DNA of 64,000 nucleotides from an uncultured Erythrobacter sp. (GTDB lineage Bacteria > Pseudomonadota > Alphaproteobacteria > Sphingomonadales > Sphingomonadaceae), in assembly GCF_947502395.1 (NCBI RefSeq), contig NZ_CANMZM010000002.1, forward strand, positions 1 to 64,000. The letters are read 5' to 3'. The position numbers were made by a program, and so were the translations under genes. Positions 1 to 64,000 of the stretch are shown piece after piece. Below the pieces are notes generated by a model. The model worked only from the letters and a program-made list of their open reading frames with translations. It did not search any database and was not told the DNA's origin. Every line of letters starts with the position of its first letter. The stretch's first letter is position 1.

Positions 1-288
1 GACTTCGTTTCATCCTCGTCTGACTCCTTCGTGCCAGACTCTAACAAAAATCGGTCACATTCCAGAGGAGCGCGTCAGTCCCGTGACGCGTATTTCGCCT
101 TTTGGCCAGTGCAATGTGACGCCAGTAATCTGCTGCGCCTAACTGCCAAGCCGCCCGGCCGAGACCCATGGATTCCATTATGGCTTTGCTCCCAAAAGAT
201 TCTCTCGACAAGAACCCGCGCTTCGAGACACACAGCGACTGACATCAAATGCGACGGCAATAATCGCGACACATAGTGCTCACCGCAT
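1..288. other. Left flank with no recognisable gene
   Basis: No convincing coding region was found. The short open frames here lack ribosome-binding sites and recognisable protein features. The segment ends at a CTAG tetranucleotide (289-292) that forms one side of the target duplication of the adjacent insertion sequence, so whatever was here was contiguous with 1156 onward before insertion. Confidence 0.5.
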
Positions 289-292
289 CTAG

Positions 293-1151
293 ATCCTGTT
301 GACAAATTGGATTCACAAGTGCTGTGAGATGTGATTCAAGATAGCTTTTGCGGAGGTTATCTTGGCGCGGTTGCTGATGAGGGATGACGAGTGGGCATTC
401 TTTGAGCCTTTTTTGATGGCGGTGCGGGGTCAGGGCGGTCGCCCGGCGTCCAACCATCGCCGTGTGCTCGATGGCATATTCTGGATTGCTCGCACAGGTG
501 CCGCATGGCGCGATCTGCCTGAAGAGTTTGGCAAGTGGTCGAGCGTCTATCGCCAGTTCCGGCGCTGGACGCTGGCAGGGCTGTGGGAGTTGGTGCTCGA
601 TGCCCTCAATGATAGCGGTGCGGTGCCGGACGGCGTGCAGATGATCGACAGCACCGTGATCCGCGCGCACCATCTGGCAGCGGGCGCAAAAGGGGGACTC
701 AAAGACAGGGTTTTGGCCGTTCAAAAGGTGGCTTCACCTCCAAAATACACCTCATTACCCCAAAGATCTCTGGCGCTCACGGCCTCCCTATCCGGGCGGA
801 AGTGACCGGCGGTGAGGTCTCCGACTTCAAGGGCTTCGATGCGCTGGTCGATGATGATCTGGCCGCGGCTCGCATGTTCCTGGCTGATCGAGGCTATGAC
901 AGCGATCATATCCGCAAAACGATCACCGAGCGCGGTGGAACAGCCGTGATCCCGGCCAAGGCCAATCGCAAACAGCCGGTGGCGCATGACACCGTCACCT
1001 ACGCCCTGCGGAATCGGATCGAGCGATGCTTTGCCAAGCTCAAATGCTCACGCCGTCTCGCCACCCGATACGACAAAACATCAGCACGCTATCTCGGCTT
1101 CATACATATCGCCGCAACACGCCTCTGGATAAATCAATTTGTCAACAAGGC
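293..1151 (+). mobile_element. IS5-family insertion sequence (IS427-like), apparently intact
   Basis: The element is about 859 bp. Imperfect terminal inverted repeats share the core TGTTGACAAATTG: the left repeat is about 293-313 and the right about 1131-1151 on the other strand. Both ends are flanked by CTAG (289-292 and 1152-1155), which fits the short YTAR-type duplications of IS5 elements. It carries one transposase split over two frames. Both ends and the DDE residues are present, so the copy may be active. The family assignment rests on transposase sequence and layout; the subgroup is less certain. Confidence 0.85.
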
Positions 1152-1155
1152 CTAG
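362..1155 (+). CDS. IS5-family DDE transposase made by a -1 frameshift (OrfA/OrfB)
   Basis: This is a cut-and-paste type DDE transposase of about 264 residues when the two frames are joined. The first frame starts at a TTG (362) with a GGAGG box five bases upstream and carries the N-terminal DUF4096-like part and the first catalytic Asp (MIDSTVIRAHH). Zero-frame reading ends at 805 in a nonsense tail. Slipping -1 at the AAAAGGGGG run (688-696) restores the family sequence through GGFTSKIH into the second frame, which carries the second Asp (DRGYDSDHIR) and the catalytic Glu (NRIERCFAKLK). The stop codon TAG (1153-1155) lies outside the element, in the CTAG target duplication. A real mutation rather than programmed slippage is possible but less likely given the slippery run. 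Confidence 0.85.
688..696 (+). promoter_or_regulatory. Slippery A4G5 run for transposase frameshifting
   Basis: The run AAAAGGGGG lies exactly where the family protein sequence switches from the OrfA frame to the OrfB frame by -1. IS5 members of the IS427 group are known to use such runs; that this one is functional is inferred. Confidence 0.65.
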
Positions 1156-1529
1156 ACCAGACCTGTGCACTGTATGCATGATTACCCGCAGATTGTGCAG
1201 ACAGTATCTGATCAAGAAATCTCCGATCTGCCCAGAAACATGGCCTCCGCCGCTTTCGATCGCTGGCACAAAAGCCACTCGCCAATTCAAACGCCAATAA
1301 CCAATGATTGAGGGCCACAAGTCCATTTCAGATCAAGCAAGGAATCATGAAAATGGCTGCAAAGGTGACGTCCAGAAATTACTAAGAACTCAAAAGAGAG
1401 TTTGTTTCCTGCACTCCTGGCGCTTGGAGTTTCAAGGCGTATTTCTGAAGGCTTGACGCTATTGAACTTTAACACCATAGCGAGCACCGCCTGTTGCTGC
1501 TCTTTACGACGGCCTGATAGAGGATTCCA
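1156..1529. other. Intergenic stretch without a supported gene
   Basis: About 370 AT-richer bases separate the insertion sequence from the methyltransferase gene. No coding frame with family resemblance or a ribosome-binding site was seen, and no clear terminator or repeat. It presumably holds the promoter of the gene at 1530. Confidence 0.4.
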
Positions 1530-2186
1530 ATGAACTTTAACGCTGACTTTTTTACCAAGAACTTCAACGAGCTACAATCGCACATCTCCTCGATGTCATC
1601 TGGTTATCCTCTAAACTATCAAAGGGTTGATCAGAAAACGGAGCCTGTGATCGATGCATTGCCACACTTTAGAGGGTCCAAGGTTCTTGAAGTTGGGAGC
1701 AACTTTGGAATGTATTCACTTCTCATGAGCCCAATTGCCAAGCGAGTTACCGCGCTAGAGTTGGATCAAGACAATATCGAGATTAGCCACAAGTTCCGCC
1801 GGTTTTTTGAAGGCAAAGGCTGCAAATTTGAGAATCTGCAATTCTATCAACAGACAGCGAGATCTGTTGTAGATCACGACTATGACGCACTTTTGTTGAC
1901 TCTTGTTCTTTACCATTTGAACAATGATGAAATCTCAATCTTGTTGAAGGATGCCAAAGAAAAAGCTTCGAAGATAATCATCCAGTGCAGGCCTGCTCGG
2001 ATGATCAAAGTGAACGACGGATCACTCAAGAGCCACGTCAGCAAAACAAACCTTTACAACGGCTTATGTGATATCGCGTCGAATATCCAGTTTCTCGAGA
2101 ATATTGGAATGACGAGGATCAAAATCGTGGTGAACGAGAACATGCTCGGCAACGAAGTATTTCCAGTTTTGATCAGCGAGCGCTGA
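1530..2186 (+). CDS. Class I SAM-dependent methyltransferase
   Basis: This 218-residue protein is predicted to transfer a methyl group from S-adenosylmethionine. The SAM-binding motif I is clear at about residues 51-61 (VLEVGSNFGMYS), followed by an acidic strand end (ALELDQDN, about residue 78) and a later LLLTLVLYHL strand. The acceptor cannot be told. It directly precedes a kinase-fold gene and lies next to gmd/fcl, which hints at modification of a surface glycan or nucleotide sugar. Base composition is lower in GC than the catabolic genes downstream, and an insertion sequence lies just upstream, so acquisition by transfer is possible. Confidence 0.7.
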   Translation: MNFNADFFTKNFNELQSHISSMSSGYPLNYQRVDQKTEPVIDALPHFRGSKVLEVGSNFGMYSLLMSPIAKRVTALELDQDNIEISHKFRRFFEGKGCKFENLQFYQQTARSVVDHDYDALLLTLVLYHLNNDEISILLKDAKEKASKIIIQCRPARMIKVNDGSLKSHVSKTNLYNGLCDIASNIQFLENIGMTRIKIVVNENMLGNEVFPVLISER

Positions 2187-2187
2187 C

Positions 2188-2748
2188 TTGAAACTCTCCG
2201 ACATCGATTTTACGCGCCTGCGCAACATGACAAGCGACGATCGATGGGGCGCAGACACTCCTCGTGATCGTCACGTTTATTGTGATGACACCTATTGGTA
2301 TAAGGTTTGGGGCCCGGATTACCTAGCGAAGTCTGGCTGCTTTTACGGAAATCAATACAAGCTCCTTGGTGACATTAAAGAGCCGCATGGTTTCGCAGTT
2401 GGCTTTTTTTCTGAGAACATTGCTTCTGCGTTTGTCAGCTATATCTATGACGAAAATGAAAAAGTGAGAGGATACGTTACCCGAGCAGGGACTATGTCCC
2501 AAGTCATTCCAAATGACTTTGTGGAAGCCGTGTTTAACGCTTGCGTGAGAAGCGGATGGGTCTTTTCTGACCTAGGTTGGAAGAACGTCATCACGGTAGA
2601 TGGACGTCCTTCACTAATCGATTTTGACAGCCATTTGGCTTCCTTAGCGCATTTGGATTTGGAGTTCGAAGAGGCTTCAGGTGCTCTGCGCCCTCACGTC
2701 GCGCCCCGTTTCCGAAAGCTCTTACGATCATATTTTGACGATCAGTGA
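2188..2748 (+). CDS. Kinase-fold protein, phosphotransferase-like
   Basis: The 186-residue protein carries the C-lobe signature of the eukaryotic-like/aminoglycoside phosphotransferase fold: a catalytic-loop equivalent FSDLGWKNV (Asp and Asn, about residues 130-138) and a metal-binding IDFDS motif (about 149-153). The N-lobe is short, as in LPS core kinases of the WaaY/RfaY type. The chosen start is a TTG one base after the methyltransferase stop; an ATG at 2227 is an alternative that would remove 13 residues. The tight spacing suggests co-transcription with the methyltransferase. A role in phosphorylating a glycan is inferred from the neighbouring GDP-fucose genes. Confidence 0.55.
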   Translation: MKLSDIDFTRLRNMTSDDRWGADTPRDRHVYCDDTYWYKVWGPDYLAKSGCFYGNQYKLLGDIKEPHGFAVGFFSENIASAFVSYIYDENEKVRGYVTRAGTMSQVIPNDFVEAVFNACVRSGWVFSDLGWKNVITVDGRPSLIDFDSHLASLAHLDLEFEEASGALRPHVAPRFRKLLRSYFDDQ

Positions 2749-2810
2749 GTTGCAGCAACCCAAGTGGCCTGCGAGTCACTTGACCATACCCTCGACCACC
2801 TCAAGGCACC

Positions 2811-3782
2811 TTACCCACGTAGATCGGCGTGGTTGTCCAAGAACCAGCGATAGGTTCCTTCAACTCCCTGATCCAACTCGATCTGGGCGCCCCAACCCAT
2901 CTTCGATAAGCGCCCAACATCCATCAGTTTTTGCTTCGTTCCATCGGGCTTGCTGGGATCTGTCTTTATCTCTCCCGTGAAGCCCGTCACCTTGGCAACA
3001 AGGTGCGCCAACTCCAGGATAGAGACATCCTTGCCGCAGCCAACATTGATGTGGCTGAGCATTTTTTGCGTGTTCGCTTCATAGGTCTCGCGAGGTAGAT
3101 CAAGCACAAACAAGGACGCTTCCGCCATGTCATCAACATGGAGAAACTCACGTCGAGGACTTCCCGTCCCCCAGATCACAACCTCATCAAAGGAGGCCTC
3201 CTTCGCTTCGTGAAACCGTCGGATCAGCGCGGGGAGAACGTGGCTATTCTCAGGATGGAAGTTGTCACCAGGTCCATAGAGGTTTGTCGGCATGACCGAG
3301 CGAAAATCCGTGCCGTGCTGGCGATTGTAGCTCTCGCAAAGTTTAATCCCTGCGATCTTCGCTATGGCATAAGGTTCGTTGGTGGGTTCAAGAACGCCCG
3401 TGAGCAGGGAGTCCTCGCGCATGGGCTGCGGAATGCCCTTGGGGTAGATGCATGAAGAACCCAGGAAAAGCAGGCGCCTGACACCTGCTTCGAACCCCTG
3501 TTGGATGGTGTTCGCCTGCATCATCAGATTGTCGTAGATGAAGTCTGCAGGATAGGTGTTGTTGGCATAAATGCCGCCCACACGCGCTGCTGCCAATATG
3601 ATCACATCGGGGCGCTCTTCTAGCATGAAGTCAGCAACAGCGGCCTGATTTATGAGATCGAGCTGATTGCGATCCCGCGTGATCAGTTCAATGTCTTCAC
3701 CCGCCGCATTGCGTGCTTCGAGCTTTCGAAGAATAGCACTTCCCACCATGCCCTTGTGGCCTGCGACAAAGATCTTAGTCAT
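2811..3782 (-). CDS. fcl: GDP-L-fucose synthase
   Basis: This cytoplasmic short-chain dehydrogenase/reductase-type enzyme epimerises and reduces GDP-4-keto-6-deoxy-D-mannose to GDP-L-fucose with NADPH. The 323 residues match the family length. The Rossmann motif GHKGMVGSA is at residues 8-16. The catalytic set is visible as Ser109/110, Cys111, Tyr138 and Lys142 (YAIAK), with the SCIYP and [11 protein letters not shown] family motifs. It follows gmd by seven bases on the same strand, the usual gmd-fcl operon, so the pair supplies GDP-L-fucose for exopolysaccharide or O-antigen. Confidence 0.95.
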
Positions 3783-3789
3783 GGCGTGA

Positions 3790-4911
3790 TTAGCTCTCTA
3801 GACTGACTGGCAGCTCAAGCCCATGCGACTTCAGCAAGGCATGACGTTTCGCCTCTTTGAGGTCAGCGGCCACCATCTCAGCACACATTTCCTGAGCGGA
3901 AATCTCAGGCTCCCAGCCAAGCAGATTGTGCGCCTTTGTGGGATCACCTAGAAGAGTCTCTACCTCGGCTGGCCTGAAATACCGTGGGTCAATCTTCATG
4001 ATAACGTCGCCAACTTTGAGCGCCGGAGCCTCATCGCCCTCAATCGAAGACACTGTTGCAACCTCTTCGAGGCCTTCCCCGCTGAACTCTAGTGCGATGC
4101 CAAGTTCTTTTGCCGACCAATGAATAAACTCACGCACAGAATATTGCTTTCCGGTGGCGATCACGAAGTCGTCAGGTTCGTCCTGTTGCAGCATCATCCA
4201 CTGCATACGAACATAATCATGGGCATGGCCCCAATCGCGCAATGCGTCGATGTTACCCATGTAGAGGCACTTTTCGAGGCCTAGAGCAATATTCGCAAGA
4301 CCGCGGGTGATCTTGCGGGTAACAAAGGTTTCGCCACGTCTAGGACTCTCGTGATTAAACAGAATCCCATTGCAGGCATACATGCCGTAGGCTTGCCTAT
4401 AGTTGACTGTGATCCAGTAGGAATAGAGCTTTGCCACGGCATAGGGCGAGCGAGGATAGAAAGGGGTCGTCTCTTTTTGCGGGACTTCCTGAACAAGACC
4501 ATAAAGTTCTGATGTGGATGCCTGATAGAAACGGGTCTTTTTTTCAAGGCCCAGAAACCTGATCGCTTCAAGCAGGCGCAGAGTTCCAATTGCATCCACG
4601 TCGGCAGTGTACTCGGGCGATTCGAAACTTACCGCGACATGGGATTGAGCCGCCAGATTGTAGACTTCGTGGGGCTCTGTTTCCTTAATGATCCTGGTCA
4701 GATTGGATGTATCGGTCAGATCTCCATAGTGGAGCGTCAACTTGGAATTGGGTTCATGGGGATCTTGGTAGATATGATCTATGCGCTGCGTATTAAATGA
4801 CGAAGCGCGGCGCTTAATACCATGGACCTCGTAGCCCTGCTCCAAAAGAAACTGAGCAAGGTATGAACCATCTTGCCCAGTGATACCTGTAATAAGTGCG
4901 CGTTTAGTCAT
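3790..4911 (-). CDS. gmd: GDP-mannose 4,6-dehydratase
   Basis: It converts GDP-D-mannose to GDP-4-keto-6-deoxy-D-mannose, the first step to GDP-L-fucose. The 373 residues are of full family length. The NADP-binding motif GITGQDGSY is at residues 9-17, the catalytic Thr-Ser-Glu stretch (STSELYG) around 132-138, and Tyr157/Lys161 in [22 protein letters not shown] is the family's conserved segment. The start is an ATG, and fcl follows seven bases after the stop. The 5' region (4912-5280) is shared with the divergent B12 riboswitch operon. Confidence 0.95.
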
Positions 4912-5280
4912 GTATTATCGTGTACCTTCTAGGAAAACTCGACGCGTGCCGTTGTGCCCTACCGATTTGCAAACTGGTTCAGGCTTGGTTCTCCATTTCC
5001 CGACCCCGGTCTCAAAGACGAATGTCTCCCAGTTTGATCGCAATTGGTCATTTTGACATGACGGGTTGGCATAGGGGACTATTTCTTCTCGAAACTCACA
5101 TCGCCATAGCCTTGCCGTAGAATACGTCCACCCCCCTTTTTTATCATTTTTTTGCTCAACTGTTTCTATGCTCTGCAATCAAATCCATCGGAATTGGCCA
5201 GTTCTCTTCATCGAGAGCGAATTGACTTACGCACATCCCTCGCTTAGCGCGGCTGCAGATGGTGCGGACGATGCAACACG
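4912..5280. other. Divergent intergenic region between gmd and the B12 operon
   Basis: About 370 bases without a supported gene. It contains a C6T7 run and a poly-T stretch near 5132-5155 and must hold the gmd promoter (minus strand) and the promoter of the riboswitch transcript (plus strand). TTGACT at 5222-5227 could be a -35 box for the latter, though the matching -10 is weak. Confidence 0.4.
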
Positions 5281-5460
5281 CATTGCTCGCTAAGAGGGAA
5301 GCCGGTGCGCTTTGACGAGCAAATCCGGCGCTGTGCCCGCAACTGTGAGCTGGGAGCCCTGAACTACTTATGTCACTGGCGATGACCTTTGGGTCGAAGC
5401 TGGGAAGACAGTTCAGTCGCGTTGATCAGTGAGCCAGGAGACCTGCCATCGCGTCGTTCG
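5281..5460 (+). ncRNA. Cobalamin riboswitch
   Basis: The leader shows the conserved blocks of the adenosylcobalamin riboswitch in order: GGGAAGCCGGTG (5296-5307), AAATCCGGCGCTGTGCCCGC with AACTGTGAGC (about 5321-5350), CACTGG (5374-5379), GGGAAGAC (5402-5409), and the B12 box AGCCAGGAGACCTGCC (5432-5447). It lies 170-350 bases upstream of a BtuB-type receptor gene, so binding of cobalamin should switch off the uptake operon. The expression platform in 5461-5631 was not resolved; a hairpin masking the TTG start is as plausible as a terminator. Confidence 0.93.
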
Positions 5461-5631
5461 TCCGGGGCCGGGTTCAGCCTTGCGGGACAGGAAAGCTCTT
5501 TTTCCGAAGTAGCGGCAGTTCGATGGCCATTTTCCTTGGTCGTGCGCGTTTTGGCGTGCGCGATCGGGCCACTGTCTATTGCGCCGCCTGAAGGCAGGAA
5601 ACCTTGACGCGGAAAAACTCTGGATATCACA

Positions 5632-7566
5632 TTGATAAAACGAAACTTTTATCTTGCAGCCGCGTCAGCTCTCGCGCTGCCATCACCTCCTCTCATGGCT
5701 CAGACCACCGATCGGCAGGGCGGCGAAACCACCGAATCTGCTGACATTGTTGTCACCGCCAACCGCACCGCGCGTGCGCTTTCACAAGTCGGCGAGTCAG
5801 TCACGGTGATCACCGAGGATCAGATTGTTGAACGCCAGTCCAGTGAAGTAATTGATCTTCTGCGTACCGTCCCAGGCGTCACTTTCAACCGCAATGGCGG
5901 CATTGGCACAGCAGCTGGTGTGTCCATCCGCGGCGCGCAGAGCGTTCAAACCGTTGTCCTGATCGACGGAATCAAACTCAATGACCCATCCACCATCGGG
6001 GCAGGTTTTGATTTTGGCCCGCTTCTCACCGGCAACATCTCCCGCGTGGAGGTGGTGCGCGGCTCGCAATCGGTGCTCTACGGAAATGAGGCGATCGGAG
6101 GGGTGGTCAATCTTCTAACGCGAGAACCAACAGACGAATTAGGGGTCTTCGCAAGAGCTGAATATGGCGGGCGCGACACGGCGGAGCTTGTAGGAAATGT
6201 CTCTGGGCGCCTTGGCCCAGTCGCCGCTAGTCTTGGCGGCACCTACTTCACAACGGACGGCATCTCCGCCTTTAACGAGAAGCTCGGCGGCGCTGAAACA
6301 GACGGGTTTGAAAGCATCGGCTTCAACGGGAAGATCGATGTGGCGCTTGCCGACAATGTGTCACTCGATCTGCGCGGCTTTTATGCCGATGGGGAGACGG
6401 AGATCGATGGTTTCGCTCCTCCTACTTTTGCCTTTGGCGACACCAACGAAGTGTCCAACCGAGAGGACTTTGTGGGCTACGTCGGCCTTAACGGCTCATT
6501 CCTCAATGGTCGTTTCCGCAATCGCCTGGGCTTTGCCTACACCGACATCAGCCGGGACAATGTCAATCTTGATACAGATTTCGTCACCTTCGATGGCAAT
6601 GGTGAGAACCGTCGCTACGAATATCAGGGCGTGTTCGACGCGGCCAAGGACATACAAGCCGTCTTTGGTGCCGAACGCGAGGAATCAGAATTCTCCTCAT
6701 CGAGCTTTGGCGCGTCACCAACCACAGCGGAGGTCTCGCTCAACTCCTTCTATGGACAAGTCAACGCGCTTCCCTTTGAAGGCCTCTCGCTCACCGGCGG
6801 CGTTCGCTATGACGATCATGAGACCTTTGGCAGCGAAGCCACTTTAGCTGGAAGTGGAGCCTTCACACCCAATGGCGGCGATACGGTAATGCGCGCACGC
6901 TATGGCGAAGGGTTCAAGGCCCCATCGCTGTTCCAGCAGTTCAGCAATTTCGGCAATCCGAACCTCGATGCCGAAGAATCGCAGAGCTGGGACGTGGGCA
7001 TTACCCACCGATTCCTAGAAGATCGCGCAGAAGTTGGCGTCACCTACTTCAACCGCGATGGCACTGACGAACTTACCTTTGTGAGTTGCGTCGACAACCC
7101 AATCGCTGCATGCAACGATCCGGCGAACCCAAGGCCCTTTGGCACCTATCAGAACACTGACAGCGTCTCCACCGATGGGTGGGAATTTGAGATCGCACTC
7201 CAACCAGTCGATGGGTTTGACGTTTCTCTAAACTACTCGATTATCGACGCGTTTGACGACACCACCGGCAATCGGCTTGCGCGTCGGGCTGAGGAAACCG
7301 CCAGTCTTGTCGCAGACTACCGCACGAGGAGCGGCTTCAGCGTAGGCGCAACCGTCCTGATCGTGGGTGACAGTTTTGACAACGTTGCCAATACAATTGA
7401 AAACGATGGCTATGTGGTGGCCGACCTTCGCGCGAGCTTCGGCATCACGGAGAACCTAGAAGTGTTTGGCCGGATCGAGAATGTGACCGACGAGGACTAC
7501 GAGACCATATTCCAATTCGGCCAACCAGGCCGCGCTGTCTTTGGTGGCGTGCGTTATCGGATGTGA
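5632..7566 (+). CDS. btuB: TonB-dependent vitamin B12 receptor
   Basis: This outer-membrane beta-barrel of 644 residues imports cobalamin using TonB energy. It has an N-terminal signal peptide ending near LPSPPLMAQ, a TonB-box-like segment (ADIVVTANR, about 38-46), a plug domain (IEQ-type VITEDQI through GGVVNLLTREP), and a barrel closing with FGGVRYRM. The start is a TTG at 5632; the next in-frame ATG (about 5695) would remove the signal peptide. The cobalamin riboswitch upstream and btuFCD downstream identify the substrate. It overlaps or abuts btuF. Confidence 0.93.
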   Translation: MIKRNFYLAAASALALPSPPLMAQTTDRQGGETTESADIVVTANRTARALSQVGESVTVITEDQIVERQSSEVIDLLRTVPGVTFNRNGGIGTAAGVSIRGAQSVQTVVLIDGIKLNDPSTIGAGFDFGPLLTGNISRVEVVRGSQSVLYGNEAIGGVVNLLTREPTDELGVFARAEYGGRDTAELVGNVSGRLGPVAASLGGTYFTTDGISAFNEKLGGAETDGFESIGFNGKIDVALADNVSLDLRGFYADGETEIDGFAPPTFAFGDTNEVSNREDFVGYVGLNGSFLNGRFRNRLGFAYTDISRDNVNLDTDFVTFDGNGENRRYEYQGVFDAAKDIQAVFGAEREESEFSSSSFGASPTTAEVSLNSFYGQVNALPFEGLSLTGGVRYDDHETFGSEATLAGSGAFTPNGGDTVMRARYGEGFKAPSLFQQFSNFGNPNLDAEESQSWDVGITHRFLEDRAEVGVTYFNRDGTDELTFVSCVDNPIAACNDPANPRPFGTYQNTDSVSTDGWEFEIALQPVDGFDVSLNYSIIDAFDDTTGNRLARRAEETASLVADYRTRSGFSVGATVLIVGDSFDNVANTIENDGYVVADLRASFGITENLEVFGRIENVTDEDYETIFQFGQPGRAVFGGVRYRM

Positions 7567-8417
7567 TGCGCTTTGCACCGATCCTTGCAGGCTCGCTAAG
7601 CCTTTCACTTCTTGCCTGTTCTTCAATTGAGGAGCAGGAGCCGAGTGTGCCGCAAGGATCGGTCGAGCCTCAGCGGATCATTAGCCTCGATTATTGCGCG
7701 GACCAGTACGTGTTGCGCTTTGCGGATCGGGAGGACATCCTCGCGCTCTCCATCGATGCAGACAAGCGCTTCTCTTACCTGCGCGAAGAGGCAAAGGGCC
7801 TCCGTAAGGTCCGTCCGCGTGCGGCCGATGTGCTGGCATTGGAGCCTGATCTGATCGTGCGCTCCTATGGTGGCGGTCCAAACGTCACCAGCTTTATGGA
7901 GCGAGCCGGGGTTCCGATTGTGCAGATCGGCTTTCCACAAGACATCAATGAGGTGCGCTCAGAGATTGAGCGTATCGGCAAGGCGCTTGGCCAGCCTGGA
8001 GAAGCGCGCGGAGTGATCGCCGAGTTTGATCGCCGGCTCGCCGCGCTCACAAAGCCCAGGGGCGGCGAGCCAAATGCGCTCTACATGACACCGGGCGGTG
8101 TGACGGCAGGGAGCGGAACGCTCATCCACGAGCTAATGACGGCGGCCGGCTTGTACAATTTTCAGTCTCAGCCCGGGTGGAACCCCATTCCGCTTGAAAG
8201 ACTCGCCTATGAGCGCCCGGAATTGGTGGTCGCTGCCTTCTTCGAGAGCAAGGCGAATGACCTCAAGAATTGGAGCGCAACTCGCCACCCAATCGCGAAG
8301 GCGCAGTTAGAAGAACTGCCCATTGCCTCCCTTGATGGCGCATGGACTTCGTGCGGGGGCTGGTTCCTGATCGAAGCGATTGAGAAAATGTCCAAGGCTG
8401 GGAGAGATGCGTCTTGA
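7563..8417 (+). CDS. btuF: Cobalamin-binding periplasmic lipoprotein
   Basis: The 284-residue protein is the substrate-binding component of the B12 ABC transporter (Peripla_BP_2/BtuF fold). A lipobox (SLLAC, Cys about 19) predicts a lipid anchor. The typical RIISLDYCADQYVL start of the mature domain and the later GSGTLIHELMTAAG segment fit BtuF-like proteins. The first codon is GTG at 7563 overlapping the btuB stop; an ATG at 7566 is an equally good start. The gene runs by a four-base overlap into btuC. Confidence 0.88.
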   Translation: MMRFAPILAGSLSLSLLACSSIEEQEPSVPQGSVEPQRIISLDYCADQYVLRFADREDILALSIDADKRFSYLREEAKGLRKVRPRAADVLALEPDLIVRSYGGGPNVTSFMERAGVPIVQIGFPQDINEVRSEIERIGKALGQPGEARGVIAEFDRRLAALTKPRGGEPNALYMTPGGVTAGSGTLIHELMTAAGLYNFQSQPGWNPIPLERLAYERPELVVAAFFESKANDLKNWSATRHPIAKAQLEELPIASLDGAWTSCGGWFLIEAIEKMSKAGRDAS

Positions 8418-9391
8418 GCCGACTCTCCCTTTTCTTGGCGCTCGGCCTGATTGCAACGATTGTGCTCTCGCTGCTGCTTGGCTCGGTGCCTTTGCCGCTC
8501 GACCGAGTTCTCAGCGCACTGGCATTTCAGGCTAGTGTAGGCGATCAATTGGTCGTCTGGGACATTCGTCTACCGCGCAGCCTCGCCGCTGCATTGGTGG
8601 GGGCGGCCCTGGGAATGAGCGGGGCGGCCTTGCAGGGCCTCTTGCGCAATCCATTGGCGGAGCCCGGCATTCTGGGGGTCTCCGCAACCGCGGCGCTGTT
8701 TGCCAGTTGCACGCTCTATTTCGGCCTGACTTCCAGCGTGCCCTTCGCGCTCCCCCTGGCTGCTGTTGCAGGGGCGCTTGTTGCAACACTGGTGGTTGCT
8801 GCTGCTGCGCTTCGCACCCAATCCGTGGTGACTCTCATCCTGATCGGCGTTGGTCTGTCGAGTTTTTCCGCCGCGCTAATGGCGCTGCTTATGAATTTGG
8901 CACCCAATCCCTTCAGCCTCGCTGATATGGTCAATTGGATGTTAGGCACAGTGGCCAATCGCAGCATGGAAGACCTTTTGCTTGCGGCACCCTTCGCTCT
9001 CGCTGGAATGATGGTGCTGTTTGTGTCGAGACGCGGGCTTGCTGCCCTCGCTCTCGGTGAGGAAACGGCGGCAGGTCTGGGCCTCGATCTCACCAAGCAG
9101 CGGCTTGCGATTATCTTGGGCGCTGGCCTTGCAACCGGCGCAGCAGTCGCCCTCGCCGGAGCCATAGGATTTGTCGGCATTGTCGCGCCGCACCTCGTGC
9201 GGCCATTGGTGCGCTATGATGCGTCGCGCTTGCTTGTTCCTTCTGCCCTGCTGGGAGCGCTCCTTCTGGTCCTCGCAGATATCGGGGTCCGGGTTCTCCC
9301 TACCGATTTTGAGATGAAACTCGGCGTGGTGGCTTCGCTGATCGGTGCGCCGATCTTCATTTGGATCGCAGCGCGAAGGAGGCTTGCATGA
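8414..9391 (+). CDS. btuC: Cobalamin ABC transporter permease (FecCD family)
   Basis: This inner-membrane permease of 325 residues has the roughly ten hydrophobic segments of the FecCD/BtuC family. The family motifs are visible: LPRSLAAALVGAALGMSGA with LQGLLRNPLAEPGILGVS (about 55-90), and GFVGIVAPHLVRPLV (about 255), the coupling-helix region contacting the ATPase. It starts at TTG 8414, overlapping the btuF stop (TTGA), and ends in an ATGA overlap with btuD, so translation is probably coupled. Confidence 0.92.
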   Translation: MSRLSLFLALGLIATIVLSLLLGSVPLPLDRVLSALAFQASVGDQLVVWDIRLPRSLAAALVGAALGMSGAALQGLLRNPLAEPGILGVSATAALFASCTLYFGLTSSVPFALPLAAVAGALVATLVVAAAALRTQSVVTLILIGVGLSSFSAALMALLMNLAPNPFSLADMVNWMLGTVANRSMEDLLLAAPFALAGMMVLFVSRRGLAALALGEETAAGLGLDLTKQRLAIILGAGLATGAAVALAGAIGFVGIVAPHLVRPLVRYDASRLLVPSALLGALLLVLADIGVRVLPTDFEMKLGVVASLIGAPIFIWIAARRRLA

Positions 9392-10176
9392 GCTTGTTTG
9401 CAGCATCGCGCCTCTCCTATGTTGCATCAGGGAGCGCGCTTGTCGAAGATGCAAGCTTCGCTCTTGAAGCGGGTACGCTGACCGCTTTGATCGGGCCCAA
9501 TGGCGCTGGTAAGACCACCATGCTGCGTCTCGCTCTGGGGCTTCTCGAAGCCAGTGCGGGCAGTGCGCAAATTCGAGGCCGGAACATTGCAGCAATGAGG
9601 CCGATAGAACGGGCACGACTGCTCGCCTATCTTCCTCAGCAACGCCCACTCGTTTGGCCCCAACCCGTGCGCGACATCGTAGCCCTCGGCCGCTTTGCTT
9701 ACGGCGGAGGACCTTCGCATCTATCGTCAGGGGATGCAGATGCTGTGACAAGGGCGATTGCATCGTGCGACCTAGAGGGTTTCGAGGAAAGGGCCGCCGA
9801 TACGCTCTCAGGAGGAGAACTCTCGCGAGTTCACTTGGCACGCGCTTTGGCTGCGGAAACTCCGGTTGTGATTGCGGATGAGCCGGTGGCGGCGCTCGAT
9901 CCGCGCTACGCTCATGAGATCTTGCGGCTGTTCAAATGCGCATCCGGCGAAGGTCGGGCTCTGCTAACGGTGCTCCACGATTTGCCCCTTACAGCACGTT
10001 ATGCTGACCGGATTATCTGGATGAGCAAAGGGCGGGTTATTGCCGATGGCACCCCGAACGAGACCCTAACACCAGACCGATTGCGGGAAGTTTTCGGGAT
10101 CGAGGCGTGTATTGATGTCGATGGCACCGGCAGCGTTTCAATCGATATATTGGGGCCATCAGCCGAAGACGGCTAG
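9388..10176 (+). CDS. btuD: Cobalamin ABC transporter ATPase
   Basis: This is the nucleotide-binding subunit of the B12 importer, 262 residues when started at the ATG at 9388 that overlaps the btuC stop; an in-frame TTG 27 bases upstream lies inside btuC and is less likely. Walker A GPNGAGKT is at 36-43, the Q-loop near 84 (YLPQQ), signature LSGGELSRVHLARA at 140-153, Walker B VVIADEP at 160-166, D-loop ALD at 169-171 and an H-loop His in VLHDLP. It closes the btuBFCD operon; its stop abuts the stop of the convergent hydrolase gene. Confidence 0.93.
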   Translation: MSLFAASRLSYVASGSALVEDASFALEAGTLTALIGPNGAGKTTMLRLALGLLEASAGSAQIRGRNIAAMRPIERARLLAYLPQQRPLVWPQPVRDIVALGRFAYGGGPSHLSSGDADAVTRAIASCDLEGFEERAADTLSGGELSRVHLARALAAETPVVIADEPVAALDPRYAHEILRLFKCASGEGRALLTVLHDLPLTARYADRIIWMSKGRVIADGTPNETLTPDRLREVFGIEACIDVDGTGSVSIDILGPSAEDG

Positions 10177-11235
10177 CTAGAGCTCTTCCTCGGTCTCAAG
10201 TTCGCCCGCTTCCAATTGACTAGCCACTCTCAAAACAGCCCGGGCAATTTCACCCGGCACTTCTTCCTGCAGAAAGTGGCCTGCCTCGGTTTCGGTCGTG
10301 GGCGCATTAGGGAGGTTCGCCTGCATGGTCGGAAGCGCCGACCCGAGGATCGGATCATTGACGCCCCAGACGATCTCAACTGGGACATCAAGAGTGGCAA
10401 CATAGGCTTCAATCTCGCGCATTTGGGTGGCGCTGGGATGATCGGGGCCATCGGGAACCATCCGCATTAAGGCAACCGGGGCTTTAGCGTTGCCGCTTTC
10501 CTCAACAGGTCGTCCATAAAGCGCTCGCACGTCTTCCGGCATAGATTCTGGATCGCCTTGTGCGCCTGGCAAGCGGTCAAAGATCGAGCCAAATACTTCT
10601 AGTGCCATCTCACCCACAACGGGCGTCTTCACCATCGCATGCGCGGAGGAGAGGTCGCGCTTTTCGGTCGGCGCAGTGAAGCCTGTGTTCATGACCACGG
10701 CGCCTCGCATTAATCCGGGAGTGCGGGCCATCGCCCCCATACCCACTGGGCCGCCCCAATCTTGCCCAACATAGATCGCCTCGCTGATTTGAAGCTGGGC
10801 CAGTGCCGCCGTCATCCATCGCATGTGGTTTTCCAAAGTATGCTGATCCTCTGGGACTTTGCTTGAGAAGCCCAAGCCCACCATTGTCGGCATGATCAGC
10901 CGAAATTGGTCCTTAGGCAATTCCTCGGCCACTTTGCGATAGAGGAAGCCAGAGGTCGGATTGCCGTGCTGCATGTAAACCGGCATTCCCTCTCCAACTT
11001 CCATGACGTGGATTTTGATCCCGGGCTCAACTTCGACAAAATAGCTTTTGTAATCATCGCCCACGAATGCCTGCGCGTATTCTGGCAATGGAAATGCTTC
11101 GAATTCACCGGCCTCAAGTGCAATCACGCCCCCACCTTCAGGTGTGACCAGGCTTCCTGGCCGAGTGATGACGAAAGCAAACACCGCAAACGCAATGATG
11201 ATAACGCCTAAGCCGATGAGAATCTTCTTGATCAT
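10177..11235 (-). CDS. Haloalkane-dehalogenase-like alpha/beta hydrolase with N-terminal membrane anchor
   Basis: The 352-residue protein has one N-terminal hydrophobic helix (about 4-24) and an alpha/beta-hydrolase domain. Haloalkane-dehalogenase hallmarks are visible: HGNPTSGFLYR (90-100, with the halide-stabilising Asn92), nucleophile Asp159 followed by Trp160 (GQDWGG), an Asp near 294 in WGVNDPILG, and the catalytic His near 320 (AGHFLQEE). This predicts hydrolytic dehalogenation or a related reaction at the periplasmic face of the inner membrane. The ATG at 11235 is preceded by a GAAAGAG box; a TTG further out lacks one. Epoxide hydrolases share the Asp nucleophile but not the adjoining Trp/Asn pair. 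Confidence 0.75.
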   Translation of the reverse strand: MIKKILIGLGVIIIAFAVFAFVITRPGSLVTPEGGGVIALEAGEFEAFPLPEYAQAFVGDDYKSYFVEVEPGIKIHVMEVGEGMPVYMQHGNPTSGFLYRKVAEELPKDQFRLIMPTMVGLGFSSKVPEDQHTLENHMRWMTAALAQLQISEAIYVGQDWGGPVGMGAMARTPGLMRGAVVMNTGFTAPTEKRDLSSAHAMVKTPVVGEMALEVFGSIFDRLPGAQGDPESMPEDVRALYGRPVEESGNAKAPVALMRMVPDGPDHPSATQMREIEAYVATLDVPVEIVWGVNDPILGSALPTMQANLPNAPTTETEAGHFLQEEVPGEIARAVLRVASQLEAGELETEEEL

Positions 11236-11378
11236 GTATGGTGCTCTTTCCGTTTGACCGACTATGCGGGGTAGAGATTCTGCACCTGCAACTGAGGATT
11301 TGTCCAGCAATCATGCGCATGACAAGACCACCGGACCAGGACTGAGAAGATCAACTCCGTTGCCCGAGGACATAAAAC

Positions 11379-12131
11379 CTATTGGGCAAACTTGCGATAT
11401 TGCAGCGGTGTCGCATTCTCCGACTTTCGGAATGCAGATGTGAAGTGCGATTGGTTGGCAAAGCCAACGGCGGTAGCGATCTCGGCAATCGGCCAGACCG
11501 TGTTTCGCAACAATCTCTTGGCCTCGCCCATGCGCTGCGAAGTCACAAATTGGTAGGGAGTCATCCCAAAGGTGAAAGAGAACCGCTTTGAGAATTCCGA
11601 AGGACTCATTTTACACAGGTCGGCCATAGTCTCAATCTTGATCGCCCGATCAAGGTGCCGCTCGACATAATCGCTGACCAGCTTCTTTTGGATTGTGTTG
11701 AGCGATTGCCGTGCCACGTTGTTATCAGCGTCGACCTTATGACCATCAACTTGGCCCCCAGACCCGCTATGGTTTGCCAAAGCGGTGCTGACCAAGGCTT
11801 CGACCTGCCCATCATCAAACGGTTTGACGAGGTAACCATTGGGCCGAACAGCAGAAGCTTTGGCAATCGTCAAATGATCAGCGTGGCTGGTGATGAAGGC
11901 AATCGCAACCACATGTTCTTCTCGTAGTTCGGTCGCCAGTGCGATCCCGTCCCGATCTCCGTCAATCTGAATATCGATCAAGACAAGGTCGGGCGCCATT
12001 TGCTCCACCAGTGCGACACCATCGCTGAATGTTGTGGCGGAACCTGTCAATTCATGCCCGAGCGAGCTGAGAATCTCAGCAAGGTCACGTGCAATCACAC
12101 GATCATTCTCAATTACTAAAACCCTTGCCAT
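11379..12131 (-). CDS. Response regulator, REC plus AraC-type DNA-binding domain
   Basis: About 250 residues. The N-terminal receiver domain has acidic residues at 9-10, the phospho-acceptor Asp53 (LIDIQ), Thr81 and Lys103 (LVKPF). The C-terminal part (about 150-250) is an AraC/XylS double helix-turn-helix ending in GFANQSHFTSAFRK. It should bind DNA as a phosphorylation-controlled transcription factor. The start may be this ATG or a GTG six bases upstream; an AAGGTGG box precedes the ATG. The likely partner is the HisKA_2 kinase at 12858-15017. Two ATTTCG-type palindromes lie just upstream and may be its own operators. Confidence 0.85.
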   Translation of the reverse strand: MARVLVIENDRVIARDLAEILSSLGHELTGSATTFSDGVALVEQMAPDLVLIDIQIDGDRDGIALATELREEHVVAIAFITSHADHLTIAKASAVRPNGYLVKPFDDGQVEALVSTALANHSGSGGQVDGHKVDADNNVARQSLNTIQKKLVSDYVERHLDRAIKIETMADLCKMSPSEFSKRFSFTFGMTPYQFVTSQRMGEAKRLLRNTVWPIAEIATAVGFANQSHFTSAFRKSENATPLQYRKFAQ

Positions 12132-12174
12132 CGCCACCTTTATCGGCGCTCAACGGAGCAAAGTCCATTAGATC

Positions 12175-12188
12175 ATTTCGAACGAAAT
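12175..12188. promoter_or_regulatory. Palindrome ATTTCG-AA-CGAAAT, possible operator
   Basis: Six-base inverted arms separated by AA, in the divergent promoter region between the REC-AraC regulator and the sigma-region-2 gene. A second copy lies 36 bases away (12211-12224). I saw no other copies in the window. Binding by the neighbouring regulator is a guess from position. Confidence 0.5.
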
Positions 12189-12210
12189 CGGTTGCTCGCA
12201 AGAATTGAAC

Positions 12211-12224
12211 ATTTCGGCCGAAAT
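12211..12224. promoter_or_regulatory. Palindrome ATTTCGGCCGAAAT, possible operator
   Basis: A perfect 14-base palindrome sharing the ATTTCG-N2-CGAAAT pattern with the copy at 12175-12188, centre to centre 36 bases. Two such sites in one divergent intergenic region make chance unlikely. Confidence 0.55.
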
Positions 12225-12265
12225 CTTGAAATACCGAATCAGAAGAAGCCCGTATCTCTCCAATT

Positions 12266-12288
12266 GTCTCGACAGTCAGTCCCGAGAC
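12266..12288 (+). promoter_or_regulatory. Small hairpin next to the Shine-Dalgarno box
   Basis: GTCTCG (12266-12271) can pair with CGAGAC (12283-12288) across an 11-base loop, ending two bases before the AGGAGG box at 12291-12296 of the next gene. It may tune translation. The stem is only six pairs. Confidence 0.3.
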
Positions 12289-12301
12289 ATAGGAGGAAAC
12301 A

Positions 12302-12730
12302 ATGGCTTCGGCAGTCGCTTTGCATCAACCACCGCCCAGATCGATGCAATTGCCCGAGATCGTCTTGGGGAAACCGCGATTTGCGAACCAGAGCAGCCCA
12401 TATGGGGAACCGGACTGGGCGGCGATTAGATCGATTGAAGTGGTGCATATGAGTGACGACCCGTATCATTGGAAGGCATTGCTGGTCCGTTCGCTTCGTG
12501 GCGACGGAGAAGCCTTTAGGGAGCTTCTGAGTGACTTTGGTGAAGTCCTTCAGATGTTCTTCGACAGACTCCTGCCGGAAAGTGCAGCATCCCAAGCCGT
12601 TGATGAGACATTGCGAAGTGTCTCAGAGAAGCTGGGGACCTGTGACACCCGCCGATCGATCCTTTCCTGGCTGCTCGCCATTGCGATTTTCCGAGTCACC
12701 CATGCCCAGCAACGGAGCCTGATCCAGTAA
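12302..12730 (+). CDS. ECF-sigma-like protein containing only region 2
   Basis: The 142-residue protein has a non-conserved N-terminal 49 residues and then a segment (from MSDDPYHW at 12449) that reads like region 2 of ECF sigma factors: a GDGEAFRELL helix, a VDETLRSV helix in the place of the usual VQE(T/V) core-binding segment, then DTRRSILSWLLAIAIFRVTHAQQR. It stops there, with no linker or region 4. An AGGAGG box five bases before the ATG supports this start. It is followed by a strong terminator. It could be a remnant or a regulator that binds core polymerase without reading -35 elements. It sits between a response regulator and a sensor kinase. Confidence 0.6.
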   Translation: MASAVALHQPPPRSMQLPEIVLGKPRFANQSSPYGEPDWAAIRSIEVVHMSDDPYHWKALLVRSLRGDGEAFRELLSDFGEVLQMFFDRLLPESAASQAVDETLRSVSEKLGTCDTRRSILSWLLAIAIFRVTHAQQRSLIQ

Positions 12731-12803
12731 CTAGTTTACAAGTTATGCGTGTCCTACCCTCTCCCCCGAACCCTGCGAACCCGACGCAGTGAGACACGCA
12801 TCT

Positions 12804-12851
12804 GCGCCCGGCGCCATCGACTAAGTCGAGACGCGCCGGGCGCCTTTTTTT
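12804..12851. terminator. Strong Rho-independent terminator
   Basis: An 11-bp GC-rich stem, GCGCCCGGCGC (12804-12814) with GCGCCGGGCGC (12833-12843), is followed by C and seven T on the plus strand. It ends the sigma-like transcript; the sensor kinase gene ends just beyond on the other strand. Confidence 0.9.
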
Positions 12852-12857
12852 GTTCGC

Positions 12858-15017
12858 TCAGGCGGCTTTTTTAGCAATTTCGTATGTCCAGATCGTTCCG
12901 GAGCTGTTGCTTTCGACTGTGCTGATCGAATCCAGCTGCTCAGCAAGATCCCTGATCAACGTCATGCCGATCCCATTGCTATCGCCAATTGATATGCCTT
13001 CGGGCAAGCCCACGCCATTGTCCTTGACTTCGATCTCGATGTTCGTGCCCAAATCCACAAGCGAGAATTCAATGTGTCCTTCATTTTCGTCGAAGGCATG
13101 CTTGTATGCATTGGTAACAAGCTCACTGATTAGAAGCCCGAGCGGGGTGACCCGGCCTATATCCATATTGGCCGATTGCACGCTGCGCGAAAGCGTGACC
13201 CCCTTTCGACCAAAACTCTCTTCCAGCAGAGTGAGTAGACGCTCAAAAAACTCCTTCACTTCAACCTCGGGCTCATCTTGGCTCGCCTTGCTGTAAATAT
13301 GGTCATGCAAAATAGCCATCGTCCGGGCGCGACTGGCCGCTTCAAGTTGTCGCTGGTGCGCCTCCTCCGCTGTCACCAGTCGGCGAGCATCCATATTGAA
13401 CAGGCTTGTGAGAAGCTGGAGATTGTTCTTCGTTCTGTGATGGATCTCGGAAATAAGAGTGTCCTTGGATGCGGCAAGGCTCTTCTGGATTGTAAATGAA
13501 CGAAAGATAAGGAACGCAACCAGGCCAATCGCCAATGCCAAGGCAAAGCCAAGTGTGGTTTGCAGTCTCGATTGCGAAAGCTGAAGCTCGGAAATCTGTG
13601 CTCGATCATTCATCCTTTGGATTCGTTCGTCACGGTCGCGCAACTCGAACAAAAGGCCGCTGTTTGAGATGGCCTCAATTTTCTCATTTTCAAAACGATC
13701 ATTGCTCAGAGTCAGCGCCGCCTTGAAATATGGGGCAGCAGCTTCAGGGCGCCCCAGCTCGGTCAGCAGCGATCCCATGCTTTCCGCATATTCCAGGGCC
13801 CAGAAAGTGTTGCCTGGATTATCAAGCAATCCGGCTGCCCCCTCGGCACCTGGCTCCATTATCTCGCGCGCCCGATTAAGTGCAGACTGGGCATCATCCA
13901 ATTTCCCATCCTCAAGATACCGCGCCGCTAACCAGTTTAGCGCAGCACCCGCTTCGGCTGGGTCGCGAAATTCAAGGATTTGGGGTACCGCTGTTTCCGC
14001 CATCGCAATCGCGTCGCTCCGCCGGTTGATGCCGTAGAGCGCCAATGCATTTTGATAGTTGATGTGTCCTGTCAAACGATTGCCGTTCACTTTGGCATTT
14101 TCACCGCGCACTACTTCGAAAGCTTCAACCGCCTCCTCGTACTTTCCCTCATTGGACAACGCGCTAGCTCGATTGACCTTCGCTGCGACACGCCGTTCTG
14201 ACCCTTCCGGCTCATACTCGTCGTAAATCGCGATGGCTTGCTCATACAAACGGATGGCCTGCAGATTATCTCCGAGGTCGGAGAAAACGTTACCAATATT
14301 AGCATAGACTATACCAGTCGACGCGCGGTCGTCATTGGCTTCAAACGCAGCCAAAGCTCTTTGGTACTCATCAACTGCCGCGACGAAGTCACCATCGGCC
14401 TTCGCCCTAACGGCTAGTGCGTTGTGAATGAAAGGGATCAGTCCTACGACATCATTCTGACGAGCCAGCTCAAGGGCAACCCGCATTCGGCGCTCCATCT
14501 CCTGATGATCGCCTCCGAGGCGAAAAATCCGAATTCCCCGAGCTAATTCATAGTGCGCCCGGGCAAGCGCGTCGTTTGACACCGTCACTCGTGTGCCAAG
14601 ATCATTGAGTTTCGTGACAGTATCAGGGTCTGGTGAATGCGAATAGTATCGCGAGAAATGGGCTTCCAGAGGAAGGCGTGCAGCGGGATCGAGCGCCGCA
14701 ATCAGGTCTTCAAATTCAGACTCCGGAATGAATGCAGGCAGAGTTCGGGCATACTCGCGGGCGATGCGGGCCTGCTCTGACACGGGCAGGTTTGGCAGCT
14801 GTTCAACGCATGGCCGTCCTGTCTCAATCCTGTCCGGCGTTCTCTTAGGGAGATTCGAGAACACTTGATCGCAGGCATTTGCGCCTTGTGCAGAGGCAGT
14901 GGCAGGAAGCGCTCCGGTCAGGAAGAAACCCAAGCAGAATAAACAGGTTAGCAAACCCGCGTTGCATCCGTCACTTCCACTCGACTGCGAGATAAAAAAG
15001 CCCTCTTTGTTACGCAC
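12858..15017 (-). CDS. TPR-containing HisKA_2 sensor histidine kinase
   Basis: A 719-residue membrane sensor. It has a signal-peptide-like N-terminus, an extracytoplasmic region with tetratricopeptide-like repeats (about 120-450), one transmembrane helix (about 484-507), a HisKA_2 dimerisation domain with the phospho-acceptor region EIHHRTKNN (His about 525-526), and a HATPase_c domain with N-box ELVTNAYKHAF and G-box DNGVGLPEG. HisKA_2 kinases in Sphingomonadales often feed general-stress or blue-light type pathways, but the input here would be periplasmic. The start is a GTG. The probable partner is the REC-AraC regulator two genes away. Confidence 0.88.
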   Translation of the reverse strand: MRNKEGFFISQSSGSDGCNAGLLTCLFCLGFFLTGALPATASAQGANACDQVFSNLPKRTPDRIETGRPCVEQLPNLPVSEQARIAREYARTLPAFIPESEFEDLIAALDPAARLPLEAHFSRYYSHSPDPDTVTKLNDLGTRVTVSNDALARAHYELARGIRIFRLGGDHQEMERRMRVALELARQNDVVGLIPFIHNALAVRAKADGDFVAAVDEYQRALAAFEANDDRASTGIVYANIGNVFSDLGDNLQAIRLYEQAIAIYDEYEPEGSERRVAAKVNRASALSNEGKYEEAVEAFEVVRGENAKVNGNRLTGHINYQNALALYGINRRSDAIAMAETAVPQILEFRDPAEAGAALNWLAARYLEDGKLDDAQSALNRAREIMEPGAEGAAGLLDNPGNTFWALEYAESMGSLLTELGRPEAAAPYFKAALTLSNDRFENEKIEAISNSGLLFELRDRDERIQRMNDRAQISELQLSQSRLQTTLGFALALAIGLVAFLIFRSFTIQKSLAASKDTLISEIHHRTKNNLQLLTSLFNMDARRLVTAEEAHQRQLEAASRARTMAILHDHIYSKASQDEPEVEVKEFFERLLTLLEESFGRKGVTLSRSVQSANMDIGRVTPLGLLISELVTNAYKHAFDENEGHIEFSLVDLGTNIEIEVKDNGVGLPEGISIGDSNGIGMTLIRDLAEQLDSISTVESNSSGTIWTYEIAKKAA

Positions 15018-15393
15018 GAACTGAGTACTTGTTCTTTGATCTAACGCAAAACTTGTGATTTTGATCCAAGTCGTAAGATGTCTTTTCAGTCAGTTGAGGC
15101 CACGGGCGGCGGGTCTGCCAGTTGCCCGGCACCAAGCAAGTCGCCATAAGTCTCAAAGTCGATGTGATGAATGAGAACGAATGTCTGCTACACGTTGGAA
15201 AATCTCGAAGTGCTGCGGCCTTTGAAATAGCAATCACAAAGGTGGTGAGCGAATGACCAATCGCAACGTTGGTTGTCTGGGGCGAGATGCAGCGCAAACT
15301 TCACTAACCTTGCCAACAACCCATTTAAGTATTTAAAAAAGAAGGTATCATTTTCCGCTAGAAAGACGTCGAGCTACTTTGGCTGCCGCCATG
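15018..15393. other. Intergenic stretch upstream of the sensor kinase
   Basis: About 375 bases with no supported gene on either strand. It lies upstream of the kinase (minus strand) and downstream of the cysteine-synthase-like gene, so it should contain the kinase promoter. No clear terminator hairpin or operator was recognised. Confidence 0.4.
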
Positions 15394-16428
15394 CTACGGC
15401 TCGTGATATGGTATGACTCTGGCCCCCACAAACTCAATAGTAGTTGAAACAAAGCATGCTTTTCGAGGCTCGATCCCGGTCAAATCGGTAGAGAGATAGC
15501 GATTGTTGCCGTCTGGAAAGACGGTCGCGATCGATTTCCCCTCTTCCCTTTGCAGCGCTGTTTTGATGGCTCCGATCAAGTTGGCACCGCTCGAAATACC
15601 TACTCCTACGCCAAGCTCTCGGCACAGCCTTTGCGCCATAAGGATCGCATCACCGTCATGCACTGCGATAACTTCGTCTAAATCTTCGAGATTGATGATG
15701 TCAGGAATGAACTCATCGGATATGCCCTGAATGCGGTGAGAGCCAACCTTGTGGCCAGTGCTAAGGGTTGGTGACTCCGCCGGTTCGATCGGGTGCACAC
15801 CAATAGACAAACCGATTTCTCGCAGGTAGCGGCCGACCCCGGAAACCGTTCCACCGGTTCCTACGCCGGCAACAAAGGCGCCAAGATCGGCTCCGTCGCC
15901 CTGAAGCTGGGCAAGCAACTCGGGTGCTGTTCCTTGGAAATGGGCTAGGCAATTGTCCATGTTGAAGAACTGTCGGGGTAGGAAGGCCTCTTCTTCTTGG
16001 CCCAATGCTTCTGCGCGTGCGATTGAGCCTAGAAAACCGCCTTCCTCCTTGGAAACCAGTCGAAGCTCAGCGCCAAAACTCTCCAAGAGAGCCTGGCGTT
16101 CTTTGCTCATCCAGTCGGGCATGAAAATCGTCACCGGATGCCCTAGGGCGCCTCCGATGGCTGCCAAGGCGATCCCCGCATTCCCGCTGGTTGCCTCGGC
16201 TATGCGCTGTCCCGGCGCAAGCTTGCCAGCCTCGGTGGCCCGCTTAAGGATCATCAAGGCCATGCGATCCTTGATGCTGCCCGAGAAATTGAACATCTCT
16301 GCCTTGGCGTAGACGGTGATGTCGCGGCCTCTTGCGCGCAGGTCCAATCGAAAAAGCGGGGTGCCTCCCACCATCTTGGCAACACATGGCCAACCGAACG
16401 AAGGTTGCGACGAAACTTGATTGAGCAT
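15394..16428 (-). CDS. Cysteine-synthase-family PLP enzyme
   Basis: This 344-residue fold-type II pyridoxal-phosphate enzyme resembles O-acetylserine sulfhydrylase and cystathionine beta-synthase. The Schiff-base lysine is Lys53 in FSGSIKDRMA, the substrate loop is TSGNAGIALA (about 85-94), and the phosphate-binding GVGTGGTVSGVGRYL and a late GISSGAN are in place. It may make cysteine or, as the divergent Lrp/AsnC regulator suggests, act in cysteine or sulfide handling. The SGS-KDR version of the lysine loop differs slightly from housekeeping CysK (usually NP[AG]GSVKDR), so an accessory role is likely. Confidence 0.85.
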   Translation of the reverse strand: MLNQVSSQPSFGWPCVAKMVGGTPLFRLDLRARGRDITVYAKAEMFNFSGSIKDRMALMILKRATEAGKLAPGQRIAEATSGNAGIALAAIGGALGHPVTIFMPDWMSKERQALLESFGAELRLVSKEEGGFLGSIARAEALGQEEEAFLPRQFFNMDNCLAHFQGTAPELLAQLQGDGADLGAFVAGVGTGGTVSGVGRYLREIGLSIGVHPIEPAESPTLSTGHKVGSHRIQGISDEFIPDIINLEDLDEVIAVHDGDAILMAQRLCRELGVGVGISSGANLIGAIKTALQREEGKSIATVFPDGNNRYLSTDLTGIEPRKACFVSTTIEFVGARVIPYHEP

Positions 16429-16500
16429 CCAATTATCCTGTCCCAGTTAGACCATTGAGAAGATCAGCCATCACTCGAGAGAAATCATCGTCAAAATCCC

Positions 16501-16535
16501 TATAATTTACCCATTATGTGTGATATTTTCACACA
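16501..16535 (+). promoter_or_regulatory. Promoter and palindrome of the Lrp-type regulator
   Basis: A perfect TATAAT (16501-16506) is followed by the inverted repeat TGTGTGA-N5-TCACACA (16517-16535), which ends one base before the ATG at 16537. The palindrome suits Lrp/AsnC autoregulation and may also control the divergent cysteine-synthase-like gene. No good -35 was seen. Confidence 0.5.
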
Positions 16536-16536
16536 C

Positions 16537-17010
16537 ATGAAAGATTTCACAGAACATTTTGACGGGAATGATCGAGCAATCCTCAAGGCGCTACAGCGAG
16601 ACGCGACCATTTCGCTCGAAGCTCTGGCTGAGACTCTGAGCCTTTCAACCAATGCCTGTTGGCGGCGTGTCAAAAAGCTCGAAGCGAGCGGCGTGATAGA
16701 GAGAAGGGTAGCACTCGTTTCTCCAGAGGCTGTTGGACTGAATGTCACGGTTTTCGTCTCGGTGAAGACCGATAACCACAGCGCTGAATGGCTGACCAGG
16801 TTTGCCGATGCCACCTCTCGGGTAGCAGAGGTGGTCGAATTCTATCGGATGGCCGGAGACGTGGACTATTTGCTCAAACTGCTGGTGCGCGACGTCGCCG
16901 ATTATGACCGCGTCTATAAGAAGCTGATCGCTGCCGCTTCACTCGCTGATGTGTCCGCCAGTTTTGCAATGGAGCGGATCAAGTATGAAACGGCTGTTCC
17001 GATAACTTAA
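16537..17010 (+). CDS. Lrp/AsnC family transcriptional regulator
   Basis: About 157 residues, or 164 if started at the ATG at 16516, which lies inside the palindrome. The N-terminal winged helix (FDGNDRAILKALQRDATIS through STNACWRRVKKLEASGVI) is followed by a RAM ligand-binding domain (VTVFVSVKT, then EFYRMAGDVDYLLKL). It probably senses an amino acid and controls the divergent cysteine-synthase-like gene. No Shine-Dalgarno box precedes either ATG, consistent with a short or leaderless 5' end after TATAAT at 16501. Confidence 0.88.
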   Translation: MKDFTEHFDGNDRAILKALQRDATISLEALAETLSLSTNACWRRVKKLEASGVIERRVALVSPEAVGLNVTVFVSVKTDNHSAEWLTRFADATSRVAEVVEFYRMAGDVDYLLKLLVRDVADYDRVYKKLIAAASLADVSASFAMERIKYETAVPIT

Positions 17011-17037
17011 AGCATGCAGAGCTGGCTGTATGCAGAT

Positions 17038-17049
17038 TTGTCCGGACAA
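17038..17049. promoter_or_regulatory. Operator TTGTCCGGACAA, site 1
   Basis: A perfect 12-base palindrome about 40 bases upstream of the secreted-protein gene at 17089. The same word recurs at six other promoter positions across the next 37 kb, which marks this as the first unit of the regulon. Confidence 0.75.
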
Positions 17050-17088
17050 CTCTTCCCAATCAGGCAGGAGGCGCGTAGGTTAATGCCC

Positions 17089-17712
17089 ATGTCAAAGCTC
17101 TCAACAATGATCGCAATTGGGCTCGCAGTAATAGCGCACCCGACCCTAGCCAATGACACCATCCCTGCTGGGATCTGGACCAATACCGAGGATGCTTACT
17201 TCGCCGAAGAAGAAGGTCGCGAGAAGGCCGATTGGGTTGGGATCGAAGTCGGTGAGGATGGCCAATGGCGGATGATCGACGCCTTCGGCGCATCCAAGAG
17301 CGTTTGGTCTTCCGAACCCATACCAAACTTGTCACCGCGTGCAGGAGGCGGCTGGCAGATCGGAGCAAGCGAACTTCGCAAGGCTCGCGCAATGTCCTGC
17401 TGGGTCTCGGTCAAGAAGTTTGCTGGCAAACCCAACGGCGATGCCGACTGGGCCTTTGCAAACAAACTCAAGATCTTTGATCAAGGCGGGCGAGTGCTGG
17501 TTGCCGGTGAAGGCGTGGCACCCGATGTCACTATCCGGGTGCGCAATGTCACTTGGGCACGTGGGAGCCGCAACAAACCCTCGCTGGTTCTTTACATTCA
17601 CAAACAGGACCCAGTCCGAGCAGAGAGTTATTCTTGGGCTGCGCCCGACGCCGATCTGATCGGCGTAAACCTTCGCTGGGTCCAAGCAAGTTGTAGCCGG
17701 GAGGAAAGCTGA
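17089..17712 (+). CDS. Secreted protein of unknown function
   Basis: About 207 residues starting at the ATG at 17089, with an AGGT box eight bases upstream; an ATG at 17083 is an alternative. The N-terminus (MSKLSTMIAIGLAVIAHPTLAN) is a signal peptide, so the protein is periplasmic or exported. No enzyme motif is recognised. It contains WIGxEVGEDGQW-like beta strands, and two Cys (about residue 105 and near the C-terminus) could form a disulfide. It is the first gene after operator site 1 and is followed within a few bases by a quinone-oxidoreductase gene. Confidence 0.65.
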   Translation: MSKLSTMIAIGLAVIAHPTLANDTIPAGIWTNTEDAYFAEEEGREKADWVGIEVGEDGQWRMIDAFGASKSVWSSEPIPNLSPRAGGGWQIGASELRKARAMSCWVSVKKFAGKPNGDADWAFANKLKIFDQGGRVLVAGEGVAPDVTIRVRNVTWARGSRNKPSLVLYIHKQDPVRAESYSWAAPDADLIGVNLRWVQASCSREES

Positions 17713-17715
17713 ACC

Positions 17716-18693
17716 ATGCAATCAACACGCGCAATATTTATTGAGACCGGCGGGCCTGAGGTCATCGAGTGGATCACTGAAGAGCACCCTGCTCCTGCTC
17801 CGGGTGAAGTCACTATCGAACACCGCGCGGTGGGTCTCAACTACATCGACACCTATCACCGGCGCGGGATCTATCCGGTCGCTTTGCCCAGCGGGATGGG
17901 GCTTGAGGCAGCAGGGCGGATCGTCGCTCTTGGTGAAGGAGTTGAAGGCTTCAAAGAAGGCGACCGGGTGGCGACGTTTGGGCCACTCTTGGGGGCCTAT
18001 TCCACGCATCGCAACATTGGTGCAGAGCACCTGTTCCTTTTGCCCGACTCGATCGATGATCAAACGGCAGCTGCGGCAATATTGAAAGCCTGCACTACCG
18101 AATACCTCGTAGAGCGTTGCGGGAAGGTCGAGGCCGGATGGCCAGTGCTTGTCCATGCAGCAGCGGGTGCCACCGGGCTGCTACTGGTCCAGTGGCTGCA
18201 TCATATAGGAGCCGAAGTGATAGGCACGGTTTCTACCGACGCGAAGGCTAAAGCCGCCCGCACGGCTGGGGCAGATCATATAATCTTCTATAAAGAAGAA
18301 GACACTGCCGCGCGAACGAGAGAAATCACGGGCGGGAAAGGTGTTCGTGTTACCTTTGATGGAATCGGCAAATCAGCATGGGAAACTTCGCTTGATGCAA
18401 CTGGACAGCGTGGATTAATTATCAATTTCGGTAATGTTAACGCACCAATCGGCGAGATTGATGTTGGCGTTTTGGCGCTCAAAGGCTCGCTCTACAACAC
18501 GCGACCGATGCTGTTCCATTACTACGAAGATCCGGTGGAGCGCGCCGCAGGAGCCGCTCGGGTCTGGGACATGTTCGACAACGGCGCACTGTCTGTGACT
18601 ATTGGGCAGACCTACGCATTGTCCGATGCAGCCCAAGCACACCGCGATCTGCAAGCGGGCAAGACGACTGGCTCGACCGTACTCCTGCCATGA
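17716..18693 (+). CDS. Zinc-free NADPH:quinone oxidoreductase (MDR superfamily)
   Basis: The 325-residue protein is a medium-chain dehydrogenase/reductase of the quinone oxidoreductase type, lacking the zinc ligands of alcohol dehydrogenases. The N-terminal GroES-like domain has GLNYIDTYHRRGIYPVALP, and the nucleotide-binding segment is VHAAAGATGLLLVQ (about 145-158). Such enzymes reduce quinones or enones with NADPH. It starts three bases after the secreted-protein gene and overlaps the next gene by ATGA, so it belongs to the operon behind operator site 1. Confidence 0.9.
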   Translation: MQSTRAIFIETGGPEVIEWITEEHPAPAPGEVTIEHRAVGLNYIDTYHRRGIYPVALPSGMGLEAAGRIVALGEGVEGFKEGDRVATFGPLLGAYSTHRNIGAEHLFLLPDSIDDQTAAAAILKACTTEYLVERCGKVEAGWPVLVHAAAGATGLLLVQWLHHIGAEVIGTVSTDAKAKAARTAGADHIIFYKEEDTAARTREITGGKGVRVTFDGIGKSAWETSLDATGQRGLIINFGNVNAPIGEIDVGVLALKGSLYNTRPMLFHYYEDPVERAAGAARVWDMFDNGALSVTIGQTYALSDAAQAHRDLQAGKTTGSTVLLP

Positions 18694-19289
18694 GCAGGAT
18701 TGCCCCTATGCAGGTCGAGGACCTGCCGCCCGCCACCCGCGAAGCGCTGACCTATGCGCAAGGGATCATGGGATTTGCGCCCAATGATGTGCTGACGATG
18801 GCGCATTGGCCCGAACTGCTCGAGGCGATGGAGCGGTTGGTCCAAACGATCTACAAACCCGGTGCATTAGACCCTGTGCTCAAGCGACTAATTGCGACGA
18901 TCACCAGCGGGGCGGCGGGATGTCGATATTGCCAGGCGCACACCGCGCATGGTGCTGTCCAGATGGCCGGAGGGGAGCGGAACAAAATCGCCAAGGTATG
19001 GGAGTATTCTACCGACCCTGCATTTTCGGATGCGGAGCGTGCCGCGCTGGACCTTGCTTTGGCCGCCGGGTCGCAGCCCAATGCAGCAACTGATGACCAT
19101 TTCCGAGAGCTTGAGAAGCATTTCTCCAAACAGGAAATCATGGAGATCATGGGGGTGATCAGTCTATTTGGCTTCCTCAATCGCTGGAACGACACGCTAG
19201 CCACAGAGCTGGAGGACAAGCCTCTAGACTTCGCAAGCTCAACCTATTCAAGCGATGTGTGGGAGCCCGGCCGGCACCGGCGCAGTTAG
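18690..19289 (+). CDS. Carboxymuconolactone decarboxylase/AhpD-like protein
   Basis: A 199-residue alpha-helical protein of the CMD family. The redox-type Cys pair is CRYC, followed by QAHTAHGA with the typical His, near residues 72-82. Family members with this motif act as alkylhydroperoxidases (peroxidase-related proteins); those without it are lactone decarboxylases, so a peroxidase or thiol-redox role is more likely. It ends the short plus-strand operon; its stop codon overlaps the stop of the convergent YciI gene. Confidence 0.85.
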   Translation: MSRIAPMQVEDLPPATREALTYAQGIMGFAPNDVLTMAHWPELLEAMERLVQTIYKPGALDPVLKRLIATITSGAAGCRYCQAHTAHGAVQMAGGERNKIAKVWEYSTDPAFSDAERAALDLALAAGSQPNAATDDHFRELEKHFSKQEIMEIMGVISLFGFLNRWNDTLATELEDKPLDFASSTYSSDVWEPGRHRRS

Positions 19290-19591
19290 CTTTTCCAGGC
19301 GGCCCCGCCAACCCAATCACCTGCGACGCCGAGGAAGTGGTCGACCTTGATTTCATCCCATACCCCAGCAGCAAAGTAGGGATCGTTTTCAAAGGTTTGG
19401 CGCGCATCGGCTTCATCCTCGGCCTTGATGATCAGCAGGGAACCAACGGTTTTTTCGCCATCCTTTAGCGGACCTGCGACCGCAATCTTCTCCAGAACCG
19501 TTTCAACATACGCAAGATGATCCGCAAGAAGGCGTTCGCGCAGGCTCGCTCCATTGGCACCATCACGGCATAGAAATGCAAACAAGGTCAT
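19286..19591 (-). CDS. YciI-like dimeric alpha/beta-barrel protein
   Basis: 101 residues with the YciI pattern: an early catalytic-type RDG, then ERLLADHLAYVETVL with the conserved His, and a C-terminal region PYFAAGVWDEIKV. YciI proteins are small enzymes or dehalogenase-like folds, often linked to aromatic or lactone catabolism. It is the last gene of the long minus-strand operon starting at 29053 and overlaps the preceding gene by ATGA. Confidence 0.8.
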   Translation of the reverse strand: MTLFAFLCRDGANGASLRERLLADHLAYVETVLEKIAVAGPLKDGEKTVGSLLIIKAEDEADARQTFENDPYFAAGVWDEIKVDHFLGVAGDWVGGAAWKS

Positions 19592-20355
19592 TCAGAGCTC
19601 TCCTGTGGCGGGGTGAAGACCGATGCATCAATCGGGTCGCCGATGGTTATTTTCTCCCAAGATACCACATTGTTGATTACACCATCGTACAACAAGGTAA
19701 CGGAGCGGGCCTGCACCCATCCGCTTTCGGGTAACCGAACAAAATCATCGTAAATGCGCTCATGAAAGCCGCGTGGGCTGTCGAAGGCCATATAGCGGAC
19801 AAAACCGCTTTCACCGTCAAATCCAAAAAGCGTTTCCTGACCTCCAGGATCGGTGATGCGCACGATGGAAACGCTGTGGCCAGCAATGGTGCGCGGCGGC
19901 ACAAAGCTGAGCGCGAAGCCTTCATCGAGCGCTGAACGAATGATCCCAAAGCCGAAATTGTTCGCCCAATAGGCGTCGGCTTGGTCTTTGGGCATGATGC
20001 CGTTCTGGGTCCAAGTGGTCTCACCATTATAGCCGACCTCGAACAGGGTTCGCCCCCCGTCTTTGGCAACGATCCGAACCTTGCCATCTGCGCCGTGCGC
20101 GACCGTGCGTCCGCGTTCAAACTCGCGCCACATGCGGTAGTCGTCGGCGGTGGAGCTAACCGCTCCAGTGGCGGGGTCGAAGAAGGTTGCCATGCCTGAG
20201 AGTTGGAGCGTTTGCGGGTCGACAAATGTATCGCCGCCATGCGCTGTCAGTCCGCGCTCGATGACATCTCTTGGGGTAAGTGGGCTATCAGCCTTCACAG
20301 ATGCAGCGCTCAGCATGCAAAGCGCGAGAAGTGTCATGATCCAACGGGTTATCAT
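19588..20355 (-). CDS. Secreted LolA-like-fold protein of unknown function
   Basis: 255 residues with a clear signal peptide (MITRWIMTLLALCMLSAASVKAD). The mature protein begins with a helix typical of outer-membrane lipoprotein-sorting-like domains (DVIERGLTAHGG) and continues with many beta strands. It probably sits in the periplasm and may bind a hydrophobic ligand. It overlaps its neighbours on both sides by ATGA inside the 11-gene operon, so it is linked to the catabolic pathway. No catalytic motif was recognised. Confidence 0.65.
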   Translation of the reverse strand: MITRWIMTLLALCMLSAASVKADSPLTPRDVIERGLTAHGGDTFVDPQTLQLSGMATFFDPATGAVSSTADDYRMWREFERGRTVAHGADGKVRIVAKDGGRTLFEVGYNGETTWTQNGIMPKDQADAYWANNFGFGIIRSALDEGFALSFVPPRTIAGHSVSIVRITDPGGQETLFGFDGESGFVRYMAFDSPRGFHERIYDDFVRLPESGWVQARSVTLLYDGVINNVVSWEKITIGDPIDASVFTPPQESSE

Positions 20356-21254
20356 GCGCCCACCTCCACCAGTTCTAACAGTTCGCCGCCCGCACCAATC
20401 GTGGTCGCCGATCGTCTGCCCTGGTAGAGCGGTCCATCGCGCGCTGTCGGCGGGTTGATCCAGTCGACATCACAAGCGTCAAGATCGCGAACTGCCAAGG
20501 TGACCAGCGCATTGCCAGGTGGAAGGCAACCAGAATGGCGGAGCCTTTGGGTGGTCTGCGCAGGGTAATCATCCACCTCCACAATCGGCATTCGTTCATG
20601 TTGAACCATGGTGATCATCGTCTGCGTATCTGCTGGAAGGCCAAAGGCGTTGTTGATCATCGAATAGGGCAAAGTGTAGTCCGCCCCGCGCGTGAGGCCG
20701 ACCTTGTCACGGTACCATTCAACACTCGCATTTCGGTCCGGGGTCGCCAGAACGACAATGAAAATCCGGTCTATTGCTGATCCTGCTCGCGGCAAATCAG
20801 TCCCTGGCATATCGTTCAGCACTTGGTTCAAATAGACCATTTCGCGGCCTGTCCCGAGCACCTGCATCGGGATGAAGGCGGGCTCAATGTTCTCAAGCTT
20901 CTTGGGTGGGCCAACGATGTTGAAACCTGCCTTTTCGACCACCTGTGGCCAATGCCAAACATCTTCAACGGTGCACTCAAACGCCGCCCAGCCGTGGCTT
21001 CGCGTGGGGAGAAAGTCGGGATGATCCGCCTGCTCGACTAGGCGGAACCAGCACGGCTCTCCGCTCTTAGGTCGCAGCACAGCGTAAGGAGCGCCTGCAT
21101 TGCCTGCGCATCCCCAACTCGCGGCCAGATCATCCGGCAATGCGCCTTGCTCGACCACCTCAAGCCCAAGGCAATCGCGGTATCCGCGCAAGGCCGCTTC
21201 GAGATTGGGAACGGTTGAAAGCCCACCAAGGATCGTCCCGTGAGCGATGCTCAT
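20352..21254 (-). CDS. Two-module VOC (glyoxalase/dioxygenase fold) protein
   Basis: The 300-residue protein contains two vicinal-oxygen-chelate modules. The first starts at GGLSTVPNLEAALRGYRDCLGLEVVE and the second at RIFIVVLATPDRNASVEWYRDKVGL (about 160). Two-module VOC proteins include extradiol-type dioxygenases and lyases; the metal ligands were not firmly identified, so the reaction is unknown. It has ATGA overlaps on both sides in the operon. VOC proteins recur in this region at 43104, 59848 and 62596. Confidence 0.8.
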   Translation of the reverse strand: MSIAHGTILGGLSTVPNLEAALRGYRDCLGLEVVEQGALPDDLAASWGCAGNAGAPYAVLRPKSGEPCWFRLVEQADHPDFLPTRSHGWAAFECTVEDVWHWPQVVEKAGFNIVGPPKKLENIEPAFIPMQVLGTGREMVYLNQVLNDMPGTDLPRAGSAIDRIFIVVLATPDRNASVEWYRDKVGLTRGADYTLPYSMINNAFGLPADTQTMITMVQHERMPIVEVDDYPAQTTQRLRHSGCLPPGNALVTLAVRDLDACDVDWINPPTARDGPLYQGRRSATTIGAGGELLELVEVGA

Positions 21255-22027
21255 TGGCCGAACTCTGGCTTACGTTTCTCGACAAAGGCGGTGGTGCCTT
21301 CAAGGAAGTCAGCGCCTGTGAACGCCTCGCCAAATATTCGCAGCGTGTCTGCGTCATCGCCGCTTTGACCATCCAGAACGCGACGGACAAACTCCTTGGT
21401 TTCTCGGATCGAATGCGGGCTTGCGGCAAGCAGGGCGTTAGTGAGCATCTCAGGCGTATCGGTGATTTCTTCGATCAGACCAATCCGCTTGGCCTCCTCC
21501 GCATTGAGCAGCATGCCAGTATACAGCATCCGCTTTGCGTGACCCGGTCCGACCAGGTCAGTAAGCAGTTTCACGTCATGCAAGGGATACACAAGGCCAA
21601 GTTTTGCAGGCGTAATCCCAAAGCGCGCCTTTGCACCTGAAGCAACGCGAAGATCGCACGCCAAGGCAATACCGCAGCCACCTCCAATGCAATCCCCCTC
21701 CACCACGGCAACCGTCGGCAAGGGAAGCCGCGCCAGTTCAAACTGCACCCGATTGATCGCCGTCTGATTGCGGGCGCGCCAGTCAGCGTCGTCCTTGTTC
21801 GCGAGCAATTCGCTGATGTCAGCCCCTGCGCAAAACGCGCCGCCCGGTTTGGCCGAACGGATGACCAACACCCGCACCGCGTCGCTCTCGCATGCCTCGC
21901 TAAGCAAAGCAGGCATTGCCTCCCACATCATCATGTTGAACGCGTTGCGCTTGTCGGCGCGGTCAATCAGCAGGCTCGCAACCGGCCCGTCGATCTCAAG
22001 GCGTAGATTGTCGGTATTGAAGCTCAA
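21251..22027 (-). CDS. Enoyl-CoA hydratase/isomerase family protein
   Basis: The 258-residue crotonase-fold protein has the oxyanion-hole segments GGAFCAGADISEL (about 62-74) and GDCIGGGCGIALACDLRVAS (about 106-125), then FGITPAKLGLVYPL. Hydratase, isomerase or C-C hydrolase activity on a CoA thioester is expected. The start is a TTG overlapping the upstream stop as TTGA. It is a member of the operon with a PaaK-type CoA ligase that could supply its substrate. Confidence 0.88.
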   Translation of the reverse strand: MSFNTDNLRLEIDGPVASLLIDRADKRNAFNMMMWEAMPALLSEACESDAVRVLVIRSAKPGGAFCAGADISELLANKDDADWRARNQTAINRVQFELARLPLPTVAVVEGDCIGGGCGIALACDLRVASGAKARFGITPAKLGLVYPLHDVKLLTDLVGPGHAKRMLYTGMLLNAEEAKRIGLIEEITDTPEMLTNALLAASPHSIRETKEFVRRVLDGQSGDDADTLRIFGEAFTGADFLEGTTAFVEKRKPEFGQ

Positions 22028-22893
22028 GCTGGGTTCTCCGCCATAAAGTGATCGGCGATTGCCTTACGTGTCGTCACCCAAACCCCGTCATGCATGCGGA
22101 CATGTTTGAAGAACTCCTCAAGCGCCCAAATACGGCCCGGGCGACCGATAATCCGCAAATGGAGGCCCAAACTCATCATCTTAGGGTTCCCTTCCTCGCC
22201 CTCACGATAAGCTTGATCAAAATTCGCCTTGGCATAGTCGAGCCATTGGTGAGGCGTGAGCGCGGGATCGGTCCACATCTTCATGTCGTTGTTATCGAGT
22301 TGATAGGGTACGATGCACATAGGAGTGCCGGTCGTCTCACGGTCCCAGAAGGGCACGTCGCCGGAGTAGTCATCCATGTGATAGGTAAAGCCCTCTTCCT
22401 GCAAGAGTCGCCTTGTGTTGTCGGTCAGCAGATAGCGCGAGAGCCAGCCATAGGGCCGCACGCCGCATGTCTGCTCAATGCTAGTCACAGCTTTGCGGAT
22501 GAACTCGCGTTCCTGATCCTCGTCCATCTTGAATTGGTGCACCCAGCGCCAGCCATGGCTGACCGGCTCGTGGTCGAGTTCAACAATCGCCTCCGCAATC
22601 TCAGGATGGTTCTCAAGGCTCAGTGCGGCAACCGTCCAACTCGCCATGATGTCATAGCGTTTCAAGAGTTTGACGATCCGCGCAGCGCCCGCTTTGATGC
22701 CATAGAGGTAATTGGATTCATTGGAATAATTGCGAATCTTCGACTTCACAAAGACGCCAAGCTCATCGACGGGCTCCATCCCGCGATCGCCGCGCGCGAT
22801 GGTCATCTCGCTGCCTTCCTCGACATTGACCACGACGCTAAGGGCAAGCTTTGCCCCGCCCGGCAAATCCATGCGCTCTTCCACCAAAGGCAT
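22024..22893 (-). CDS. PuuE-like polysaccharide-deacetylase-fold amidohydrolase
   Basis: 289 residues of the NodB/CE4 fold, but with the pattern of the PuuE allantoinase branch: SHGWRWVHQFKMDEDQERE (about 91-109) followed by CGVRPYGWLSRYLLTDNTRRLLQEEGFTYHMDD. PuuE opens the hydantoin ring of allantoin without needing the usual zinc triad, so hydrolysis of a cyclic amide, imide or ureide is more likely than sugar deacetylation. Two further paralogues lie at 51291 and 52217. It overlaps the SDR gene by one base (TGATG). Confidence 0.8.
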   Translation of the reverse strand: MPLVEERMDLPGGAKLALSVVVNVEEGSEMTIARGDRGMEPVDELGVFVKSKIRNYSNESNYLYGIKAGAARIVKLLKRYDIMASWTVAALSLENHPEIAEAIVELDHEPVSHGWRWVHQFKMDEDQEREFIRKAVTSIEQTCGVRPYGWLSRYLLTDNTRRLLQEEGFTYHMDDYSGDVPFWDRETTGTPMCIVPYQLDNNDMKMWTDPALTPHQWLDYAKANFDQAYREGEEGNPKMMSLGLHLRIIGRPGRIWALEEFFKHVRMHDGVWVTTRKAIADHFMAENPA

Positions 22894-23699
22894 CAGTGCA
22901 TTTCCTCCCCGCCGCTCACATTGAGGGCCTCTCCGGTAACATAAAACGCTTCATCGCTAGCAAGCCAAAGGCATGCGGCCGCGGTGTCGCTCGGTAGGCC
23001 AGGCCTTCCCATTGGATTACGTGCACTCATATTGGTGAGGTAATCCTCAACGGTGTCGAAGCCGAGGAGCTTAGAAAAATAGTCATTCTGCTTGGCTCCC
23101 AGCCCAGTGGTCACATGGTTGGGGCAAATCGCATTGACGGTGATCCCATGCGCGCCAAGCTCAACTGCTGACGCGCGGGTCAAACCCACCATGCCGTGCT
23201 TTGACGAGACATAGGCGGGCAAATGCGGAAAGCCGGTTTTGGCCGCTTGACTAGCGATGTTGATGATCCGGCCACCTCGATCTCTTTCAACCATCGCGCG
23301 CGCCGCGGCTTGCGTGCAGTAGAATGCGCCGGACAGATTTACGCTTAGCACTTGGTCCCACTCATCTGCGGTATCGACTTCGAGCAAAGGCTTCATCTTG
23401 AAACCGATACCAGCGTTGTTGACGAAGACATCAACGCCGCCAAAAGCCTCAACCGTCGCCTCAATCAATCCAGTGCACTGATCAGCCTTGGAGACATCAC
23501 AAGCGAATGTCGCAACCTTGGCGCCGCGACCGTGAAGCTCTTGCGCAACAGCGTCTGCCTCGTCGTCAATGGCAAGGTCAGACACCACACAGTTCGCACC
23601 TTCATCGGCGAAGGCTTGCAAGATTCCCTGCCCCAGCCCTTTCTGTTTGCCAGAGCCAGTAACAACAATCGTCTTTCCGGAGAACTTGCCCACGATCAA
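22893..23699 (-). CDS. Short-chain dehydrogenase/reductase
   Basis: 268-residue classical SDR. The cofactor motif TGSGKQKGLGQGI is at about 15-27, VNNAGIGF at about 92-99, Ser in INIASQAA, and the catalytic YVSSK near 163. It should oxidise or reduce a hydroxyl/keto intermediate with NAD(P)(H). An AAGGAGG box precedes two possible starts, TTG at 23699 and GTG at 23693. It is followed by the PuuE-like gene with one-base overlap. Confidence 0.9.
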   Translation of the reverse strand: MIVGKFSGKTIVVTGSGKQKGLGQGILQAFADEGANCVVSDLAIDDEADAVAQELHGRGAKVATFACDVSKADQCTGLIEATVEAFGGVDVFVNNAGIGFKMKPLLEVDTADEWDQVLSVNLSGAFYCTQAAARAMVERDRGGRIINIASQAAKTGFPHLPAYVSSKHGMVGLTRASAVELGAHGITVNAICPNHVTTGLGAKQNDYFSKLLGFDTVEDYLTNMSARNPMGRPGLPSDTAAACLWLASDEAFYVTGEALNVSGGEEMH

Positions 23700-23708
23700 A
23701 GATCCTCC

Positions 23709-24017
23709 TTACAAATCTTCTGTCAGGATGAATTGCGGGCCGTCAGCATAGTCCTGAAACGGCGCGGCTTTGGCTTGAAATTCAGGGTCCGACACGTCGG
23801 CGATGAAGTCGTCCATATTGGTGATGTCGAGCACCTCGAAATAGGCATAAGGCGGCGGTGTATCGGGGTCTCCGAACAGTCCGGTTGCCTTGTGAATGGT
23901 AAAGCTGTTGACCGACGGCAGCGCGCTTGCGGTGGGCACATCCTTGGTCTTGGCCCATTCTTCATATTCGGCGATGTCAGTGCCAGCTTTGAGGTTGAAG
24001 GGTACGATTATTCTCAT
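23709..24017 (-). CDS. HapK-like (REDY) small alpha/beta-barrel protein
   Basis: 102 residues, beginning MRIIVPFNLKAGTDIAEYEEWA and containing PPPYAYFEVLDI, which resembles the REDY-like HapK family, a dimeric alpha/beta-barrel protein first noticed in a prodigiosin gene cluster. The biochemical role of HapK is not settled. The ATG at 24017 has a GGGAGAG box and overlaps the amidase stop. Its presence fits metabolism of a pyrrole-like or other aromatic ring but does not prove it. Confidence 0.65.
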   Translation of the reverse strand: MRIIVPFNLKAGTDIAEYEEWAKTKDVPTASALPSVNSFTIHKATGLFGDPDTPPPYAYFEVLDITNMDDFIADVSDPEFQAKAAPFQDYADGPQFILTEDL

Positions 24018-25171
24018 GTCGTCTCTCCCATAGATTGCGGAGCGCGATAGGCGCTGAGTTTGTTGTCAATGTGTCTTGCGAGGCGGAATAGGCCGGCCTC
24101 TGCACCACCCGCGCCAATGATCTGGATGCCGACTGGAAGGCCGTCCCGCGTCCAGCCAGCTGGGATGCTGATTGCGGGAAGTCCGGCAATATTCGCAAGG
24201 CAGGTGAAGTCAGCCTGCGCGGCGGGCTCTGGATCAGAATGAGGAAAGGCTGTATTTGGGACAGTGGGAAGGATCAGGAAGCCGTGTTTCTTCACGATGT
24301 GCTGCACCTCGAACTGCATTTGATTGAGCACATCCATATCGAGCGCGAGTTTCTTCTCAGGCCGATCTGGCCCATAGGTCAGAAGTTTGCGCAGGTTGGG
24401 TGACAACCCCTTCACACCCTCAAGGTCCGCCGCCATGTTCAGCGATGTCTTGATAAAGCCAGCAAAGCGAATGCGCGAATTACTCTCGCTCAAGCTCGTT
24501 TGCTTGGGCTGTGCTGGCAGGACTGAGACCACTTTTTCATAGACACCGGCGACCTCAGGATCAACCTCGACTCCATGCTCAACCAGGGTCGCGCCTGGTC
24601 CAGCTATGTCTGCTTCCCCGAAATCGCTCATCACCCGCGCAACCCGCTCGAGCGTGTCGAGATCGCGCGCCAAGGGACCTATCGCGTCAAGGCTTGGATC
24701 AGCGGGGATGAGCCCATCCTGACTCACCGCGCCGGTTGCAGGTTTAAACCCATAAACCCCGCAATGCGCCGCCGGAATGCGGACCGAGCCCATGGTATCA
24801 GTGCCCAACGCGATATCGCAAAGGCCTGCTGCGACCGCTGCACCGCTGCCTCCCGATGATCCACCAGGGGAGTATCCTTCGCGGTGGGGGTTGTAGGTCG
24901 GCCCAAAATGCGGGTTGTCAGTCTTTGAGCCCAGAGCCCCCTCTTCCATGTTGAGAATGCCAGAGATAACTGCGCCCTCTGCGCGAAGCCGCTTCACCAC
25001 CTCAGCGTCGGCATCAGCAACCCGGCCTTCCCAAGCACCGACCCCCGCGTGAAACGGCATGCCCTTCACAGAAATATTCGCCTTCACTCCGATGGTGAGG
25101 CCCGCAAGCGCACCCTCCCCGCCAGAGGCGTTGTCGTCGCGGTAAAGAAAGGCGTTGTAGCGGTCGATCAT
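24014..25171 (-). CDS. Amidase-signature family amidase
   Basis: About 385 residues from the ATG at 25171, eight bases after the CoA-ligase gene; a longer reading frame would overlap that gene by 85 bases. The Ser-cisSer-Lys machinery is visible: GVKANISVKG holds the Lys, SPGGSSGGSGAAVAAG the cis-Ser, and GTDTMGSVRIPA the nucleophile Ser, with Met where Gly is usual. It should hydrolyse a linear amide, for example a half-amide made by ring opening. It overlaps the HapK-like gene by ATGA. Confidence 0.88.
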   Translation of the reverse strand: MIDRYNAFLYRDDNASGGEGALAGLTIGVKANISVKGMPFHAGVGAWEGRVADADAEVVKRLRAEGAVISGILNMEEGALGSKTDNPHFGPTYNPHREGYSPGGSSGGSGAAVAAGLCDIALGTDTMGSVRIPAAHCGVYGFKPATGAVSQDGLIPADPSLDAIGPLARDLDTLERVARVMSDFGEADIAGPGATLVEHGVEVDPEVAGVYEKVVSVLPAQPKQTSLSESNSRIRFAGFIKTSLNMAADLEGVKGLSPNLRKLLTYGPDRPEKKLALDMDVLNQMQFEVQHIVKKHGFLILPTVPNTAFPHSDPEPAAQADFTCLANIAGLPAISIPAGWTRDGLPVGIQIIGAGGAEAGLFRLARHIDNKLSAYRAPQSMGETT

Positions 25172-25179
25172 CGCGTCGC

Positions 25180-26547
25180 TCAGACCCCTCGCTCGTCGAT
25201 CAGCCGAAGCGGCTTTTGACGTTTGTCGATCTCGGTCACCGTTGCTGTGGCACCGGGCTCGCAAAGCTGAACTTCAACCTCGACACCAAGCCCTTGCTTG
25301 AGCGTCTCTGCAAGCGCGCCCGCATCCGTCCCACCATTGCTTTCGAGCGTAACACGCATCGCATCGCGCTGGCTCGCATCGCGGCTGAGGTGGCAGACAT
25401 ATTCGCCGGTAAGGTCAGGCCGGTTCTCAATGATCGCACCAATCGCATGGGGAAAGACATTGATCCCGCGCAGCTTCACCATATTGTCACTGCGCCCACG
25501 AAAGCCTGCGATCCGCTTGAACGCAATCTCGCCGCGTCCATCAAGCTCGTGCGTTATGTCGTGGGTGTTGAAGCGGATGCAGGGCGCGATGTCGTCTTTA
25601 TAGAGGCAGGTGACCACCATATCGCCGGTTTCGCCGTGCGGGACGGGTGCGCCGCTATCGATATCGAGCAGCTCCAGGTATTGCGCGTCCTCCCAGACAT
25701 ACATGCCGTCGCGCTCCGGGCCCTCGCCTGCAATCGAGCCTGTGTCGCCGACCCCGTACCAATCATAGGCTTTCGCGCCGTGCCATGCGTCTTCGGTTGC
25801 TTGGCGGTCCTCTGTGCCCAAATGCCCGATAATCATACGGATATCGATCTTGTCGAACAGGCCCAACTCCTCAGCCGTGCCTGCCAATTTGCGGACGTAA
25901 TCGACAAAGCCAACCACCGCCGTGACGCCAAAATCGGCCATCAACTGCACCTGATTGGCGCTGCGCGTTTCAATGCCGGTGCCAGCGGACAGGAAGATCG
26001 AATTGGTGAACTTGGTAACGGCTTCACGGATATAGTGCCCGCCGTTGATCATGCCGTGGCCATAGACCGAATGTACAACATCGTCGCTCGACAAGCCCAT
26101 CCAACGGTACATGCGACCGACAAGCAGATTGCCAACCTCGCGGCCCTTGGGACCAAACATCAGAACCTGCGGCTTACCCGTAGTTCCGCTGGTCGTGTGG
26201 AAAATCACTGGGTCGCGCGTTGCCGCATCGCCCATGCCGTGAAAGTCGCCATAGGGCGGATAATCGGCGATGGAGGCCATAAGGTCAGATTTATCGTAGA
26301 CAGGCAGCTTGGCGATGTCTGCAAGGCCCCGGATATCGCCGGGTTCGATCCCTTTCGCGTTCCATAAGCGTTGATAGAAGGGTACCTGCCAACCCTTCAC
26401 CATCAAGCGCTTAAACTGCGCATCCTGGATCGCAAACAACTCATCCCGGCTCATCGCTTTGTAGCGAGAGACAAACTCCTCTCCGACCGGATAGTCGGCG
26501 AGCATTTGCTTGTGATCGAGCGCTTCAAAGTAAGTCGGATAGGTCAT
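25180..26547 (-). CDS. Phenylacetate-CoA ligase-like acyl-CoA synthetase
   Basis: 455 residues of the adenylate-forming PaaK family. The P-loop-like motif TSGTTGKPQ is near residue 110, YGVGDTGSIAGEGPE (about 265-280) is the A5-type region, and the C-terminal domain carries GRSDNMVKLRGINVFP, as in PaaK. It activates a carboxylic acid, probably aryl or other acid, to a CoA thioester with ATP. It has an ATGA overlap with the MmgE/PrpD gene upstream and is eight bases from the amidase downstream. Confidence 0.88.
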   Translation of the reverse strand: MTYPTYFEALDHKQMLADYPVGEEFVSRYKAMSRDELFAIQDAQFKRLMVKGWQVPFYQRLWNAKGIEPGDIRGLADIAKLPVYDKSDLMASIADYPPYGDFHGMGDAATRDPVIFHTTSGTTGKPQVLMFGPKGREVGNLLVGRMYRWMGLSSDDVVHSVYGHGMINGGHYIREAVTKFTNSIFLSAGTGIETRSANQVQLMADFGVTAVVGFVDYVRKLAGTAEELGLFDKIDIRMIIGHLGTEDRQATEDAWHGAKAYDWYGVGDTGSIAGEGPERDGMYVWEDAQYLELLDIDSGAPVPHGETGDMVVTCLYKDDIAPCIRFNTHDITHELDGRGEIAFKRIAGFRGRSDNMVKLRGINVFPHAIGAIIENRPDLTGEYVCHLSRDASQRDAMRVTLESNGGTDAGALAETLKQGLGVEVEVQLCEPGATATVTEIDKRQKPLRLIDERGV

Positions 26548-27830
26548 TGCGGGTCCGTGAAATAGGCAAGAGGATCATCGAACAGGCGCACATCTGCGCC
26601 CGCGGGTGCAAGCTCGCGCGCGAGGTCTAGTTTCGCAGCCGCTTGCTCTGGCGAAAGCGGGTTTTCCGGGCTGCCAAGCGTGTGTTCAACTGGGTGGGTA
26701 ATGCTGCTGCCGTCGGTCTTTGTGACGGTGAGGCTCTGCGGGAAGAGCGCGTTTCCATCTGTGTTTCCGTCATCAACCAAGCGCACCTTTGCCGCAATCT
26801 CGGCAAGCTTGGGGTCGGCAATGTCTGCAGGCGTGAACCGGCGTGGATCGACCCGCCCGTCGGTCAGCATCAGTGCGCTGAGATAGGGCATGCACAGCCG
26901 CGCCCATGCAGGCGACATCTCGGGTGAATATGCGCGGTCAACGAGGCGGCGAATAAGCGGCGGGCAGGCGAGTTCAATCGCGGCCACTTCGTCCGGATTG
27001 ATCGCAATATCCGCTAATTTGCCGAGCGCGGCATGGCTGGCCCGACCCGATGGGAATGGCTTGGTACTGACCTCGGCGATTCGCCACACCGATCCAAGAT
27101 CGGCGGTGTAGCGGGTGAGGTCGCCACTTTCGAACAGCTGGAAATACCCAAACGGCCCTTCGAGTGGGTCTTTGGGTGCGCCAAATCCCGCGTTTGCAAG
27201 GTCGCTTGCCATAACAGCAGCGCGCGCCGCGTTGGCAATTTGAAACGGGAGCGTCTCGCTGCCCTCAACATGCGCCTGCATGGTGCCGGCCGCGCTCGAA
27301 TAGGCAAGACCGAGCGCATCGGCGAGCGGCGCCCCTTCGATGCGCGCAACCGCGAGCGCTGCGCCCATCACGCCGCAAATGCCGGGGCGGAAAAAACGCA
27401 TCGCGCTGTCGACGCACAGCCCTAAGCCCGATGCGACATCGACGCCAATGGACAGTGCGAGCAATGCCCCCTCAGGGTCGCATCCTCCGCGCCGATCAAT
27501 CGCCGCCCCAAGCGCTGCGGTGGCGACGCTCATCGCGTGGACCACGGCGGGTTCGTGAACACCGTCCCATTCAAGGCAGTGGACGCGGTATCCATTGACG
27601 AACGCAGCAGAGGCAGCGGGAAGCTTCTCGGACGTCCCTAACAGTCTGCTTTCTTCCCCAGCACCAAAGGTCCGTGCAGTTTGCAAGATAGCTTCTTCGC
27701 CTGGTGCGCCTACCGCTGCTGCTCCTATAGCAATGGTGTCGCTGAGCAATCGGACCGCATCGTCGCGCACACCCAAAGGCAGCGTGTGCTGCGCCCCGGC
27801 GAAGGCCAAGATTTGTTCGGTCGGGCTCAT
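26544..27830 (-). CDS. MmgE/PrpD family protein (first of two)
   Basis: About 428 residues of the 2-methylcitrate dehydratase/cis-aconitate decarboxylase/immune-responsive-gene-1 fold. Family segments are VHAMSVATAALGAAID (about 95-110) and a LADALGLAYSSAAGTMQAHVEG stretch (about 185). Members dehydrate, decarboxylate or isomerise branched tricarboxylates and dicarboxylates. The ATG at 27830 overlaps the second MmgE/PrpD gene by ATGA; a GTG at 27839 is also possible. A family member also occurs in the itaconate operon of Pseudomonas aeruginosa. Confidence 0.85.
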   Translation of the reverse strand: MSPTEQILAFAGAQHTLPLGVRDDAVRLLSDTIAIGAAAVGAPGEEAILQTARTFGAGEESRLLGTSEKLPAASAAFVNGYRVHCLEWDGVHEPAVVHAMSVATAALGAAIDRRGGCDPEGALLALSIGVDVASGLGLCVDSAMRFFRPGICGVMGAALAVARIEGAPLADALGLAYSSAAGTMQAHVEGSETLPFQIANAARAAVMASDLANAGFGAPKDPLEGPFGYFQLFESGDLTRYTADLGSVWRIAEVSTKPFPSGRASHAALGKLADIAINPDEVAAIELACPPLIRRLVDRAYSPEMSPAWARLCMPYLSALMLTDGRVDPRRFTPADIADPKLAEIAAKVRLVDDGNTDGNALFPQSLTVTKTDGSSITHPVEHTLGSPENPLSPEQAAAKLDLARELAPAGADVRLFDDPLAYFTDPQ

Positions 27831-29053
27831 GACAGCCACTCCAAGAGCATCGCGTCTATTGCAGACGCATCATCGCCGTGAAGCGCGAGTTCGACTGCCC
27901 GATCTGCTTCGGCAGTTGCGAGGCCACCCCAGTCTGCCAGCGTGCGCATCTTATCGATGATGTGGTTCTGCGAGACGGGCCTTTCGGGGTCGCCCAAAGT
28001 GTCTTTGAGTTCAAATCCGTTGACCCGCGCTCCGAAGTGAGTGGGGTAATTCGCTGTGATTTCAGGATCTTCAGCCACGGTTACCTGAGCCCGCAAATCC
28101 GCGAGCTCAGCGATGGCATCTTCAGTGAAGTCCTCCGGCTTGGCCTGCCGTCCATCAACCACAACCGCGACCGCATGCTGGAGCGAGAATTTGGCTTCGA
28201 GCTCGGTTGCGGGCTCTGGCCGATCACAAAAGGTCAACGCGTCGCGGTACGTCTCAACATAAAAGGGCGCGACCAGCTTCCCTGCTTCACGCGCCTCTAA
28301 GGCCGCATCAATGGCGGGGTGGGCATGGCGGCAGGCCGCAAAAGGCTTGAAGCTGACTTCGTTAATCTGCCAGCTCTTCTGCACCAAGGCAAGTTCACCC
28401 GCCCCTTCGATCATTGCTGCAAAGAGCCCTTGGGGCCCTTCAAGTAAGGCAGCGGGCCCTGTCACTCCAGCGTTGGCATGATGCGCGGCATCAATCCCTG
28501 TCCGCATCGCGTGATATACGTGCCATTGCTTGGTCAGAACATCATCGTGACGCATATGCCAAAAGCCACCAGCAACCGAGCCCGCATTGCCAAGCGCATC
28601 GGTCATATTGTCCTCACCAATGCCAAGCAGCGAGCCAGACGCTGCAGCAGACCCAAACACGCCAGCCGTCGCCGTGGGATGCCAATGCGCATAGTGATGC
28701 GCATCGAGCGTCAAACCGACCGCGATCATCGCTTCATATCCGCGAACGGCCGCCTCAAGCCGCTCGTCCAACGAGACATCGGACTTACTCATCGCTGCTG
28801 GCCAAACCACTGGCCCCGGATGGAGAAGCGCGGCGCGGTGAACATCATCCATCTCGAGCACATTGCCAAGACAGCTCGCTCGCTCCCAACCAGACCCGAA
28901 CAATTTTGCCGCAGCCCCCGCCGCATCCGACTGCCGAGCCCCGGCAACGCAGGCCAACCAATCTAACAAGTGCATTCGCGCACGTGACTTATCGCTTTCA
29001 CTAACGGTACACGCTAGTCCGCGAGAGAGTTGCGAGAGCAGCGGTTCGCTCAT
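27827..29053 (-). CDS. MmgE/PrpD family protein (second of two)
   Basis: About 408 residues from the ATG at 29053. It shares the fold and segments such as MTDALGNAGSVAGGFWHMRHDD with its neighbour but is clearly diverged, so the pair may form a hetero-oligomer or act on two intermediates. It is the first gene of an 11-gene minus-strand operon running to 19286 in which almost every junction is an ATGA-type overlap. Only 41 bases separate it from the divergent gntR-type gene, so the promoter must overlap that regulator's 5' end. Confidence 0.85.
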   Translation of the reverse strand: MSEPLLSQLSRGLACTVSESDKSRARMHLLDWLACVAGARQSDAAGAAAKLFGSGWERASCLGNVLEMDDVHRAALLHPGPVVWPAAMSKSDVSLDERLEAAVRGYEAMIAVGLTLDAHHYAHWHPTATAGVFGSAAASGSLLGIGEDNMTDALGNAGSVAGGFWHMRHDDVLTKQWHVYHAMRTGIDAAHHANAGVTGPAALLEGPQGLFAAMIEGAGELALVQKSWQINEVSFKPFAACRHAHPAIDAALEAREAGKLVAPFYVETYRDALTFCDRPEPATELEAKFSLQHAVAVVVDGRQAKPEDFTEDAIAELADLRAQVTVAEDPEITANYPTHFGARVNGFELKDTLGDPERPVSQNHIIDKMRTLADWGGLATAEADRAVELALHGDDASAIDAMLLEWLS

Positions 29054-29094
29054 ACAGCGATCCTCTGCCTCGAGTTTGCAGATTGGAGATTGAG

Positions 29095-29847
29095 TTGGCC
29101 AACGCCGCCACGCCTCTGAAAAAGAAGACGCCTCGCTACATGCAAGTGGCTGGCGAGTTGCGCGAAGCAATCATCGGCGGCCGGTACGAGAATGGTCAGC
29201 CCTTCCCGACCGAAACCGCGCTGTGCCGTGAGTATGACGTGAGCCGCTTTACCGTGCGTGAGGCACTCAAGCGGCTTGAAATGGAAGGCCTTATATCGCG
29301 CAGACGTGGGTCTGGCACAACGGTTCAACCCGCCTCCGCACGAGGCGGCGCGCTTCATCAGCCGCTGTCCAATGTTGGCGAGCTTCTCCAATATGCCCGC
29401 GATAGCGAAGTCGTCTACAAAGAGATCGCCAATGACACGCTTCCTGCCGAAGTTGCCGAACAGATTGGCGAGGACACCAAGGGCAACTGGCGCAGCTTTC
29501 GCGGCACCCGTAGGCAGGCCGCCGATGCACCTCCCATCGCCGTCACCGACGCCTATTTCCATGAGAGCCTTGGCGGGGCCGTCGATCAGCTGGACTTGGC
29601 AGCGGGCACTTTGTTCAGCCAGATCGAACAATTGGCTGGCGTCACCATCGGCCGCGTCACGCAAGATATTCAGGCGATTGCTGCTGATGCTGAGACCGCC
29701 GATGCCTTGGGCATCGAAAAGGGTTCGCCCGTCTTGCGGATCATCCGCTGCTATCTCGATCCCGCCGGCAAAGTCTACGAGATTTCGGTCAGCCACCACC
29801 CAGGAGACCGGTTCGCCTACGCGATGCATATCGACCTGGACAGCTAA
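29095..29847 (+). CDS. GntR-family regulator, HutC subfamily (UTRA domain)
   Basis: About 250 residues from a TTG at 29095 preceded by TGGAG at six bases; a TTG at 29083 is less well spaced. The N-terminal winged helix reads YMQVAGELREAIIGGRYENG then CREYDVSRFTVREALKRLEMEGLISRR, typical GntR. The C-terminal domain (about 90-245) is UTRA, which binds a pathway metabolite. HutC-type operators have GT-N4-AC spacing, which the TTGTCCGGACAA sites at 17038, 34773, 34813, 39895, 40687, 40731 and 53868 share, so it is the best candidate local repressor. No such site was found in its own 41-base upstream region. Confidence 0.9.
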   Translation: MANAATPLKKKTPRYMQVAGELREAIIGGRYENGQPFPTETALCREYDVSRFTVREALKRLEMEGLISRRRGSGTTVQPASARGGALHQPLSNVGELLQYARDSEVVYKEIANDTLPAEVAEQIGEDTKGNWRSFRGTRRQAADAPPIAVTDAYFHESLGGAVDQLDLAAGTLFSQIEQLAGVTIGRVTQDIQAIAADAETADALGIEKGSPVLRIIRCYLDPAGKVYEISVSHHPGDRFAYAMHIDLDS

Positions 29848-29852
29848 CGCCG

Positions 29853-30932
29853 TCATCTTCCAAGCTCCGGAGTAGCGCCAGGGATCCATTCCTCGCCTAC
29901 AAATCGGATTGGCGGGGCGATGTGATGCGCTCCGTCGCTGCCTTCAACAAGGATTCGGCGTTCAGCAATATGCGGTTCGTCCAGCGCGTCGCGAAAGTTC
30001 AGGACCGGAGCAAACGCGACATCCTTGTCTGTAAACCATTCGACCCACTCATCGCGGGTACGCGTCACAAACGTATCACGCAGGAACTGAATCAACTCAC
30101 CTTGTTCTCCCGCTTCACGCTCCGCGTGCGGGATCAAATCCTCTCGTTTCAGGGCTGCGAGCAGGTTTCGAGCGAACTTGATCTCTCGCCCACCGAGCGC
30201 GACATGCTTGCCATCTGCTGTTTGGTAGACCTGATAAAAGCCTGCACCACCCAATGACCTTTGGCTCGCCGAAACCGGGCTTTCGCCGCCCGCAATAGCG
30301 CTGCCAGCGGTGTGTGCGCACCAGGGCAAAATGCTGTCGAACATCGCGCAATCGATATAGGCGCCCTCGCCTGTGCGATCACGCCCTACCACGGCCATCA
30401 GAACCGCCGACAAAGCCGTAAGCCCTGCGGCCATATCGGCGCTCGGAGCGCCTGGGACCACGGGCATTCCGTCAGGCCCGTCATTGACCGCGAGAAAGCC
30501 TGTTAGAGCCTGTACCGCCATATCGTGTGCAGGATGGTGCGCTAGCGGCCCCTCCTGGCCAAAGGCCGAAATCGAGCAATAGATGATGTCCGGTTTGACT
30601 TGCTTGACCGCGTCGTAATCAAAGCCAAGGCGTTTCATCACGCCGGGCCTAAAGCCTTCGACAAAGACATCGGCCCCTTTGCAAAGCTCGACAAGAGCTG
30701 CTTTTCCTTCCTCGCTCTTGAGATCGAGAACGACGCTTTCCTTGGCACGATTGAGGTTAGCGAACCAGACTGAGTGCCCAGCCTCTTTGGGCTCCATCAT
30801 GCGCGCTGGGTCACCCGCTTGAGGCTCTACCTTGATAACCCTTGCACCTTGATCTGCCATCATGACGGTCATCATCGGCCCAGGCAGAAACTGGGTGAGG
30901 TCGACGACGGTTATTCCGGAAAGCTTGCCCAT
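29853..30932 (-). CDS. Class III (CaiB/BaiF) CoA-transferase, last gene of the 34.7-kb unit
   Basis: 359 residues of the formyl-CoA transferase fold. It begins VVDLTQFLPGPMMTVMMADQGARVIKVEPQ, and the catalytic Asp is in PSADMAAGLTALSAVLMA (about 172). It should move CoA from a donor thioester to a carboxylic acid of the pathway. It lies six bases after the next CoA-transferase gene and converges on the gntR-type gene with a five-base gap. Confidence 0.9.
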   Translation of the reverse strand: MGKLSGITVVDLTQFLPGPMMTVMMADQGARVIKVEPQAGDPARMMEPKEAGHSVWFANLNRAKESVVLDLKSEEGKAALVELCKGADVFVEGFRPGVMKRLGFDYDAVKQVKPDIIYCSISAFGQEGPLAHHPAHDMAVQALTGFLAVNDGPDGMPVVPGAPSADMAAGLTALSAVLMAVVGRDRTGEGAYIDCAMFDSILPWCAHTAGSAIAGGESPVSASQRSLGGAGFYQVYQTADGKHVALGGREIKFARNLLAALKREDLIPHAEREAGEQGELIQFLRDTFVTRTRDEWVEWFTDKDVAFAPVLNFRDALDEPHIAERRILVEGSDGAHHIAPPIRFVGEEWIPGATPELGR

Positions 30933-30938
30933 AGTGCG

Positions 30939-32141
30939 TCAGATGATGCCGCCTGAGCGCATTTTTGCAATGTCCTCAGTCGAATATCCCAAATCCTCAA
31001 GGATAGCATCGCTGTCTGCGCCAAGGGTTGGTGCAGTACGGTTGGGAAGGCGTTTGCCGTCAAGCTTGATCGGGCTTGCCAGCACGTCAATCGAACCCTT
31101 CTCAGGATGCGGCACTTGATCGCGCATTCCGATGGTCCTGAGCCACGGATTGTCGAGCGCATCGCCGAGCTCATAGACCGGAGCCACAGGCACAAATCCG
31201 GCCAGCAGGTTCTGCCAATGCGCCATGGGTTCCTTCAAGAATTCCTCGTCGAGCAACTGGGTGAGGACCTCTCGGTGTTCCAGACGGTCAGCATTCTTCG
31301 CAAAGCGCGGATCATCACGCAGGTCTTCGCGCCCGATCCGATCTACGAGAATGTCCCAGAATTTGGGAAGCTGGCACATGACGAACATCCAGCCGTCCTT
31401 AGCCTTGAACATCTGGCTGGGCGTTGCTGTGGGGTGAGCGCTGCGCGGGGTGCGCGAGGTTTCGTCGCCCTCATTCATATACCACAGCGCGGGATAGCTA
31501 GTTTGATGCACCGCCGCGGAGAGGAGGTCAATGTCGACATCACGGCCTTTCCCCGTGCGCTGCGCGTCGACCAAGGCCGATAGCAACCCAATCGTGAACA
31601 GCGTGCCGGTCATAAAGTCGACCATCGAGAGGCCCATACGCTGCGGCTCGCCGCCGGGCTCTCCGGTTACCGCGCAATAGCCCGCCTCGGCCTGCATGAG
31701 ATAGTCATATCCCGGCCATGTAGCCCGCTCATTATCGCGGCCATAGGCTGACAAATGCGCGCAAACGAGGGCGGGGTTGATGTCCTTTAACGCGTCATAG
31801 GTCAGGCCCAATTTCTCCGGCAGATCACCGCGCATATTGTTCGCGACCACATGGCTTTTCGCAGCCAGTGCTTTGAAAACCTGCTGCCCCTCTTCGCTGC
31901 GAAGGTCGAGCGTGAGAGATTTTTTATTGAGGTTAAACGACTGAAAATAAAGACTTTCACCCTCGCTCAGAAAATGCGGGCCAACCGCCCTTGCGGTGTC
32001 ACCTCCACCTTTGCCGCCTTTGCGCGGTGGCTCGATCTTGATCACCTCAGCGCCAAGCTGGGCTAGGTGCATCGTGCCATAGGGCCCAGCGCCATATTGC
32101 TCAGCGCTGATAACCCGAAAGCCCTTGAGTGGGAGGTGCAT
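30939..32141 (-). CDS. Class III (CaiB/BaiF) CoA-transferase, possible itaconate-type
   Basis: 400 residues. The N-terminus is GFRVISAEQYGAGPYGTMHLAQLGAEVIKIEPP, and the catalytic Asp is in SMVDFMTGTLFTIGLLSAL (about 179). A gene of this family starts known itaconate pathways by forming itaconyl-CoA from succinyl-CoA. Here it is followed upstream in the same operon by acyl-CoA dehydrogenase, MaoC and CitE homologues, the same family set as in those operons. The actual acid is unknown. Confidence 0.9.
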   Translation of the reverse strand: MHLPLKGFRVISAEQYGAGPYGTMHLAQLGAEVIKIEPPRKGGKGGGDTARAVGPHFLSEGESLYFQSFNLNKKSLTLDLRSEEGQQVFKALAAKSHVVANNMRGDLPEKLGLTYDALKDINPALVCAHLSAYGRDNERATWPGYDYLMQAEAGYCAVTGEPGGEPQRMGLSMVDFMTGTLFTIGLLSALVDAQRTGKGRDVDIDLLSAAVHQTSYPALWYMNEGDETSRTPRSAHPTATPSQMFKAKDGWMFVMCQLPKFWDILVDRIGREDLRDDPRFAKNADRLEHREVLTQLLDEEFLKEPMAHWQNLLAGFVPVAPVYELGDALDNPWLRTIGMRDQVPHPEKGSIDVLASPIKLDGKRLPNRTAPTLGADSDAILEDLGYSTEDIAKMRSGGII

Positions 32142-32159
32142 CGCTCTGCCGCGCCCGGA

Positions 32160-33359
32160 CTAAATCTGGTTTTCTTTGAGATGCTGTTTGGCAATAATCA
32201 TCCGCTGCATTTCGTTGGTCCCCTCACCAATGCACATCAACATGCTGTCCCGGTAATAACGCTCGATATCGTACTCCTTGGAATAGGAGTAGCCGCCGTA
32301 AATCCGCATCGCTTCCTGACTGTTTTCGACCGCCGCTTCGGAGGCGAAATATTTGGCGATGCCCGCCTCTTTGTCGCAGCGCTCACCCTTGTCGTAGGCA
32401 ACCGATGCATCGAGCGTCAGCAGGCGCGCCGCGCGTGCCCGCGTCACCATTTCTCCGAGTTTGAGCTGAATAGCTTGGTGCTGCGCAATCGGCTTGCCCA
32501 TGGTCTCGCGCTGCTGAGCGTATTCGGTCGCAAGGCGCAGTGAACCTTCGGCGAGGCCCACACCACGAGCCGCCACATTGATCCGGCCAAGCTCAAGCCC
32601 GCCGGTCGCTTGGAAGAAGCCCTGCCCCTCGACGCCGCCGATCAACTGATCTGCCGGAATGACATAGTCTTCCATGATAAGCTCAGCGCTATCGATCGAC
32701 TTATAGCCGAGCTTGTCGAACTTTTTGCCGGTGGAGAGGCCCCCAGAATCATTGGCGCGCTTGTCGGCGATGAAAAGGCTCATACCCTTGTAGCGCGGGT
32801 TTGCATCGGGATCGGTCTTCACCAGCATGGCAAAGCAATCACCGTTCAAAGCGTTGGAAATCCACGTCTTGGTGCCGTTGAGAACGTAATCGCCGTCCTC
32901 GTTCTTCTTGGCCACCGTGCGGATCGCCTGAAGGTCGGTCCCCGCATTGGGCTCTGTCAGCGCAAGGCCGCCGCGAATTTCGCCGGTCGCAAATTTGGGC
33001 AGCCATTTCATCTTCTGTTCTGGCGTACCAAAACGCTCTACGGCTGCCGCCATAATGAGATGCGAGTTAAAAATGCCGGTGATCGCCATCCAATAGCTGG
33101 AGATGCGCATCACGATCTTGGCATAGGTCGTCGCAGGCAGACCAAGGCCGCCGTATTCCTGACCAATAGTGGCGCCGAACAGGCCCATCTCGGCCATCTG
33201 TTGGACCAGTTTTTCCGGCCAGATATCGCCGTGATCGTGGTCTTTCACGACAGGGATCACCTCACGCTCCAGCCAGCGATCAATCGCGTCCATAAAGGCG
33301 CGCTCTTCATCGGGATCGATGGTGCGGATCTGGTTCTCTAGCACTGCGGCGGTGGCCAT
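32160..33359 (-). CDS. Acyl-CoA dehydrogenase
   Basis: 399 residues with the full three-domain FAD acyl-CoA dehydrogenase layout: FGATIGQEYGGLGLPATTYAKI, FAD-binding LALTEPNAGTDLQAIRT, TKTWISNA, and near the C-terminus IYGGYSYSKEYDIERYYRDS and GEGTNEMQRMIIAKQHL, with the Glu of EGT as the expected catalytic base (about 378). It introduces a double bond into an acyl-CoA, perhaps a methylsuccinyl- or glutaryl-type thioester. It is co-directional between the CoA-transferase and MaoC genes. Confidence 0.93.
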   Translation of the reverse strand: MATAAVLENQIRTIDPDEERAFMDAIDRWLEREVIPVVKDHDHGDIWPEKLVQQMAEMGLFGATIGQEYGGLGLPATTYAKIVMRISSYWMAITGIFNSHLIMAAAVERFGTPEQKMKWLPKFATGEIRGGLALTEPNAGTDLQAIRTVAKKNEDGDYVLNGTKTWISNALNGDCFAMLVKTDPDANPRYKGMSLFIADKRANDSGGLSTGKKFDKLGYKSIDSAELIMEDYVIPADQLIGGVEGQGFFQATGGLELGRINVAARGVGLAEGSLRLATEYAQQRETMGKPIAQHQAIQLKLGEMVTRARAARLLTLDASVAYDKGERCDKEAGIAKYFASEAAVENSQEAMRIYGGYSYSKEYDIERYYRDSMLMCIGEGTNEMQRMIIAKQHLKENQI

Positions 33360-33379
33360 TGTCTTAGTCCTCTAAAGTC

Positions 33380-33889
33380 TTAGTCGTCGAGCGAGCCAAA
33401 GCCGCGACGCCACACCAAAACGGTGCGCTTATAATGGCTTACCATTTCGCCATGCTGGTTTTTGGCAATCGTCTTGAAGGTCACAATGCCTTGTTCTGGG
33501 CGGCTCTTGCTTTCGCGTTTCTCCAGAACCTCGCTCTCACAATAGAGCGTGTCGCCAACAAACAGCGGCTTGGTCATACGCACTTCGTCCCAGCCAAGAT
33601 TGGCAATCGCCTTACCGCTCGTGTCTGACACGCTCATGCCTGTCATCAACGCGATGGTGAATGGGCTCACCACAAGCGGCTTACCGAATTCGGTGTCCTT
33701 GGAAAGCTCATAATCGAAATGCGCCGGGTGCGTGTTCATCGTGAGCAGCGTAAACCACACATTGTCGGCATCCGTAATGGTGCGTCCGGGTCGGTGCTCA
33801 TAGACATGTCCGACTTCGAAATCTTCGAAGTAGCGCCCTTGCACCTCGCGGAAACGACCCGGTGCAACTTCAATAACTCCATCACGCAT
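33380..33889 (-). CDS. MaoC-like enoyl-CoA hydratase
   Basis: 169-residue hot-dog-fold protein. The hydratase-type region is RTITDADNVWFTLLTMNTHP (about 35-54) with an Asp and a downstream His, near family spacing. Mesaconyl-CoA and itaconyl-CoA hydratases belong to this family and size class. It precedes the dehydrogenase and follows the CitE-type lyase gene by 14 bases, so hydration followed by lyase cleavage is the expected order. Confidence 0.88.
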   Translation of the reverse strand: MRDGVIEVAPGRFREVQGRYFEDFEVGHVYEHRPGRTITDADNVWFTLLTMNTHPAHFDYELSKDTEFGKPLVVSPFTIALMTGMSVSDTSGKAIANLGWDEVRMTKPLFVGDTLYCESEVLEKRESKSRPEQGIVTFKTIAKNQHGEMVSHYKRTVLVWRRGFGSLDD

Positions 33890-33903
33890 GTTGATGCGTC
33901 TCC

Positions 33904-34752
33904 TCAGTTCCCGGCGCGCGCAAGCACGGCCCTGTATTTCTTCACAAACGGCGCCTCGAGCATCTTACCCTTGAACCGGATCGCGCGTTCACCACCTGCC
34001 TTGTAGGCATCAAGCGCTTCGCGGGCTTCGGCGATTTCCTGTTCGCTCGGCGCGAAAGCTGCGTTGGCGTGCGGCACCTGGCCCGGGTGGATAACGGCCT
34101 TGCACAGGAAGCCGAGCGCGGCGGCGCGCGCACATTCCACAGCAAAACCCTCTTCGTCATCGAGGTGAATATAGGGCACATCGATCGCTGGCTTGCCCGC
34201 TTCTGCGCAGGCCAAAACCATTGCGTGGCGCGCGCCCAAAAGCGGGTCCCAAGCAAGGTCAACACCCAGTTCGCTGGAGAAGTCCGCCCCACCAAGCATT
34301 AGTGCCGACACCTTGGCGTGGCTGACAATTTCGAGCGCGTGACGGAGGCCACGCGGAGTTTCGACCAGTGGCACAAGGTCCGGACAGCGTTCGCCCAGAA
34401 CGCCTGCAACGACATCGAGCTCGACTGCAGATTCCACCATCGGCACCATCAGAACGGATGGCAGCACCGCAGTGTCACCCATAGCCGCTAAGTCGCGCAC
34501 ACCGGCCAGAGTGGTTACCGCGTTAATTCGGATACCCCAGCCCTCGGGTGCATCAGATACATGCGCGAGAGCAGCCTCGCGTGCGCTCTCTTTATCTTCG
34601 GTCGCAACTGCGTCCTCAAGGTCAATAACGGTTAGTCTCGCGCCAGCCGCTTTAGCCTTCGCGAACCGGTCCGGCCTTGAGCCGGGAACAAACAAAAGAC
34701 TCGCTGCAGAAAACACGCCGCTCAGTTCCACTCCTTGACTTTGCAAATCCAA
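33904..34752 (-). CDS. CitE/HpcH-type CoA-ester lyase
   Basis: 282-residue TIM-barrel lyase related to citrate lyase beta subunit, malyl-CoA and citramalyl-CoA lyases. SLLFVPGSRPDRFAKA is the CoA-binding N-terminal motif, VIDLEDAVA (about 48) and VPLVETPRGL, GGADFSSELG hold the metal and substrate residues. It would split a beta-hydroxyacyl-CoA such as citramalyl-CoA into acetyl-CoA and pyruvate-like products. The start is unclear: TTG at 34752 has no good box, and GTG at 34716 follows an AAGGAG box at a long distance. It is the first gene of the five-gene minus-strand operon read from operators 2 and 3. Confidence 0.88.
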   Translation of the reverse strand: MDLQSQGVELSGVFSAASLLFVPGSRPDRFAKAKAAGARLTVIDLEDAVATEDKESAREAALAHVSDAPEGWGIRINAVTTLAGVRDLAAMGDTAVLPSVLMVPMVESAVELDVVAGVLGERCPDLVPLVETPRGLRHALEIVSHAKVSALMLGGADFSSELGVDLAWDPLLGARHAMVLACAEAGKPAIDVPYIHLDDEEGFAVECARAAALGFLCKAVIHPGQVPHANAAFAPSEQEIAEAREALDAYKAGGERAIRFKGKMLEAPFVKKYRAVLARAGN

Positions 34753-34772
34753 CCCAAACTTCAGCCTTCACA

Positions 34773-34788
34773 ATTTGTCCGGACAAAT
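34773..34788. promoter_or_regulatory. Operator ATTTGTCCGGACAAAT, site 2
   Basis: A perfect 16-base palindrome in the divergent promoter between the CitE-type lyase operon (minus) and the DUF1838 gene (plus). On the minus strand a TTGACT (34793-34798) would place this site over the spacer and -10 region of the lyase promoter, which fits repression. Site 3 lies 39 bases away. Confidence 0.8.
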
Positions 34789-34812
34789 ATAAAGTCAAGG
34801 ACGAAATGCTTA

Positions 34813-34828
34813 AATGTCCGGACAAATC
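34813..34828. promoter_or_regulatory. Operator AAATGTCCGGACAAAT, site 3
   Basis: Second copy in the same divergent region, with one asymmetric position, centred 39 bases from site 2 and 31 bases before the ATG of the DUF1838 gene. Two spaced sites suggest cooperative binding or looping. Confidence 0.75.
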
Positions 34829-34858
34829 CGGTCAGGTTCGAAATTTCGGAGAGATCAC

Positions 34859-35800
34859 ATGAAGCCAATCAAATCGCTTATCGTTGCCGCTGGCCTATTT
34901 ACCGGCTCTCTCTTTGCAACGGGGGCGGCACAAGCACAGATGCTCGATCCTTCGGTCCCTGAAGAGGCACTGGAGATTTCCAAGCGTCTACAATGCGGTG
35001 TTTCTGAAGACGAACCAGCTGTTTATCACTGGTCGGGCAATATCTATGGCCGCACGCCTGGCGAGCGTGACAAGCTGCTTTTCAAAGGCGAAGGGATGAA
35101 CATCCGCCGCTGTGTCGAAGTGACCGACCCGGAACGCGGCACGGGTTGGCGCTTGATCAGTCGTGAGGTCATGTTGATGCTCGATCCAGAGACCGGCGAA
35201 GTCGCCGACACTTGGGAAAACCCCTACACTGGCAAAACTGTTGATGTGATGCAGATCCACAACGATCCGGTGAATGGTCGCCCCAATTTCCCAAGGGGTA
35301 GCGACGGCGCACCCTTCCAAATGTCGACTTTGCGGGAAAGCGGGCCATACGTTTTTGTCCCGTTTGAAGTGCCGCTGTTCTACCCCAACCCACTGGCAGG
35401 CGAATACCAGCAGTTTGTCGGCAATATGTATCATGCAGTTGAGATCTTCGACTTTGCCGCGTTGAAGAGCGATCTCTACGATTCTTCGACACCGACAGCC
35501 TATCCCATGATCAGCTGGGTACGCATCTCGCCTTGGGCCCCTTGGATGGAGATGGGCGGTCGTCCGGGGCAAATGGTCTTCAACGCCATGGGTCAAAAGC
35601 TTCCCGGCGGATTTGAGGAACTGCCTGATGTGCTCAAGAATGAAATCCGCGAGAATTATCCGATCTATGAACAAGCCCCGCCAAAGGATGATACGCGCCG
35701 CAATGAGACGACCTGGACCAAGTTCAAGCTCTTGACCGACCAGGCGCGCACGGCCGCAGCCGAGGGAGCCAAAAGTGGATCTGAACACTCTGGTCACTGA
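34859..35800 (+). CDS. Secreted DUF1838-family protein
   Basis: About 313 residues from the ATG at 34859; an upstream in-frame ATG lies inside operator site 3 and is unlikely. A signal peptide (MKPIKSLIVAAGLFTGSLFATGAAQAQ) predicts export. The mature protein resembles DUF1838 proteins, which have no assigned reaction; it contains RCVEVTDPERGTGWRLISRE and SWVRISPWAPWMEMGGRPG segments. It is the first plus-strand gene behind the paired operators and is followed 15 bases later by a Tat-exported flavin amine-oxidase-like gene, so both probably act on the substrate in the periplasm. Confidence 0.75.
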   Translation: MKPIKSLIVAAGLFTGSLFATGAAQAQMLDPSVPEEALEISKRLQCGVSEDEPAVYHWSGNIYGRTPGERDKLLFKGEGMNIRRCVEVTDPERGTGWRLISREVMLMLDPETGEVADTWENPYTGKTVDVMQIHNDPVNGRPNFPRGSDGAPFQMSTLRESGPYVFVPFEVPLFYPNPLAGEYQQFVGNMYHAVEIFDFAALKSDLYDSSTPTAYPMISWVRISPWAPWMEMGGRPGQMVFNAMGQKLPGGFEELPDVLKNEIRENYPIYEQAPPKDDTRRNETTWTKFKLLTDQARTAAAEGAKSGSEHSGH

Positions 35801-35815
35801 TCGAGAGGTCGCCGA

Positions 35816-37246
35816 TTGACCTGGTTAGCCACACCAACGCGCCGCGCCTTTCTGGCGGGAAGCTCGGCGGCGATAATCGCCGGAGTGGCGCCCCGTTCGG
35901 CCTGGGCCAAAACCGAGGTCGATGTCGCCATAATCGGCGCAGGTCTAGCGGGTTTGAACGCAGCGCGCATTTGTGAGGATGCTGGGCTGTCAGTTATGGT
36001 CCTGGAAGCTGAAAACCGCATCGGCGGACGGCTCCACACCCTCGATGATCTGCCCGGCAAGCCTGATGCCGGCGGAATTCAGATCGGAGCTGGCTACAAA
36101 CGACTGCACACAACCGCTGGCGAGCTCGGCGTCCAATTGTCGAGCGACAGCGGCGCTGGTGCTGGAAGGGTTCAGACGCCGGGCAATCTCTACTGGATTG
36201 ATGGTAAGCGCTACACCGCTGAAGCGTGGACAAGAACTGAAGACAACCCATTAGTAGACCCCGCCTACACTGCGGAACCCGCGCGGCTCTTGCGCAAGTT
36301 TGCGAGTGGTCTCGCGCGATTTGAGAAGCCTTCAGATTGGCTCACGCCGGAGCCATACTCGGACATTTCAGTCAAATTGGCGCTTGCCAAAGCCGGAGCC
36401 AGTCCAGAGGCGCTGCGCCTGATTGGGGCCAATTTCAACGGCAACTCGCTAGACACAATGTCGCAGCTTCACCTTGCACGCAGTTTTGCAATTTTCCGTG
36501 CAGGAGCAGGGCCCGTCTCCACCGTCGTCGGCGGTTCGCAGCGCTTGCCCGAAGCGATGGCTGAGGCCCTAAAATGTGACATACGCTTGGGCGAGACAAT
36601 TGAAGCGATCGAGGAAAGCGATGATGGCGTTTTGCTCCAAATTGATGGCGGAAATCTCTCAGGGCTCACCGCGCGGCATGTCATCTGTACCGTGCCCTTT
36701 GCCGCGCTTCGCTCTTTGTTTGTCGAAGCACCCGTCTCGCCAGAGATGGCGCATTCCATCGCCCATCTCCCCTACACCAGAGCAAGCTTCGCCTATATCG
36801 AGGCCAACTCGCCGTTCTGGCGTGACGACCCGTTCCCCGACACCTTGTGGACCGACGATCCATTGCTTGGGCGCGTGTTTGTGCTTGGTGACGATCCGGC
36901 CATGCTCAAAGTGTGGACCACAGGCGCAGGGGCGGATTACCTTGATCGCTTGCCAGCAGCGGTTGCAGAGCAAGAACTGGTCGCGCGGATCGAACAGGCT
37001 CGTCCCTCTGCAAAAGGCAAGCTGAAGGTGGCGCGCCTGTTTAGCTGGCGACACGAAAAAGGCGCACGCGGCATATACCATCATATCGGCACCGGCATGA
37101 CTGCGAACCACGCCGCCGCCATTCAATGGCAAGGCTCACGGCTCCATTTCGCAGGCGAGCATCTCGCAATTGAGAACAGCGGAATGGAAGGCGCGCTAGA
37201 AAGCGGTGAGCGCGCTGCGCAGCGCGTGGTCAAGCTCTTGGGTTAA
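35816..37246 (+). CDS. Exported flavin amine-oxidase-like enzyme
   Basis: 476 residues. The N-terminus PTRRAFLAGSSAAIIAGVAPRSAWA is a Tat signal with twin Arg, so a folded FAD enzyme is exported. The FAD-binding motif VAIIGAGLAGLNAA (about 37-50), then ENRIGGRLHTL, and the C-terminal FAGEHLAIENSGMEGALESG match the flavin monoamine oxidase group. It may oxidise an amine or C-C bond of the substrate. The start is a TTG with GAGAGG upstream. It ends at a strong hairpin shared with the convergent receptor gene. Confidence 0.88.
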   Translation: MTWLATPTRRAFLAGSSAAIIAGVAPRSAWAKTEVDVAIIGAGLAGLNAARICEDAGLSVMVLEAENRIGGRLHTLDDLPGKPDAGGIQIGAGYKRLHTTAGELGVQLSSDSGAGAGRVQTPGNLYWIDGKRYTAEAWTRTEDNPLVDPAYTAEPARLLRKFASGLARFEKPSDWLTPEPYSDISVKLALAKAGASPEALRLIGANFNGNSLDTMSQLHLARSFAIFRAGAGPVSTVVGGSQRLPEAMAEALKCDIRLGETIEAIEESDDGVLLQIDGGNLSGLTARHVICTVPFAALRSLFVEAPVSPEMAHSIAHLPYTRASFAYIEANSPFWRDDPFPDTLWTDDPLLGRVFVLGDDPAMLKVWTTGAGADYLDRLPAAVAEQELVARIEQARPSAKGKLKVARLFSWRHEKGARGIYHHIGTGMTANHAAAIQWQGSRLHFAGEHLAIENSGMEGALESGERAAQRVVKLLG

Positions 37247-37287
37247 GAAAAAGGGGGCGAAAGCTCTCGCTCGCGGCCCCTTTCTCT
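37245..37287. terminator. Bidirectional Rho-independent terminator
   Basis: The arms AAGAAAAAGGGGGC (37245-37258) and GGCCCCTTTCTCTT (37274-37287) pair with few mismatches. The flanking A- and T-rich ends suit both strands, between the convergent amine-oxidase and TonB-receptor genes. Confidence 0.75.
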
Positions 37288-37329
37288 TCAGAATGGAATG
37301 TGCGGAGATCGCGCCCGGACCAGCTCCAG

Positions 37330-39813
37330 TTAGTACTGAACCCGCAAGATTGCGCCGAAGCGGCGGCTCAAACGGTTGTTGTATTGGAAGCCGCGCGATT
37401 GGCCCGCCCCGGCCAGCTGGAACGCGTTCTGGATAACGGTGCCATTCACCGACAAGCTGCCATTTCCGTTGGTCGGATCGATAAAACGAAGCACACCAAG
37501 CGGCGCGTCTTCGTTGGTCAAGTTCTTGCCATAAACCGCCAGGCTGACATACTCACCAAAGTTAAAGGTGATGCGTGCATCAAGCTCAAACGAGCTTCCT
37601 GTTTCGGCAAGGTTCTGTACCTGCGCAAAGCGGCTTGAGAGATAGTTGCCGTTCACCGAAAAGATCGTGGAGAAGTTGTCACTAAATTCGGCCTCATAGT
37701 CGGCAAAAAACGATGCTTGATGGCGTGCTTGACGAGGCAATTCCTGCCCCACAAGTGAATCGTCACCAAAGACCAAGCCCTGTGTCGCTTCTGCGCCGGA
37801 AGTGAAGTTCGTATCGGTCCAGGCATACGTGCCACCGATGGAGAGCCCCGGCAAAGCAGCGGGTGAGAAGACACCATCTAGCTCCAAGCCGAAGATGTCC
37901 ACATCACCAAGGTTTGCGGTCACAGAACCTGTGGTGCTGTTGGCCCCCAATGCGGCCAGATTCTGCGTCAGCTGATAATCCTCAAGCGCGGAGAAGAACC
38001 CAGCGGCATTGAAGACCAATTGGCCATCCATAAAGACGTTCTTCGATCCGAGCTCGAACTGCCAAACGGACTCTTCATCGAATGTGCCGAAGCCGAATTG
38101 GAACCCTTGTGCACCGTTAAACCCGCCCGGCTTTGTGCCGCGTGCAGCACTCGCATAGAGCAGATTGTCAGGCGTCGCCTCGAAATCGAGGATAAACCGA
38201 GGTGTGAGCGCCCCGAAGGATTCACGCACATCGAATGGGCTGCCGTCAGAAAGCGTGGCCAGTCCTCCGCCGGCGCGATCAAAAACGCGAAGGCGTAAAT
38301 TTTCGTCTGCGTAACGAAGCTCAGCGGTTGCGGTTAGACGATCAGTCAAGTCAAACGCGACGGACCCGAAGGCTGAATAGTTCTCGATGATCAGTTCCTC
38401 CGGATCGTCCGGAGACAAATCAAGTGGACCGGCCGCGTTGAACCCGAACAAGCCGCCAAATGCCGCAGCGATCTCTTGAAGTGCCGCCGCCTCATTTGCG
38501 AGAAGCGCCGCTTCGCGCTCAGGCGTGAAGGCGTCAAGAAGGACATCATCGTTCTGTTCATTGCGGAAATAGTACCCACCCACGCGCCAGCGGAACGGAC
38601 GGTCTTGCGGGGAATCGAGCCGTATCTCAGCAACGTAAGTCTGCTGTAGATCATCGTCATTGGTGGTGAAGTCAAACGGGATGAGGCCAACACCAACAGC
38701 CACCGGGCCCGCCGGAAATGGCCCAAAAATCCGGGCAATGCCAAACCGAGTGGTTGCCTGACCATCACTGTCGAGCAAGTCGCGGAATCGCTCCCGCGTA
38801 TAGCCCAAGGTCGAGACAAGCGTATACTCGCCCAGCTCGAATTCATTGTTGAGCGATGCGAAAAACTCCTCTCGCTCCAGACCTCCACCCTCTCCGATCA
38901 CATTCGGGATCTGCGGAGCACCGCTTGGGTTGGGTGCTACTGTTGGAACCACGCCTTGGAAGAAGGGTTGAACTCCGCCCAGATCGATGCCGCCCGGCAC
39001 ATTCACATTAAGATCCGGAAAGCCAAGAAGACCAATCGGGAAATGTCCGTCATCGTCTTCGTTGTAAGACAAGCGAATTTTGCTGGTCCAGGTCGGCGTA
39101 GGCCGGACTTCAAGCGTTCCGCTCACTGTGTATGATGACTCATTGCCTACCGAAGGGTTGGCATTGCTGGGGATGTCAAACTCGCTCTCAAAATCGTAGT
39201 ATCGCGCAGAGATCGAGAAAAAGACCTTATCATCGATAATTGGACCGCGAACGTTCCCAAGAATCTCGTAGAGATCATCTTCGCCCACTTCGACACTCAA
39301 GGTTCCGCCAAAATCATTGGTCGGCTGACGTGTAGTGATGTTGATCGCACCGGAATAGGTGTTGCGTCCAAACAGAGCGCTCTGCGGTCCCTTGATGATC
39401 TCAATCGTATCGATGTCACCGAAGTTCAGACTGCGAATGGACTGTGTGACGTTCACGTTATCAATAAAGACCGACACACCGGAGTCCCCAAGAATGTTCG
39501 CCTGACCACGTATGATTGGCCTATCAAACTGGCGACCAAAGGGCGTATCGAAGATGAAGCCAGGTGTCCGGCGAGAGATTTCCTCGATGTTCTGAATGCC
39601 CTGTTCGAACAGGTCTTCAGAGGTGAACGCCGTAACTGCGATCGGCACATCCTGAATGCTCTCTTCAGTCTTGCGAGCAGTCACAATGATCAGATTGCTG
39701 TTTTGCTCTTCAGCAGCCTCTGCGTCAGGATTGGCTCCCCCATCCTGTGCCAGCAATGCACCTGGGGTCATAACGGTAGCCGCGAGCAGTGCACCGCGAA
39801 TGAGCGTTCTCAT
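37330..39813 (-). CDS. TonB-dependent outer-membrane receptor (first of the catabolic pair)
   Basis: About 827 residues from the ATG at 39813, which has a GGGAG box; the open frame runs further up but into the operator. A signal peptide (MRTLIRGALLAATVMTPGALLAQ) is followed by a TonB-box-like LIIVTARK, the plug domain (ISRRTPGFIFD, PIIRGQANILG, IEIIKGPQSALFGRNTYSGAINITT) and a barrel ending in Tyr. It imports an unknown large or scarce substrate. The IEIIKGPQSALFGRNT motif places it with the pesticin/FyuA-like sphingomonad receptors. Operator site 4 lies about 80 bases upstream. Confidence 0.92.
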   Translation of the reverse strand: MRTLIRGALLAATVMTPGALLAQDGGANPDAEAAEEQNSNLIIVTARKTEESIQDVPIAVTAFTSEDLFEQGIQNIEEISRRTPGFIFDTPFGRQFDRPIIRGQANILGDSGVSVFIDNVNVTQSIRSLNFGDIDTIEIIKGPQSALFGRNTYSGAINITTRQPTNDFGGTLSVEVGEDDLYEILGNVRGPIIDDKVFFSISARYYDFESEFDIPSNANPSVGNESSYTVSGTLEVRPTPTWTSKIRLSYNEDDDGHFPIGLLGFPDLNVNVPGGIDLGGVQPFFQGVVPTVAPNPSGAPQIPNVIGEGGGLEREEFFASLNNEFELGEYTLVSTLGYTRERFRDLLDSDGQATTRFGIARIFGPFPAGPVAVGVGLIPFDFTTNDDDLQQTYVAEIRLDSPQDRPFRWRVGGYYFRNEQNDDVLLDAFTPEREAALLANEAAALQEIAAAFGGLFGFNAAGPLDLSPDDPEELIIENYSAFGSVAFDLTDRLTATAELRYADENLRLRVFDRAGGGLATLSDGSPFDVRESFGALTPRFILDFEATPDNLLYASAARGTKPGGFNGAQGFQFGFGTFDEESVWQFELGSKNVFMDGQLVFNAAGFFSALEDYQLTQNLAALGANSTTGSVTANLGDVDIFGLELDGVFSPAALPGLSIGGTYAWTDTNFTSGAEATQGLVFGDDSLVGQELPRQARHQASFFADYEAEFSDNFSTIFSVNGNYLSSRFAQVQNLAETGSSFELDARITFNFGEYVSLAVYGKNLTNEDAPLGVLRFIDPTNGNGSLSVNGTVIQNAFQLAGAGQSRGFQYNNRLSRRFGAILRVQY

Positions 39814-39894
39814 AGTTTTTCTCCCTTTGATGCGGCATGATCCCAATGCGCCGCATTCCTCGTCCCTTCCCCCTATTTCTGCCCAGCCATAAAA

Positions 39895-39910
39895 ATTTGT
39901 CCAGACAAAT
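39895..39910. promoter_or_regulatory. Operator ATTTGTCCAGACAAAT, site 4
   Basis: The palindrome has one central mismatch relative to the others. It lies 82 bases upstream of the start of the TonB-dependent receptor on the minus strand and should control that gene. Confidence 0.7.
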
Positions 39911-39946
39911 CTTGAGAAAGATGTGCATTGCGGCCGGTATGAGGCT

Positions 39947-40624
39947 TCAGAACAACGGCTTCGCGTTGCCAAGAAAAGCTGTGATCAGAAGCAAGATGTA
40001 AACCGCCCAAACCCAGATCCTCGTACGATCCATAGTCCTTCTCAGCGGGACTTCGGTCTCATCGCTCGATCCTTGTTCAAGCACTGCGGTGAGTTGTGCA
40101 CCTACGGGCTTAAACGTCACATCAATCATGATAGCTGCAACGAAAATCAGCCCGAACAAGAGCGCCTTAAGAGCAAGCCAGTCCGGAGCAAGCGGTGCGT
40201 CCAGCCAGAGGCTTTGCCCGCCGAGCCAAAGATAGAATGCGCCGATCAGCCACCTCAGCCATCCCTCGATGCGGCGATTGCGGGCGGCTCTGGGCGTCTG
40301 GTCGTGACGGTGGGAATCCCACACGAGCCACAGCCAAAAAAGGCCCACGAACCAGGCGCCCCACAGGAGCAGAGCCGGGACATCCCACCAATTGCCAATA
40401 TCGACAACACTAAGGGATAAGGGTACCATTAAGGCCCACGAGCTTCGCGGCACCATGTCGATCTCAACTAGCAGCTTGAGCAAGGCGATACGCTGATCGA
40501 GAGAATAATCACCTCGACGACGGAAGTGCTGCCCGAGAACAAACACCCCAACATCTGCGCCCAGCCAGAGCACAAACAACAGCAAGTGGGCATAGATCAG
40601 CATGGGATAAAGCAAGTCGGACAT
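39947..40624 (-). CDS. Integral membrane protein of unknown function
   Basis: About 225 residues with five or six hydrophobic segments: MSDLLYPMLIYAHLLLFVLWLGADVGVF, WALMVPLSLSVVDIGNW, LLLWGAWFVGLFWLWLVW, WLIGAFYLWLGGQSLWL, LALKALLFGLIFVAAIMIDV, and a C-terminal WVWAVYILLLITAFL. The first helix with His and a WxGAD-like pattern recalls CopD/DUF-type haem or metal membrane proteins, but assignment is weak. The start is the ATG at 40624 or a TTG directly before it. It diverges from the second TonB receptor across operators 5 and 6 and belongs to the same regulon. Confidence 0.6.
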   Translation of the reverse strand: MSDLLYPMLIYAHLLLFVLWLGADVGVFVLGQHFRRRGDYSLDQRIALLKLLVEIDMVPRSSWALMVPLSLSVVDIGNWWDVPALLLWGAWFVGLFWLWLVWDSHRHDQTPRAARNRRIEGWLRWLIGAFYLWLGGQSLWLDAPLAPDWLALKALLFGLIFVAAIMIDVTFKPVGAQLTAVLEQGSSDETEVPLRRTMDRTRIWVWAVYILLLITAFLGNAKPLF

Positions 40625-40686
40625 CAATATACTTCCTCATTCGCAAAACTGTTGCCGTAAAAGCGCAGCAGGAGATAGAATCTGTC

Positions 40687-40704
40687 AATTTGTCCGGACA
40701 AATT
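40687..40704. promoter_or_regulatory. Operator AATTTGTCCGGACAAATT, site 5
   Basis: A perfect 18-base palindrome, the best copy in the window, upstream of the second TonB receptor and of the divergent membrane-protein gene. Site 6 is centred 42 bases downstream, four helical turns. Confidence 0.82.
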
Positions 40705-40716
40705 GCACTTCTGCGC

Positions 40717-40745
40717 TTGACAAGCAAGATGTTGTCCGGACAACT
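40717..40745 (+). promoter_or_regulatory. Promoter of the second TonB-receptor operon
   Basis: A consensus -35 TTGACA (40717-40722) lies between operators 5 and 6. At 17 bases spacing the -10 would be the poor match ACAACT (40740-40745), which overlaps operator 6. The layout predicts repression by blocking polymerase. Confidence 0.5.
40731..40744. promoter_or_regulatory. Operator GTTGTCCGGACAAC, site 6
   Basis: A perfect 14-base palindrome overlapping the predicted -10 of the receptor promoter and lying 73 bases before the receptor ATG. Confidence 0.8.
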
Positions 40746-40816
40746 TTGCATTCGAGGGACGGGAACCAGTGGCCAGCGAGAGCTGGTAGCACTACACCAA
40801 GGGAGGAATACGAAGG

Positions 40817-43102
40817 ATGATTCCGCACATTTCAAGAAAGCTGGCACTCGCGTGTGTCACATCTACCATCGCAATCGCAGCCATGCCGTCGGCGGCGCTG
40901 GCGCAAGACAGTGATGCATCTGAAGAAGCAACCTCAGAAAACGACAATGTCATTGTCGTGACGGCTCAGCGCCGAGCTGAGAACCTCCAGGACGTGCCCG
41001 CATCGGTTTCAGCCCTCAATATGGCGCAGCTTGAGGCTCGTCAGATTGCCGACACCAATGATCTCACGTCGCAGATCCCGGGTGTCGTCATCACAACAGG
41101 CACAGGGACATCGTCGTCGGCGCGCATCTTCTTCAGAGGTGTTGGCGAAGATGAATCGCGCGGCGCAATCGATCCCGCCGTCGGCATTTATATAGACAAT
41201 GTTTATCTGGGGCGGACGGTTGGATCGCTCGTCGATCTGCTCGATGTAGAGCAAGTCGAAGTTTTGCGCGGCCCTCAAGGCACCCTCTACGGACGCAACA
41301 CCAATGGCGGCGCGATCAAGTTCACCTCAGTTCGACCGCAGCTCGGCGAAGATTCAGTTTCGGCTGATTTTGGCTACGGCAATTTCGATCGCATTCAGGC
41401 GCGCGGCACCGTCAATCTGAGCATTGCAGACTCTCTCGCGGTTCGCCTCACCGGCCTCTACAAAGAGCGTGATGGCTTCCATACGCTCAACCCAAATGGC
41501 GATTTTGCAGGGCAAGCCGGAACCGAGGTCGGCGATGAGCAGGTCTTCGCTTTCCGCGGCAGCCTGTATGGCGAGATGAGCGACAATTGGAGCGTCTTAG
41601 CGATCTTCGATTACACCCGGGACGAAAGCGATCCTGTGCCAAGCTCGCTTGCCGACAGCAGCACCAATCCAGCCATCACCACCGACGTTGACCAGGACAT
41701 CTTTACAATTGAACCAGCCGCCGGGGTCACTTGCTCCGCGCTTACTCCGGTCAATTTCCAGCCTATTGGCTGCGTGACCGACTTTGACAGCGAGGTTGAA
41801 TCCTATGGCGCTTCGATCCAGTTAACCGGTGACTATGACAGTTTTTCGATCACTTCGATTACCGCATTGCGGGCATTGCAGGACGATTTGTCGAGCTTCA
41901 TCAGCTTTCCATTCTTTCAACAGACCGAGCAGGACCAATTCAGTCAGGAGCTGTTGATCAACACGAATTTTGACGGTCCGTTCAATTTCACCGCTGGTGC
42001 GTTCTACTACAATGAGACGGTCGACCTTGATTATGTTTTCGTTTTCCCGTTCGAAAATGACGTGGAAACCGAGAGCTTCTCGCTCTTTAGTCAGGCTACT
42101 CTCGATGTCACCGATGCACTGACCCTCACCGGGGGATTGCGTTGGACCACCGAAGACCGGGAATTTGTCGGCAATGCTGGCGGACCTCTAGCTGGGTTTG
42201 GTTCGAATATCACCGGAGAGGCTGATACCGATAACGTCACCTGGACAGCCAAGGTCGACTACTCGCTGACCGAAGACATTCTGTTCTATGCGTCCTATTC
42301 GACCGGCTTCAAATCCCCCGGTTTCTCGCCCGACTGCTTCAGCCCAGTCGCCTGCTTCCGCGCAGTCGATGAAGAAAATCTGGACAGCATTGAAGGCGGC
42401 ATACGCACCCAGTTCTGGGACGGCCGCGTCACGTTCAACGCGACATATTTCTACAATGACTATGATGATCTTCAGATCAGCGGAACCTTGCCAACTGGCG
42501 GCTTCACCCGGATCAACGCCGGCGAAGCGCGCATTCAAGGGGTGGAGGTCGAAGGCCAGATTGAACCGATCGATGGCCTGACCATTTATGGCAACGCCAG
42601 CTACCTTGATGCCGAATATCAAGAGCTCAATGTTGCACAGGCCGGTCTTCTGACTGCAAGTTCCATCGACCCTGCCACTGGCGATGTGACCGCGCTGGGG
42701 CTTGCATGCCCAGCTGGCGCTCCGCTGACGGAACAGGCTATCATCGATTGTGCACTTGGCCTGGATCTCAAAAATGCTCCAGAGTTTAAGGCACTGTTGG
42801 GCTTCAACTATGAGATCCCCGTCGGAAATGGCGAGGTGTTCTTGGGCGGTGATGGTGCTTGGGAAGATGACACGTTTGGTCTGGTGGCCAACGTGCCCGG
42901 CACCGAGCAAGAACCAGGGTTCCGCCTTGATGCGCGGATCGGTTACCGCACGGATCGTTGGCGCTTCACAATCTGGGGCAAGAACCTTACGGACCGGGAG
43001 TATTTCCGCGCCAACACCTTCAATGCACCGACTGGACAGAATCAGGTGTTCGCCGCGCCACCTTTGACCGTTGGAGTGGATGTGGGTTTCACCTTCGACT
43101 GA
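40817..43102 (+). CDS. TonB-dependent outer-membrane receptor (second of the catabolic pair)
   Basis: 761 residues. Signal peptide ending near PSAALAQ, TonB box NVIVVTAQRR, plug with LTSQIPGVVITTG, FFRGVGEDESRGAIDPAVGIYIDN and VEVLRGPQGTLYGRNTNGGAIKF, then a barrel ending in FTFD. This is the large sphingomonad receptor class often tied to aromatic, terpenoid or glycan uptake. The start ATG has a GGAGG box. It heads an operon: exported VOC, MFS permease, FAD oxidase, nitrilase homologue and an unknown protein follow with almost no gaps. Confidence 0.93.
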   Translation: MIPHISRKLALACVTSTIAIAAMPSAALAQDSDASEEATSENDNVIVVTAQRRAENLQDVPASVSALNMAQLEARQIADTNDLTSQIPGVVITTGTGTSSSARIFFRGVGEDESRGAIDPAVGIYIDNVYLGRTVGSLVDLLDVEQVEVLRGPQGTLYGRNTNGGAIKFTSVRPQLGEDSVSADFGYGNFDRIQARGTVNLSIADSLAVRLTGLYKERDGFHTLNPNGDFAGQAGTEVGDEQVFAFRGSLYGEMSDNWSVLAIFDYTRDESDPVPSSLADSSTNPAITTDVDQDIFTIEPAAGVTCSALTPVNFQPIGCVTDFDSEVESYGASIQLTGDYDSFSITSITALRALQDDLSSFISFPFFQQTEQDQFSQELLINTNFDGPFNFTAGAFYYNETVDLDYVFVFPFENDVETESFSLFSQATLDVTDALTLTGGLRWTTEDREFVGNAGGPLAGFGSNITGEADTDNVTWTAKVDYSLTEDILFYASYSTGFKSPGFSPDCFSPVACFRAVDEENLDSIEGGIRTQFWDGRVTFNATYFYNDYDDLQISGTLPTGGFTRINAGEARIQGVEVEGQIEPIDGLTIYGNASYLDAEYQELNVAQAGLLTASSIDPATGDVTALGLACPAGAPLTEQAIIDCALGLDLKNAPEFKALLGFNYEIPVGNGEVFLGGDGAWEDDTFGLVANVPGTEQEPGFRLDARIGYRTDRWRFTIWGKNLTDREYFRANTFNAPTGQNQVFAAPPLTVGVDVGFTFD

Positions 43103-43103
43103 G

Positions 43104-44156
43104 ATGCAGATCAAACTCATCTCCAGATGCCGAACTCTGCTCGCAGGGTTCGGCATTCTCGTTTCGGCAACCGCTCCTGCTTTGGCGGGTACGGCTGCTG
43201 GATCCCAGGTTGAGCCATGGGCCGAAGCACTTGTTTCGGTTTCGGAGTTTGGGCCTGCCACCCGGCTCTTGCGCTATGCAGGTGGATGGCGGTTGGTAAA
43301 TTCCGGGGAGATGGATTCAAGCCAGCTTGCCTATTGGCGATTGGATGAGACCGCTTCAGGAGAATTCGAACTGTGGTGCGCACCAGAAGCTGACACCGGC
43401 TGCATCCGCTTCATCCGTTTGTCGGGGGTAGAGCAAGAGCCGATCCGCCCAGCCGCACGCGCTTGGGACACTGGAGGAATCTACTCGATCATGGTCCGGA
43501 GCGACAATGTGCCAGCGCTCTATGATCAAGCGCTAAAGCTCGGCTGGTGGGCCGAAAGCCCTCCCATCCGATTCCAATTCGGCACCTCTGATCTTCGAAA
43601 CGTGGTACTAACCGGTCCGCATGGCATTCATCTCGCGGTGTATGAACGGATTACGCCCGACTTCACCGCCTTCCCGGTTGGGAGGATCAGCCAGGGTTTC
43701 AATTCCATGCGCATGGTTCGTGACCGTCCTGTGGCGCGCGACTTTTACCGCGATATGCTAGGATTCGACATACTGTTCGACAGCGACCGCGAACCAGCTG
43801 AGCCAGCGTTTTCCAACTTCGGCATCCCTTTTAACCACACCCCACAAATTGTTCGCGCCGCCGCCGCGCTGCAGCCCGAATTGCCGGGCGAGACGGGCCG
43901 GATCGAGGTGATGCAGATCACCGGCTTCACCGGACATGATCATTCAGACAAAGCCTCACTGCCAAATCTCGGTATTATATCGGTGCGCTATCCCGTTCGC
44001 GATTTCGCGGCCTATCGAGAGAGCCTCAAAGCAAAGGGCATTGCCTTTGCATACGAAGCGCAGGATGTTGTGATATCTGGTATTGGTTCAGTCGATCTGT
44101 TCGCCGTCCGTGATCCAGATGGAAATTTGACGGAGTTCTATAGTGCAGGCGAATGA
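43104..44156 (+). CDS. Exported VOC-fold protein
   Basis: About 350 residues from the ATG at 43104, one base after the receptor stop; a longer frame starting inside the receptor gene is unlikely. A signal peptide ends near TAPALAG. Two VOC-type modules follow, the first with GGIYSIMVRSDNVPALYDQALKLG, the second with FNSMRMVRDRPVARDFYRDMLGFDILF and ending FAVRDPDGNLTEFY, the usual closing motif with Glu. VOC enzymes are normally cytoplasmic; export here suggests substrate binding or an early reaction in the periplasm. Confidence 0.78.
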   Translation: MQIKLISRCRTLLAGFGILVSATAPALAGTAAGSQVEPWAEALVSVSEFGPATRLLRYAGGWRLVNSGEMDSSQLAYWRLDETASGEFELWCAPEADTGCIRFIRLSGVEQEPIRPAARAWDTGGIYSIMVRSDNVPALYDQALKLGWWAESPPIRFQFGTSDLRNVVLTGPHGIHLAVYERITPDFTAFPVGRISQGFNSMRMVRDRPVARDFYRDMLGFDILFDSDREPAEPAFSNFGIPFNHTPQIVRAAAALQPELPGETGRIEVMQITGFTGHDHSDKASLPNLGIISVRYPVRDFAAYRESLKAKGIAFAYEAQDVVISGIGSVDLFAVRDPDGNLTEFYSAGE

Positions 44157-45444
44157 TCAATCCGCAGAGAGAGGCGAGTTTTCGAAAGGTTGGACTATCC
44201 TGCTTGCCGGGGTGCTCGGCGTCGCTTGCGGTGCATCGCCGATCCCATTCAACGTTATCGGCTTTACTGTCGATCCGCTGATTGCTGAGTTTGGCTGGAC
44301 CCGCACCGAAATCCTCTTCCCAATCACGATCTTCGGCGTGACTGCGAGCCTGCTTGCGCCCCTCTTTGGATCGCTTGCAGATACACATGGGGTGCGCAAA
44401 GTGGCCTTGTGGTCGCTGATTGCCTTTGGGCTGTCCTTTGCAGCGATTAGTTTCACGCCAACCGCAGCAGCAACGTCGACGCTGTACACCTACTACGCGC
44501 TCTGGATGCTGGTCGGACTGGTCGGAATTGGATCGACTCCGGTTACGTGGAGCCGGGCGATCAACCTGTGGTTCTTCAAACATAGGGGCCTAGCGCTCGG
44601 CATTCTGCTGCTCGGCACCAGCCTTGCTGCCATTGTGGTGCCAAAGCTCGCGGTTTGGGCAATCGAGACGCAAGGCTGGCGCGCGATGTTCGCCATGGTT
44701 GCCATGCTGCCGCTGTTCGTCGCGCTGCCCATTGCCTTCTTCCTGTTCCGCGAACCACGCCCCGAAGAACGCCCCAAAGCTATCGAAAGCGCGAGCGGCA
44801 AGCTTACAGGGGTCGAGCTTAAAGCAGCGCTCAAAGACTATCGCTTTTGGCTGATCTGGCTCTCCATCGCGATTATCGCGACCGCGTTTGGCGGGGCCTT
44901 CATCAATATGCCAACTATGCTGGGTGATCGCGGGATCAGCCAGCAAGACGCAGCGAGCGTTATGGGCATCCTCGGCATCGGAATTCTCACAGGCCGGGTT
45001 GCGACGGGGGCTTTGCTCGACCGTTTTTGGCAGGGCTTCGTCGCTTTCCCGCTGCTTTGTCTTCCCGCGTTCTCGTGTTTCATCCTGCTGAGCGGCGATG
45101 TCACATTTGTGATGGCCGGTATGGCAGGATTCCTCTTAGGCTTCGCCGCGGGCGCAGAGAGCGACCTTATCGCCTATCTTACCGGCCGCTATTTCGGCAT
45201 GGCGCATTACGGCAAAATCTACGGCATGCTTTATATGCCCTTTGGCCTCTTCAGCGCTTTGTCACCGATCATCTACGCTTACGTGCGCGATACCACCGGA
45301 AGCTACGACCCAATCCTACAAGTGGCGATGTTCGCCTTTGTGATAGGTGGCGGATTGCTGCTGTTCTTGGGCAAATACCCCGCTGAGTTACCCGAGGCCG
45401 AAGACGACACTTCCGCCCCCTCCCCTGAATTGGAGCCTGCTTGA
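44143..45444 (+). CDS. MFS transporter (first)
   Basis: 433 residues with about twelve transmembrane helices. The loop 2-3 motif appears as GSLADTHGVRKVAL (about 80-93), and IPFNVIGFTVDPLIAEFGWTRTEI is typical of monocarboxylate-type/OFA MFS proteins. It should carry the substrate or a breakdown product across the inner membrane after receptor-mediated import. The GTG start at 44143 overlaps the VOC gene by 14 bases, and its stop overlaps the next ATG (TGATG). Confidence 0.9.
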   Translation: MQANDQSAERGEFSKGWTILLAGVLGVACGASPIPFNVIGFTVDPLIAEFGWTRTEILFPITIFGVTASLLAPLFGSLADTHGVRKVALWSLIAFGLSFAAISFTPTAAATSTLYTYYALWMLVGLVGIGSTPVTWSRAINLWFFKHRGLALGILLLGTSLAAIVVPKLAVWAIETQGWRAMFAMVAMLPLFVALPIAFFLFREPRPEERPKAIESASGKLTGVELKAALKDYRFWLIWLSIAIIATAFGGAFINMPTMLGDRGISQQDAASVMGILGIGILTGRVATGALLDRFWQGFVAFPLLCLPAFSCFILLSGDVTFVMAGMAGFLLGFAAGAESDLIAYLTGRYFGMAHYGKIYGMLYMPFGLFSALSPIIYAYVRDTTGSYDPILQVAMFAFVIGGGLLLFLGKYPAELPEAEDDTSAPSPELEPA

Positions 45445-47000
45445 TGGCCAGCCTAGCCTCCACATCCAACGGCCTAGTTGCCAGCCTAAAAGCGACCGGC
45501 GCTGAGGTCCTCGATGACCCAGCAAGCCTCGATTTCTACGCCCACGACATCTACGATCGCGGCGCTGATCTTGCGGCAGTGGTTCGACCAAAGGACAAGC
45601 ACCAACTCGCAAGCGCAGTCAAAGCGGCGACCGATGCCGGACACCCCGTGGCCCCGCGTGGCGGCGGGATGAGCTACACCGGCGGCTACACACAAGTTCA
45701 GGCAGGCGCGGTCCTCTTTGACCTAGCGGAAATGAACCGCGTGCTCGAAGTCGACGATGTGTCGATGACGGTCACGGTTGAAGCAGGCTGCACTTGGGCG
45801 GCGCTTAAAGAGCGCCTCGCTCACCATCATTTGCGCACGCCGATGTGGGGCACGCTTTCGGGGCTCAAAGCGACAATCGGCGGCGGGATGAGCCAGAACG
45901 GAATTTTCTGGGGCACGGGGCGATACGGCTCGGCTGTGCAAAGCTGCAACTCGCTCGAAGTCGTCCTTGCTGATGGAACACTGCTGAACACCGGAAAGAA
46001 GCACACTCGCCCCTATGGCCCTGACCTCACTGGTCTCTTCCTTGGCGACACGGGTGCATTGGGCATCAAGGCGACAGTCATGCTAAGGCTCATCCCGGAA
46101 GCAGACTTCCATGCCTATGCCAGCTTCGCCTTTGACGATGCAGCGGGGTGGTTTGCCGCCGCCACTGCAATCGAGCGGCAAGGCATCGCGACCGAGTGCT
46201 TCGGGTTTGATCCCTACCTCAACGCCATCCGCATGAAGCGCGACAGCCTCACCAGCGACGCCAAGCAGCTGGTCGGCATGATGAAAAAGCAGGGCGGCGT
46301 TTTGAAAGCCCTCAAAGAAGGCGCAAAAGTCATCGCAGCGGGTCGCGATTTCTTGAAAGACGCGAACTTCTCTCTCCACATTCTGGCCGAAGCGCGCATT
46401 CAAGCGGCCGCCGATGCCGATGTCGAAATCGCACGGCAAATCGTCGCCCAATATGGCGGGCGCGAAGTTGAGAACACGATCCCCAAGATCATCCGCGCCA
46501 ATCCGTTTGGACCGCTGAATTCCATCCTCGGCCCCGACGGTGAACGCTGGGCACCGATCCACGGGCTGGTTTCTCATGGCCGCTCTGCAGAGTGCTTTGC
46601 CGCCTTTGAACGGTTGTTCGCAGAACACACCGATGAGATGGAGCGGCTCGGTGTTCACTACGGCACTCTTGTAGCTGCTGTCGGCGGTGCGGGCATGGTG
46701 ATCGAGCCGTGCCTCTATTGGCCCGATGCGCGCAATCCGGTGATCGAGGACACGATTGAAGCGGCGCACCTCAAAAAGCTGCCCAAGCATAAGCCCAATG
46801 CCGATGCCTGGGCGCTGACACAGAAACTCAAGGCTGCGATTGTCGACATCTTCTACGACCACGACGCCGCGCATTTCCAAATCGGGCGGACCTATCGGTA
46901 CCGCGACAGCCTTCATCCACGCGCAGATGCGTTGCTTAAGGCGGCAAAGGCCGAACTTGACCCCAAGGGCATGATGAACCCGGGATCGCTTGGATTATAA
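45444..47000 (+). CDS. FAD-linked oxidase of the VAO family
   Basis: About 518 residues. The N-terminal FAD_binding_4 (PCMH) domain has VVRPKDKHQLASAVKAATDAGHPVAPRGGGMSYTGG and ATIGGGMSQNGIFWGTGRYG; the C-terminal FAD-oxidase domain closes with a substrate cap and a FQIGRTYRYRDS stretch. Relatives include vanillyl-alcohol oxidase, 4-cresol hydroxylase, glycolate and D-lactate dehydrogenases. It would oxidise a hydroxyl or activated C-H of the substrate. The ATG at 45444 overlaps the MFS stop, and the next gene begins at the base after its stop. Confidence 0.88.
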   Translation: MASLASTSNGLVASLKATGAEVLDDPASLDFYAHDIYDRGADLAAVVRPKDKHQLASAVKAATDAGHPVAPRGGGMSYTGGYTQVQAGAVLFDLAEMNRVLEVDDVSMTVTVEAGCTWAALKERLAHHHLRTPMWGTLSGLKATIGGGMSQNGIFWGTGRYGSAVQSCNSLEVVLADGTLLNTGKKHTRPYGPDLTGLFLGDTGALGIKATVMLRLIPEADFHAYASFAFDDAAGWFAAATAIERQGIATECFGFDPYLNAIRMKRDSLTSDAKQLVGMMKKQGGVLKALKEGAKVIAAGRDFLKDANFSLHILAEARIQAAADADVEIARQIVAQYGGREVENTIPKIIRANPFGPLNSILGPDGERWAPIHGLVSHGRSAECFAAFERLFAEHTDEMERLGVHYGTLVAAVGGAGMVIEPCLYWPDARNPVIEDTIEAAHLKKLPKHKPNADAWALTQKLKAAIVDIFYDHDAAHFQIGRTYRYRDSLHPRADALLKAAKAELDPKGMMNPGSLGL

Positions 47001-48200
47001 ATGGCGTTAGAGCTTGATCGAAGGCGGGCATTAGCCAGTTCCATTTTGACTGGTGGCCTTCTGGCTGCAATGGCAAGCGCGGCTCCGATTTCGGCTGTAA
47101 GGGGCCAAGAAAAGAGGGGAAAGCCGGAAGGCGAGAATATGAGCGACACCTCAACCTATTCAGCAATGGCGATGCAGCTGACCGCACGCTCGCTCGAACG
47201 CCTGCCGGATGCTGCAGCGGCGCGGGCGGCAATCTTGGAGCATATCGCGGAGATCGAAGGACAAATCCGCACCAGTTCGATCTTTGTCGCGCAATACTCT
47301 GGAAAGCCGGTGAAGCTGGTGGTGCTCCCGGAATATCTGTTCACCTCCTATCCCGGGCGTATCTCAATTGAGGACTTCGCCGCCCGTGTCGGCTTTGCTG
47401 CCAACGGCCCAGAGTACGAAGCACTCGGCGGTGTCGCCCAGCGTTTGGGAATGTTCCTTGCGGGCAACGCCTATGAGACCGACGGAGCCTTTCCCGGCTT
47501 CTATTTTCAGACCTGCTTTATCGTCGCGCCCTCGGGTGATGTGGTGCTGCGCTATCGCCGCCTGTTGTCGATGTTTGCGCCAAGCCCCCACGATGTCTGG
47601 GACGCCTATCTCGACAAATATGGGCTCGACGGGGTGTTCCCAGTCGCGCAGACCGAGATCGGCAACCTCGCCCCGATTGCCTCAGAGGAAATCCTCTATC
47701 CTGAGATTGCGCGCGCTCTGGCTCTGCGTGGTGCAGAGGTGTTTTGCCATTCGTCGAGCGAAGTCGGCTCACCCATCGCGACCAACAAGGACATCGCCAA
47801 ACAAGCGCGCGCGTTTGAAAACCTTGCCTATGTCGTCTCCTCCAACACCGCCGGGATTTCGGGGACCGCGATGCCGCTTTCAAGCGCGGAAGGAAACAGC
47901 CAGGTGGTCGATTGGAAAGGCCGCGTGGTGGCGCAAAGCGGCGACGGCGAAACCTTCACCGCATTCTCCACCATCGACCTTGGCGCGCTTCGCGAGGCTC
48001 GCCGCACCCCGGCGATGACCAACTACCTCGCCCGCCAGCGCCCCGCTCTGTTCGCTGAGGCCTATGCCGCAGCCGCTGAACCTTTTCGTGGTCCCAATGG
48101 GATGAGCGACGGAGGCACTCCCGCGATTCCCGACCGCGACTATTTCCGCCGCGCCCAAGCCGAAATCATTGAACGCCTTAGCAAGGCGGGAGTGATCTGA
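47001..48200 (+). CDS. Nitrilase-superfamily protein lacking the catalytic Cys
   Basis: 399 residues of the carbon-nitrogen hydrolase fold. The first catalytic Glu is kept (VVLPEYLF, Glu111). In the place of the catalytic Lys (YRK in amidases) the protein has YRRLL (Arg187), and where the Cys nucleophile should be it has IASEEILYPE, with Ser228. Both changes were read directly from the codons. The protein is either inactive, a Ser variant, or a binding/scaffold protein. The N-terminus (LDRRRALASSILTGGLLAAMASAAP) looks like a Tat signal; an internal ATG at 47139 with a GGAAGG-type box would give a cytoplasmic form. Confidence 0.82.
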   Translation: MALELDRRRALASSILTGGLLAAMASAAPISAVRGQEKRGKPEGENMSDTSTYSAMAMQLTARSLERLPDAAAARAAILEHIAEIEGQIRTSSIFVAQYSGKPVKLVVLPEYLFTSYPGRISIEDFAARVGFAANGPEYEALGGVAQRLGMFLAGNAYETDGAFPGFYFQTCFIVAPSGDVVLRYRRLLSMFAPSPHDVWDAYLDKYGLDGVFPVAQTEIGNLAPIASEEILYPEIARALALRGAEVFCHSSSEVGSPIATNKDIAKQARAFENLAYVVSSNTAGISGTAMPLSSAEGNSQVVDWKGRVVAQSGDGETFTAFSTIDLGALREARRTPAMTNYLARQRPALFAEAYAAAAEPFRGPNGMSDGGTPAIPDRDYFRRAQAEIIERLSKAGVI

Positions 48201-48922
48201 TGAAGCACCGTAATGTGCGTGGCAAAATTCGCTATTCCTCGATGAAACCGGGGATGGAGGGTCAGGAGCGCGGGCGCGAATGGTTCAACTTCTCGCACCA
48301 CGAAGATGGCTCAGTCATCATGAGCGCGCAGTGCGAGATTGAAGAGCCGGATCCCACGGTCCTTCGCAATATCACCTGTCACATTGGTCCTGATCGAAAG
48401 CCGCAGAACCTGTTGGTGCATTTGACCTTGGGCGATGAGTTCTTGGGTTCAGGCTGGATGCGCTTTGACCAAGCCTCCAATCAAATTGTGTGTGAGAGCT
48501 TTGGCCCCGGCATTGGGCGCAATTCAGAGACCCGCGAGGCAGTCGAGTTCGACGCCTTCGGTACGCACCCGGTTGTCGGCGACGGCTTCACCACCCGCCT
48601 GATGGATGTGAGCAAGGGCCCGCACAAAAGACGGCTCAGATTCTACCTCCCCTCCCCCGATCACCGCGGTGCAACCGCCCCGCAGATCGCCTACCTCGAA
48701 ATGACGATGGAATATGTTGGTGAGGTGGAAAAGACGGTCGAAGCGGGCACTTTCCAGTGTCGTCACTACCGCTATGTCGATGACAGCGATGACGGTATGG
48801 GCGGCACGCGCCACCCCGATATGAACATGTGGGTGACCGCCGATGACGATGCAATTCTCGTCTATTCAGCGATCGATGGGTATATGATGAACTGCTACGA
48901 GCTCGTCGAACTGGAGCGGTAA
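48200..48922 (+). CDS. Conserved protein of unknown function, 240 residues
   Basis: No family was recognised. The sequence is soluble, rich in aromatic residues and beta-type, with no signal peptide or membrane helix; notable segments are GREWFNFSHHEDGSVIMSA, LGSGWMRFDQ and CRHYRYVDDSDDGMGG. The pattern recalls lipocalin- or DUF3108-like barrels. The ATG overlaps the last base of the nitrilase-homologue stop (TGATG), so it belongs to the receptor operon. Its stop is one base from the stop of the convergent gene. Confidence 0.6.
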   Translation: MKHRNVRGKIRYSSMKPGMEGQERGREWFNFSHHEDGSVIMSAQCEIEEPDPTVLRNITCHIGPDRKPQNLLVHLTLGDEFLGSGWMRFDQASNQIVCESFGPGIGRNSETREAVEFDAFGTHPVVGDGFTTRLMDVSKGPHKRRLRFYLPSPDHRGATAPQIAYLEMTMEYVGEVEKTVEAGTFQCRHYRYVDDSDDGMGGTRHPDMNMWVTADDDAILVYSAIDGYMMNCYELVELER

Positions 48923-48923
48923 G

Positions 48924-49424
48924 TCAGCGCTCTATTTGTTCGACACCGTCCGCCGGAAATTCCGAAACAAAGGTGTTGTCGCCGACCTTGCCCACCATAT
49001 CTTCGCGAAGCGGTGCCTCTGGGTAGACCCGCACGCTGTAGTCGCCTGCACTGGGGTTTTGGCGCAAGGGTAAGATGGTTTCCTGATAGGTCTTGCTGTA
49101 CCAGAATGCGCGGGCGTTTTCGAGGCAGGGGAAGCGGACGTTCAAGGTGGTGTGGCGCGGATCCTCGGTCCCGTCAAATATCTCCAAAGTGCGCGGGATA
49201 TTGAGGTAATATCCGCCCAGTTCCTCGTAGATTTTGCTCTCTGCGATGGCGCGGGCGTATTGGCCCATGCGCTCGCGATCGAGGGTAAGGCCGGTGACGA
49301 CCATGATGACAGGTTGGTCACAGGTCGCTTGCGGCGGGGGTCCAGCACGCTCGGTCTCGCTCTGTGCCATTGCGGGCCCAGCCAAAAGCAGAACAACCGC
49401 TGCAAGGGCGCCAAATCTCATCAT
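48924..49424 (-). CDS. Secreted DUF1330-like protein
   Basis: 166 residues with a signal peptide (MMRFGALAAVVLLLAGPAMAQ). The mature part fits the DUF1330 dimeric alpha/beta barrel: VIMVVTGLTLDRERMGQYARAIAES, IYEELGGYYLN and RFPCLENARAFWYSKTYQETILPLR. The role is unknown. It is the last gene of the minus-strand operon starting at 53801 and overlaps the preceding gene by ATGA. Confidence 0.7.
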   Translation of the reverse strand: MMRFGALAAVVLLLAGPAMAQSETERAGPPPQATCDQPVIMVVTGLTLDRERMGQYARAIAESKIYEELGGYYLNIPRTLEIFDGTEDPRHTTLNVRFPCLENARAFWYSKTYQETILPLRQNPSAGDYSVRVYPEAPLREDMVGKVGDNTFVSEFPADGVEQIER

Positions 49425-49879
49425 CCCTCGATCCTTTTCTCATCGCACAAGGTACGCTTCCATGGCTCCTTGCCCTTAAACCACTGCCAAGTGCGCGCGC
49501 GGGTTTGCGCTTCCGGAAAGAGGCCAATCATTTCGACATAGCATGCGCCCGGGACATCCAAGCGGTCAAGCCGCAGCATGATCGTGTGTTCATGTGTCTG
49601 CCAGCCATAGCCGGAGAAGCGGTCGGTGTCCCAAATGAGGCGATCCCCAACAAGTTTTCCGCCGAACTCAACATGCATCTCGCGTCCATCGGCCCAATTG
49701 ATCCAATTGTGCTGTACGTAATACCATTCGCCCTCCTCCGGAAATTCGCAGCGGGTTTTGACGCGGCGTTCGTCCAGCAATTGGCCGTCCAGATCAATGT
49801 CACGATACCAGCCGTCCCAATACCCCTCGTGCAGCAGCATTGCGGGCATCGCCGCCTGCAAATCTGCACGGTGACCCAT
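49421..49879 (-). CDS. DUF3598/calycin-like protein (copy 1)
   Basis: About 152 residues. It resembles the protein at 55254-55763: both begin MxxLxxHEGxWDG and carry a W-rich beta pattern (NWINWADGREMHVEF, RLIWDTDRFSGYGWQ, RTWQWFKGKEPWKRTL). The fold looks like a small lipocalin-type barrel that could bind or act on a hydrophobic ligand. The ATG at 49879 overlaps the aldehyde-dehydrogenase stop by one base. Confidence 0.6.
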   Translation of the reverse strand: MGHRADLQAAMPAMLLHEGYWDGWYRDIDLDGQLLDERRVKTRCEFPEEGEWYYVQHNWINWADGREMHVEFGGKLVGDRLIWDTDRFSGYGWQTHEHTIMLRLDRLDVPGACYVEMIGLFPEAQTRARTWQWFKGKEPWKRTLCDEKRIEG

Positions 49880-51294
49880 CAACCTTGCCCTTCGCGGTAG
49901 GCGTCGATGGGGAGCGCTTGGCCGGTCTGCGCGATCATGGCTCTATGCCGAAGGAAGCGAAGGAGACCTTCATCGCCCATACGGCTCGGCCCAAGGCCAG
50001 AGGTTTTGCGCGAGTGGTTGGTCGCATCGTTGACCATGGTCGTTAGCGCTCCATCTTGAAGGCTAATTGCTCCTGCTTCAAGACACGCCCCGACCTGGAC
50101 AGCCTCCTCCAAAGAGCCAGCAAGCACAGCAGCAGACAAGCCATAAGTCGTATCATTTGCAAGCGCGATGGCTTGTTCAAGATCATCGCAGATCTTCACC
50201 GGCAGAACCGGTCCAAAGGTCTCGTCGCGCAGTACGGCCATATCCGGAGTTACGTCCGCGAGAACAGTGGGACGCAAATAGTTTGCGCCACCTAGCTGCT
50301 CCACTTTTCCACCAGTGAGAACTCGAGCACCTTGGGACACAGCCTCTTCGATCTGTGCCTGTACTTTGCCCGCTTGATCCGGGAAAATGAAGGGTCCGAT
50401 ATGGCCCTGTTTTGGATCGGGGTAAGTGATTTCGACTTGCTCTGCCGCTTCGACCAGAGCCGTCAGGAACGGCTCAGCAATCTCTCGTGCAACAAAGATG
50501 CGCTCAATCGACTGACAGGCTTGTCCAGTGGCCACGATTGAGGCGCGCAAGGCAACTCCGGCTGCCCAGTGCGGATCAGCGCTGGCGGTAACGATCATCG
50601 GGTCTTTGCCGCCAAGTTCGAGGTTCGCTGGGATGAGCTGCCGCGCAGCCGCCTCAGCCACTTTACGCCCGGTCGCGGTTGAGCCGGTGAAGCAGACGTA
50701 GTCGACCTCTTCGATCAGAGCCTGCCCCACCTCTGCACCGCCCATTACATAGGCGAGCGGCAATTCGGACACTTCTGCGAGCACCTCGCGCAACGGCTCA
50801 GAAAAGCGCGGGGTTACTTCGGATGGTTTCACCAAGGCCGCACAGCCCGCCATCAGTGCGGGAACCGCATCGATATGGCTGAGGATCACCGGGAAATTCC
50901 ACGGAGCGATTGCGCCAAACAGAGGATAGGCCGAATAGTCGGAGCGTATCTCAAAACCCGGTGTGGCGGAGGGTTTGCTTACGCGATCCAGCCCAACGAA
51001 TAGCTTCGGCCCAAGCTCGGCCCAACGACGAATATTGTTAGAAAGCGCCTCAACCTCAATCCAGGAGATAGCGTGGCGACCCGTGTCGACAGCGAGCGCC
51101 TCCGCGATCGGGCCTGCCGCCGCATCGACGGCATCGGCGAACTTGAGCATTACTGCAGCTCGACCCTCTGGACCGAGTGCCTCCCATGCGGGTTGCGCAT
51201 CTCTGAGGCGCGTGGCCTCTGACGCTATCTCAGCTCGCGAATTGACCGCAAATTCGTAGTCCGCCTCGCCAGTGCGCGGGTTATGCGCTCTCAT
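49879..51294 (-). CDS. Aldehyde dehydrogenase
   Basis: About 471 residues of the NAD(P)-dependent aldehyde dehydrogenase superfamily. Family segments are GAIAPWNFPVILS, the nucleotide-binding FTGSTATGRKV, the Glu-containing NLELGGKDPMIV, the catalytic Cys in GQACQSIERIFV, and DETFGPVLPV. It would oxidise an aldehyde to an acid, for example a semialdehyde from a lyase step. The ATG at 51294 overlaps the deacetylase-like stop by ATGA. Confidence 0.93.
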   Translation of the reverse strand: MRAHNPRTGEADYEFAVNSRAEIASEATRLRDAQPAWEALGPEGRAAVMLKFADAVDAAAGPIAEALAVDTGRHAISWIEVEALSNNIRRWAELGPKLFVGLDRVSKPSATPGFEIRSDYSAYPLFGAIAPWNFPVILSHIDAVPALMAGCAALVKPSEVTPRFSEPLREVLAEVSELPLAYVMGGAEVGQALIEEVDYVCFTGSTATGRKVAEAAARQLIPANLELGGKDPMIVTASADPHWAAGVALRASIVATGQACQSIERIFVAREIAEPFLTALVEAAEQVEITYPDPKQGHIGPFIFPDQAGKVQAQIEEAVSQGARVLTGGKVEQLGGANYLRPTVLADVTPDMAVLRDETFGPVLPVKICDDLEQAIALANDTTYGLSAAVLAGSLEEAVQVGACLEAGAISLQDGALTTMVNDATNHSRKTSGLGPSRMGDEGLLRFLRHRAMIAQTGQALPIDAYREGQG

Positions 51295-52220
51295 TGTTGA
51301 GCTTCCCATTCGGCAACTATCTCCGCCCCCGGTGCAATCCACGCCTCAGCCTGATTGGCAAGGTCTGCGAGCAAATCTTCGAGTGCGCTAACTCGATAGG
51401 GTTGGCCGATGATGTAGGGTGTCAGGTGGATTGGTAGCATCCGTCCGCCACCTTTGGTGTAGGCCGTCCCTTTCGCCTCAGCGGCGAGCCAGTCAAAAGC
51501 ATCGCGCATCATCTGCGCCCAGCCTTGCGCTGAATGCTGCTGCGTTGCGATAATCATGCGGTCGGAGAGTTCGGTGTTGAGCGGCAGGTTGATCAGGCCG
51601 TTCCTGAAGCGATAGGGGAGCTCATCGTTCACCCAGTCGCAGGTGTAGGTTAGGCCATGCTCGGCGATCAAATCGGCGGTGCACCAGCTTTGCGAACGCG
51701 CGATTGAGTACCAGCCGTTCGGCTTAACCCCGCTCGCTGCCTCAAGCCGGGTAAGGCTATCCGAGATCAAAGCGCGCTCTTGCGCCTCTGGCAAATCCGA
51801 GGTGATCGTCCCGTTCATATCCGTTGAATGGGCGATAATCTCATGGCCATCGGCCAGCACCGCTTCGATCAGCTCAGGATAGCGCTCGGCCACAGCCGCA
51901 TTGGTCGCAAAGCTTGCTTTCACACCGGCGGCCTTAAACGCCTCCAGCATCCGCCACACGCCGACCCGATTGCCATAGTCGCGCACCGTGTAGTGGCGGT
52001 AATCGGGATAGGGCGTGACCATATGTCCCGGCGCGCGGAAGGGTGTGTCTTCGGGCGTTATCGGAAACCACTCAAGGCTGACGCACAGCCAGACCGCAAC
52101 CGATTTGCCCTCAGGCCAAGTGACCGACGCACGCTCATGCATGTTCGACCAGTCGTAAAACTCATGATCATAGCCTTCGCGGCGATGCGGATAGGTGGTG
52201 TAGTTGTCCGGAAGGCTCAT
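51291..52220 (-). CDS. PuuE-like NodB-fold amidohydrolase (second)
   Basis: About 309 residues from the ATG at 52220. WPEGKSVAVWLCVSLEWFP and DYGNRVGVWRMLEAFKAAGVKASFATN are the first strands of the deacetylase barrel. The metal-site region reads GHEIIAHSTDMNGTITSDLPEAQERAL, keeping one His of the usual pair, then GVKPNGWYSIARSQSWCTADLIAEHGLTYTCDWVNDELPY. This is the pattern of the PuuE/allantoinase-type branch, suggesting C-N rather than N-acetyl sugar hydrolysis. ATGA overlaps with both neighbours. Confidence 0.8.
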   Translation of the reverse strand: MSLPDNYTTYPHRREGYDHEFYDWSNMHERASVTWPEGKSVAVWLCVSLEWFPITPEDTPFRAPGHMVTPYPDYRHYTVRDYGNRVGVWRMLEAFKAAGVKASFATNAAVAERYPELIEAVLADGHEIIAHSTDMNGTITSDLPEAQERALISDSLTRLEAASGVKPNGWYSIARSQSWCTADLIAEHGLTYTCDWVNDELPYRFRNGLINLPLNTELSDRMIIATQQHSAQGWAQMMRDAFDWLAAEAKGTAYTKGGGRMLPIHLTPYIIGQPYRVSALEDLLADLANQAEAWIAPGAEIVAEWEAQQ

Positions 52221-53113
52221 TGGGCTGCCCTCCAATGGTCAACAATCTCGCCTGCTCGCGCCTTCCAGCAACGCGGATCGGCAGCGATATGGGCGAGCGC
52301 ATCTTCAAACGGGCCAATGCGGTGTGGCTGACCGATCAAATAGGCGTGCAACGGGATACACATAACCGTCCCAGAGCCGGTACGCTCGCCTTCCTCGGCA
52401 AGCCGCTCATACTGTTGGATCAGGCAATCGGCATATTCGCGGCCCGACATGCCATAGACGTTGAAGCCGTAGTGGTCGTTGACCTCTAAGCTATAGGGGA
52501 TCGAGGCGAGCTCGCCCCCGCCCCCTTTAGTCGCGACCTTCACCTCCTGCACTTGGTCATCGTGATACAGGTCGCAGGTGTAGGTGAAGCCATACTCAGC
52601 CAGCAGATCAAGCGTGCGCGGTGTGTGAGTCAGCGCAGGGGCAAGCCAGCCGCGAATGCGCTGTCCTGTGGCACGCCCCACCGTCGCAATCGAATCTTCG
52701 ATGATTGCGCGCTCTTGAGCCTCGGACATGCCGTAGGAATAGCGCGTGTTGTAAATGCCGTGGCTGAAGAACTCCCAACCTCGCTCTGCTCCATCAGCGA
52801 CAACCTCCGGGTGATGATCGCAAAGGGCCACCGACAGGCTGACCGAGCCCGGAAAGCCATGACGGCTCATCACATCGGCCATGCGCCAATGGCTCACCCG
52901 GTTTGAATGATCGCGGTAGGAATAGCCAACGACATCGGGATGCGCTTTGGACCAGGGTTTACGCTGCGGGTTCGCAGGCGGATCGATCTCGTAATACTCA
53001 AGATTGGGCGCGACCCACACCGCGCAAGTTTTGCCTTCAGGCCATGCGAGCTTTGGGCGGGCCCTATAGGGGGCATAGTCATAGAGTCCGGGATCAGGTG
53101 CACCTTCCTGCAT
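52217..53113 (-). CDS. PuuE-like NodB-fold amidohydrolase (third)
   Basis: About 298 residues from the ATG at 53113, four bases after the isochorismatase-like stop. It is paralogous to the next gene: WPEGKTCAVWVAPNLEYYE, DHSNRVSHWRMADVMSRHGFPGSVSLS, then FFSHGIYNTRYSYGMSEAQERAIIEDSI and RIRGWLAPALTHTPRTLDLLAEYGFTYTCDLYHDD. Only one His of the NodB His pair is present. A tandem pair could form a hetero-oligomer or handle two ring stereoisomers or intermediates. Confidence 0.8.
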   Translation of the reverse strand: MQEGAPDPGLYDYAPYRARPKLAWPEGKTCAVWVAPNLEYYEIDPPANPQRKPWSKAHPDVVGYSYRDHSNRVSHWRMADVMSRHGFPGSVSLSVALCDHHPEVVADGAERGWEFFSHGIYNTRYSYGMSEAQERAIIEDSIATVGRATGQRIRGWLAPALTHTPRTLDLLAEYGFTYTCDLYHDDQVQEVKVATKGGGGELASIPYSLEVNDHYGFNVYGMSGREYADCLIQQYERLAEEGERTGSGTVMCIPLHAYLIGQPHRIGPFEDALAHIAADPRCWKARAGEIVDHWRAAQ

Positions 53114-53117
53114 GGCC

Positions 53118-53801
53118 TTATCGCGCCTCCAGCCATTCAATCACCGCCTGCACCGGTTCCACATCGGCATATTTCAGCTGTAGGTCGGTGAGGTTGGCGA
53201 AATGATAGCTCTCATGCTTGTCGGCGCAGGTCTCAATCGGAACGATGGTGCGATAGCCATGGCTCAGTGAATCCACCGCCGTTGCCCGCACGCACCCGCT
53301 GGTCGAGCCGCCGGTCACAACCACGGTATCGACCTTGTGAAAGGTGAGATAGCTCGCGAGCGGGGTTTCAAAGAAAACGCTCGGCATCCGCTTGGTGAAT
53401 TGCAGGTCGTCAGGCTCAATCTCGCAGCGTGGGTCGAATTTGTGACGTTCAGATGCGTATTTGATGTTCTGCAAGCTGTCCTCAGTGTCGGTGCGCGTGC
53501 CCCAAACACCTGCATCGCCCGCGTCCTCTTTGTAGGCGACCCTGCTCCAGATCACCGGCACGCCCTTGGCGCGCGCGAGCCGGCTGATCGTGTTGATATA
53601 GTCGATCTGTTTAGGGTCGGTTTCGTAGGCGGTCTTAAACAGATCCGTGCGCGTATAGGCTTGTTGCACATCGACATTCACAATCGCGAGTTTTTCGCCG
53701 AAGCCGAATTTCCTGCGCGCCGGATTAGCCATGACCGCTTCGAAGAGCTCGCGCGCGGTCTTTCCCTCTTCAACCATTTTCGTGCCGACCAGATCGTTCA
53801 T
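53118..53801 (-). CDS. Isochorismatase-like cysteine amidohydrolase
   Basis: About 227 residues from the ATG at 53801 with a GAGGGCAG box; the open frame runs further upstream but through operator 7. The catalytic Asp (IVNVDVQQAYT), Lys (FTKRMPSVF) and Cys (STSGCVRATA) are all present with family spacing. N-carbamoylsarcosine amidohydrolase and maleamate amidohydrolase belong here, so release of ammonia from a half-amide or carbamoyl intermediate is likely. It heads the minus-strand operon read from operator 7. Confidence 0.88.
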   Translation of the reverse strand: MNDLVGTKMVEEGKTARELFEAVMANPARRKFGFGEKLAIVNVDVQQAYTRTDLFKTAYETDPKQIDYINTISRLARAKGVPVIWSRVAYKEDAGDAGVWGTRTDTEDSLQNIKYASERHKFDPRCEIEPDDLQFTKRMPSVFFETPLASYLTFHKVDTVVVTGGSTSGCVRATAVDSLSHGYRTIVPIETCADKHESYHFANLTDLQLKYADVEPVQAVIEWLEAR

Positions 53802-53867
53802 CCACTGCCCTCTCGATTCTGCTTTGACGCAAACAATAATCGCCCTTAGGAGGTTGTCGAGTAGAAT

Positions 53868-53879
53868 TTGTCCGGACAA
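53868..53879. promoter_or_regulatory. Operator TTGTCCGGACAA, site 7
   Basis: A perfect palindrome, extended on the left to ATTTGTCC, in the 91-base divergent region between the isochorismatase-like operon (minus) and the alpha/beta-hydrolase operon (plus). It ends 13 bases before the plus-strand ATG, next to its GGAGG box, so binding would block transcription start of both units. Confidence 0.8.
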
Positions 53880-53892
53880 CTTTGGAGGAACA

Positions 53893-55257
53893 ATGACTGT
53901 CGCGATCACCCGTCATATGCTGACCATTCCGAAAACAGGGCGGCGAGTGCATTATCGGTGCTGCGGCAATGGGCCGGCGCTGCTGATGGTCCATCAAAGC
54001 CCGCGCTCAAGCGCCGAATACGAAGCGTTGATGCGGCAATGGGGAGAACATTTCACCTGTATAGTGCCTGACACTCCTGGTTTTGGACAGAGCGATCCCT
54101 TGCCCCAGGTGAACGGCGATGATCCGGAAATCAATGACTTTGCGGACGCGCTTTGCGAATTTCTCGATGCGATGGGCATTGCACGTTGCCCCGCTTATGG
54201 GTTTCATTCGGGTGGAATCATCTTGGTCACTGCTGTTAAGCGCCATCCTGAACGTTTCGAATGCCTTGCGATTGGAGGCTATGGGATCTGGACCGACGAA
54301 GAAATGCAGATCTTTGGCGAAAGATACCTCCCGGAATTTCATCCAAGTGGTTTCGGTGAGCATCTGGCCTGGCTATGGAACCGCATACTCGAACAAAGCT
54401 GGGTCTTTCCTTGGTTCGACACCCGCGAGAAGGCTCGCCTCCCGGGTCCACACACGAAATTGGCCAAGATCAACCAGTCGGTTCTCGACATGCTCAATGC
54501 GGGCAACCATTACCGCGCAGGTTATGGCGCTGTGCTGCGAGCTCCGCGCGACATTCCCGATACGAATGCCAAAGTGCCGCCCTGCTTAATCACCGCCTAC
54601 GATGGCGACCCGCTTCAAGAGCATATTGATCGATTAGGAGACATGCCTGACGGATGGAGCGCTAAAAAGGTAAAGACAGAAGCCGACCATGAATCGGTGT
54701 CGTTGGCATTCCTGATTGAGCAATACGATGCATCGGCAACAACCGTACGACTTGTAGAAGACACTAACCAGGGCTGGCTTGCGCTCAAAGAAGGGCTGAT
54801 CCATTGGAAAGGTGAGCGTGGGGGAAAGCTGATACTCCACGCACCAGCCAGTGAAATGAGGGAGCCGGGCCCCGGAGAGCTCACCATCGACCTACCCGGC
54901 CATGGTCAATCCGATCAGTTTTCCGACTTGGAGTCGGTGATAGAGGCGATAGCAACTGCCCTAGATGCGACAGAAGTGATCTGGCCCAATCCGCCCGCTG
55001 GCGACCCAGCGCTGCTCTATCCCGACCTTGAACCTGATCGCTTTGGTCAATACCTTCAACGCGCCTGGGCGGTCGCCCGTGCCGAAGTCTTTTTCGAACC
55101 CTGGTATGAAGTGAATGATTTGCATACCATCCCAATCGATTCGGCAAAGCTAGCACCCCACTCGCTGCAATCCCGAACCAATGCGCGCCTGCGCGCCGGA
55201 AGCAATGCACGGCGCTGGCACGAATTCCTCTTATCCCGCAACGGAGCCCCAACTTGA
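53893..55257 (+). CDS. Alpha/beta hydrolase with a degenerate second hydrolase-like half
   Basis: 454 residues from the ATG at 53893, which has a GGAGG box. The N-terminal domain (about 1-290) is a normal alpha/beta hydrolase: oxyanion LMVHQSPRSS, DTPGFGQSD, nucleophile Ser in GFHSGG (about 112-117), and late acid/His candidates in AYDGDPL and EADHES. The C-terminal part contains LILHAPASE and IDLPGHGQSDQF, which read like the start of another hydrolase domain, but no nucleophile elbow follows. It may be an ester, lactone or C-C hydrolase. It overlaps the next gene (TTGA). Confidence 0.8.
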   Translation: MTVAITRHMLTIPKTGRRVHYRCCGNGPALLMVHQSPRSSAEYEALMRQWGEHFTCIVPDTPGFGQSDPLPQVNGDDPEINDFADALCEFLDAMGIARCPAYGFHSGGIILVTAVKRHPERFECLAIGGYGIWTDEEMQIFGERYLPEFHPSGFGEHLAWLWNRILEQSWVFPWFDTREKARLPGPHTKLAKINQSVLDMLNAGNHYRAGYGAVLRAPRDIPDTNAKVPPCLITAYDGDPLQEHIDRLGDMPDGWSAKKVKTEADHESVSLAFLIEQYDASATTVRLVEDTNQGWLALKEGLIHWKGERGGKLILHAPASEMREPGPGELTIDLPGHGQSDQFSDLESVIEAIATALDATEVIWPNPPAGDPALLYPDLEPDRFGQYLQRAWAVARAEVFFEPWYEVNDLHTIPIDSAKLAPHSLQSRTNARLRAGSNARRWHEFLLSRNGAPT

Positions 55258-55763
55258 CAACCTTCACCGAATTCACCGAACGAATGCCGTTGCTCGCCCG
55301 CCATGAAGGCGTGTGGGATGGCACCTACACCTACTTCAATGCACAGAATGAAAAGGTGGACGAACATGCCAGCCGTTTACTCTGTCGTATGACGGGCGAT
55401 GATGACACCCCCTATCATCAAACCAACTATTACACCTGGCCGGATGGAAAGACGGAAATACGCGATTTTCCCGCTACTTATCGCGATGACCGGATCTGGT
55501 GGGACAATGAGTTAATCCAAGGTTGGGCCGCCGAGGTGCCCCTCGACGAATACAACCGCACAGTGATGTTGTATTGGCAGCGCACCGGCGATCCTTCGCT
55601 TTATCTTTATGAGCAAATCCAGATCTCTGACGATGGTCAGAACCGCTGCCGCACATGGCATTGGATCCGCAATGGTATGCTCGAAACCCGCACCGCCATT
55701 CAGGAGACTTTCGTCACCAAAGATTGGCACAGCATTGATGAAGAGATGAAGGCTAACGCCTGA
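55254..55763 (+). CDS. DUF3598/calycin-like protein (copy 2)
   Basis: 169 residues starting at a TTG that overlaps the hydrolase stop. It pairs with the protein at 49421-49879: ARHEGVWDGTYTYFN, NYYTWPDGKTEIRDF, DRIWWDNELIQGWA, CRTWHWIRNGMLETR. A small barrel with many Trp could bind a hydrophobic ligand or catalyse an isomerisation. The two copies sit in the two divergent operons flanking operator 7. The family name is tentative. Confidence 0.6.
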   Translation: MTTFTEFTERMPLLARHEGVWDGTYTYFNAQNEKVDEHASRLLCRMTGDDDTPYHQTNYYTWPDGKTEIRDFPATYRDDRIWWDNELIQGWAAEVPLDEYNRTVMLYWQRTGDPSLYLYEQIQISDDGQNRCRTWHWIRNGMLETRTAIQETFVTKDWHSIDEEMKANA

Positions 55764-55774
55764 TCAAAAGCCCC

Positions 55775-57148
55775 ATGGCACAGACACTGTTCGATAAGAT
55801 CTGGAACCAGCATACGGTCGCAGTTAGCGATGGTGGTTCGGCCTTGATCACGATTGACCGCGTGTTTTTGCACGAGCGCACCGGGGCAGCCGCGCTGAAG
55901 CGCATGGCGGAGATGGGCCGCGCAGTTCTCGACCCAGCGCGCGTTTTTGCGGTTATGGATCACATTGTCGACACGCGCATCGGGCGCGGTGACGACACGT
56001 TAATGCCAGGGGGCAGCGGCTTTATCACTGAAACCCGCGCTGCGTGCCGGGAGGCTGGCATCCGGCTGTTCGATGTGAACGACCGCGATCAGGGCATCGT
56101 CCATATCATCAGCGGTGAGCAAGGCATTGTCCTGCCAGGACTTACCCTAGTCGCGCCCGATAGCCACACCTGCACACAAGGCGCGTTTGGAGCGCTGGCT
56201 TGGGGCATCGGCTCTTCCGAAGCCGAGCATGCGATGGTCACGAGCACTTTGCGACTCGAGCGGCCGAAGACGATGCGCGTCCGATTTGAAGGCGAGCTAT
56301 CCTTTGGCGTCACTGCCAAGGATATGATCTTGACCCTGATTGCTCAGCATGGCGCAGGCGGAGGGGCTGGTCATGTGGTTGAGTTCGCCGGAGAAGCTGT
56401 CAAGGCGCTCGACATGGAAGCGCGTATGACGCTGTGCAATATGGCTACGGAATTCAGCGCAATGACCGGTATCATCGCGCCTGATGCGAAGACGTTTGAG
56501 TATGTAAGCGGGCGCCCGCTAGCGCCTGCCGACTTCGACGATCCTGCATGGGCGGAATTGGTCAGCGATGCAGGAGCCAGCTTCGATCGTGAGATCACAA
56601 TCGACGCCTCACAAATCGCCCCGATGGTGAGTTGGGGCACGAGCCCAGAGCAAGCGATTGCAATCGATGGCAAAGTGCCGGGTGGCCCTGCCCGGGCTCA
56701 CGAATACATGGACCTTCCGGCTGGTCAAACCCTCGAAGGCATCGCCCTTGACGCCGCCTTTATCGGCAGCTGCACCAACTCGCGTATCTCCGACCTTCGT
56801 CGCGCGGCCAGCATCTTGCACGGTCAGCATATCGCGCCCTCAATCAAGAAGGCGCTCGTCGTCCCGGGTTCACTCGCGGTGAAACGCCAAGCCGAAACGG
56901 AAGGGCTCGATAAGGTCTTCGAAGCCGCTGGGTTTGAATGGCGCATGAGCGGGTGCTCTTTGTGCTTTTACGCAGGCGGCGAAGGGTTCCCCGAGGGCAG
57001 CCGCACCATCAGCAGCACCAACCGCAATTTCGAAGGCCGCCAAGGCCCAGGCATCCGCACCCATATCGCCTCGCCCGAAACAGTCGCGGCAAGTGCGATT
57101 GCAGGGGCGATTGCTGACCCACGAGCCTATGCGAAGGAGAAAGCGTAA
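55775..57148 (+). CDS. Aconitase-family large subunit (LeuC-like)
   Basis: 457 residues. It has the 4Fe-4S ligands of the family, Cys in FIGSCTNSRISDL (about 332) and the pair in MSGCSLCFYAGG (about 392-395), with PDSHTCTQGAFGALAWGIGSSEAEH in front. Isopropylmalate isomerase, homoaconitase and maleate/citraconate hydratase all share this architecture. No leuA or leuB is nearby and the gene sits in a catabolic operon, so hydration or isomerisation of a substituted maleate- or malate-like acid is more likely than leucine synthesis. Confidence 0.88.
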   Translation: MAQTLFDKIWNQHTVAVSDGGSALITIDRVFLHERTGAAALKRMAEMGRAVLDPARVFAVMDHIVDTRIGRGDDTLMPGGSGFITETRAACREAGIRLFDVNDRDQGIVHIISGEQGIVLPGLTLVAPDSHTCTQGAFGALAWGIGSSEAEHAMVTSTLRLERPKTMRVRFEGELSFGVTAKDMILTLIAQHGAGGGAGHVVEFAGEAVKALDMEARMTLCNMATEFSAMTGIIAPDAKTFEYVSGRPLAPADFDDPAWAELVSDAGASFDREITIDASQIAPMVSWGTSPEQAIAIDGKVPGGPARAHEYMDLPAGQTLEGIALDAAFIGSCTNSRISDLRRAASILHGQHIAPSIKKALVVPGSLAVKRQAETEGLDKVFEAAGFEWRMSGCSLCFYAGGEGFPEGSRTISSTNRNFEGRQGPGIRTHIASPETVAASAIAGAIADPRAYAKEKA

Positions 57149-57756
57149 TGACCGCCTTCCCGCAGCCATTCTCTTCAATCGCCGCACCGCTGATGCGCGA
57201 CAATGTTGACACCGACACCATCATCCCCAGCCGCGAAATGCGCTCAACAGGCCGCGATGGGCTTGCGGATGGACTGTTCGCGCCGTGGCGCTACGTGGAA
57301 GCGGATGCTCGCGAAGAGAACCCAGAGTTCGTCTTGAACCAGCCCCCATATCGCGATGCAAAGCTGCTTCTGACGGGCGCAAACTTCGGCTGCGGGTCAA
57401 GTCGCGAACACGCCGTCTGGGCGCTCGCCGAATGGGGCATCCGCACGATCATTGCTGAGAGCTTCGCGCCCATCTTCCGCAACAATTGCGTGCGCAACTT
57501 TATTCTTCCGATCACTTTACGTCGGCCCTTGGTAGAAGACCTAGCGGGCGCAGAAGTCGCCATCGATTTGTGCGATCAGACCATAAGCTGCGCTCGCACA
57601 TCTTACCCTTTCGAAATCGATGCCGAAGCAAAGCAGATGCTCTTGCATGGGCTTGATGCCATCAATCTAACCCTCAAACAGTCCGACGCCATTCACGATT
57701 GGCTTGCAGCGGACAGACCTTCGCGGCCGTGGGTCTATTTGGAGCATACGCAATGA
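57148..57756 (+). CDS. Aconitase-family small subunit (LeuD-like)
   Basis: 202 residues, typical LeuD length. The conserved NVDTDTIIPSREM (about 14-26) and GANFGCGSSREHAVWAL (about 72-88) segments form the swivelling substrate-binding domain that pairs with the large subunit. Where LeuD usually has NVDTDQIIPK, this protein has Ser for Lys, a possible substrate-specificity change. It overlaps the large-subunit gene by one base (TAATG) and the lyase gene by ATGA. Confidence 0.9.
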   Translation: MTAFPQPFSSIAAPLMRDNVDTDTIIPSREMRSTGRDGLADGLFAPWRYVEADAREENPEFVLNQPPYRDAKLLLTGANFGCGSSREHAVWALAEWGIRTIIAESFAPIFRNNCVRNFILPITLRRPLVEDLAGAEVAIDLCDQTISCARTSYPFEIDAEAKQMLLHGLDAINLTLKQSDAIHDWLAADRPSRPWVYLEHTQ

Positions 57757-58673
57757 CCGACATTCTCATATCCGAAGTGGGACCGCGCGATGGGTTGCAG
57801 TCTATCGACCGAGTGATGCCGCTTGAGGCCAAAAAGGCGTGGATTGCAGCCGAGGCCGCCGCTGGCGTGCGTGAGATCGAAGTCGGAAGCTTTGTGCCCC
57901 CCAAACTCCTGCCGCAGATGGCGGACACCGCTAAACTGGTGGCATTCGCCAAGGAGATCGACCGACTGGCAATTGTCACGCTCGTGCCCAACGCCAAGGG
58001 CGCTGAACTCGCTGTTGCGGCAGGTGTCGATGCAATGAGCATCCCCTTCTCGATGAGCGAGACCCATTCGATCAAGAATGTGCGCAAGGATCATCCCGCC
58101 ATGCTCGAAGAGATCGCCAAAGCAGCCACGATTGCGAAGGATGCCGGGGTCCACTTTGCCGTCGGATTATCGACCGCATTCGGCTGCACACTGGAAGGCG
58201 CGGTGAGCGAAGAGCAGGTAGTGCGCCTCGCTCAGAAAGCCGCCGAAGCGGGCGCGCAGGAGTTCAGCCTGTCCGACACCACCGGCTACGCAGACCCCGC
58301 ACAAGTCCGCCGCCTCACCCGCAAGGTCAAAGCAGCGGTAGGCGACGACATGCTCACCACTCTCCACCTCCACAACACACGCGGACTGGGGCTCGCCAAT
58401 GTTGTCGCGGGACTTGAGGAAGGGATCACCACTTTCGACGCCTCGCTCGGAGGCCTTGGCGGATGCCCCTTTGCTCCAGGCGCAAGCGGCAATCTGGTGA
58501 CCGAGGATCTGGTGCTGATGCTCAATTCGATGGGCTGCAAAACCGGGGTTGATCTTGAGAAACTCCTGCAAGTGCGCAGCATCGTCGAAGATGCTCTCCC
58601 CGGCGAACCGCTCTACGGCTTTACACCCGATGCAGGGCCGATGCTCGATTACAACCAGAGGATTGCAGGATGA
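57753..58673 (+). CDS. Hydroxymethylglutaryl-CoA lyase-like enzyme
   Basis: 306 residues from the ATG at 57753 that overlaps the LeuD-like stop. The HMGL-type TIM barrel shows SEVGPRDGLQ (about 6-15) and the signature loop GLGGCPFAPGASGNLVTEDL with its catalytic Cys (about 249). The enzyme should cleave a beta-hydroxyacyl-CoA with a methyl or larger branch into acetyl-CoA and a keto acid. With the CoA-transferase that follows, it forms a hydrate-activate-cleave module. Confidence 0.9.
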   Translation: MTDILISEVGPRDGLQSIDRVMPLEAKKAWIAAEAAAGVREIEVGSFVPPKLLPQMADTAKLVAFAKEIDRLAIVTLVPNAKGAELAVAAGVDAMSIPFSMSETHSIKNVRKDHPAMLEEIAKAATIAKDAGVHFAVGLSTAFGCTLEGAVSEEQVVRLAQKAAEAGAQEFSLSDTTGYADPAQVRRLTRKVKAAVGDDMLTTLHLHNTRGLGLANVVAGLEEGITTFDASLGGLGGCPFAPGASGNLVTEDLVLMLNSMGCKTGVDLEKLLQVRSIVEDALPGEPLYGFTPDAGPMLDYNQRIAG

Positions 58674-59851
58674 GCTCCCCTACCCCTCTTGCTGGTATCA
58701 AGGTCGTCGAGTTTACCCACATGGTGATGGGTCCAACGGTGGGTCATATCCTAGGAGGGCTTGGCGCGGAGATCGTGCGAGTGGAGCCGATTGGCGGCGA
58801 CCGCACGCGGCGCTTACTCGGGTCAGGCGCAGGCTATTTCCCGATGTACAACCGAGGCAAGCAGTCGATCTGTCTTGATCTCAAGAGTGAGGAAGGGATC
58901 GCGGTTGCCAAAGACCTGATTGCCAAGGCTGACGTGCTGGTCGAAAACTTCCGCCCCGGCGCGCTCGACCGGCTGGGGCTCGACTATGACAGCTGTTCAA
59001 AAGGCAATCCGGGCCTCGTTTATGCATCTGAAAAAGGTTTTCTCCCCGGCCCCTATGAAAAGCGCACAGCGTTAGACGAGGTCGCGCAGATGATGGGTGG
59101 ACTTGCATACATGACCGGGCAGCCCGGCAAGCCGACACGCGCTGGCGCAAGTGTGATTGATGTGACCGGCGGCATGTTTGGCGTCATCGGCATTCTCGCC
59201 GCGCTCGAAGAACGGCACCGCACCGGCAAGGGACAAAAGATCACCGCGAGCCTATTTGAAACCACGATATATCTCGTCGGACAACATATGGCGCAATATG
59301 CGGTGACCGGAACGCCCGCTGCCCCCATGCCAGCGCGGGTGTCGGCCTGGGCAGTCTATGACGTGTTCGAAACCCGCGATGAGCCAGTCTTTATCGGAGT
59401 GGTCACCGACGCGCTTTGGGAGAAGTTTTGTAAGCTGTTTGGGCTCGACGATCTGTGGGCCAATGAGAATTGGCGTGAAAACAACGCGCGGGTGCTTGCC
59501 CGCGATGAGATCATCCCGCAGATCCGCGCTCTGATCGGCACCATGACCGCCGCGGAAGTGATCGCCAAGCTTGATGGCTCGGGTCTACCCTTTGCACCCA
59601 TTGGCAAGCCCGAGGACATGTTCGACGACCCGCATCTCAATGAAGGCGGCTTGGAAGATGTCACACTGGATGATGGGACGCCGGTGCGTCTGCCCACCAT
59701 CCCGCTTGAGATGGATGGGAAGCGGATCGGAGCACCGCAGCAATTGCCGCAACCCGGAGCGGATGCACACGCGGTATTGCAGGCGCTTGGCTATAAAACC
59801 GCAAAAATTGACGCTCTGATCGAACAGGGTGCAGTGGGAGGAAAGCAATGA
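58670..59851 (+). CDS. Class III (CaiB/BaiF) CoA-transferase (third)
   Basis: 393 residues. VVEFTHMVMGPTVGHILGGLGAEIVRVEP and the catalytic-Asp segment SVIDVTGGMFGVIGILAALE (Asp about 163) are clear. Human SUGCT and related enzymes of this family activate glutarate or hydroxymethylglutarate, which would suit the lyase encoded just before it. ATGA overlaps at both ends. Confidence 0.9.
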   Translation: MSSPTPLAGIKVVEFTHMVMGPTVGHILGGLGAEIVRVEPIGGDRTRRLLGSGAGYFPMYNRGKQSICLDLKSEEGIAVAKDLIAKADVLVENFRPGALDRLGLDYDSCSKGNPGLVYASEKGFLPGPYEKRTALDEVAQMMGGLAYMTGQPGKPTRAGASVIDVTGGMFGVIGILAALEERHRTGKGQKITASLFETTIYLVGQHMAQYAVTGTPAAPMPARVSAWAVYDVFETRDEPVFIGVVTDALWEKFCKLFGLDDLWANENWRENNARVLARDEIIPQIRALIGTMTAAEVIAKLDGSGLPFAPIGKPEDMFDDPHLNEGGLEDVTLDDGTPVRLPTIPLEMDGKRIGAPQQLPQPGADAHAVLQALGYKTAKIDALIEQGAVGGKQ

Positions 59852-60462
59852 GAGCATTAATTCTGGCAGCCAGTCTGGCCGTCCTTGTGGGCTGCGATGC
59901 AGCGACCGTGCCCGGCACTGACGCGGCGCAAGAGGACTCCGAGCAAGCTACTATTCGCGCGATGGAAGGCGTCGACATAACCGAGCGCCTGCCCACTGAC
60001 GTGCGGCGCGCCTCAATCATTGTGCGCGATATGGAGAGGAGCCTTGAGTTCTACCGTGACGTGCTGGGGATGGAGGTCAATTACGACACTGAGGTTGAGC
60101 TTTCCGGCAGCAATCTTCCTGTCGGCTCGCCCGGCACCAAGGCGCGGCTTGTCCTTCTTAACGGCAACGATCCTTACCTTGGTTGGGTAGGCCTGCTCCA
60201 CCCCTATGACCCTCCGCTTGAAGGCGCAGATGAGCCCTATCCGACGCGGCTTGGTCCGGGCTCAGCGTTGCTGGTGGTCAACACCGATGATGCCGAGACA
60301 ACGTGCGAGGCTGCGACCAAGATCGAGGGTGTGACGATGACCGGACCGACGCGCTTGCAGGTTTATCCGGGCCGCGATGGTCGCCCTGACATCAATGTAC
60401 GCGGGTGCAATGTGTTCGACCCCAACGGTGTTGCAGTCGAGATCAACCAACTGCTGGACTAA
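59848..60462 (+). CDS. VOC-fold lipoprotein
   Basis: 204 residues with a lipoprotein signal (MRALILAASLAVLVGCD, Cys16). A single VOC module follows: RRASIIVRDMERSLEFYRDVLGMEV and, at the end, CNVFDPNGVAVEINQ with the closing Glu. It is the second exported VOC protein of the region and the last gene of the operon read from operator 7. Its TAA stop overlaps the TAG of the convergent hydrolase. Confidence 0.82.
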   Translation: MRALILAASLAVLVGCDAATVPGTDAAQEDSEQATIRAMEGVDITERLPTDVRRASIIVRDMERSLEFYRDVLGMEVNYDTEVELSGSNLPVGSPGTKARLVLLNGNDPYLGWVGLLHPYDPPLEGADEPYPTRLGPGSALLVVNTDDAETTCEAATKIEGVTMTGPTRLQVYPGRDGRPDINVRGCNVFDPNGVAVEINQLLD

Positions 60463-61250
60463 AGGCTTTCGAGGACCTGCTGCGCGGTGGTCTCAGCCGC
60501 CTCGTCGAGCACTGCTCTGGTGATGTCTAATCGCTCCACAAGCGTGGCATTCGGGATAAGCGAGGCGGCGCGGCGGGTAGCGTCGAGGAGCATGGAGTGG
60601 GTCGCGATGACGGTTGCGGGGTGCTGCACCGCCGCAAGCCGCTCCTCAACCGGGTAGGTGAAGCCTGCATGGAACCCAGTGTTCATCGCTTCTCCATGGC
60701 GCAAATGCTCAACGAACATTTCGAAGCTGCGTGCCATGCCTTGGCTCTCGACCCGGCGTGTGATGCCGCGTTCCCAAGCGGAGGCTAGGCTGGCGAGATC
60801 CGCGGTGAAACCCGGCGGGTTGGTGCTTTCGGAAAGCTGAGCCTTGCGGGTCTCAGCATCGAATGCAGGCACATCGATCAACAACAACTGACGCACAGAT
60901 TGCGGAGTGAGAAGCGCCAATTCGCAAGCGATCAGGCAGCCAGTGTGAAAGCCGAGTAGATCAACAGGTCGGTCAAGGGACAGGCATTCGATTACACTGT
61001 CCATCGCCTCGGCGTAGTCGTGAACGGTGGCATCCAAGCGATGCTGATCCGAGCCGCCATGCCCGGGATAATCAGGTGCGATCACACGCCTTTTTTCGGC
61101 CAGGAAAGGCATGATTTTGGCAAAAGCGAGGCCACTAAAGGGCGCGGGATGCAGGCAGATCAGATCGGGTTCGGGGCCGATCTCACCGCAAGCACGCCAA
61201 TGCACCTGACCAAAGGGCCCATCTGTATAGCCCTTTGTAATCAAGCTCAC
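60459..61250 (-). CDS. Alpha/beta hydrolase with Thr at the nucleophile position
   Basis: 263 residues. LICLHPAPFSGLAF is the oxyanion strand, APDYPGHGGSD the second motif, and the nucleophile elbow reads GFHTGC (about 101-106), with Thr where most hydrolases carry Ser. The protein at 53893 has GFHSGG at the same place. The His candidate near the C-terminus is not clear. It may be a threonine-type hydrolase or an altered enzyme. It overlaps the MFS gene upstream by ATGA. Confidence 0.78.
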   Translation of the reverse strand: MSLITKGYTDGPFGQVHWRACGEIGPEPDLICLHPAPFSGLAFAKIMPFLAEKRRVIAPDYPGHGGSDQHRLDATVHDYAEAMDSVIECLSLDRPVDLLGFHTGCLIACELALLTPQSVRQLLLIDVPAFDAETRKAQLSESTNPPGFTADLASLASAWERGITRRVESQGMARSFEMFVEHLRHGEAMNTGFHAGFTYPVEERLAAVQHPATVIATHSMLLDATRRAASLIPNATLVERLDITRAVLDEAAETTAQQVLESL

Positions 61251-62599
61251 GAGACGCCGCCCTCAATACGCTGCACTTGCGCCAAATAGCGACGCCGCGT
61301 CATTGGCATCATCGCGAGCGGAATCAGCGCAAAGATGAAGGGCACACCAGCTACAGCAAATCTCAGATTGTCCTCCCCAAACACTTGGCTCGAAAGCTCA
61401 CCCACCACGATTGGGCCGAGTGACCCGAACCAGCTGATCGCGAGATAATACAGCGCGACGATCTGTCCCCGAATCTGAGCAGGGGTGATAACCAGCAATG
61501 CCGTCACACCAATGGCCGAGACGATGCCAATCCCCACGGTGTTCAGACACAGCACTGCGAACGCGGACCATGCATCGGGCATAAACATCGGTAGGGCGGC
61601 AGTGGGGACCATGATGAAAAAGCCGATATACATCAGCCGCAAGGCGGCATCTGGCACCCCTTTTGAGGTCCATTTGTCAGAGATCGTCCCCATCAACATC
61701 ATATTGATCGGCCCGATTATGAGGAGGGCGATGCCATTGACCGTGGCATAAGTTTGCGGCGACCAGCCCCATGTCCGTTCAAACACCGGCGCAAGAAAGC
61801 CCTGACTGTAGGCAATCGCCGTCATGCAGCACACGACCATGACAAAGCCGAAATACAGCGCGAAGTTGTCCAAGATGTACTTGAACGCGTCGCCGATCCC
61901 ATTGCCTGCAATCACCTCCTCGCTGGTCTGGGCTGGTCTTCGAGCAGGTTCACGTATGAACAGGAAGAGCGCTGCGAAAAAGAGCCCCGGCAAGCCGACC
62001 ACGATCAGCGTGAACCGCCATGGCTCCAGCTCTCCGAAAAGCGGTAAACTCTGGTTTCCACTAGCTGCCGTCCACGCAATCACCGCGCCTGACAAGAGCG
62101 AGGCGAGCCCCGCACCAATCGGCAGAGCGCTGGAGTAGAATGCGATCGGTTTGCCGCGTTTCTCTGGCGGAAAGCTGTCTCCGATCATGGAGAATGTCGC
62201 GGGGCTGAGGGTTGCCTCCCCGACCCCCACGCCCATGCGTGCGGTGAACAGTTGGAAGAAGTTCTTGGCGGTACCCGTTGCAACTGTCGCAGCCGACCAT
62301 AGTGCCATGCCGATGGCTACAATCCATGTGCGGCGACCTCTGTCGATCAGCCAGCCCATAAAGATCCCGACAAAGCCATAGACCCAAGTGAATGCTGATA
62401 GGAGCCAACCAATCGCCCTGTCAGAAAGCCCGAACTCCGCTTTGATCGGCTCGATCAAGAGGCCGAGAATGTACCGATCAACAAAGCTGAAGATGTAGGC
62501 AAGTGTCAGCAGCAGAACGAGAAGCCAACCAGCGGCGGCGCTAGGATAAGCTTTCGTTTCGCTCTGTTTTTCGCCTTGTGTTTCACCTTCAGAGCTCAT
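61247..62599 (-). CDS. MFS transporter, spinster-like (second)
   Basis: 450 residues and about twelve transmembrane helices. FVDRYILGLLIEPIKAEFGLSD (about 40-61) and GWLIDRGRRTWIVAIGMALWSAAT (loop 2-3 motif) place it in the spinster/hexuronate-like MFS group common in sphingomonad catabolic clusters. It may import pathway acids. ATGA overlaps join it to the VOC gene upstream and the hydrolase gene downstream. Confidence 0.9.
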   Translation of the reverse strand: MSSEGETQGEKQSETKAYPSAAAGWLLVLLLTLAYIFSFVDRYILGLLIEPIKAEFGLSDRAIGWLLSAFTWVYGFVGIFMGWLIDRGRRTWIVAIGMALWSAATVATGTAKNFFQLFTARMGVGVGEATLSPATFSMIGDSFPPEKRGKPIAFYSSALPIGAGLASLLSGAVIAWTAASGNQSLPLFGELEPWRFTLIVVGLPGLFFAALFLFIREPARRPAQTSEEVIAGNGIGDAFKYILDNFALYFGFVMVVCCMTAIAYSQGFLAPVFERTWGWSPQTYATVNGIALLIIGPINMMLMGTISDKWTSKGVPDAALRLMYIGFFIMVPTAALPMFMPDAWSAFAVLCLNTVGIGIVSAIGVTALLVITPAQIRGQIVALYYLAISWFGSLGPIVVGELSSQVFGEDNLRFAVAGVPFIFALIPLAMMPMTRRRYLAQVQRIEGGVS

Positions 62600-63057
62600 C
62601 CGGCGCTCTCCGGAAAGTTGTAGATCACAATCAGATTGTCATCGAAATCGACGATCCCGATCTCTCGGCCAATGCGGCCATCCGCGGTCTTAAGCACTTC
62701 CTCCTTGTAGACAGTCAAGCCTAGATCGCTCGCGCCTGCCATCACAGCATCGGGATCGTGGGTTTCGAGCACAATTGCACTACGGCGCGGATACGCCACA
62801 GATTTCATCGCCACGCTGCCAATTTCGGTTAGAGCCATGATGCGCCTCTGATTGGGGAGATTCAACGTGACAAAACCCAGCTTTGCTCCTTCAGGGATCT
62901 CGAAAATAGGCCGTGAATAGCTCTCCGGATTATCGCCCAGCCGGTATTCGATCTCGAAACCCAAGACGCCCTCATAAAAGGTTAGCGCACGGTCGAGGTC
63001 AGCAACAACAAAATTCGCTCTTTGAAAGCGGACGGGGGCCTTTTCACTTACAGCCAT
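62596..63057 (-). CDS. VOC-fold protein, single module
   Basis: About 153 residues from the ATG at 63057; longer readings would cover the upstream reductase gene. VRFQRANFVVADLDRALTFYEGVLGFEIEYRLG starts the module and IGIVDFDDNLIVIYN ends it, with the usual metal-ligand Glu not obvious. The start overlaps the upstream gene by ten bases. Function unknown. Confidence 0.75.
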   Translation of the reverse strand: MAVSEKAPVRFQRANFVVADLDRALTFYEGVLGFEIEYRLGDNPESYSRPIFEIPEGAKLGFVTLNLPNQRRIMALTEIGSVAMKSVAYPRRSAIVLETHDPDAVMAGASDLGLTVYKEEVLKTADGRIGREIGIVDFDDNLIVIYNFPESAG

Positions 63058-64000
63058 TCTTCGGGTTCTCCACGCACTGAGCAGCATTGGACGCCGACAT
63101 TGGCGCCATAGTATAGGTTGGCGAGGGCCCGGGGCATGGCCGAAAAGCCCTCTTCGATGTCTTGCACGGGCGTCAATCGACCATCCGAAATCCAGCCGGC
63201 GATGTCCTCCATCACCTCTTCCCAACGGTCCAAGTGATTGTAGACAAAGAAGCCGCGCATCACGGCATCGGTGGCTCTGAGCCGCGTGTAGTTGGAGAGC
63301 TTGAAAGGCTCTTCGCGGGTATACTCGCTGATCGAACCGCACAGGACGACGCGGGCATTCATCCGCAGACGCTCAAGGCACGCCTCCAACGTCTCTCCGC
63401 CGACATTGTCGAAGTAGAGATCGATGCCTTCTGGCCTTAACTCATCAAGCTTGGCCTCGGCATCGTCTGCCTTGTAATCAATCGCCGCGCTGCAGCCGTG
63501 TTCGCGGATGAAAGCGCATTTCTCCGCCCCGCCGGCCATCCCCACAACGTCGCACCCCACGACGTTGGCCGCCATCTGGCCGACCATTGAGCCAACGCCG
63601 CCGGCCGCACCGGACAGAACCATGCGATCGCCTTCGCGAGGGGAGCCGCATGCGAAGAGCCCGGCGTGTGCCGAAAGGCCAGTCATGCCGAGCACACCCG
63701 CGCCAAGTGCTGCCGGGAGTCCATTATTGGGCATGCGAAAGAACTTTTCTTGGGAAGTCATGCGGCTGACTTTGTAGGTCTGCCAGCCCATCTGCCCTTG
63801 GACCACCTCGCCTTCGCGCCAATCGGGATGTCGCGACTTCACAACCTGCGCAACGCCGCGCCCGTGGATCACATCGCCAATGTTAAGCGTCGCGTCCCCG
63901 GTGCGAGCCGTGCCCGCCATATACATGCGCATAACGGGTGCGAGGCCCAGGTAGTGAGTGCGCAGCAACACCTCCCCCTCGGCAGGCTCAGGGATGGGTT
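63048..64000 (-). CDS. NADP-dependent MDR reductase (CurA/PTGR-like), 5' end outside the window
   Basis: At least 317 residues are visible and the frame stays open to the window edge, starting within PIPEPAEGEVLLRTHYLGLAP, which matches the beginning of this family, so only about 20-30 residues are missing. The cofactor segment is VLSGAAGGVGSMVGQ, followed by YFDNVGGETLEACL, typical of curcumin reductase and leukotriene B4 12-hydroxydehydrogenase. It reduces a conjugated enone. It heads a minus-strand set with VOC, MFS and hydrolase genes. Confidence 0.88.
   Translation of the reverse strand, partial: PIPEPAEGEVLLRTHYLGLAPVMRMYMAGTARTGDATLNIGDVIHGRGVAQVVKSRHPDWREGEVVQGQMGWQTYKVSRMTSQEKFFRMPNNGLPAALGAGVLGMTGLSAHAGLFACGSPREGDRMVLSGAAGGVGSMVGQMAANVVGCDVVGMAGGAEKCAFIREHGCSAAIDYKADDAEAKLDELRPEGIDLYFDNVGGETLEACLERLRMNARVVLCGSISEYTREEPFKLSNYTRLRATDAVMRGFFVYNHLDRWEEVMEDIAGWISDGRLTPVQDIEEGFSAMPRALANLYYGANVGVQCCSVRGEPEEWL

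Follow-up and report, generated by a model that had tools for sequence, protein, structure and literature searches.

The window, i.e. the whole 64-kb stretch of DNA analysed, contains the gene of a GntR/HutC-type regulator (gntR, 29083..29847, + strand) surrounded by presumed operons. The protein, proposed below as the cognate repressor, combines an N-terminal GntR wHTH domain (PF00392, 74.6 bits for a cut-off of 27) with a C-terminal UTRA effector domain (PF07702, 72.4 bits, cut-off 23.8), and its best solved-structure matches are YvoA (1.1e-21), then DasR (2.3e-12). Operon A (17083..19289, + strand) encodes an exported protein, a quinone oxidoreductase-like protein and a CMD-family protein; an Lrp/AsnC gene at 16516 adjoins the site at 17038 in front of it, here and in genome G004. 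Operon B (19286..29053, - strand) contains two MmgE/PrpD genes and genes for a PaaK-like ligase, an amidase, a HapK-like protein, an SDR, a PuuE-like protein, an enoyl-CoA hydratase, a VOC protein, an exported protein and a YCII protein. Operon C (29853..34752, - strand) encodes a RipC-like C-C lyase, a MaoC/mesaconyl-CoA hydratase-like protein, an acyl-CoA dehydrogenase and two family III CoA-transferases, and operon D (34859..37246, + strand) a DUF1838 protein and a flavin amine-oxidase-type protein, both with export-like N-termini as judged by eye. TonB-dependent receptor 1 (37330..39813) and a membrane-protein-like gene (39947..40624, weak DUF2269 match below the cut-off) are both on the - strand. 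Operon F (40817..48922, + strand) comprises TonB receptor 2, a VOC protein, an MFS permease, a FAD_binding_4 oxidase, a CN-hydrolase and a protein of unknown type. Operon G (48924..53801, - strand) carries an isochorismatase-type hydrolase, two PuuE-like proteins, an aldehyde dehydrogenase, a DUF3598-like barrel and a DUF1330 protein; operon H (53893..60462, + strand) carries an alpha/beta hydrolase, another DUF3598-like barrel, a LeuC/LeuD-like hydratase, an HMGL-like lyase, a CoA-transferase III and a VOC protein. Only the distal part of operon I (60459..64000, - strand) lies in the window. This operon begins at C2:69121 in contig coordinates and includes a CN-hydrolase and, beyond the window, a CpeT/CpcT-family protein (C2:64958-65659; PF06206, 73.3 bits, cut-off 21).

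Two candidate assignments were rejected. Scanned against the allantoinase equivalog TIGR03212, two of the three PuuE-like proteins reached 245.2 and 112, far under the cut-off of 424.6. Operon C resembles the itaconate genes ripB/ich and ripC/ccl and shares CoA-transferases with them; unlike these, it also encodes an acyl-CoA dehydrogenase and has its CoA-transferase in two copies, and its scores (230.2 for RipB, 214.9 for RipC) are below the curated equivalog cut-offs of 340 and 375.

The distribution of one palindromic word, TTGTCCGGACAA, was then analyzed; no strand is attached to its sites. Five perfect copies are present in the window. One (17038..17049) is about 33 bases 5' of the exported-protein gene starting at about 17083. 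A second (34775..34786), contained in a 16-base palindrome (34773-34788), occupies a conserved promoter-like spacer between the ripC-like and DUF1838 genes. Two others (40690..40701 and 40732..40743), 42 bases apart, are in the divergent promoter region of the membrane protein and TonB receptor 2, and the last (53868..53879) separates the isochorismatase-type gene (- strand) from the alpha/beta hydrolase gene (+ strand). Two sites have one mismatch: ATGTCCGGACAA at 34814..34825, 39 bases from the operator at 34775, and TTGTCCAGACAA at 39897..39908, 5' of TonB receptor 1, a variant which recurs in several relatives. The longer consensus is approximately A-A-(T/G)-TTGTCCGGACAA-(A/C)-T-T. The sequence-only reading had listed seven copies of one palindrome: all seven sites are real, but they are five exact words and two near-copies, and five of the listed starts were 1-3 bases low, 34773 being the start of the 16-base palindrome. 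Its placement of the sites in promoter positions holds: plausible start codons are found 13-115 bases downstream (13-83 bases for the nearest operators). Three mechanically called ORFs with upstream starts (17014, 34814, 53731) do overlap operators; in each, the start with an export-like N-terminus (called by eye) or a ribosome-site-like stretch is 3' of the operator. The unit starting at 29053 (operon B) had been named as the exception, and is indeed without recognisable operator in this strain; so is gntR, every 12-mer of 28901-29250 differing from the operator at 5 or more positions.

Among the 12-base perfect palindromes of the window (23 occurrences, 19 distinct words), TTGTCCGGACAA, with its five, is the only one to repeat. 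A scan at up to 2 mismatches gave 7 matches in the window versus 2.49 +/- 1.51 in shuffled sequences, 1 shuffle out of 100 reaching 7; this unimpressive figure results from the two mismatches tolerated, and the deciding number is the genome-wide confinement. The 3.42-Mb (3.417 Mb) genome contains 6 exact copies, all within the 52-kb span C2:17038-69138, i.e. in the gene cluster that also encodes the GntR regulator (rough uniform-placement probability 8e-10). The copy beyond the window, an eighth operator at C2:69138, is 16 bases 5' of the start of the gene 67907-69121, at the head of operon I; a transposase-like ORF lies directly past it. At up to one mismatch the genome has 16 matching places, compared to 6 for the reversed control word; the 8 one-mismatch copies outside the cluster are scattered, 7 of them falling within mechanically called ORFs of 120 aa or more. 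Frequent copies within coding sequence or in front of housekeeping genes would have spoken against a regulon; no exact copy was found outside the cluster. The regulon proposed from the sequence is thus strongly supported, but with a span of 52 kb and at least 8 sites instead of 40 kb and seven.

The presence of the word was compared with that of gntR in 114 genomes of the genus. The 31 genomes with a GntR ortholog all contain the exact word, 172 times in total and with a median of 6, versus 4 of the 83 without ortholog, with one copy each (Fisher p 6.7e-24, kinship ignored). The reversed control word is found in 13 of the 114 genomes, 4 with and 9 without the ortholog. The comparison extended to 16 genomes of the order that belong to other families. 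A GntR match at 30-39% identity (E of 1e-20 or below) exists in 7 of them, of which 6 have the exact word and G038 does not; the word is absent from all 9 genomes with no such match. The word is in single copy in G027, G033, G037 and G039. At the level of loci, relatives with a 53-81% identical GntR protein have the exact word at 38 of 42 loci of a named collection, these being taken from 53 after omission of 11 with partial matches only (L113, L115-L124). It is present at 38 of the 39 loci which cover the stretch 0.7-6.2 kb past gntR, the exception being L102, and each of 59 permuted palindromes occurs in only 0 or 1 of the 42. As the word comes and goes with gntR across related genomes, TTGTCCGGACAA is very probably the switch of the regulator encoded at 29083-29847, although joint transfer of one DNA segment could partly explain such a co-occurrence.

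The position of the sites is also conserved. Operators precede orthologous operons in six relatives (G004, G012, G101, G109, G116 and G126); in G109, two operons have moved to about 65-80 kb from gntR and have retained theirs. In G026, from another family and with a 36% identical GntR, 5 of 6 exact operators are 5' of cluster-gene homologs, the other (C342) having no recognised cluster gene beside it. The same holds for 2 of 4 exact sites of G036 (C408 and C550, short contigs). Some relatives carry extra copies outside the cluster, such as C1:42055 in G126, with no cluster gene in 15 kb around; the single copy of the GntR-negative G007 has none within the surrounding 20 kb. G006 has kept gntR and one site, with a cluster reduced to a relic. 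In some relatives an operator is found near gntR and near the start of the PrpD/PaaK/PuuE1 operon (operon B). Query starts of the genes 17083, 34859 and 39813 in these comparisons were off by one to three codons, and identity values for the query Nit2, which was out of frame with 9 stops, are disregarded. In the operon C/D promoter region (our sequence aligned with 11 loci chosen from the 42), a block is kept in 11 of 12 sequences, with the operator filling the spacer between promoter-like hexamers. Flanking bases are conserved beyond the 12-mer: of 140 sites, 85% have an A at -2. The sites were gathered at up to one mismatch, which biases the 12 inner positions and leaves the flanks unbiased.

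The known system closest to this one is that of NagR (YvoA) and DasR with their dre-site operators, where a GntR wHTH + UTRA protein likewise meets a symmetric operator of a catabolic system. Here the genes of the cluster have no connection with amino sugars and the exact sites stay within one cluster. The position of NagR Arg38, the second arginine that contacts bases in NagR, is never Arg in 41 readable orthologs (T in 19, S in 19, A in 2, N in 1). Because many GntR proteins may lack a counterpart of Arg38, this residue test is one of consistency, not proof. The wing glycine and the helix D3 arginine, which contact DNA in NagR (PMC4333415), are both kept: Gly at the position of Gly69 in 42/42 orthologs, Arg at that of Arg48 in 41/41 readable ones. 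Loss of Arg38 with Arg48 kept fits an operator half-site with one G (TTGT), versus the two consecutive G of NagR (PMC4333415). B. subtilis AraR, with a GntR-type DNA-binding domain, also keeps only one of the two arginines (PMC4333415). Cluster and regulator differ from AraR in other respects: AraR has a LacI-type effector domain and other target genes. Its operator probably also starts with ATTTGT and ends with ACAAAT, like the present one; the open-licence literature searched gave no result on it.

The existence of the sites and their restriction to the cluster, the co-occurrence with the gene, the conservation 5' of orthologous operons and the residue fit are computed results, from which we infer physical binding, repression rather than activation, and induction by a metabolite. 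We consider it highly probable that the 29083-29847 protein binds TTGTCCGGACAA at the cluster promoters and represses them until an effector releases it. A dimer would occupy the eight sites, located within or beside the promoters of nine presumed transcription units for uptake, periplasmic and CoA-dependent steps, and block them; a pathway-related small molecule would bind the UTRA domain, release the protein and turn the cluster on as a block. Against this stand the lack of a recognisable site at gntR and operon B in this strain, and the four GntR-negative genomes with one word copy each. The protein might instead bind the same sites as an activator or a dual regulator, as the two site pairs (34775/34814, spaced by 39 bases, and 40690/40732, by 42) could indicate, a layout that activators or loop-forming regulators can use as well. 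We regard this as unlikely: the nearest operators are 13-83 bases from start codons and, in the best conserved region, between promoter-like hexamers, where a bound dimer would block the polymerase. Moreover, the HutC relatives NagR and DasR are termed repressors in the literature, and repression is the most likely action of the GntR protein.

That another DNA-binding protein recognises the sites, e.g. the Lrp/AsnC protein of 16516 or a regulator encoded elsewhere in the genome, appears very improbable. The Lrp/AsnC gene neighbours the site at 17038 both in this genome and in G004, and the relocated operons of G109 have a 51-52% identical gene nearby; yet the protein is matched at E 1e-45 in only 7 of the 31 word-rich genomes versus 8 of the other 83, and among the 114 just three, G000, G004 and G064, reach 77% identity or more, whereas the word follows GntR (31/31 versus 4/83). 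Perfect palindromes can also be restriction-methylation words or mobile repeats, and the patchy cluster (31/114 genomes) with its transposase-like ORF right past the last site could suit a repeat element, a methylation/restriction word or an RNA hairpin borne on a transferred segment. This is hardly credible, and marginally less so than the involvement of another protein, given that the position 5' of orthologous operons survives rearrangement, that conservation extends into the flanks, and that a methylation word would not be limited to one cluster.

What the cluster degrades was approached through its gene families: cyclic-imide catabolism is suggested by the combination of imidase-like, amidase, LeuCD/PrpD, CoA-transferase and C-C-lyase genes. 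CpeT is found in 9 of the 114 genomes, all GntR-positive (9/31 versus 0/83); together with a putative CpcS-like barrel, this leads to bilin-derived imides as a guess. Cyclic imides from linear tetrapyrroles are our leading, tentative candidate for the substrate. Phycobilins, bilirubin-like or chlorophyll-derived bilins would be taken up and kept on CpeT/CpcS-like barrels, then cleaved into the imides of single rings, such as alkyl maleimides and hematinic acid. These would be opened by the three PuuE-type imidases, and half-amidases would release ammonia; dialkylmaleates would be hydrated by the LeuCD/PrpD enzymes and CoA esters split by RipC/HMGL-type lyases. It is equally speculative, and somewhat doubtful, that the regulon constitutes such a complete aerobic sphingomonad pathway, from uptake to CoA-ester cleavage, under one HutC repressor sensing an intermediate. 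A different nitrogen heterocycle or amide compound (pyridine, hydantoin or lactam type), with barrels merely carrying a hydrophobic ligand, is reasonably probable: the isochorismatase-type protein has an N-carbamoylsarcosine amidohydrolase as nearest solved structure, the two scanned PuuE-like proteins are far from the allantoinase cut-off, and the methyltransferase operon is without CpeT in 7 of 10 genomes, in the stretches examined. The restriction of CpeT to GntR-positive genomes speaks against it, as do the LeuCD, PrpD, CoA-transferase and RipC/HMGL-like families, which would point to branched dicarboxylic acids and not to amino acids.

One word and one regulator would mark the limits of a pathway of about 50 kb, present at least in part in 31 of the 114 genomes. 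The operator supplies an objective gene list for this pathway, and a reporter for substrate discovery by induction. If the substrate were a bilin, the cluster would show a way for aerobic bacteria to use up nitrogen-rich pigments completely, e.g. those of cyanobacterial blooms. The regulator is of a known kind; in the open-licence literature searched, we found no recognisable description of this cluster or of bilin/phycobilin breakdown by such bacteria, and for TTGTCCGGACAA nothing relevant, only unrelated Drosophila work.

Two further comparisons concern the enzymes and the barrels. In fungal nicotinate use, the imidase HxnM, related to PuuE/polysaccharide-deacetylase-type proteins, acts before the amidase HxnN (PMC9304392). 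The cluster similarly has PuuE-related imidase-like proteins and an amide hydrolase, but it has three of the former, with LeuCD/PrpD, CoA-transferases and lyases, and no nicotinate gene was recognised among the cluster proteins scanned. Unlike the phycobiliprotein lyases CpeT/CpcT and CpcS/CpeS, the cluster members sit in a catabolic operon, and the putative CpcS-like/calycin-type barrel at 55254-55763 is matched equally well or better by nitrobindins, a DUF3598 protein and BFA1.

The distribution of the palindrome TTGTCCGGACAA was analyzed in the window and in the whole assembly. Seven sites were found at up to two mismatches, each with none or one, as the sequence-only reading had claimed seven copies; only five are exact (17038, 34775, 40690, 40732 and 53868), the other two (34814 and 39897) carrying one mismatch. 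No other 12-base perfect palindrome is repeated in the window. That reading had also tied the sites to one catabolic region rather than to coding or unrelated places, and the genome scan agreed: the six exact copies of the assembly (3,416,994 bases, 11 contigs) all lie inside the cluster span on contig 2, from 17038 to 69138. The sixth, C2:69138, is past the window, 16 bases ahead of a 404-aa methyltransferase-like gene. Within the cluster, site-to-start-codon distances range from 13 to 115 bases. Eight more one-mismatch copies occur outside it, seven within mechanically called ORFs of at least 120 aa and one (TTGTCTGGACAA, C3:942021) 25 bases ahead of a 158-aa ORF.

The proposed cognate regulator is encoded mid-cluster at 29083-29847 (+); it has a UTRA domain, its closest solved structure is YvoA/NagR, and by sequence it belongs to GntR/HutC. 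This protein is encoded in 31 of the 114 searched genomes of the genus (best matches 54-100% identical), and all 31 contain the exact word in 1 to 8 copies (total 172, median 6); four of the 83 GntR-negative genomes have it, in single copy. As a control, the reversed word was found in 13 of the 114 genomes, four with GntR and nine without. The Lrp/AsnC-type gene at the left edge of the cluster (16516-17010) showed no such link with the word in these genomes at E 1e-45 (7/31 vs 8/83). Outside the genus, 16 genomes of the order were compared. Seven have a GntR match (E 1e-20), and six of these contain the word: G026 six times, G036 four times, and G027, G033, G037 and G039 once each; none of the nine lacking a match contains it. 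Named genomes were scanned as well; 42 of the 53 loci obtained, all clear relatives (GntR 53-81% identity), were used, and they come from Erythrobacter, Altererythrobacter, Sphingorhabdus, Parasphingorhabdus, Sphingopyxis, Novosphingobium and further Sphingomonadaceae. The exact word is present in 38 of these 42, and in 38 of the 39 covering 0.7-6.2 kb downstream of gntR, while each of 59 control palindromes with permuted half-sites occurs in at most one.

Sites also precede orthologous operons in six compared genomes (G004, G012, G101, G109, G116 and G126), including, in G109, operons about 65-80 kb from gntR. G026 belongs to another family, and its GntR shares only 36% identity. Of its six exact sites, five precede isochorismatase/PuuE-like, HMGL/CoA-transferase-like, LeuC-like, TonB/membrane-protein-like and u48200-like genes; the sixth has no recognised cluster gene alongside, and a one-mismatch site lies between the PrpD1-like and GntR genes. 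Two exact words lie outside the cluster, G126 C1:42055, where the 15 kb examined contain no cluster gene, and G109 C10:1845774, which has an ABH2-like gene (50% identical) at a distance of about 0.7 kb; they are possibly trans targets, or possibly chance occurrences.

In G006 (C1:301866-304235, locus L137), gntR persists with a single operator, one CoA-transferase and part of another; over the 40 kb examined this is apparently the relic of a lost cluster. In G012 (C1:1004000-1035000, loci L131-L132) the cluster is adjoined by further genes of similar kinds, forming a second set (DUF1838, PuuE-like, PrpD-like and an Amdase-family protein) together with a gene judged by eye to be LysR-type. G062 (C2:957001-977000, L171) encodes a second GntR protein with 37-38% identity. 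Amine-oxidase/DUF1838-like genes and a CpeT-family match lie close to it, and the 20 kb examined contain no operator like the one described here.

Flanks of 140 distinct sites are conserved beyond the 12-mer (A at -2, 85%; A at -3, 63%; T at -1, 63%), which extends the operator to about 16-18 bases. Between operons C (29853..34752, -) and D (34859..37246, +), TTCACAATTTGTCCGGACAAAT.TAAAGTCAA is common to 11 of 12 aligned sequences, locus L104 differing outside the operator. In this shared block the operator occupies the whole 17-base spacer between two promoter-like elements, identified by consensus match only. NagR contacts two guanines per half-site via Arg38 and Arg48, with the wing contacting via Gly69, and AraR keeps just one of the two arginines (PMC4333415). 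Across readable GntR orthologs the positions matching Arg48 and Gly69 are invariant, whereas that matching Arg38 is replaced in every one; the half-site here, TTGT, has one guanine in contrast to the two contacted by NagR.

NagR and DasR are reportedly repressors with small-molecule release. By analogy, GntR would repress transcription until a small molecule releases it, a mode of action that fits the site positions. In 7 of 42 loci the 250 bases preceding the gntR match include a site (at most one mismatch), so self-control may occur in some species; no recognisable operator lies ahead of gntR in this strain. The layout of one local regulator, many sites and one pathway is of a known kind. 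In the open-licence literature searched, the operator word appeared in one unrelated paper only, and no recognisable description was found of the cluster or of such pigment breakdown in these bacteria.

Judged by its families, the 52-kb gene set is a catabolic cluster. Pfam scans assigned two TonB receptors, two MFS permeases, three PuuE/polysaccharide-deacetylase-type proteins, an amidase, an isochorismatase-type hydrolase, two CN-hydrolases, an aldehyde dehydrogenase, two MmgE/PrpD proteins, a LeuC/LeuD pair, three family III CoA-transferases, an acyl-CoA dehydrogenase, a MaoC/mesaconyl-CoA-hydratase-like protein, an HMGL-like lyase, five VOC-type proteins, a HapK-like protein, DUF1838 and DUF3598-like proteins and, beyond the window edge, a CpeT/CpcT-family protein. 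Profile matches gave a RipC-like lyase and a PaaK-like ligase, and several proteins have export-like N-termini, judged by eye. The TonB receptors (37330-39813 and 40817-43102) show the lowest conservation, with identities mostly of 26-40% in the six genomes compared above for orthologous operons (G004, G012, G101, G109, G116 and G126), where most enzymes reach 60-97%; exceptions are one at 65% in G101 and one at 76% in G109.

Just beyond the eighth operator (C2:69138), outside the window, a transposase-like ORF (IS6-like by eye; C2:69330-70079, L016) may mark the right border of the cluster. Farther right, C2:71209-91341 (L016, L017) contains a 4501-aa ORF, and neighbouring ORFs, judged by eye from their N-termini, look like a set for type I secretion.
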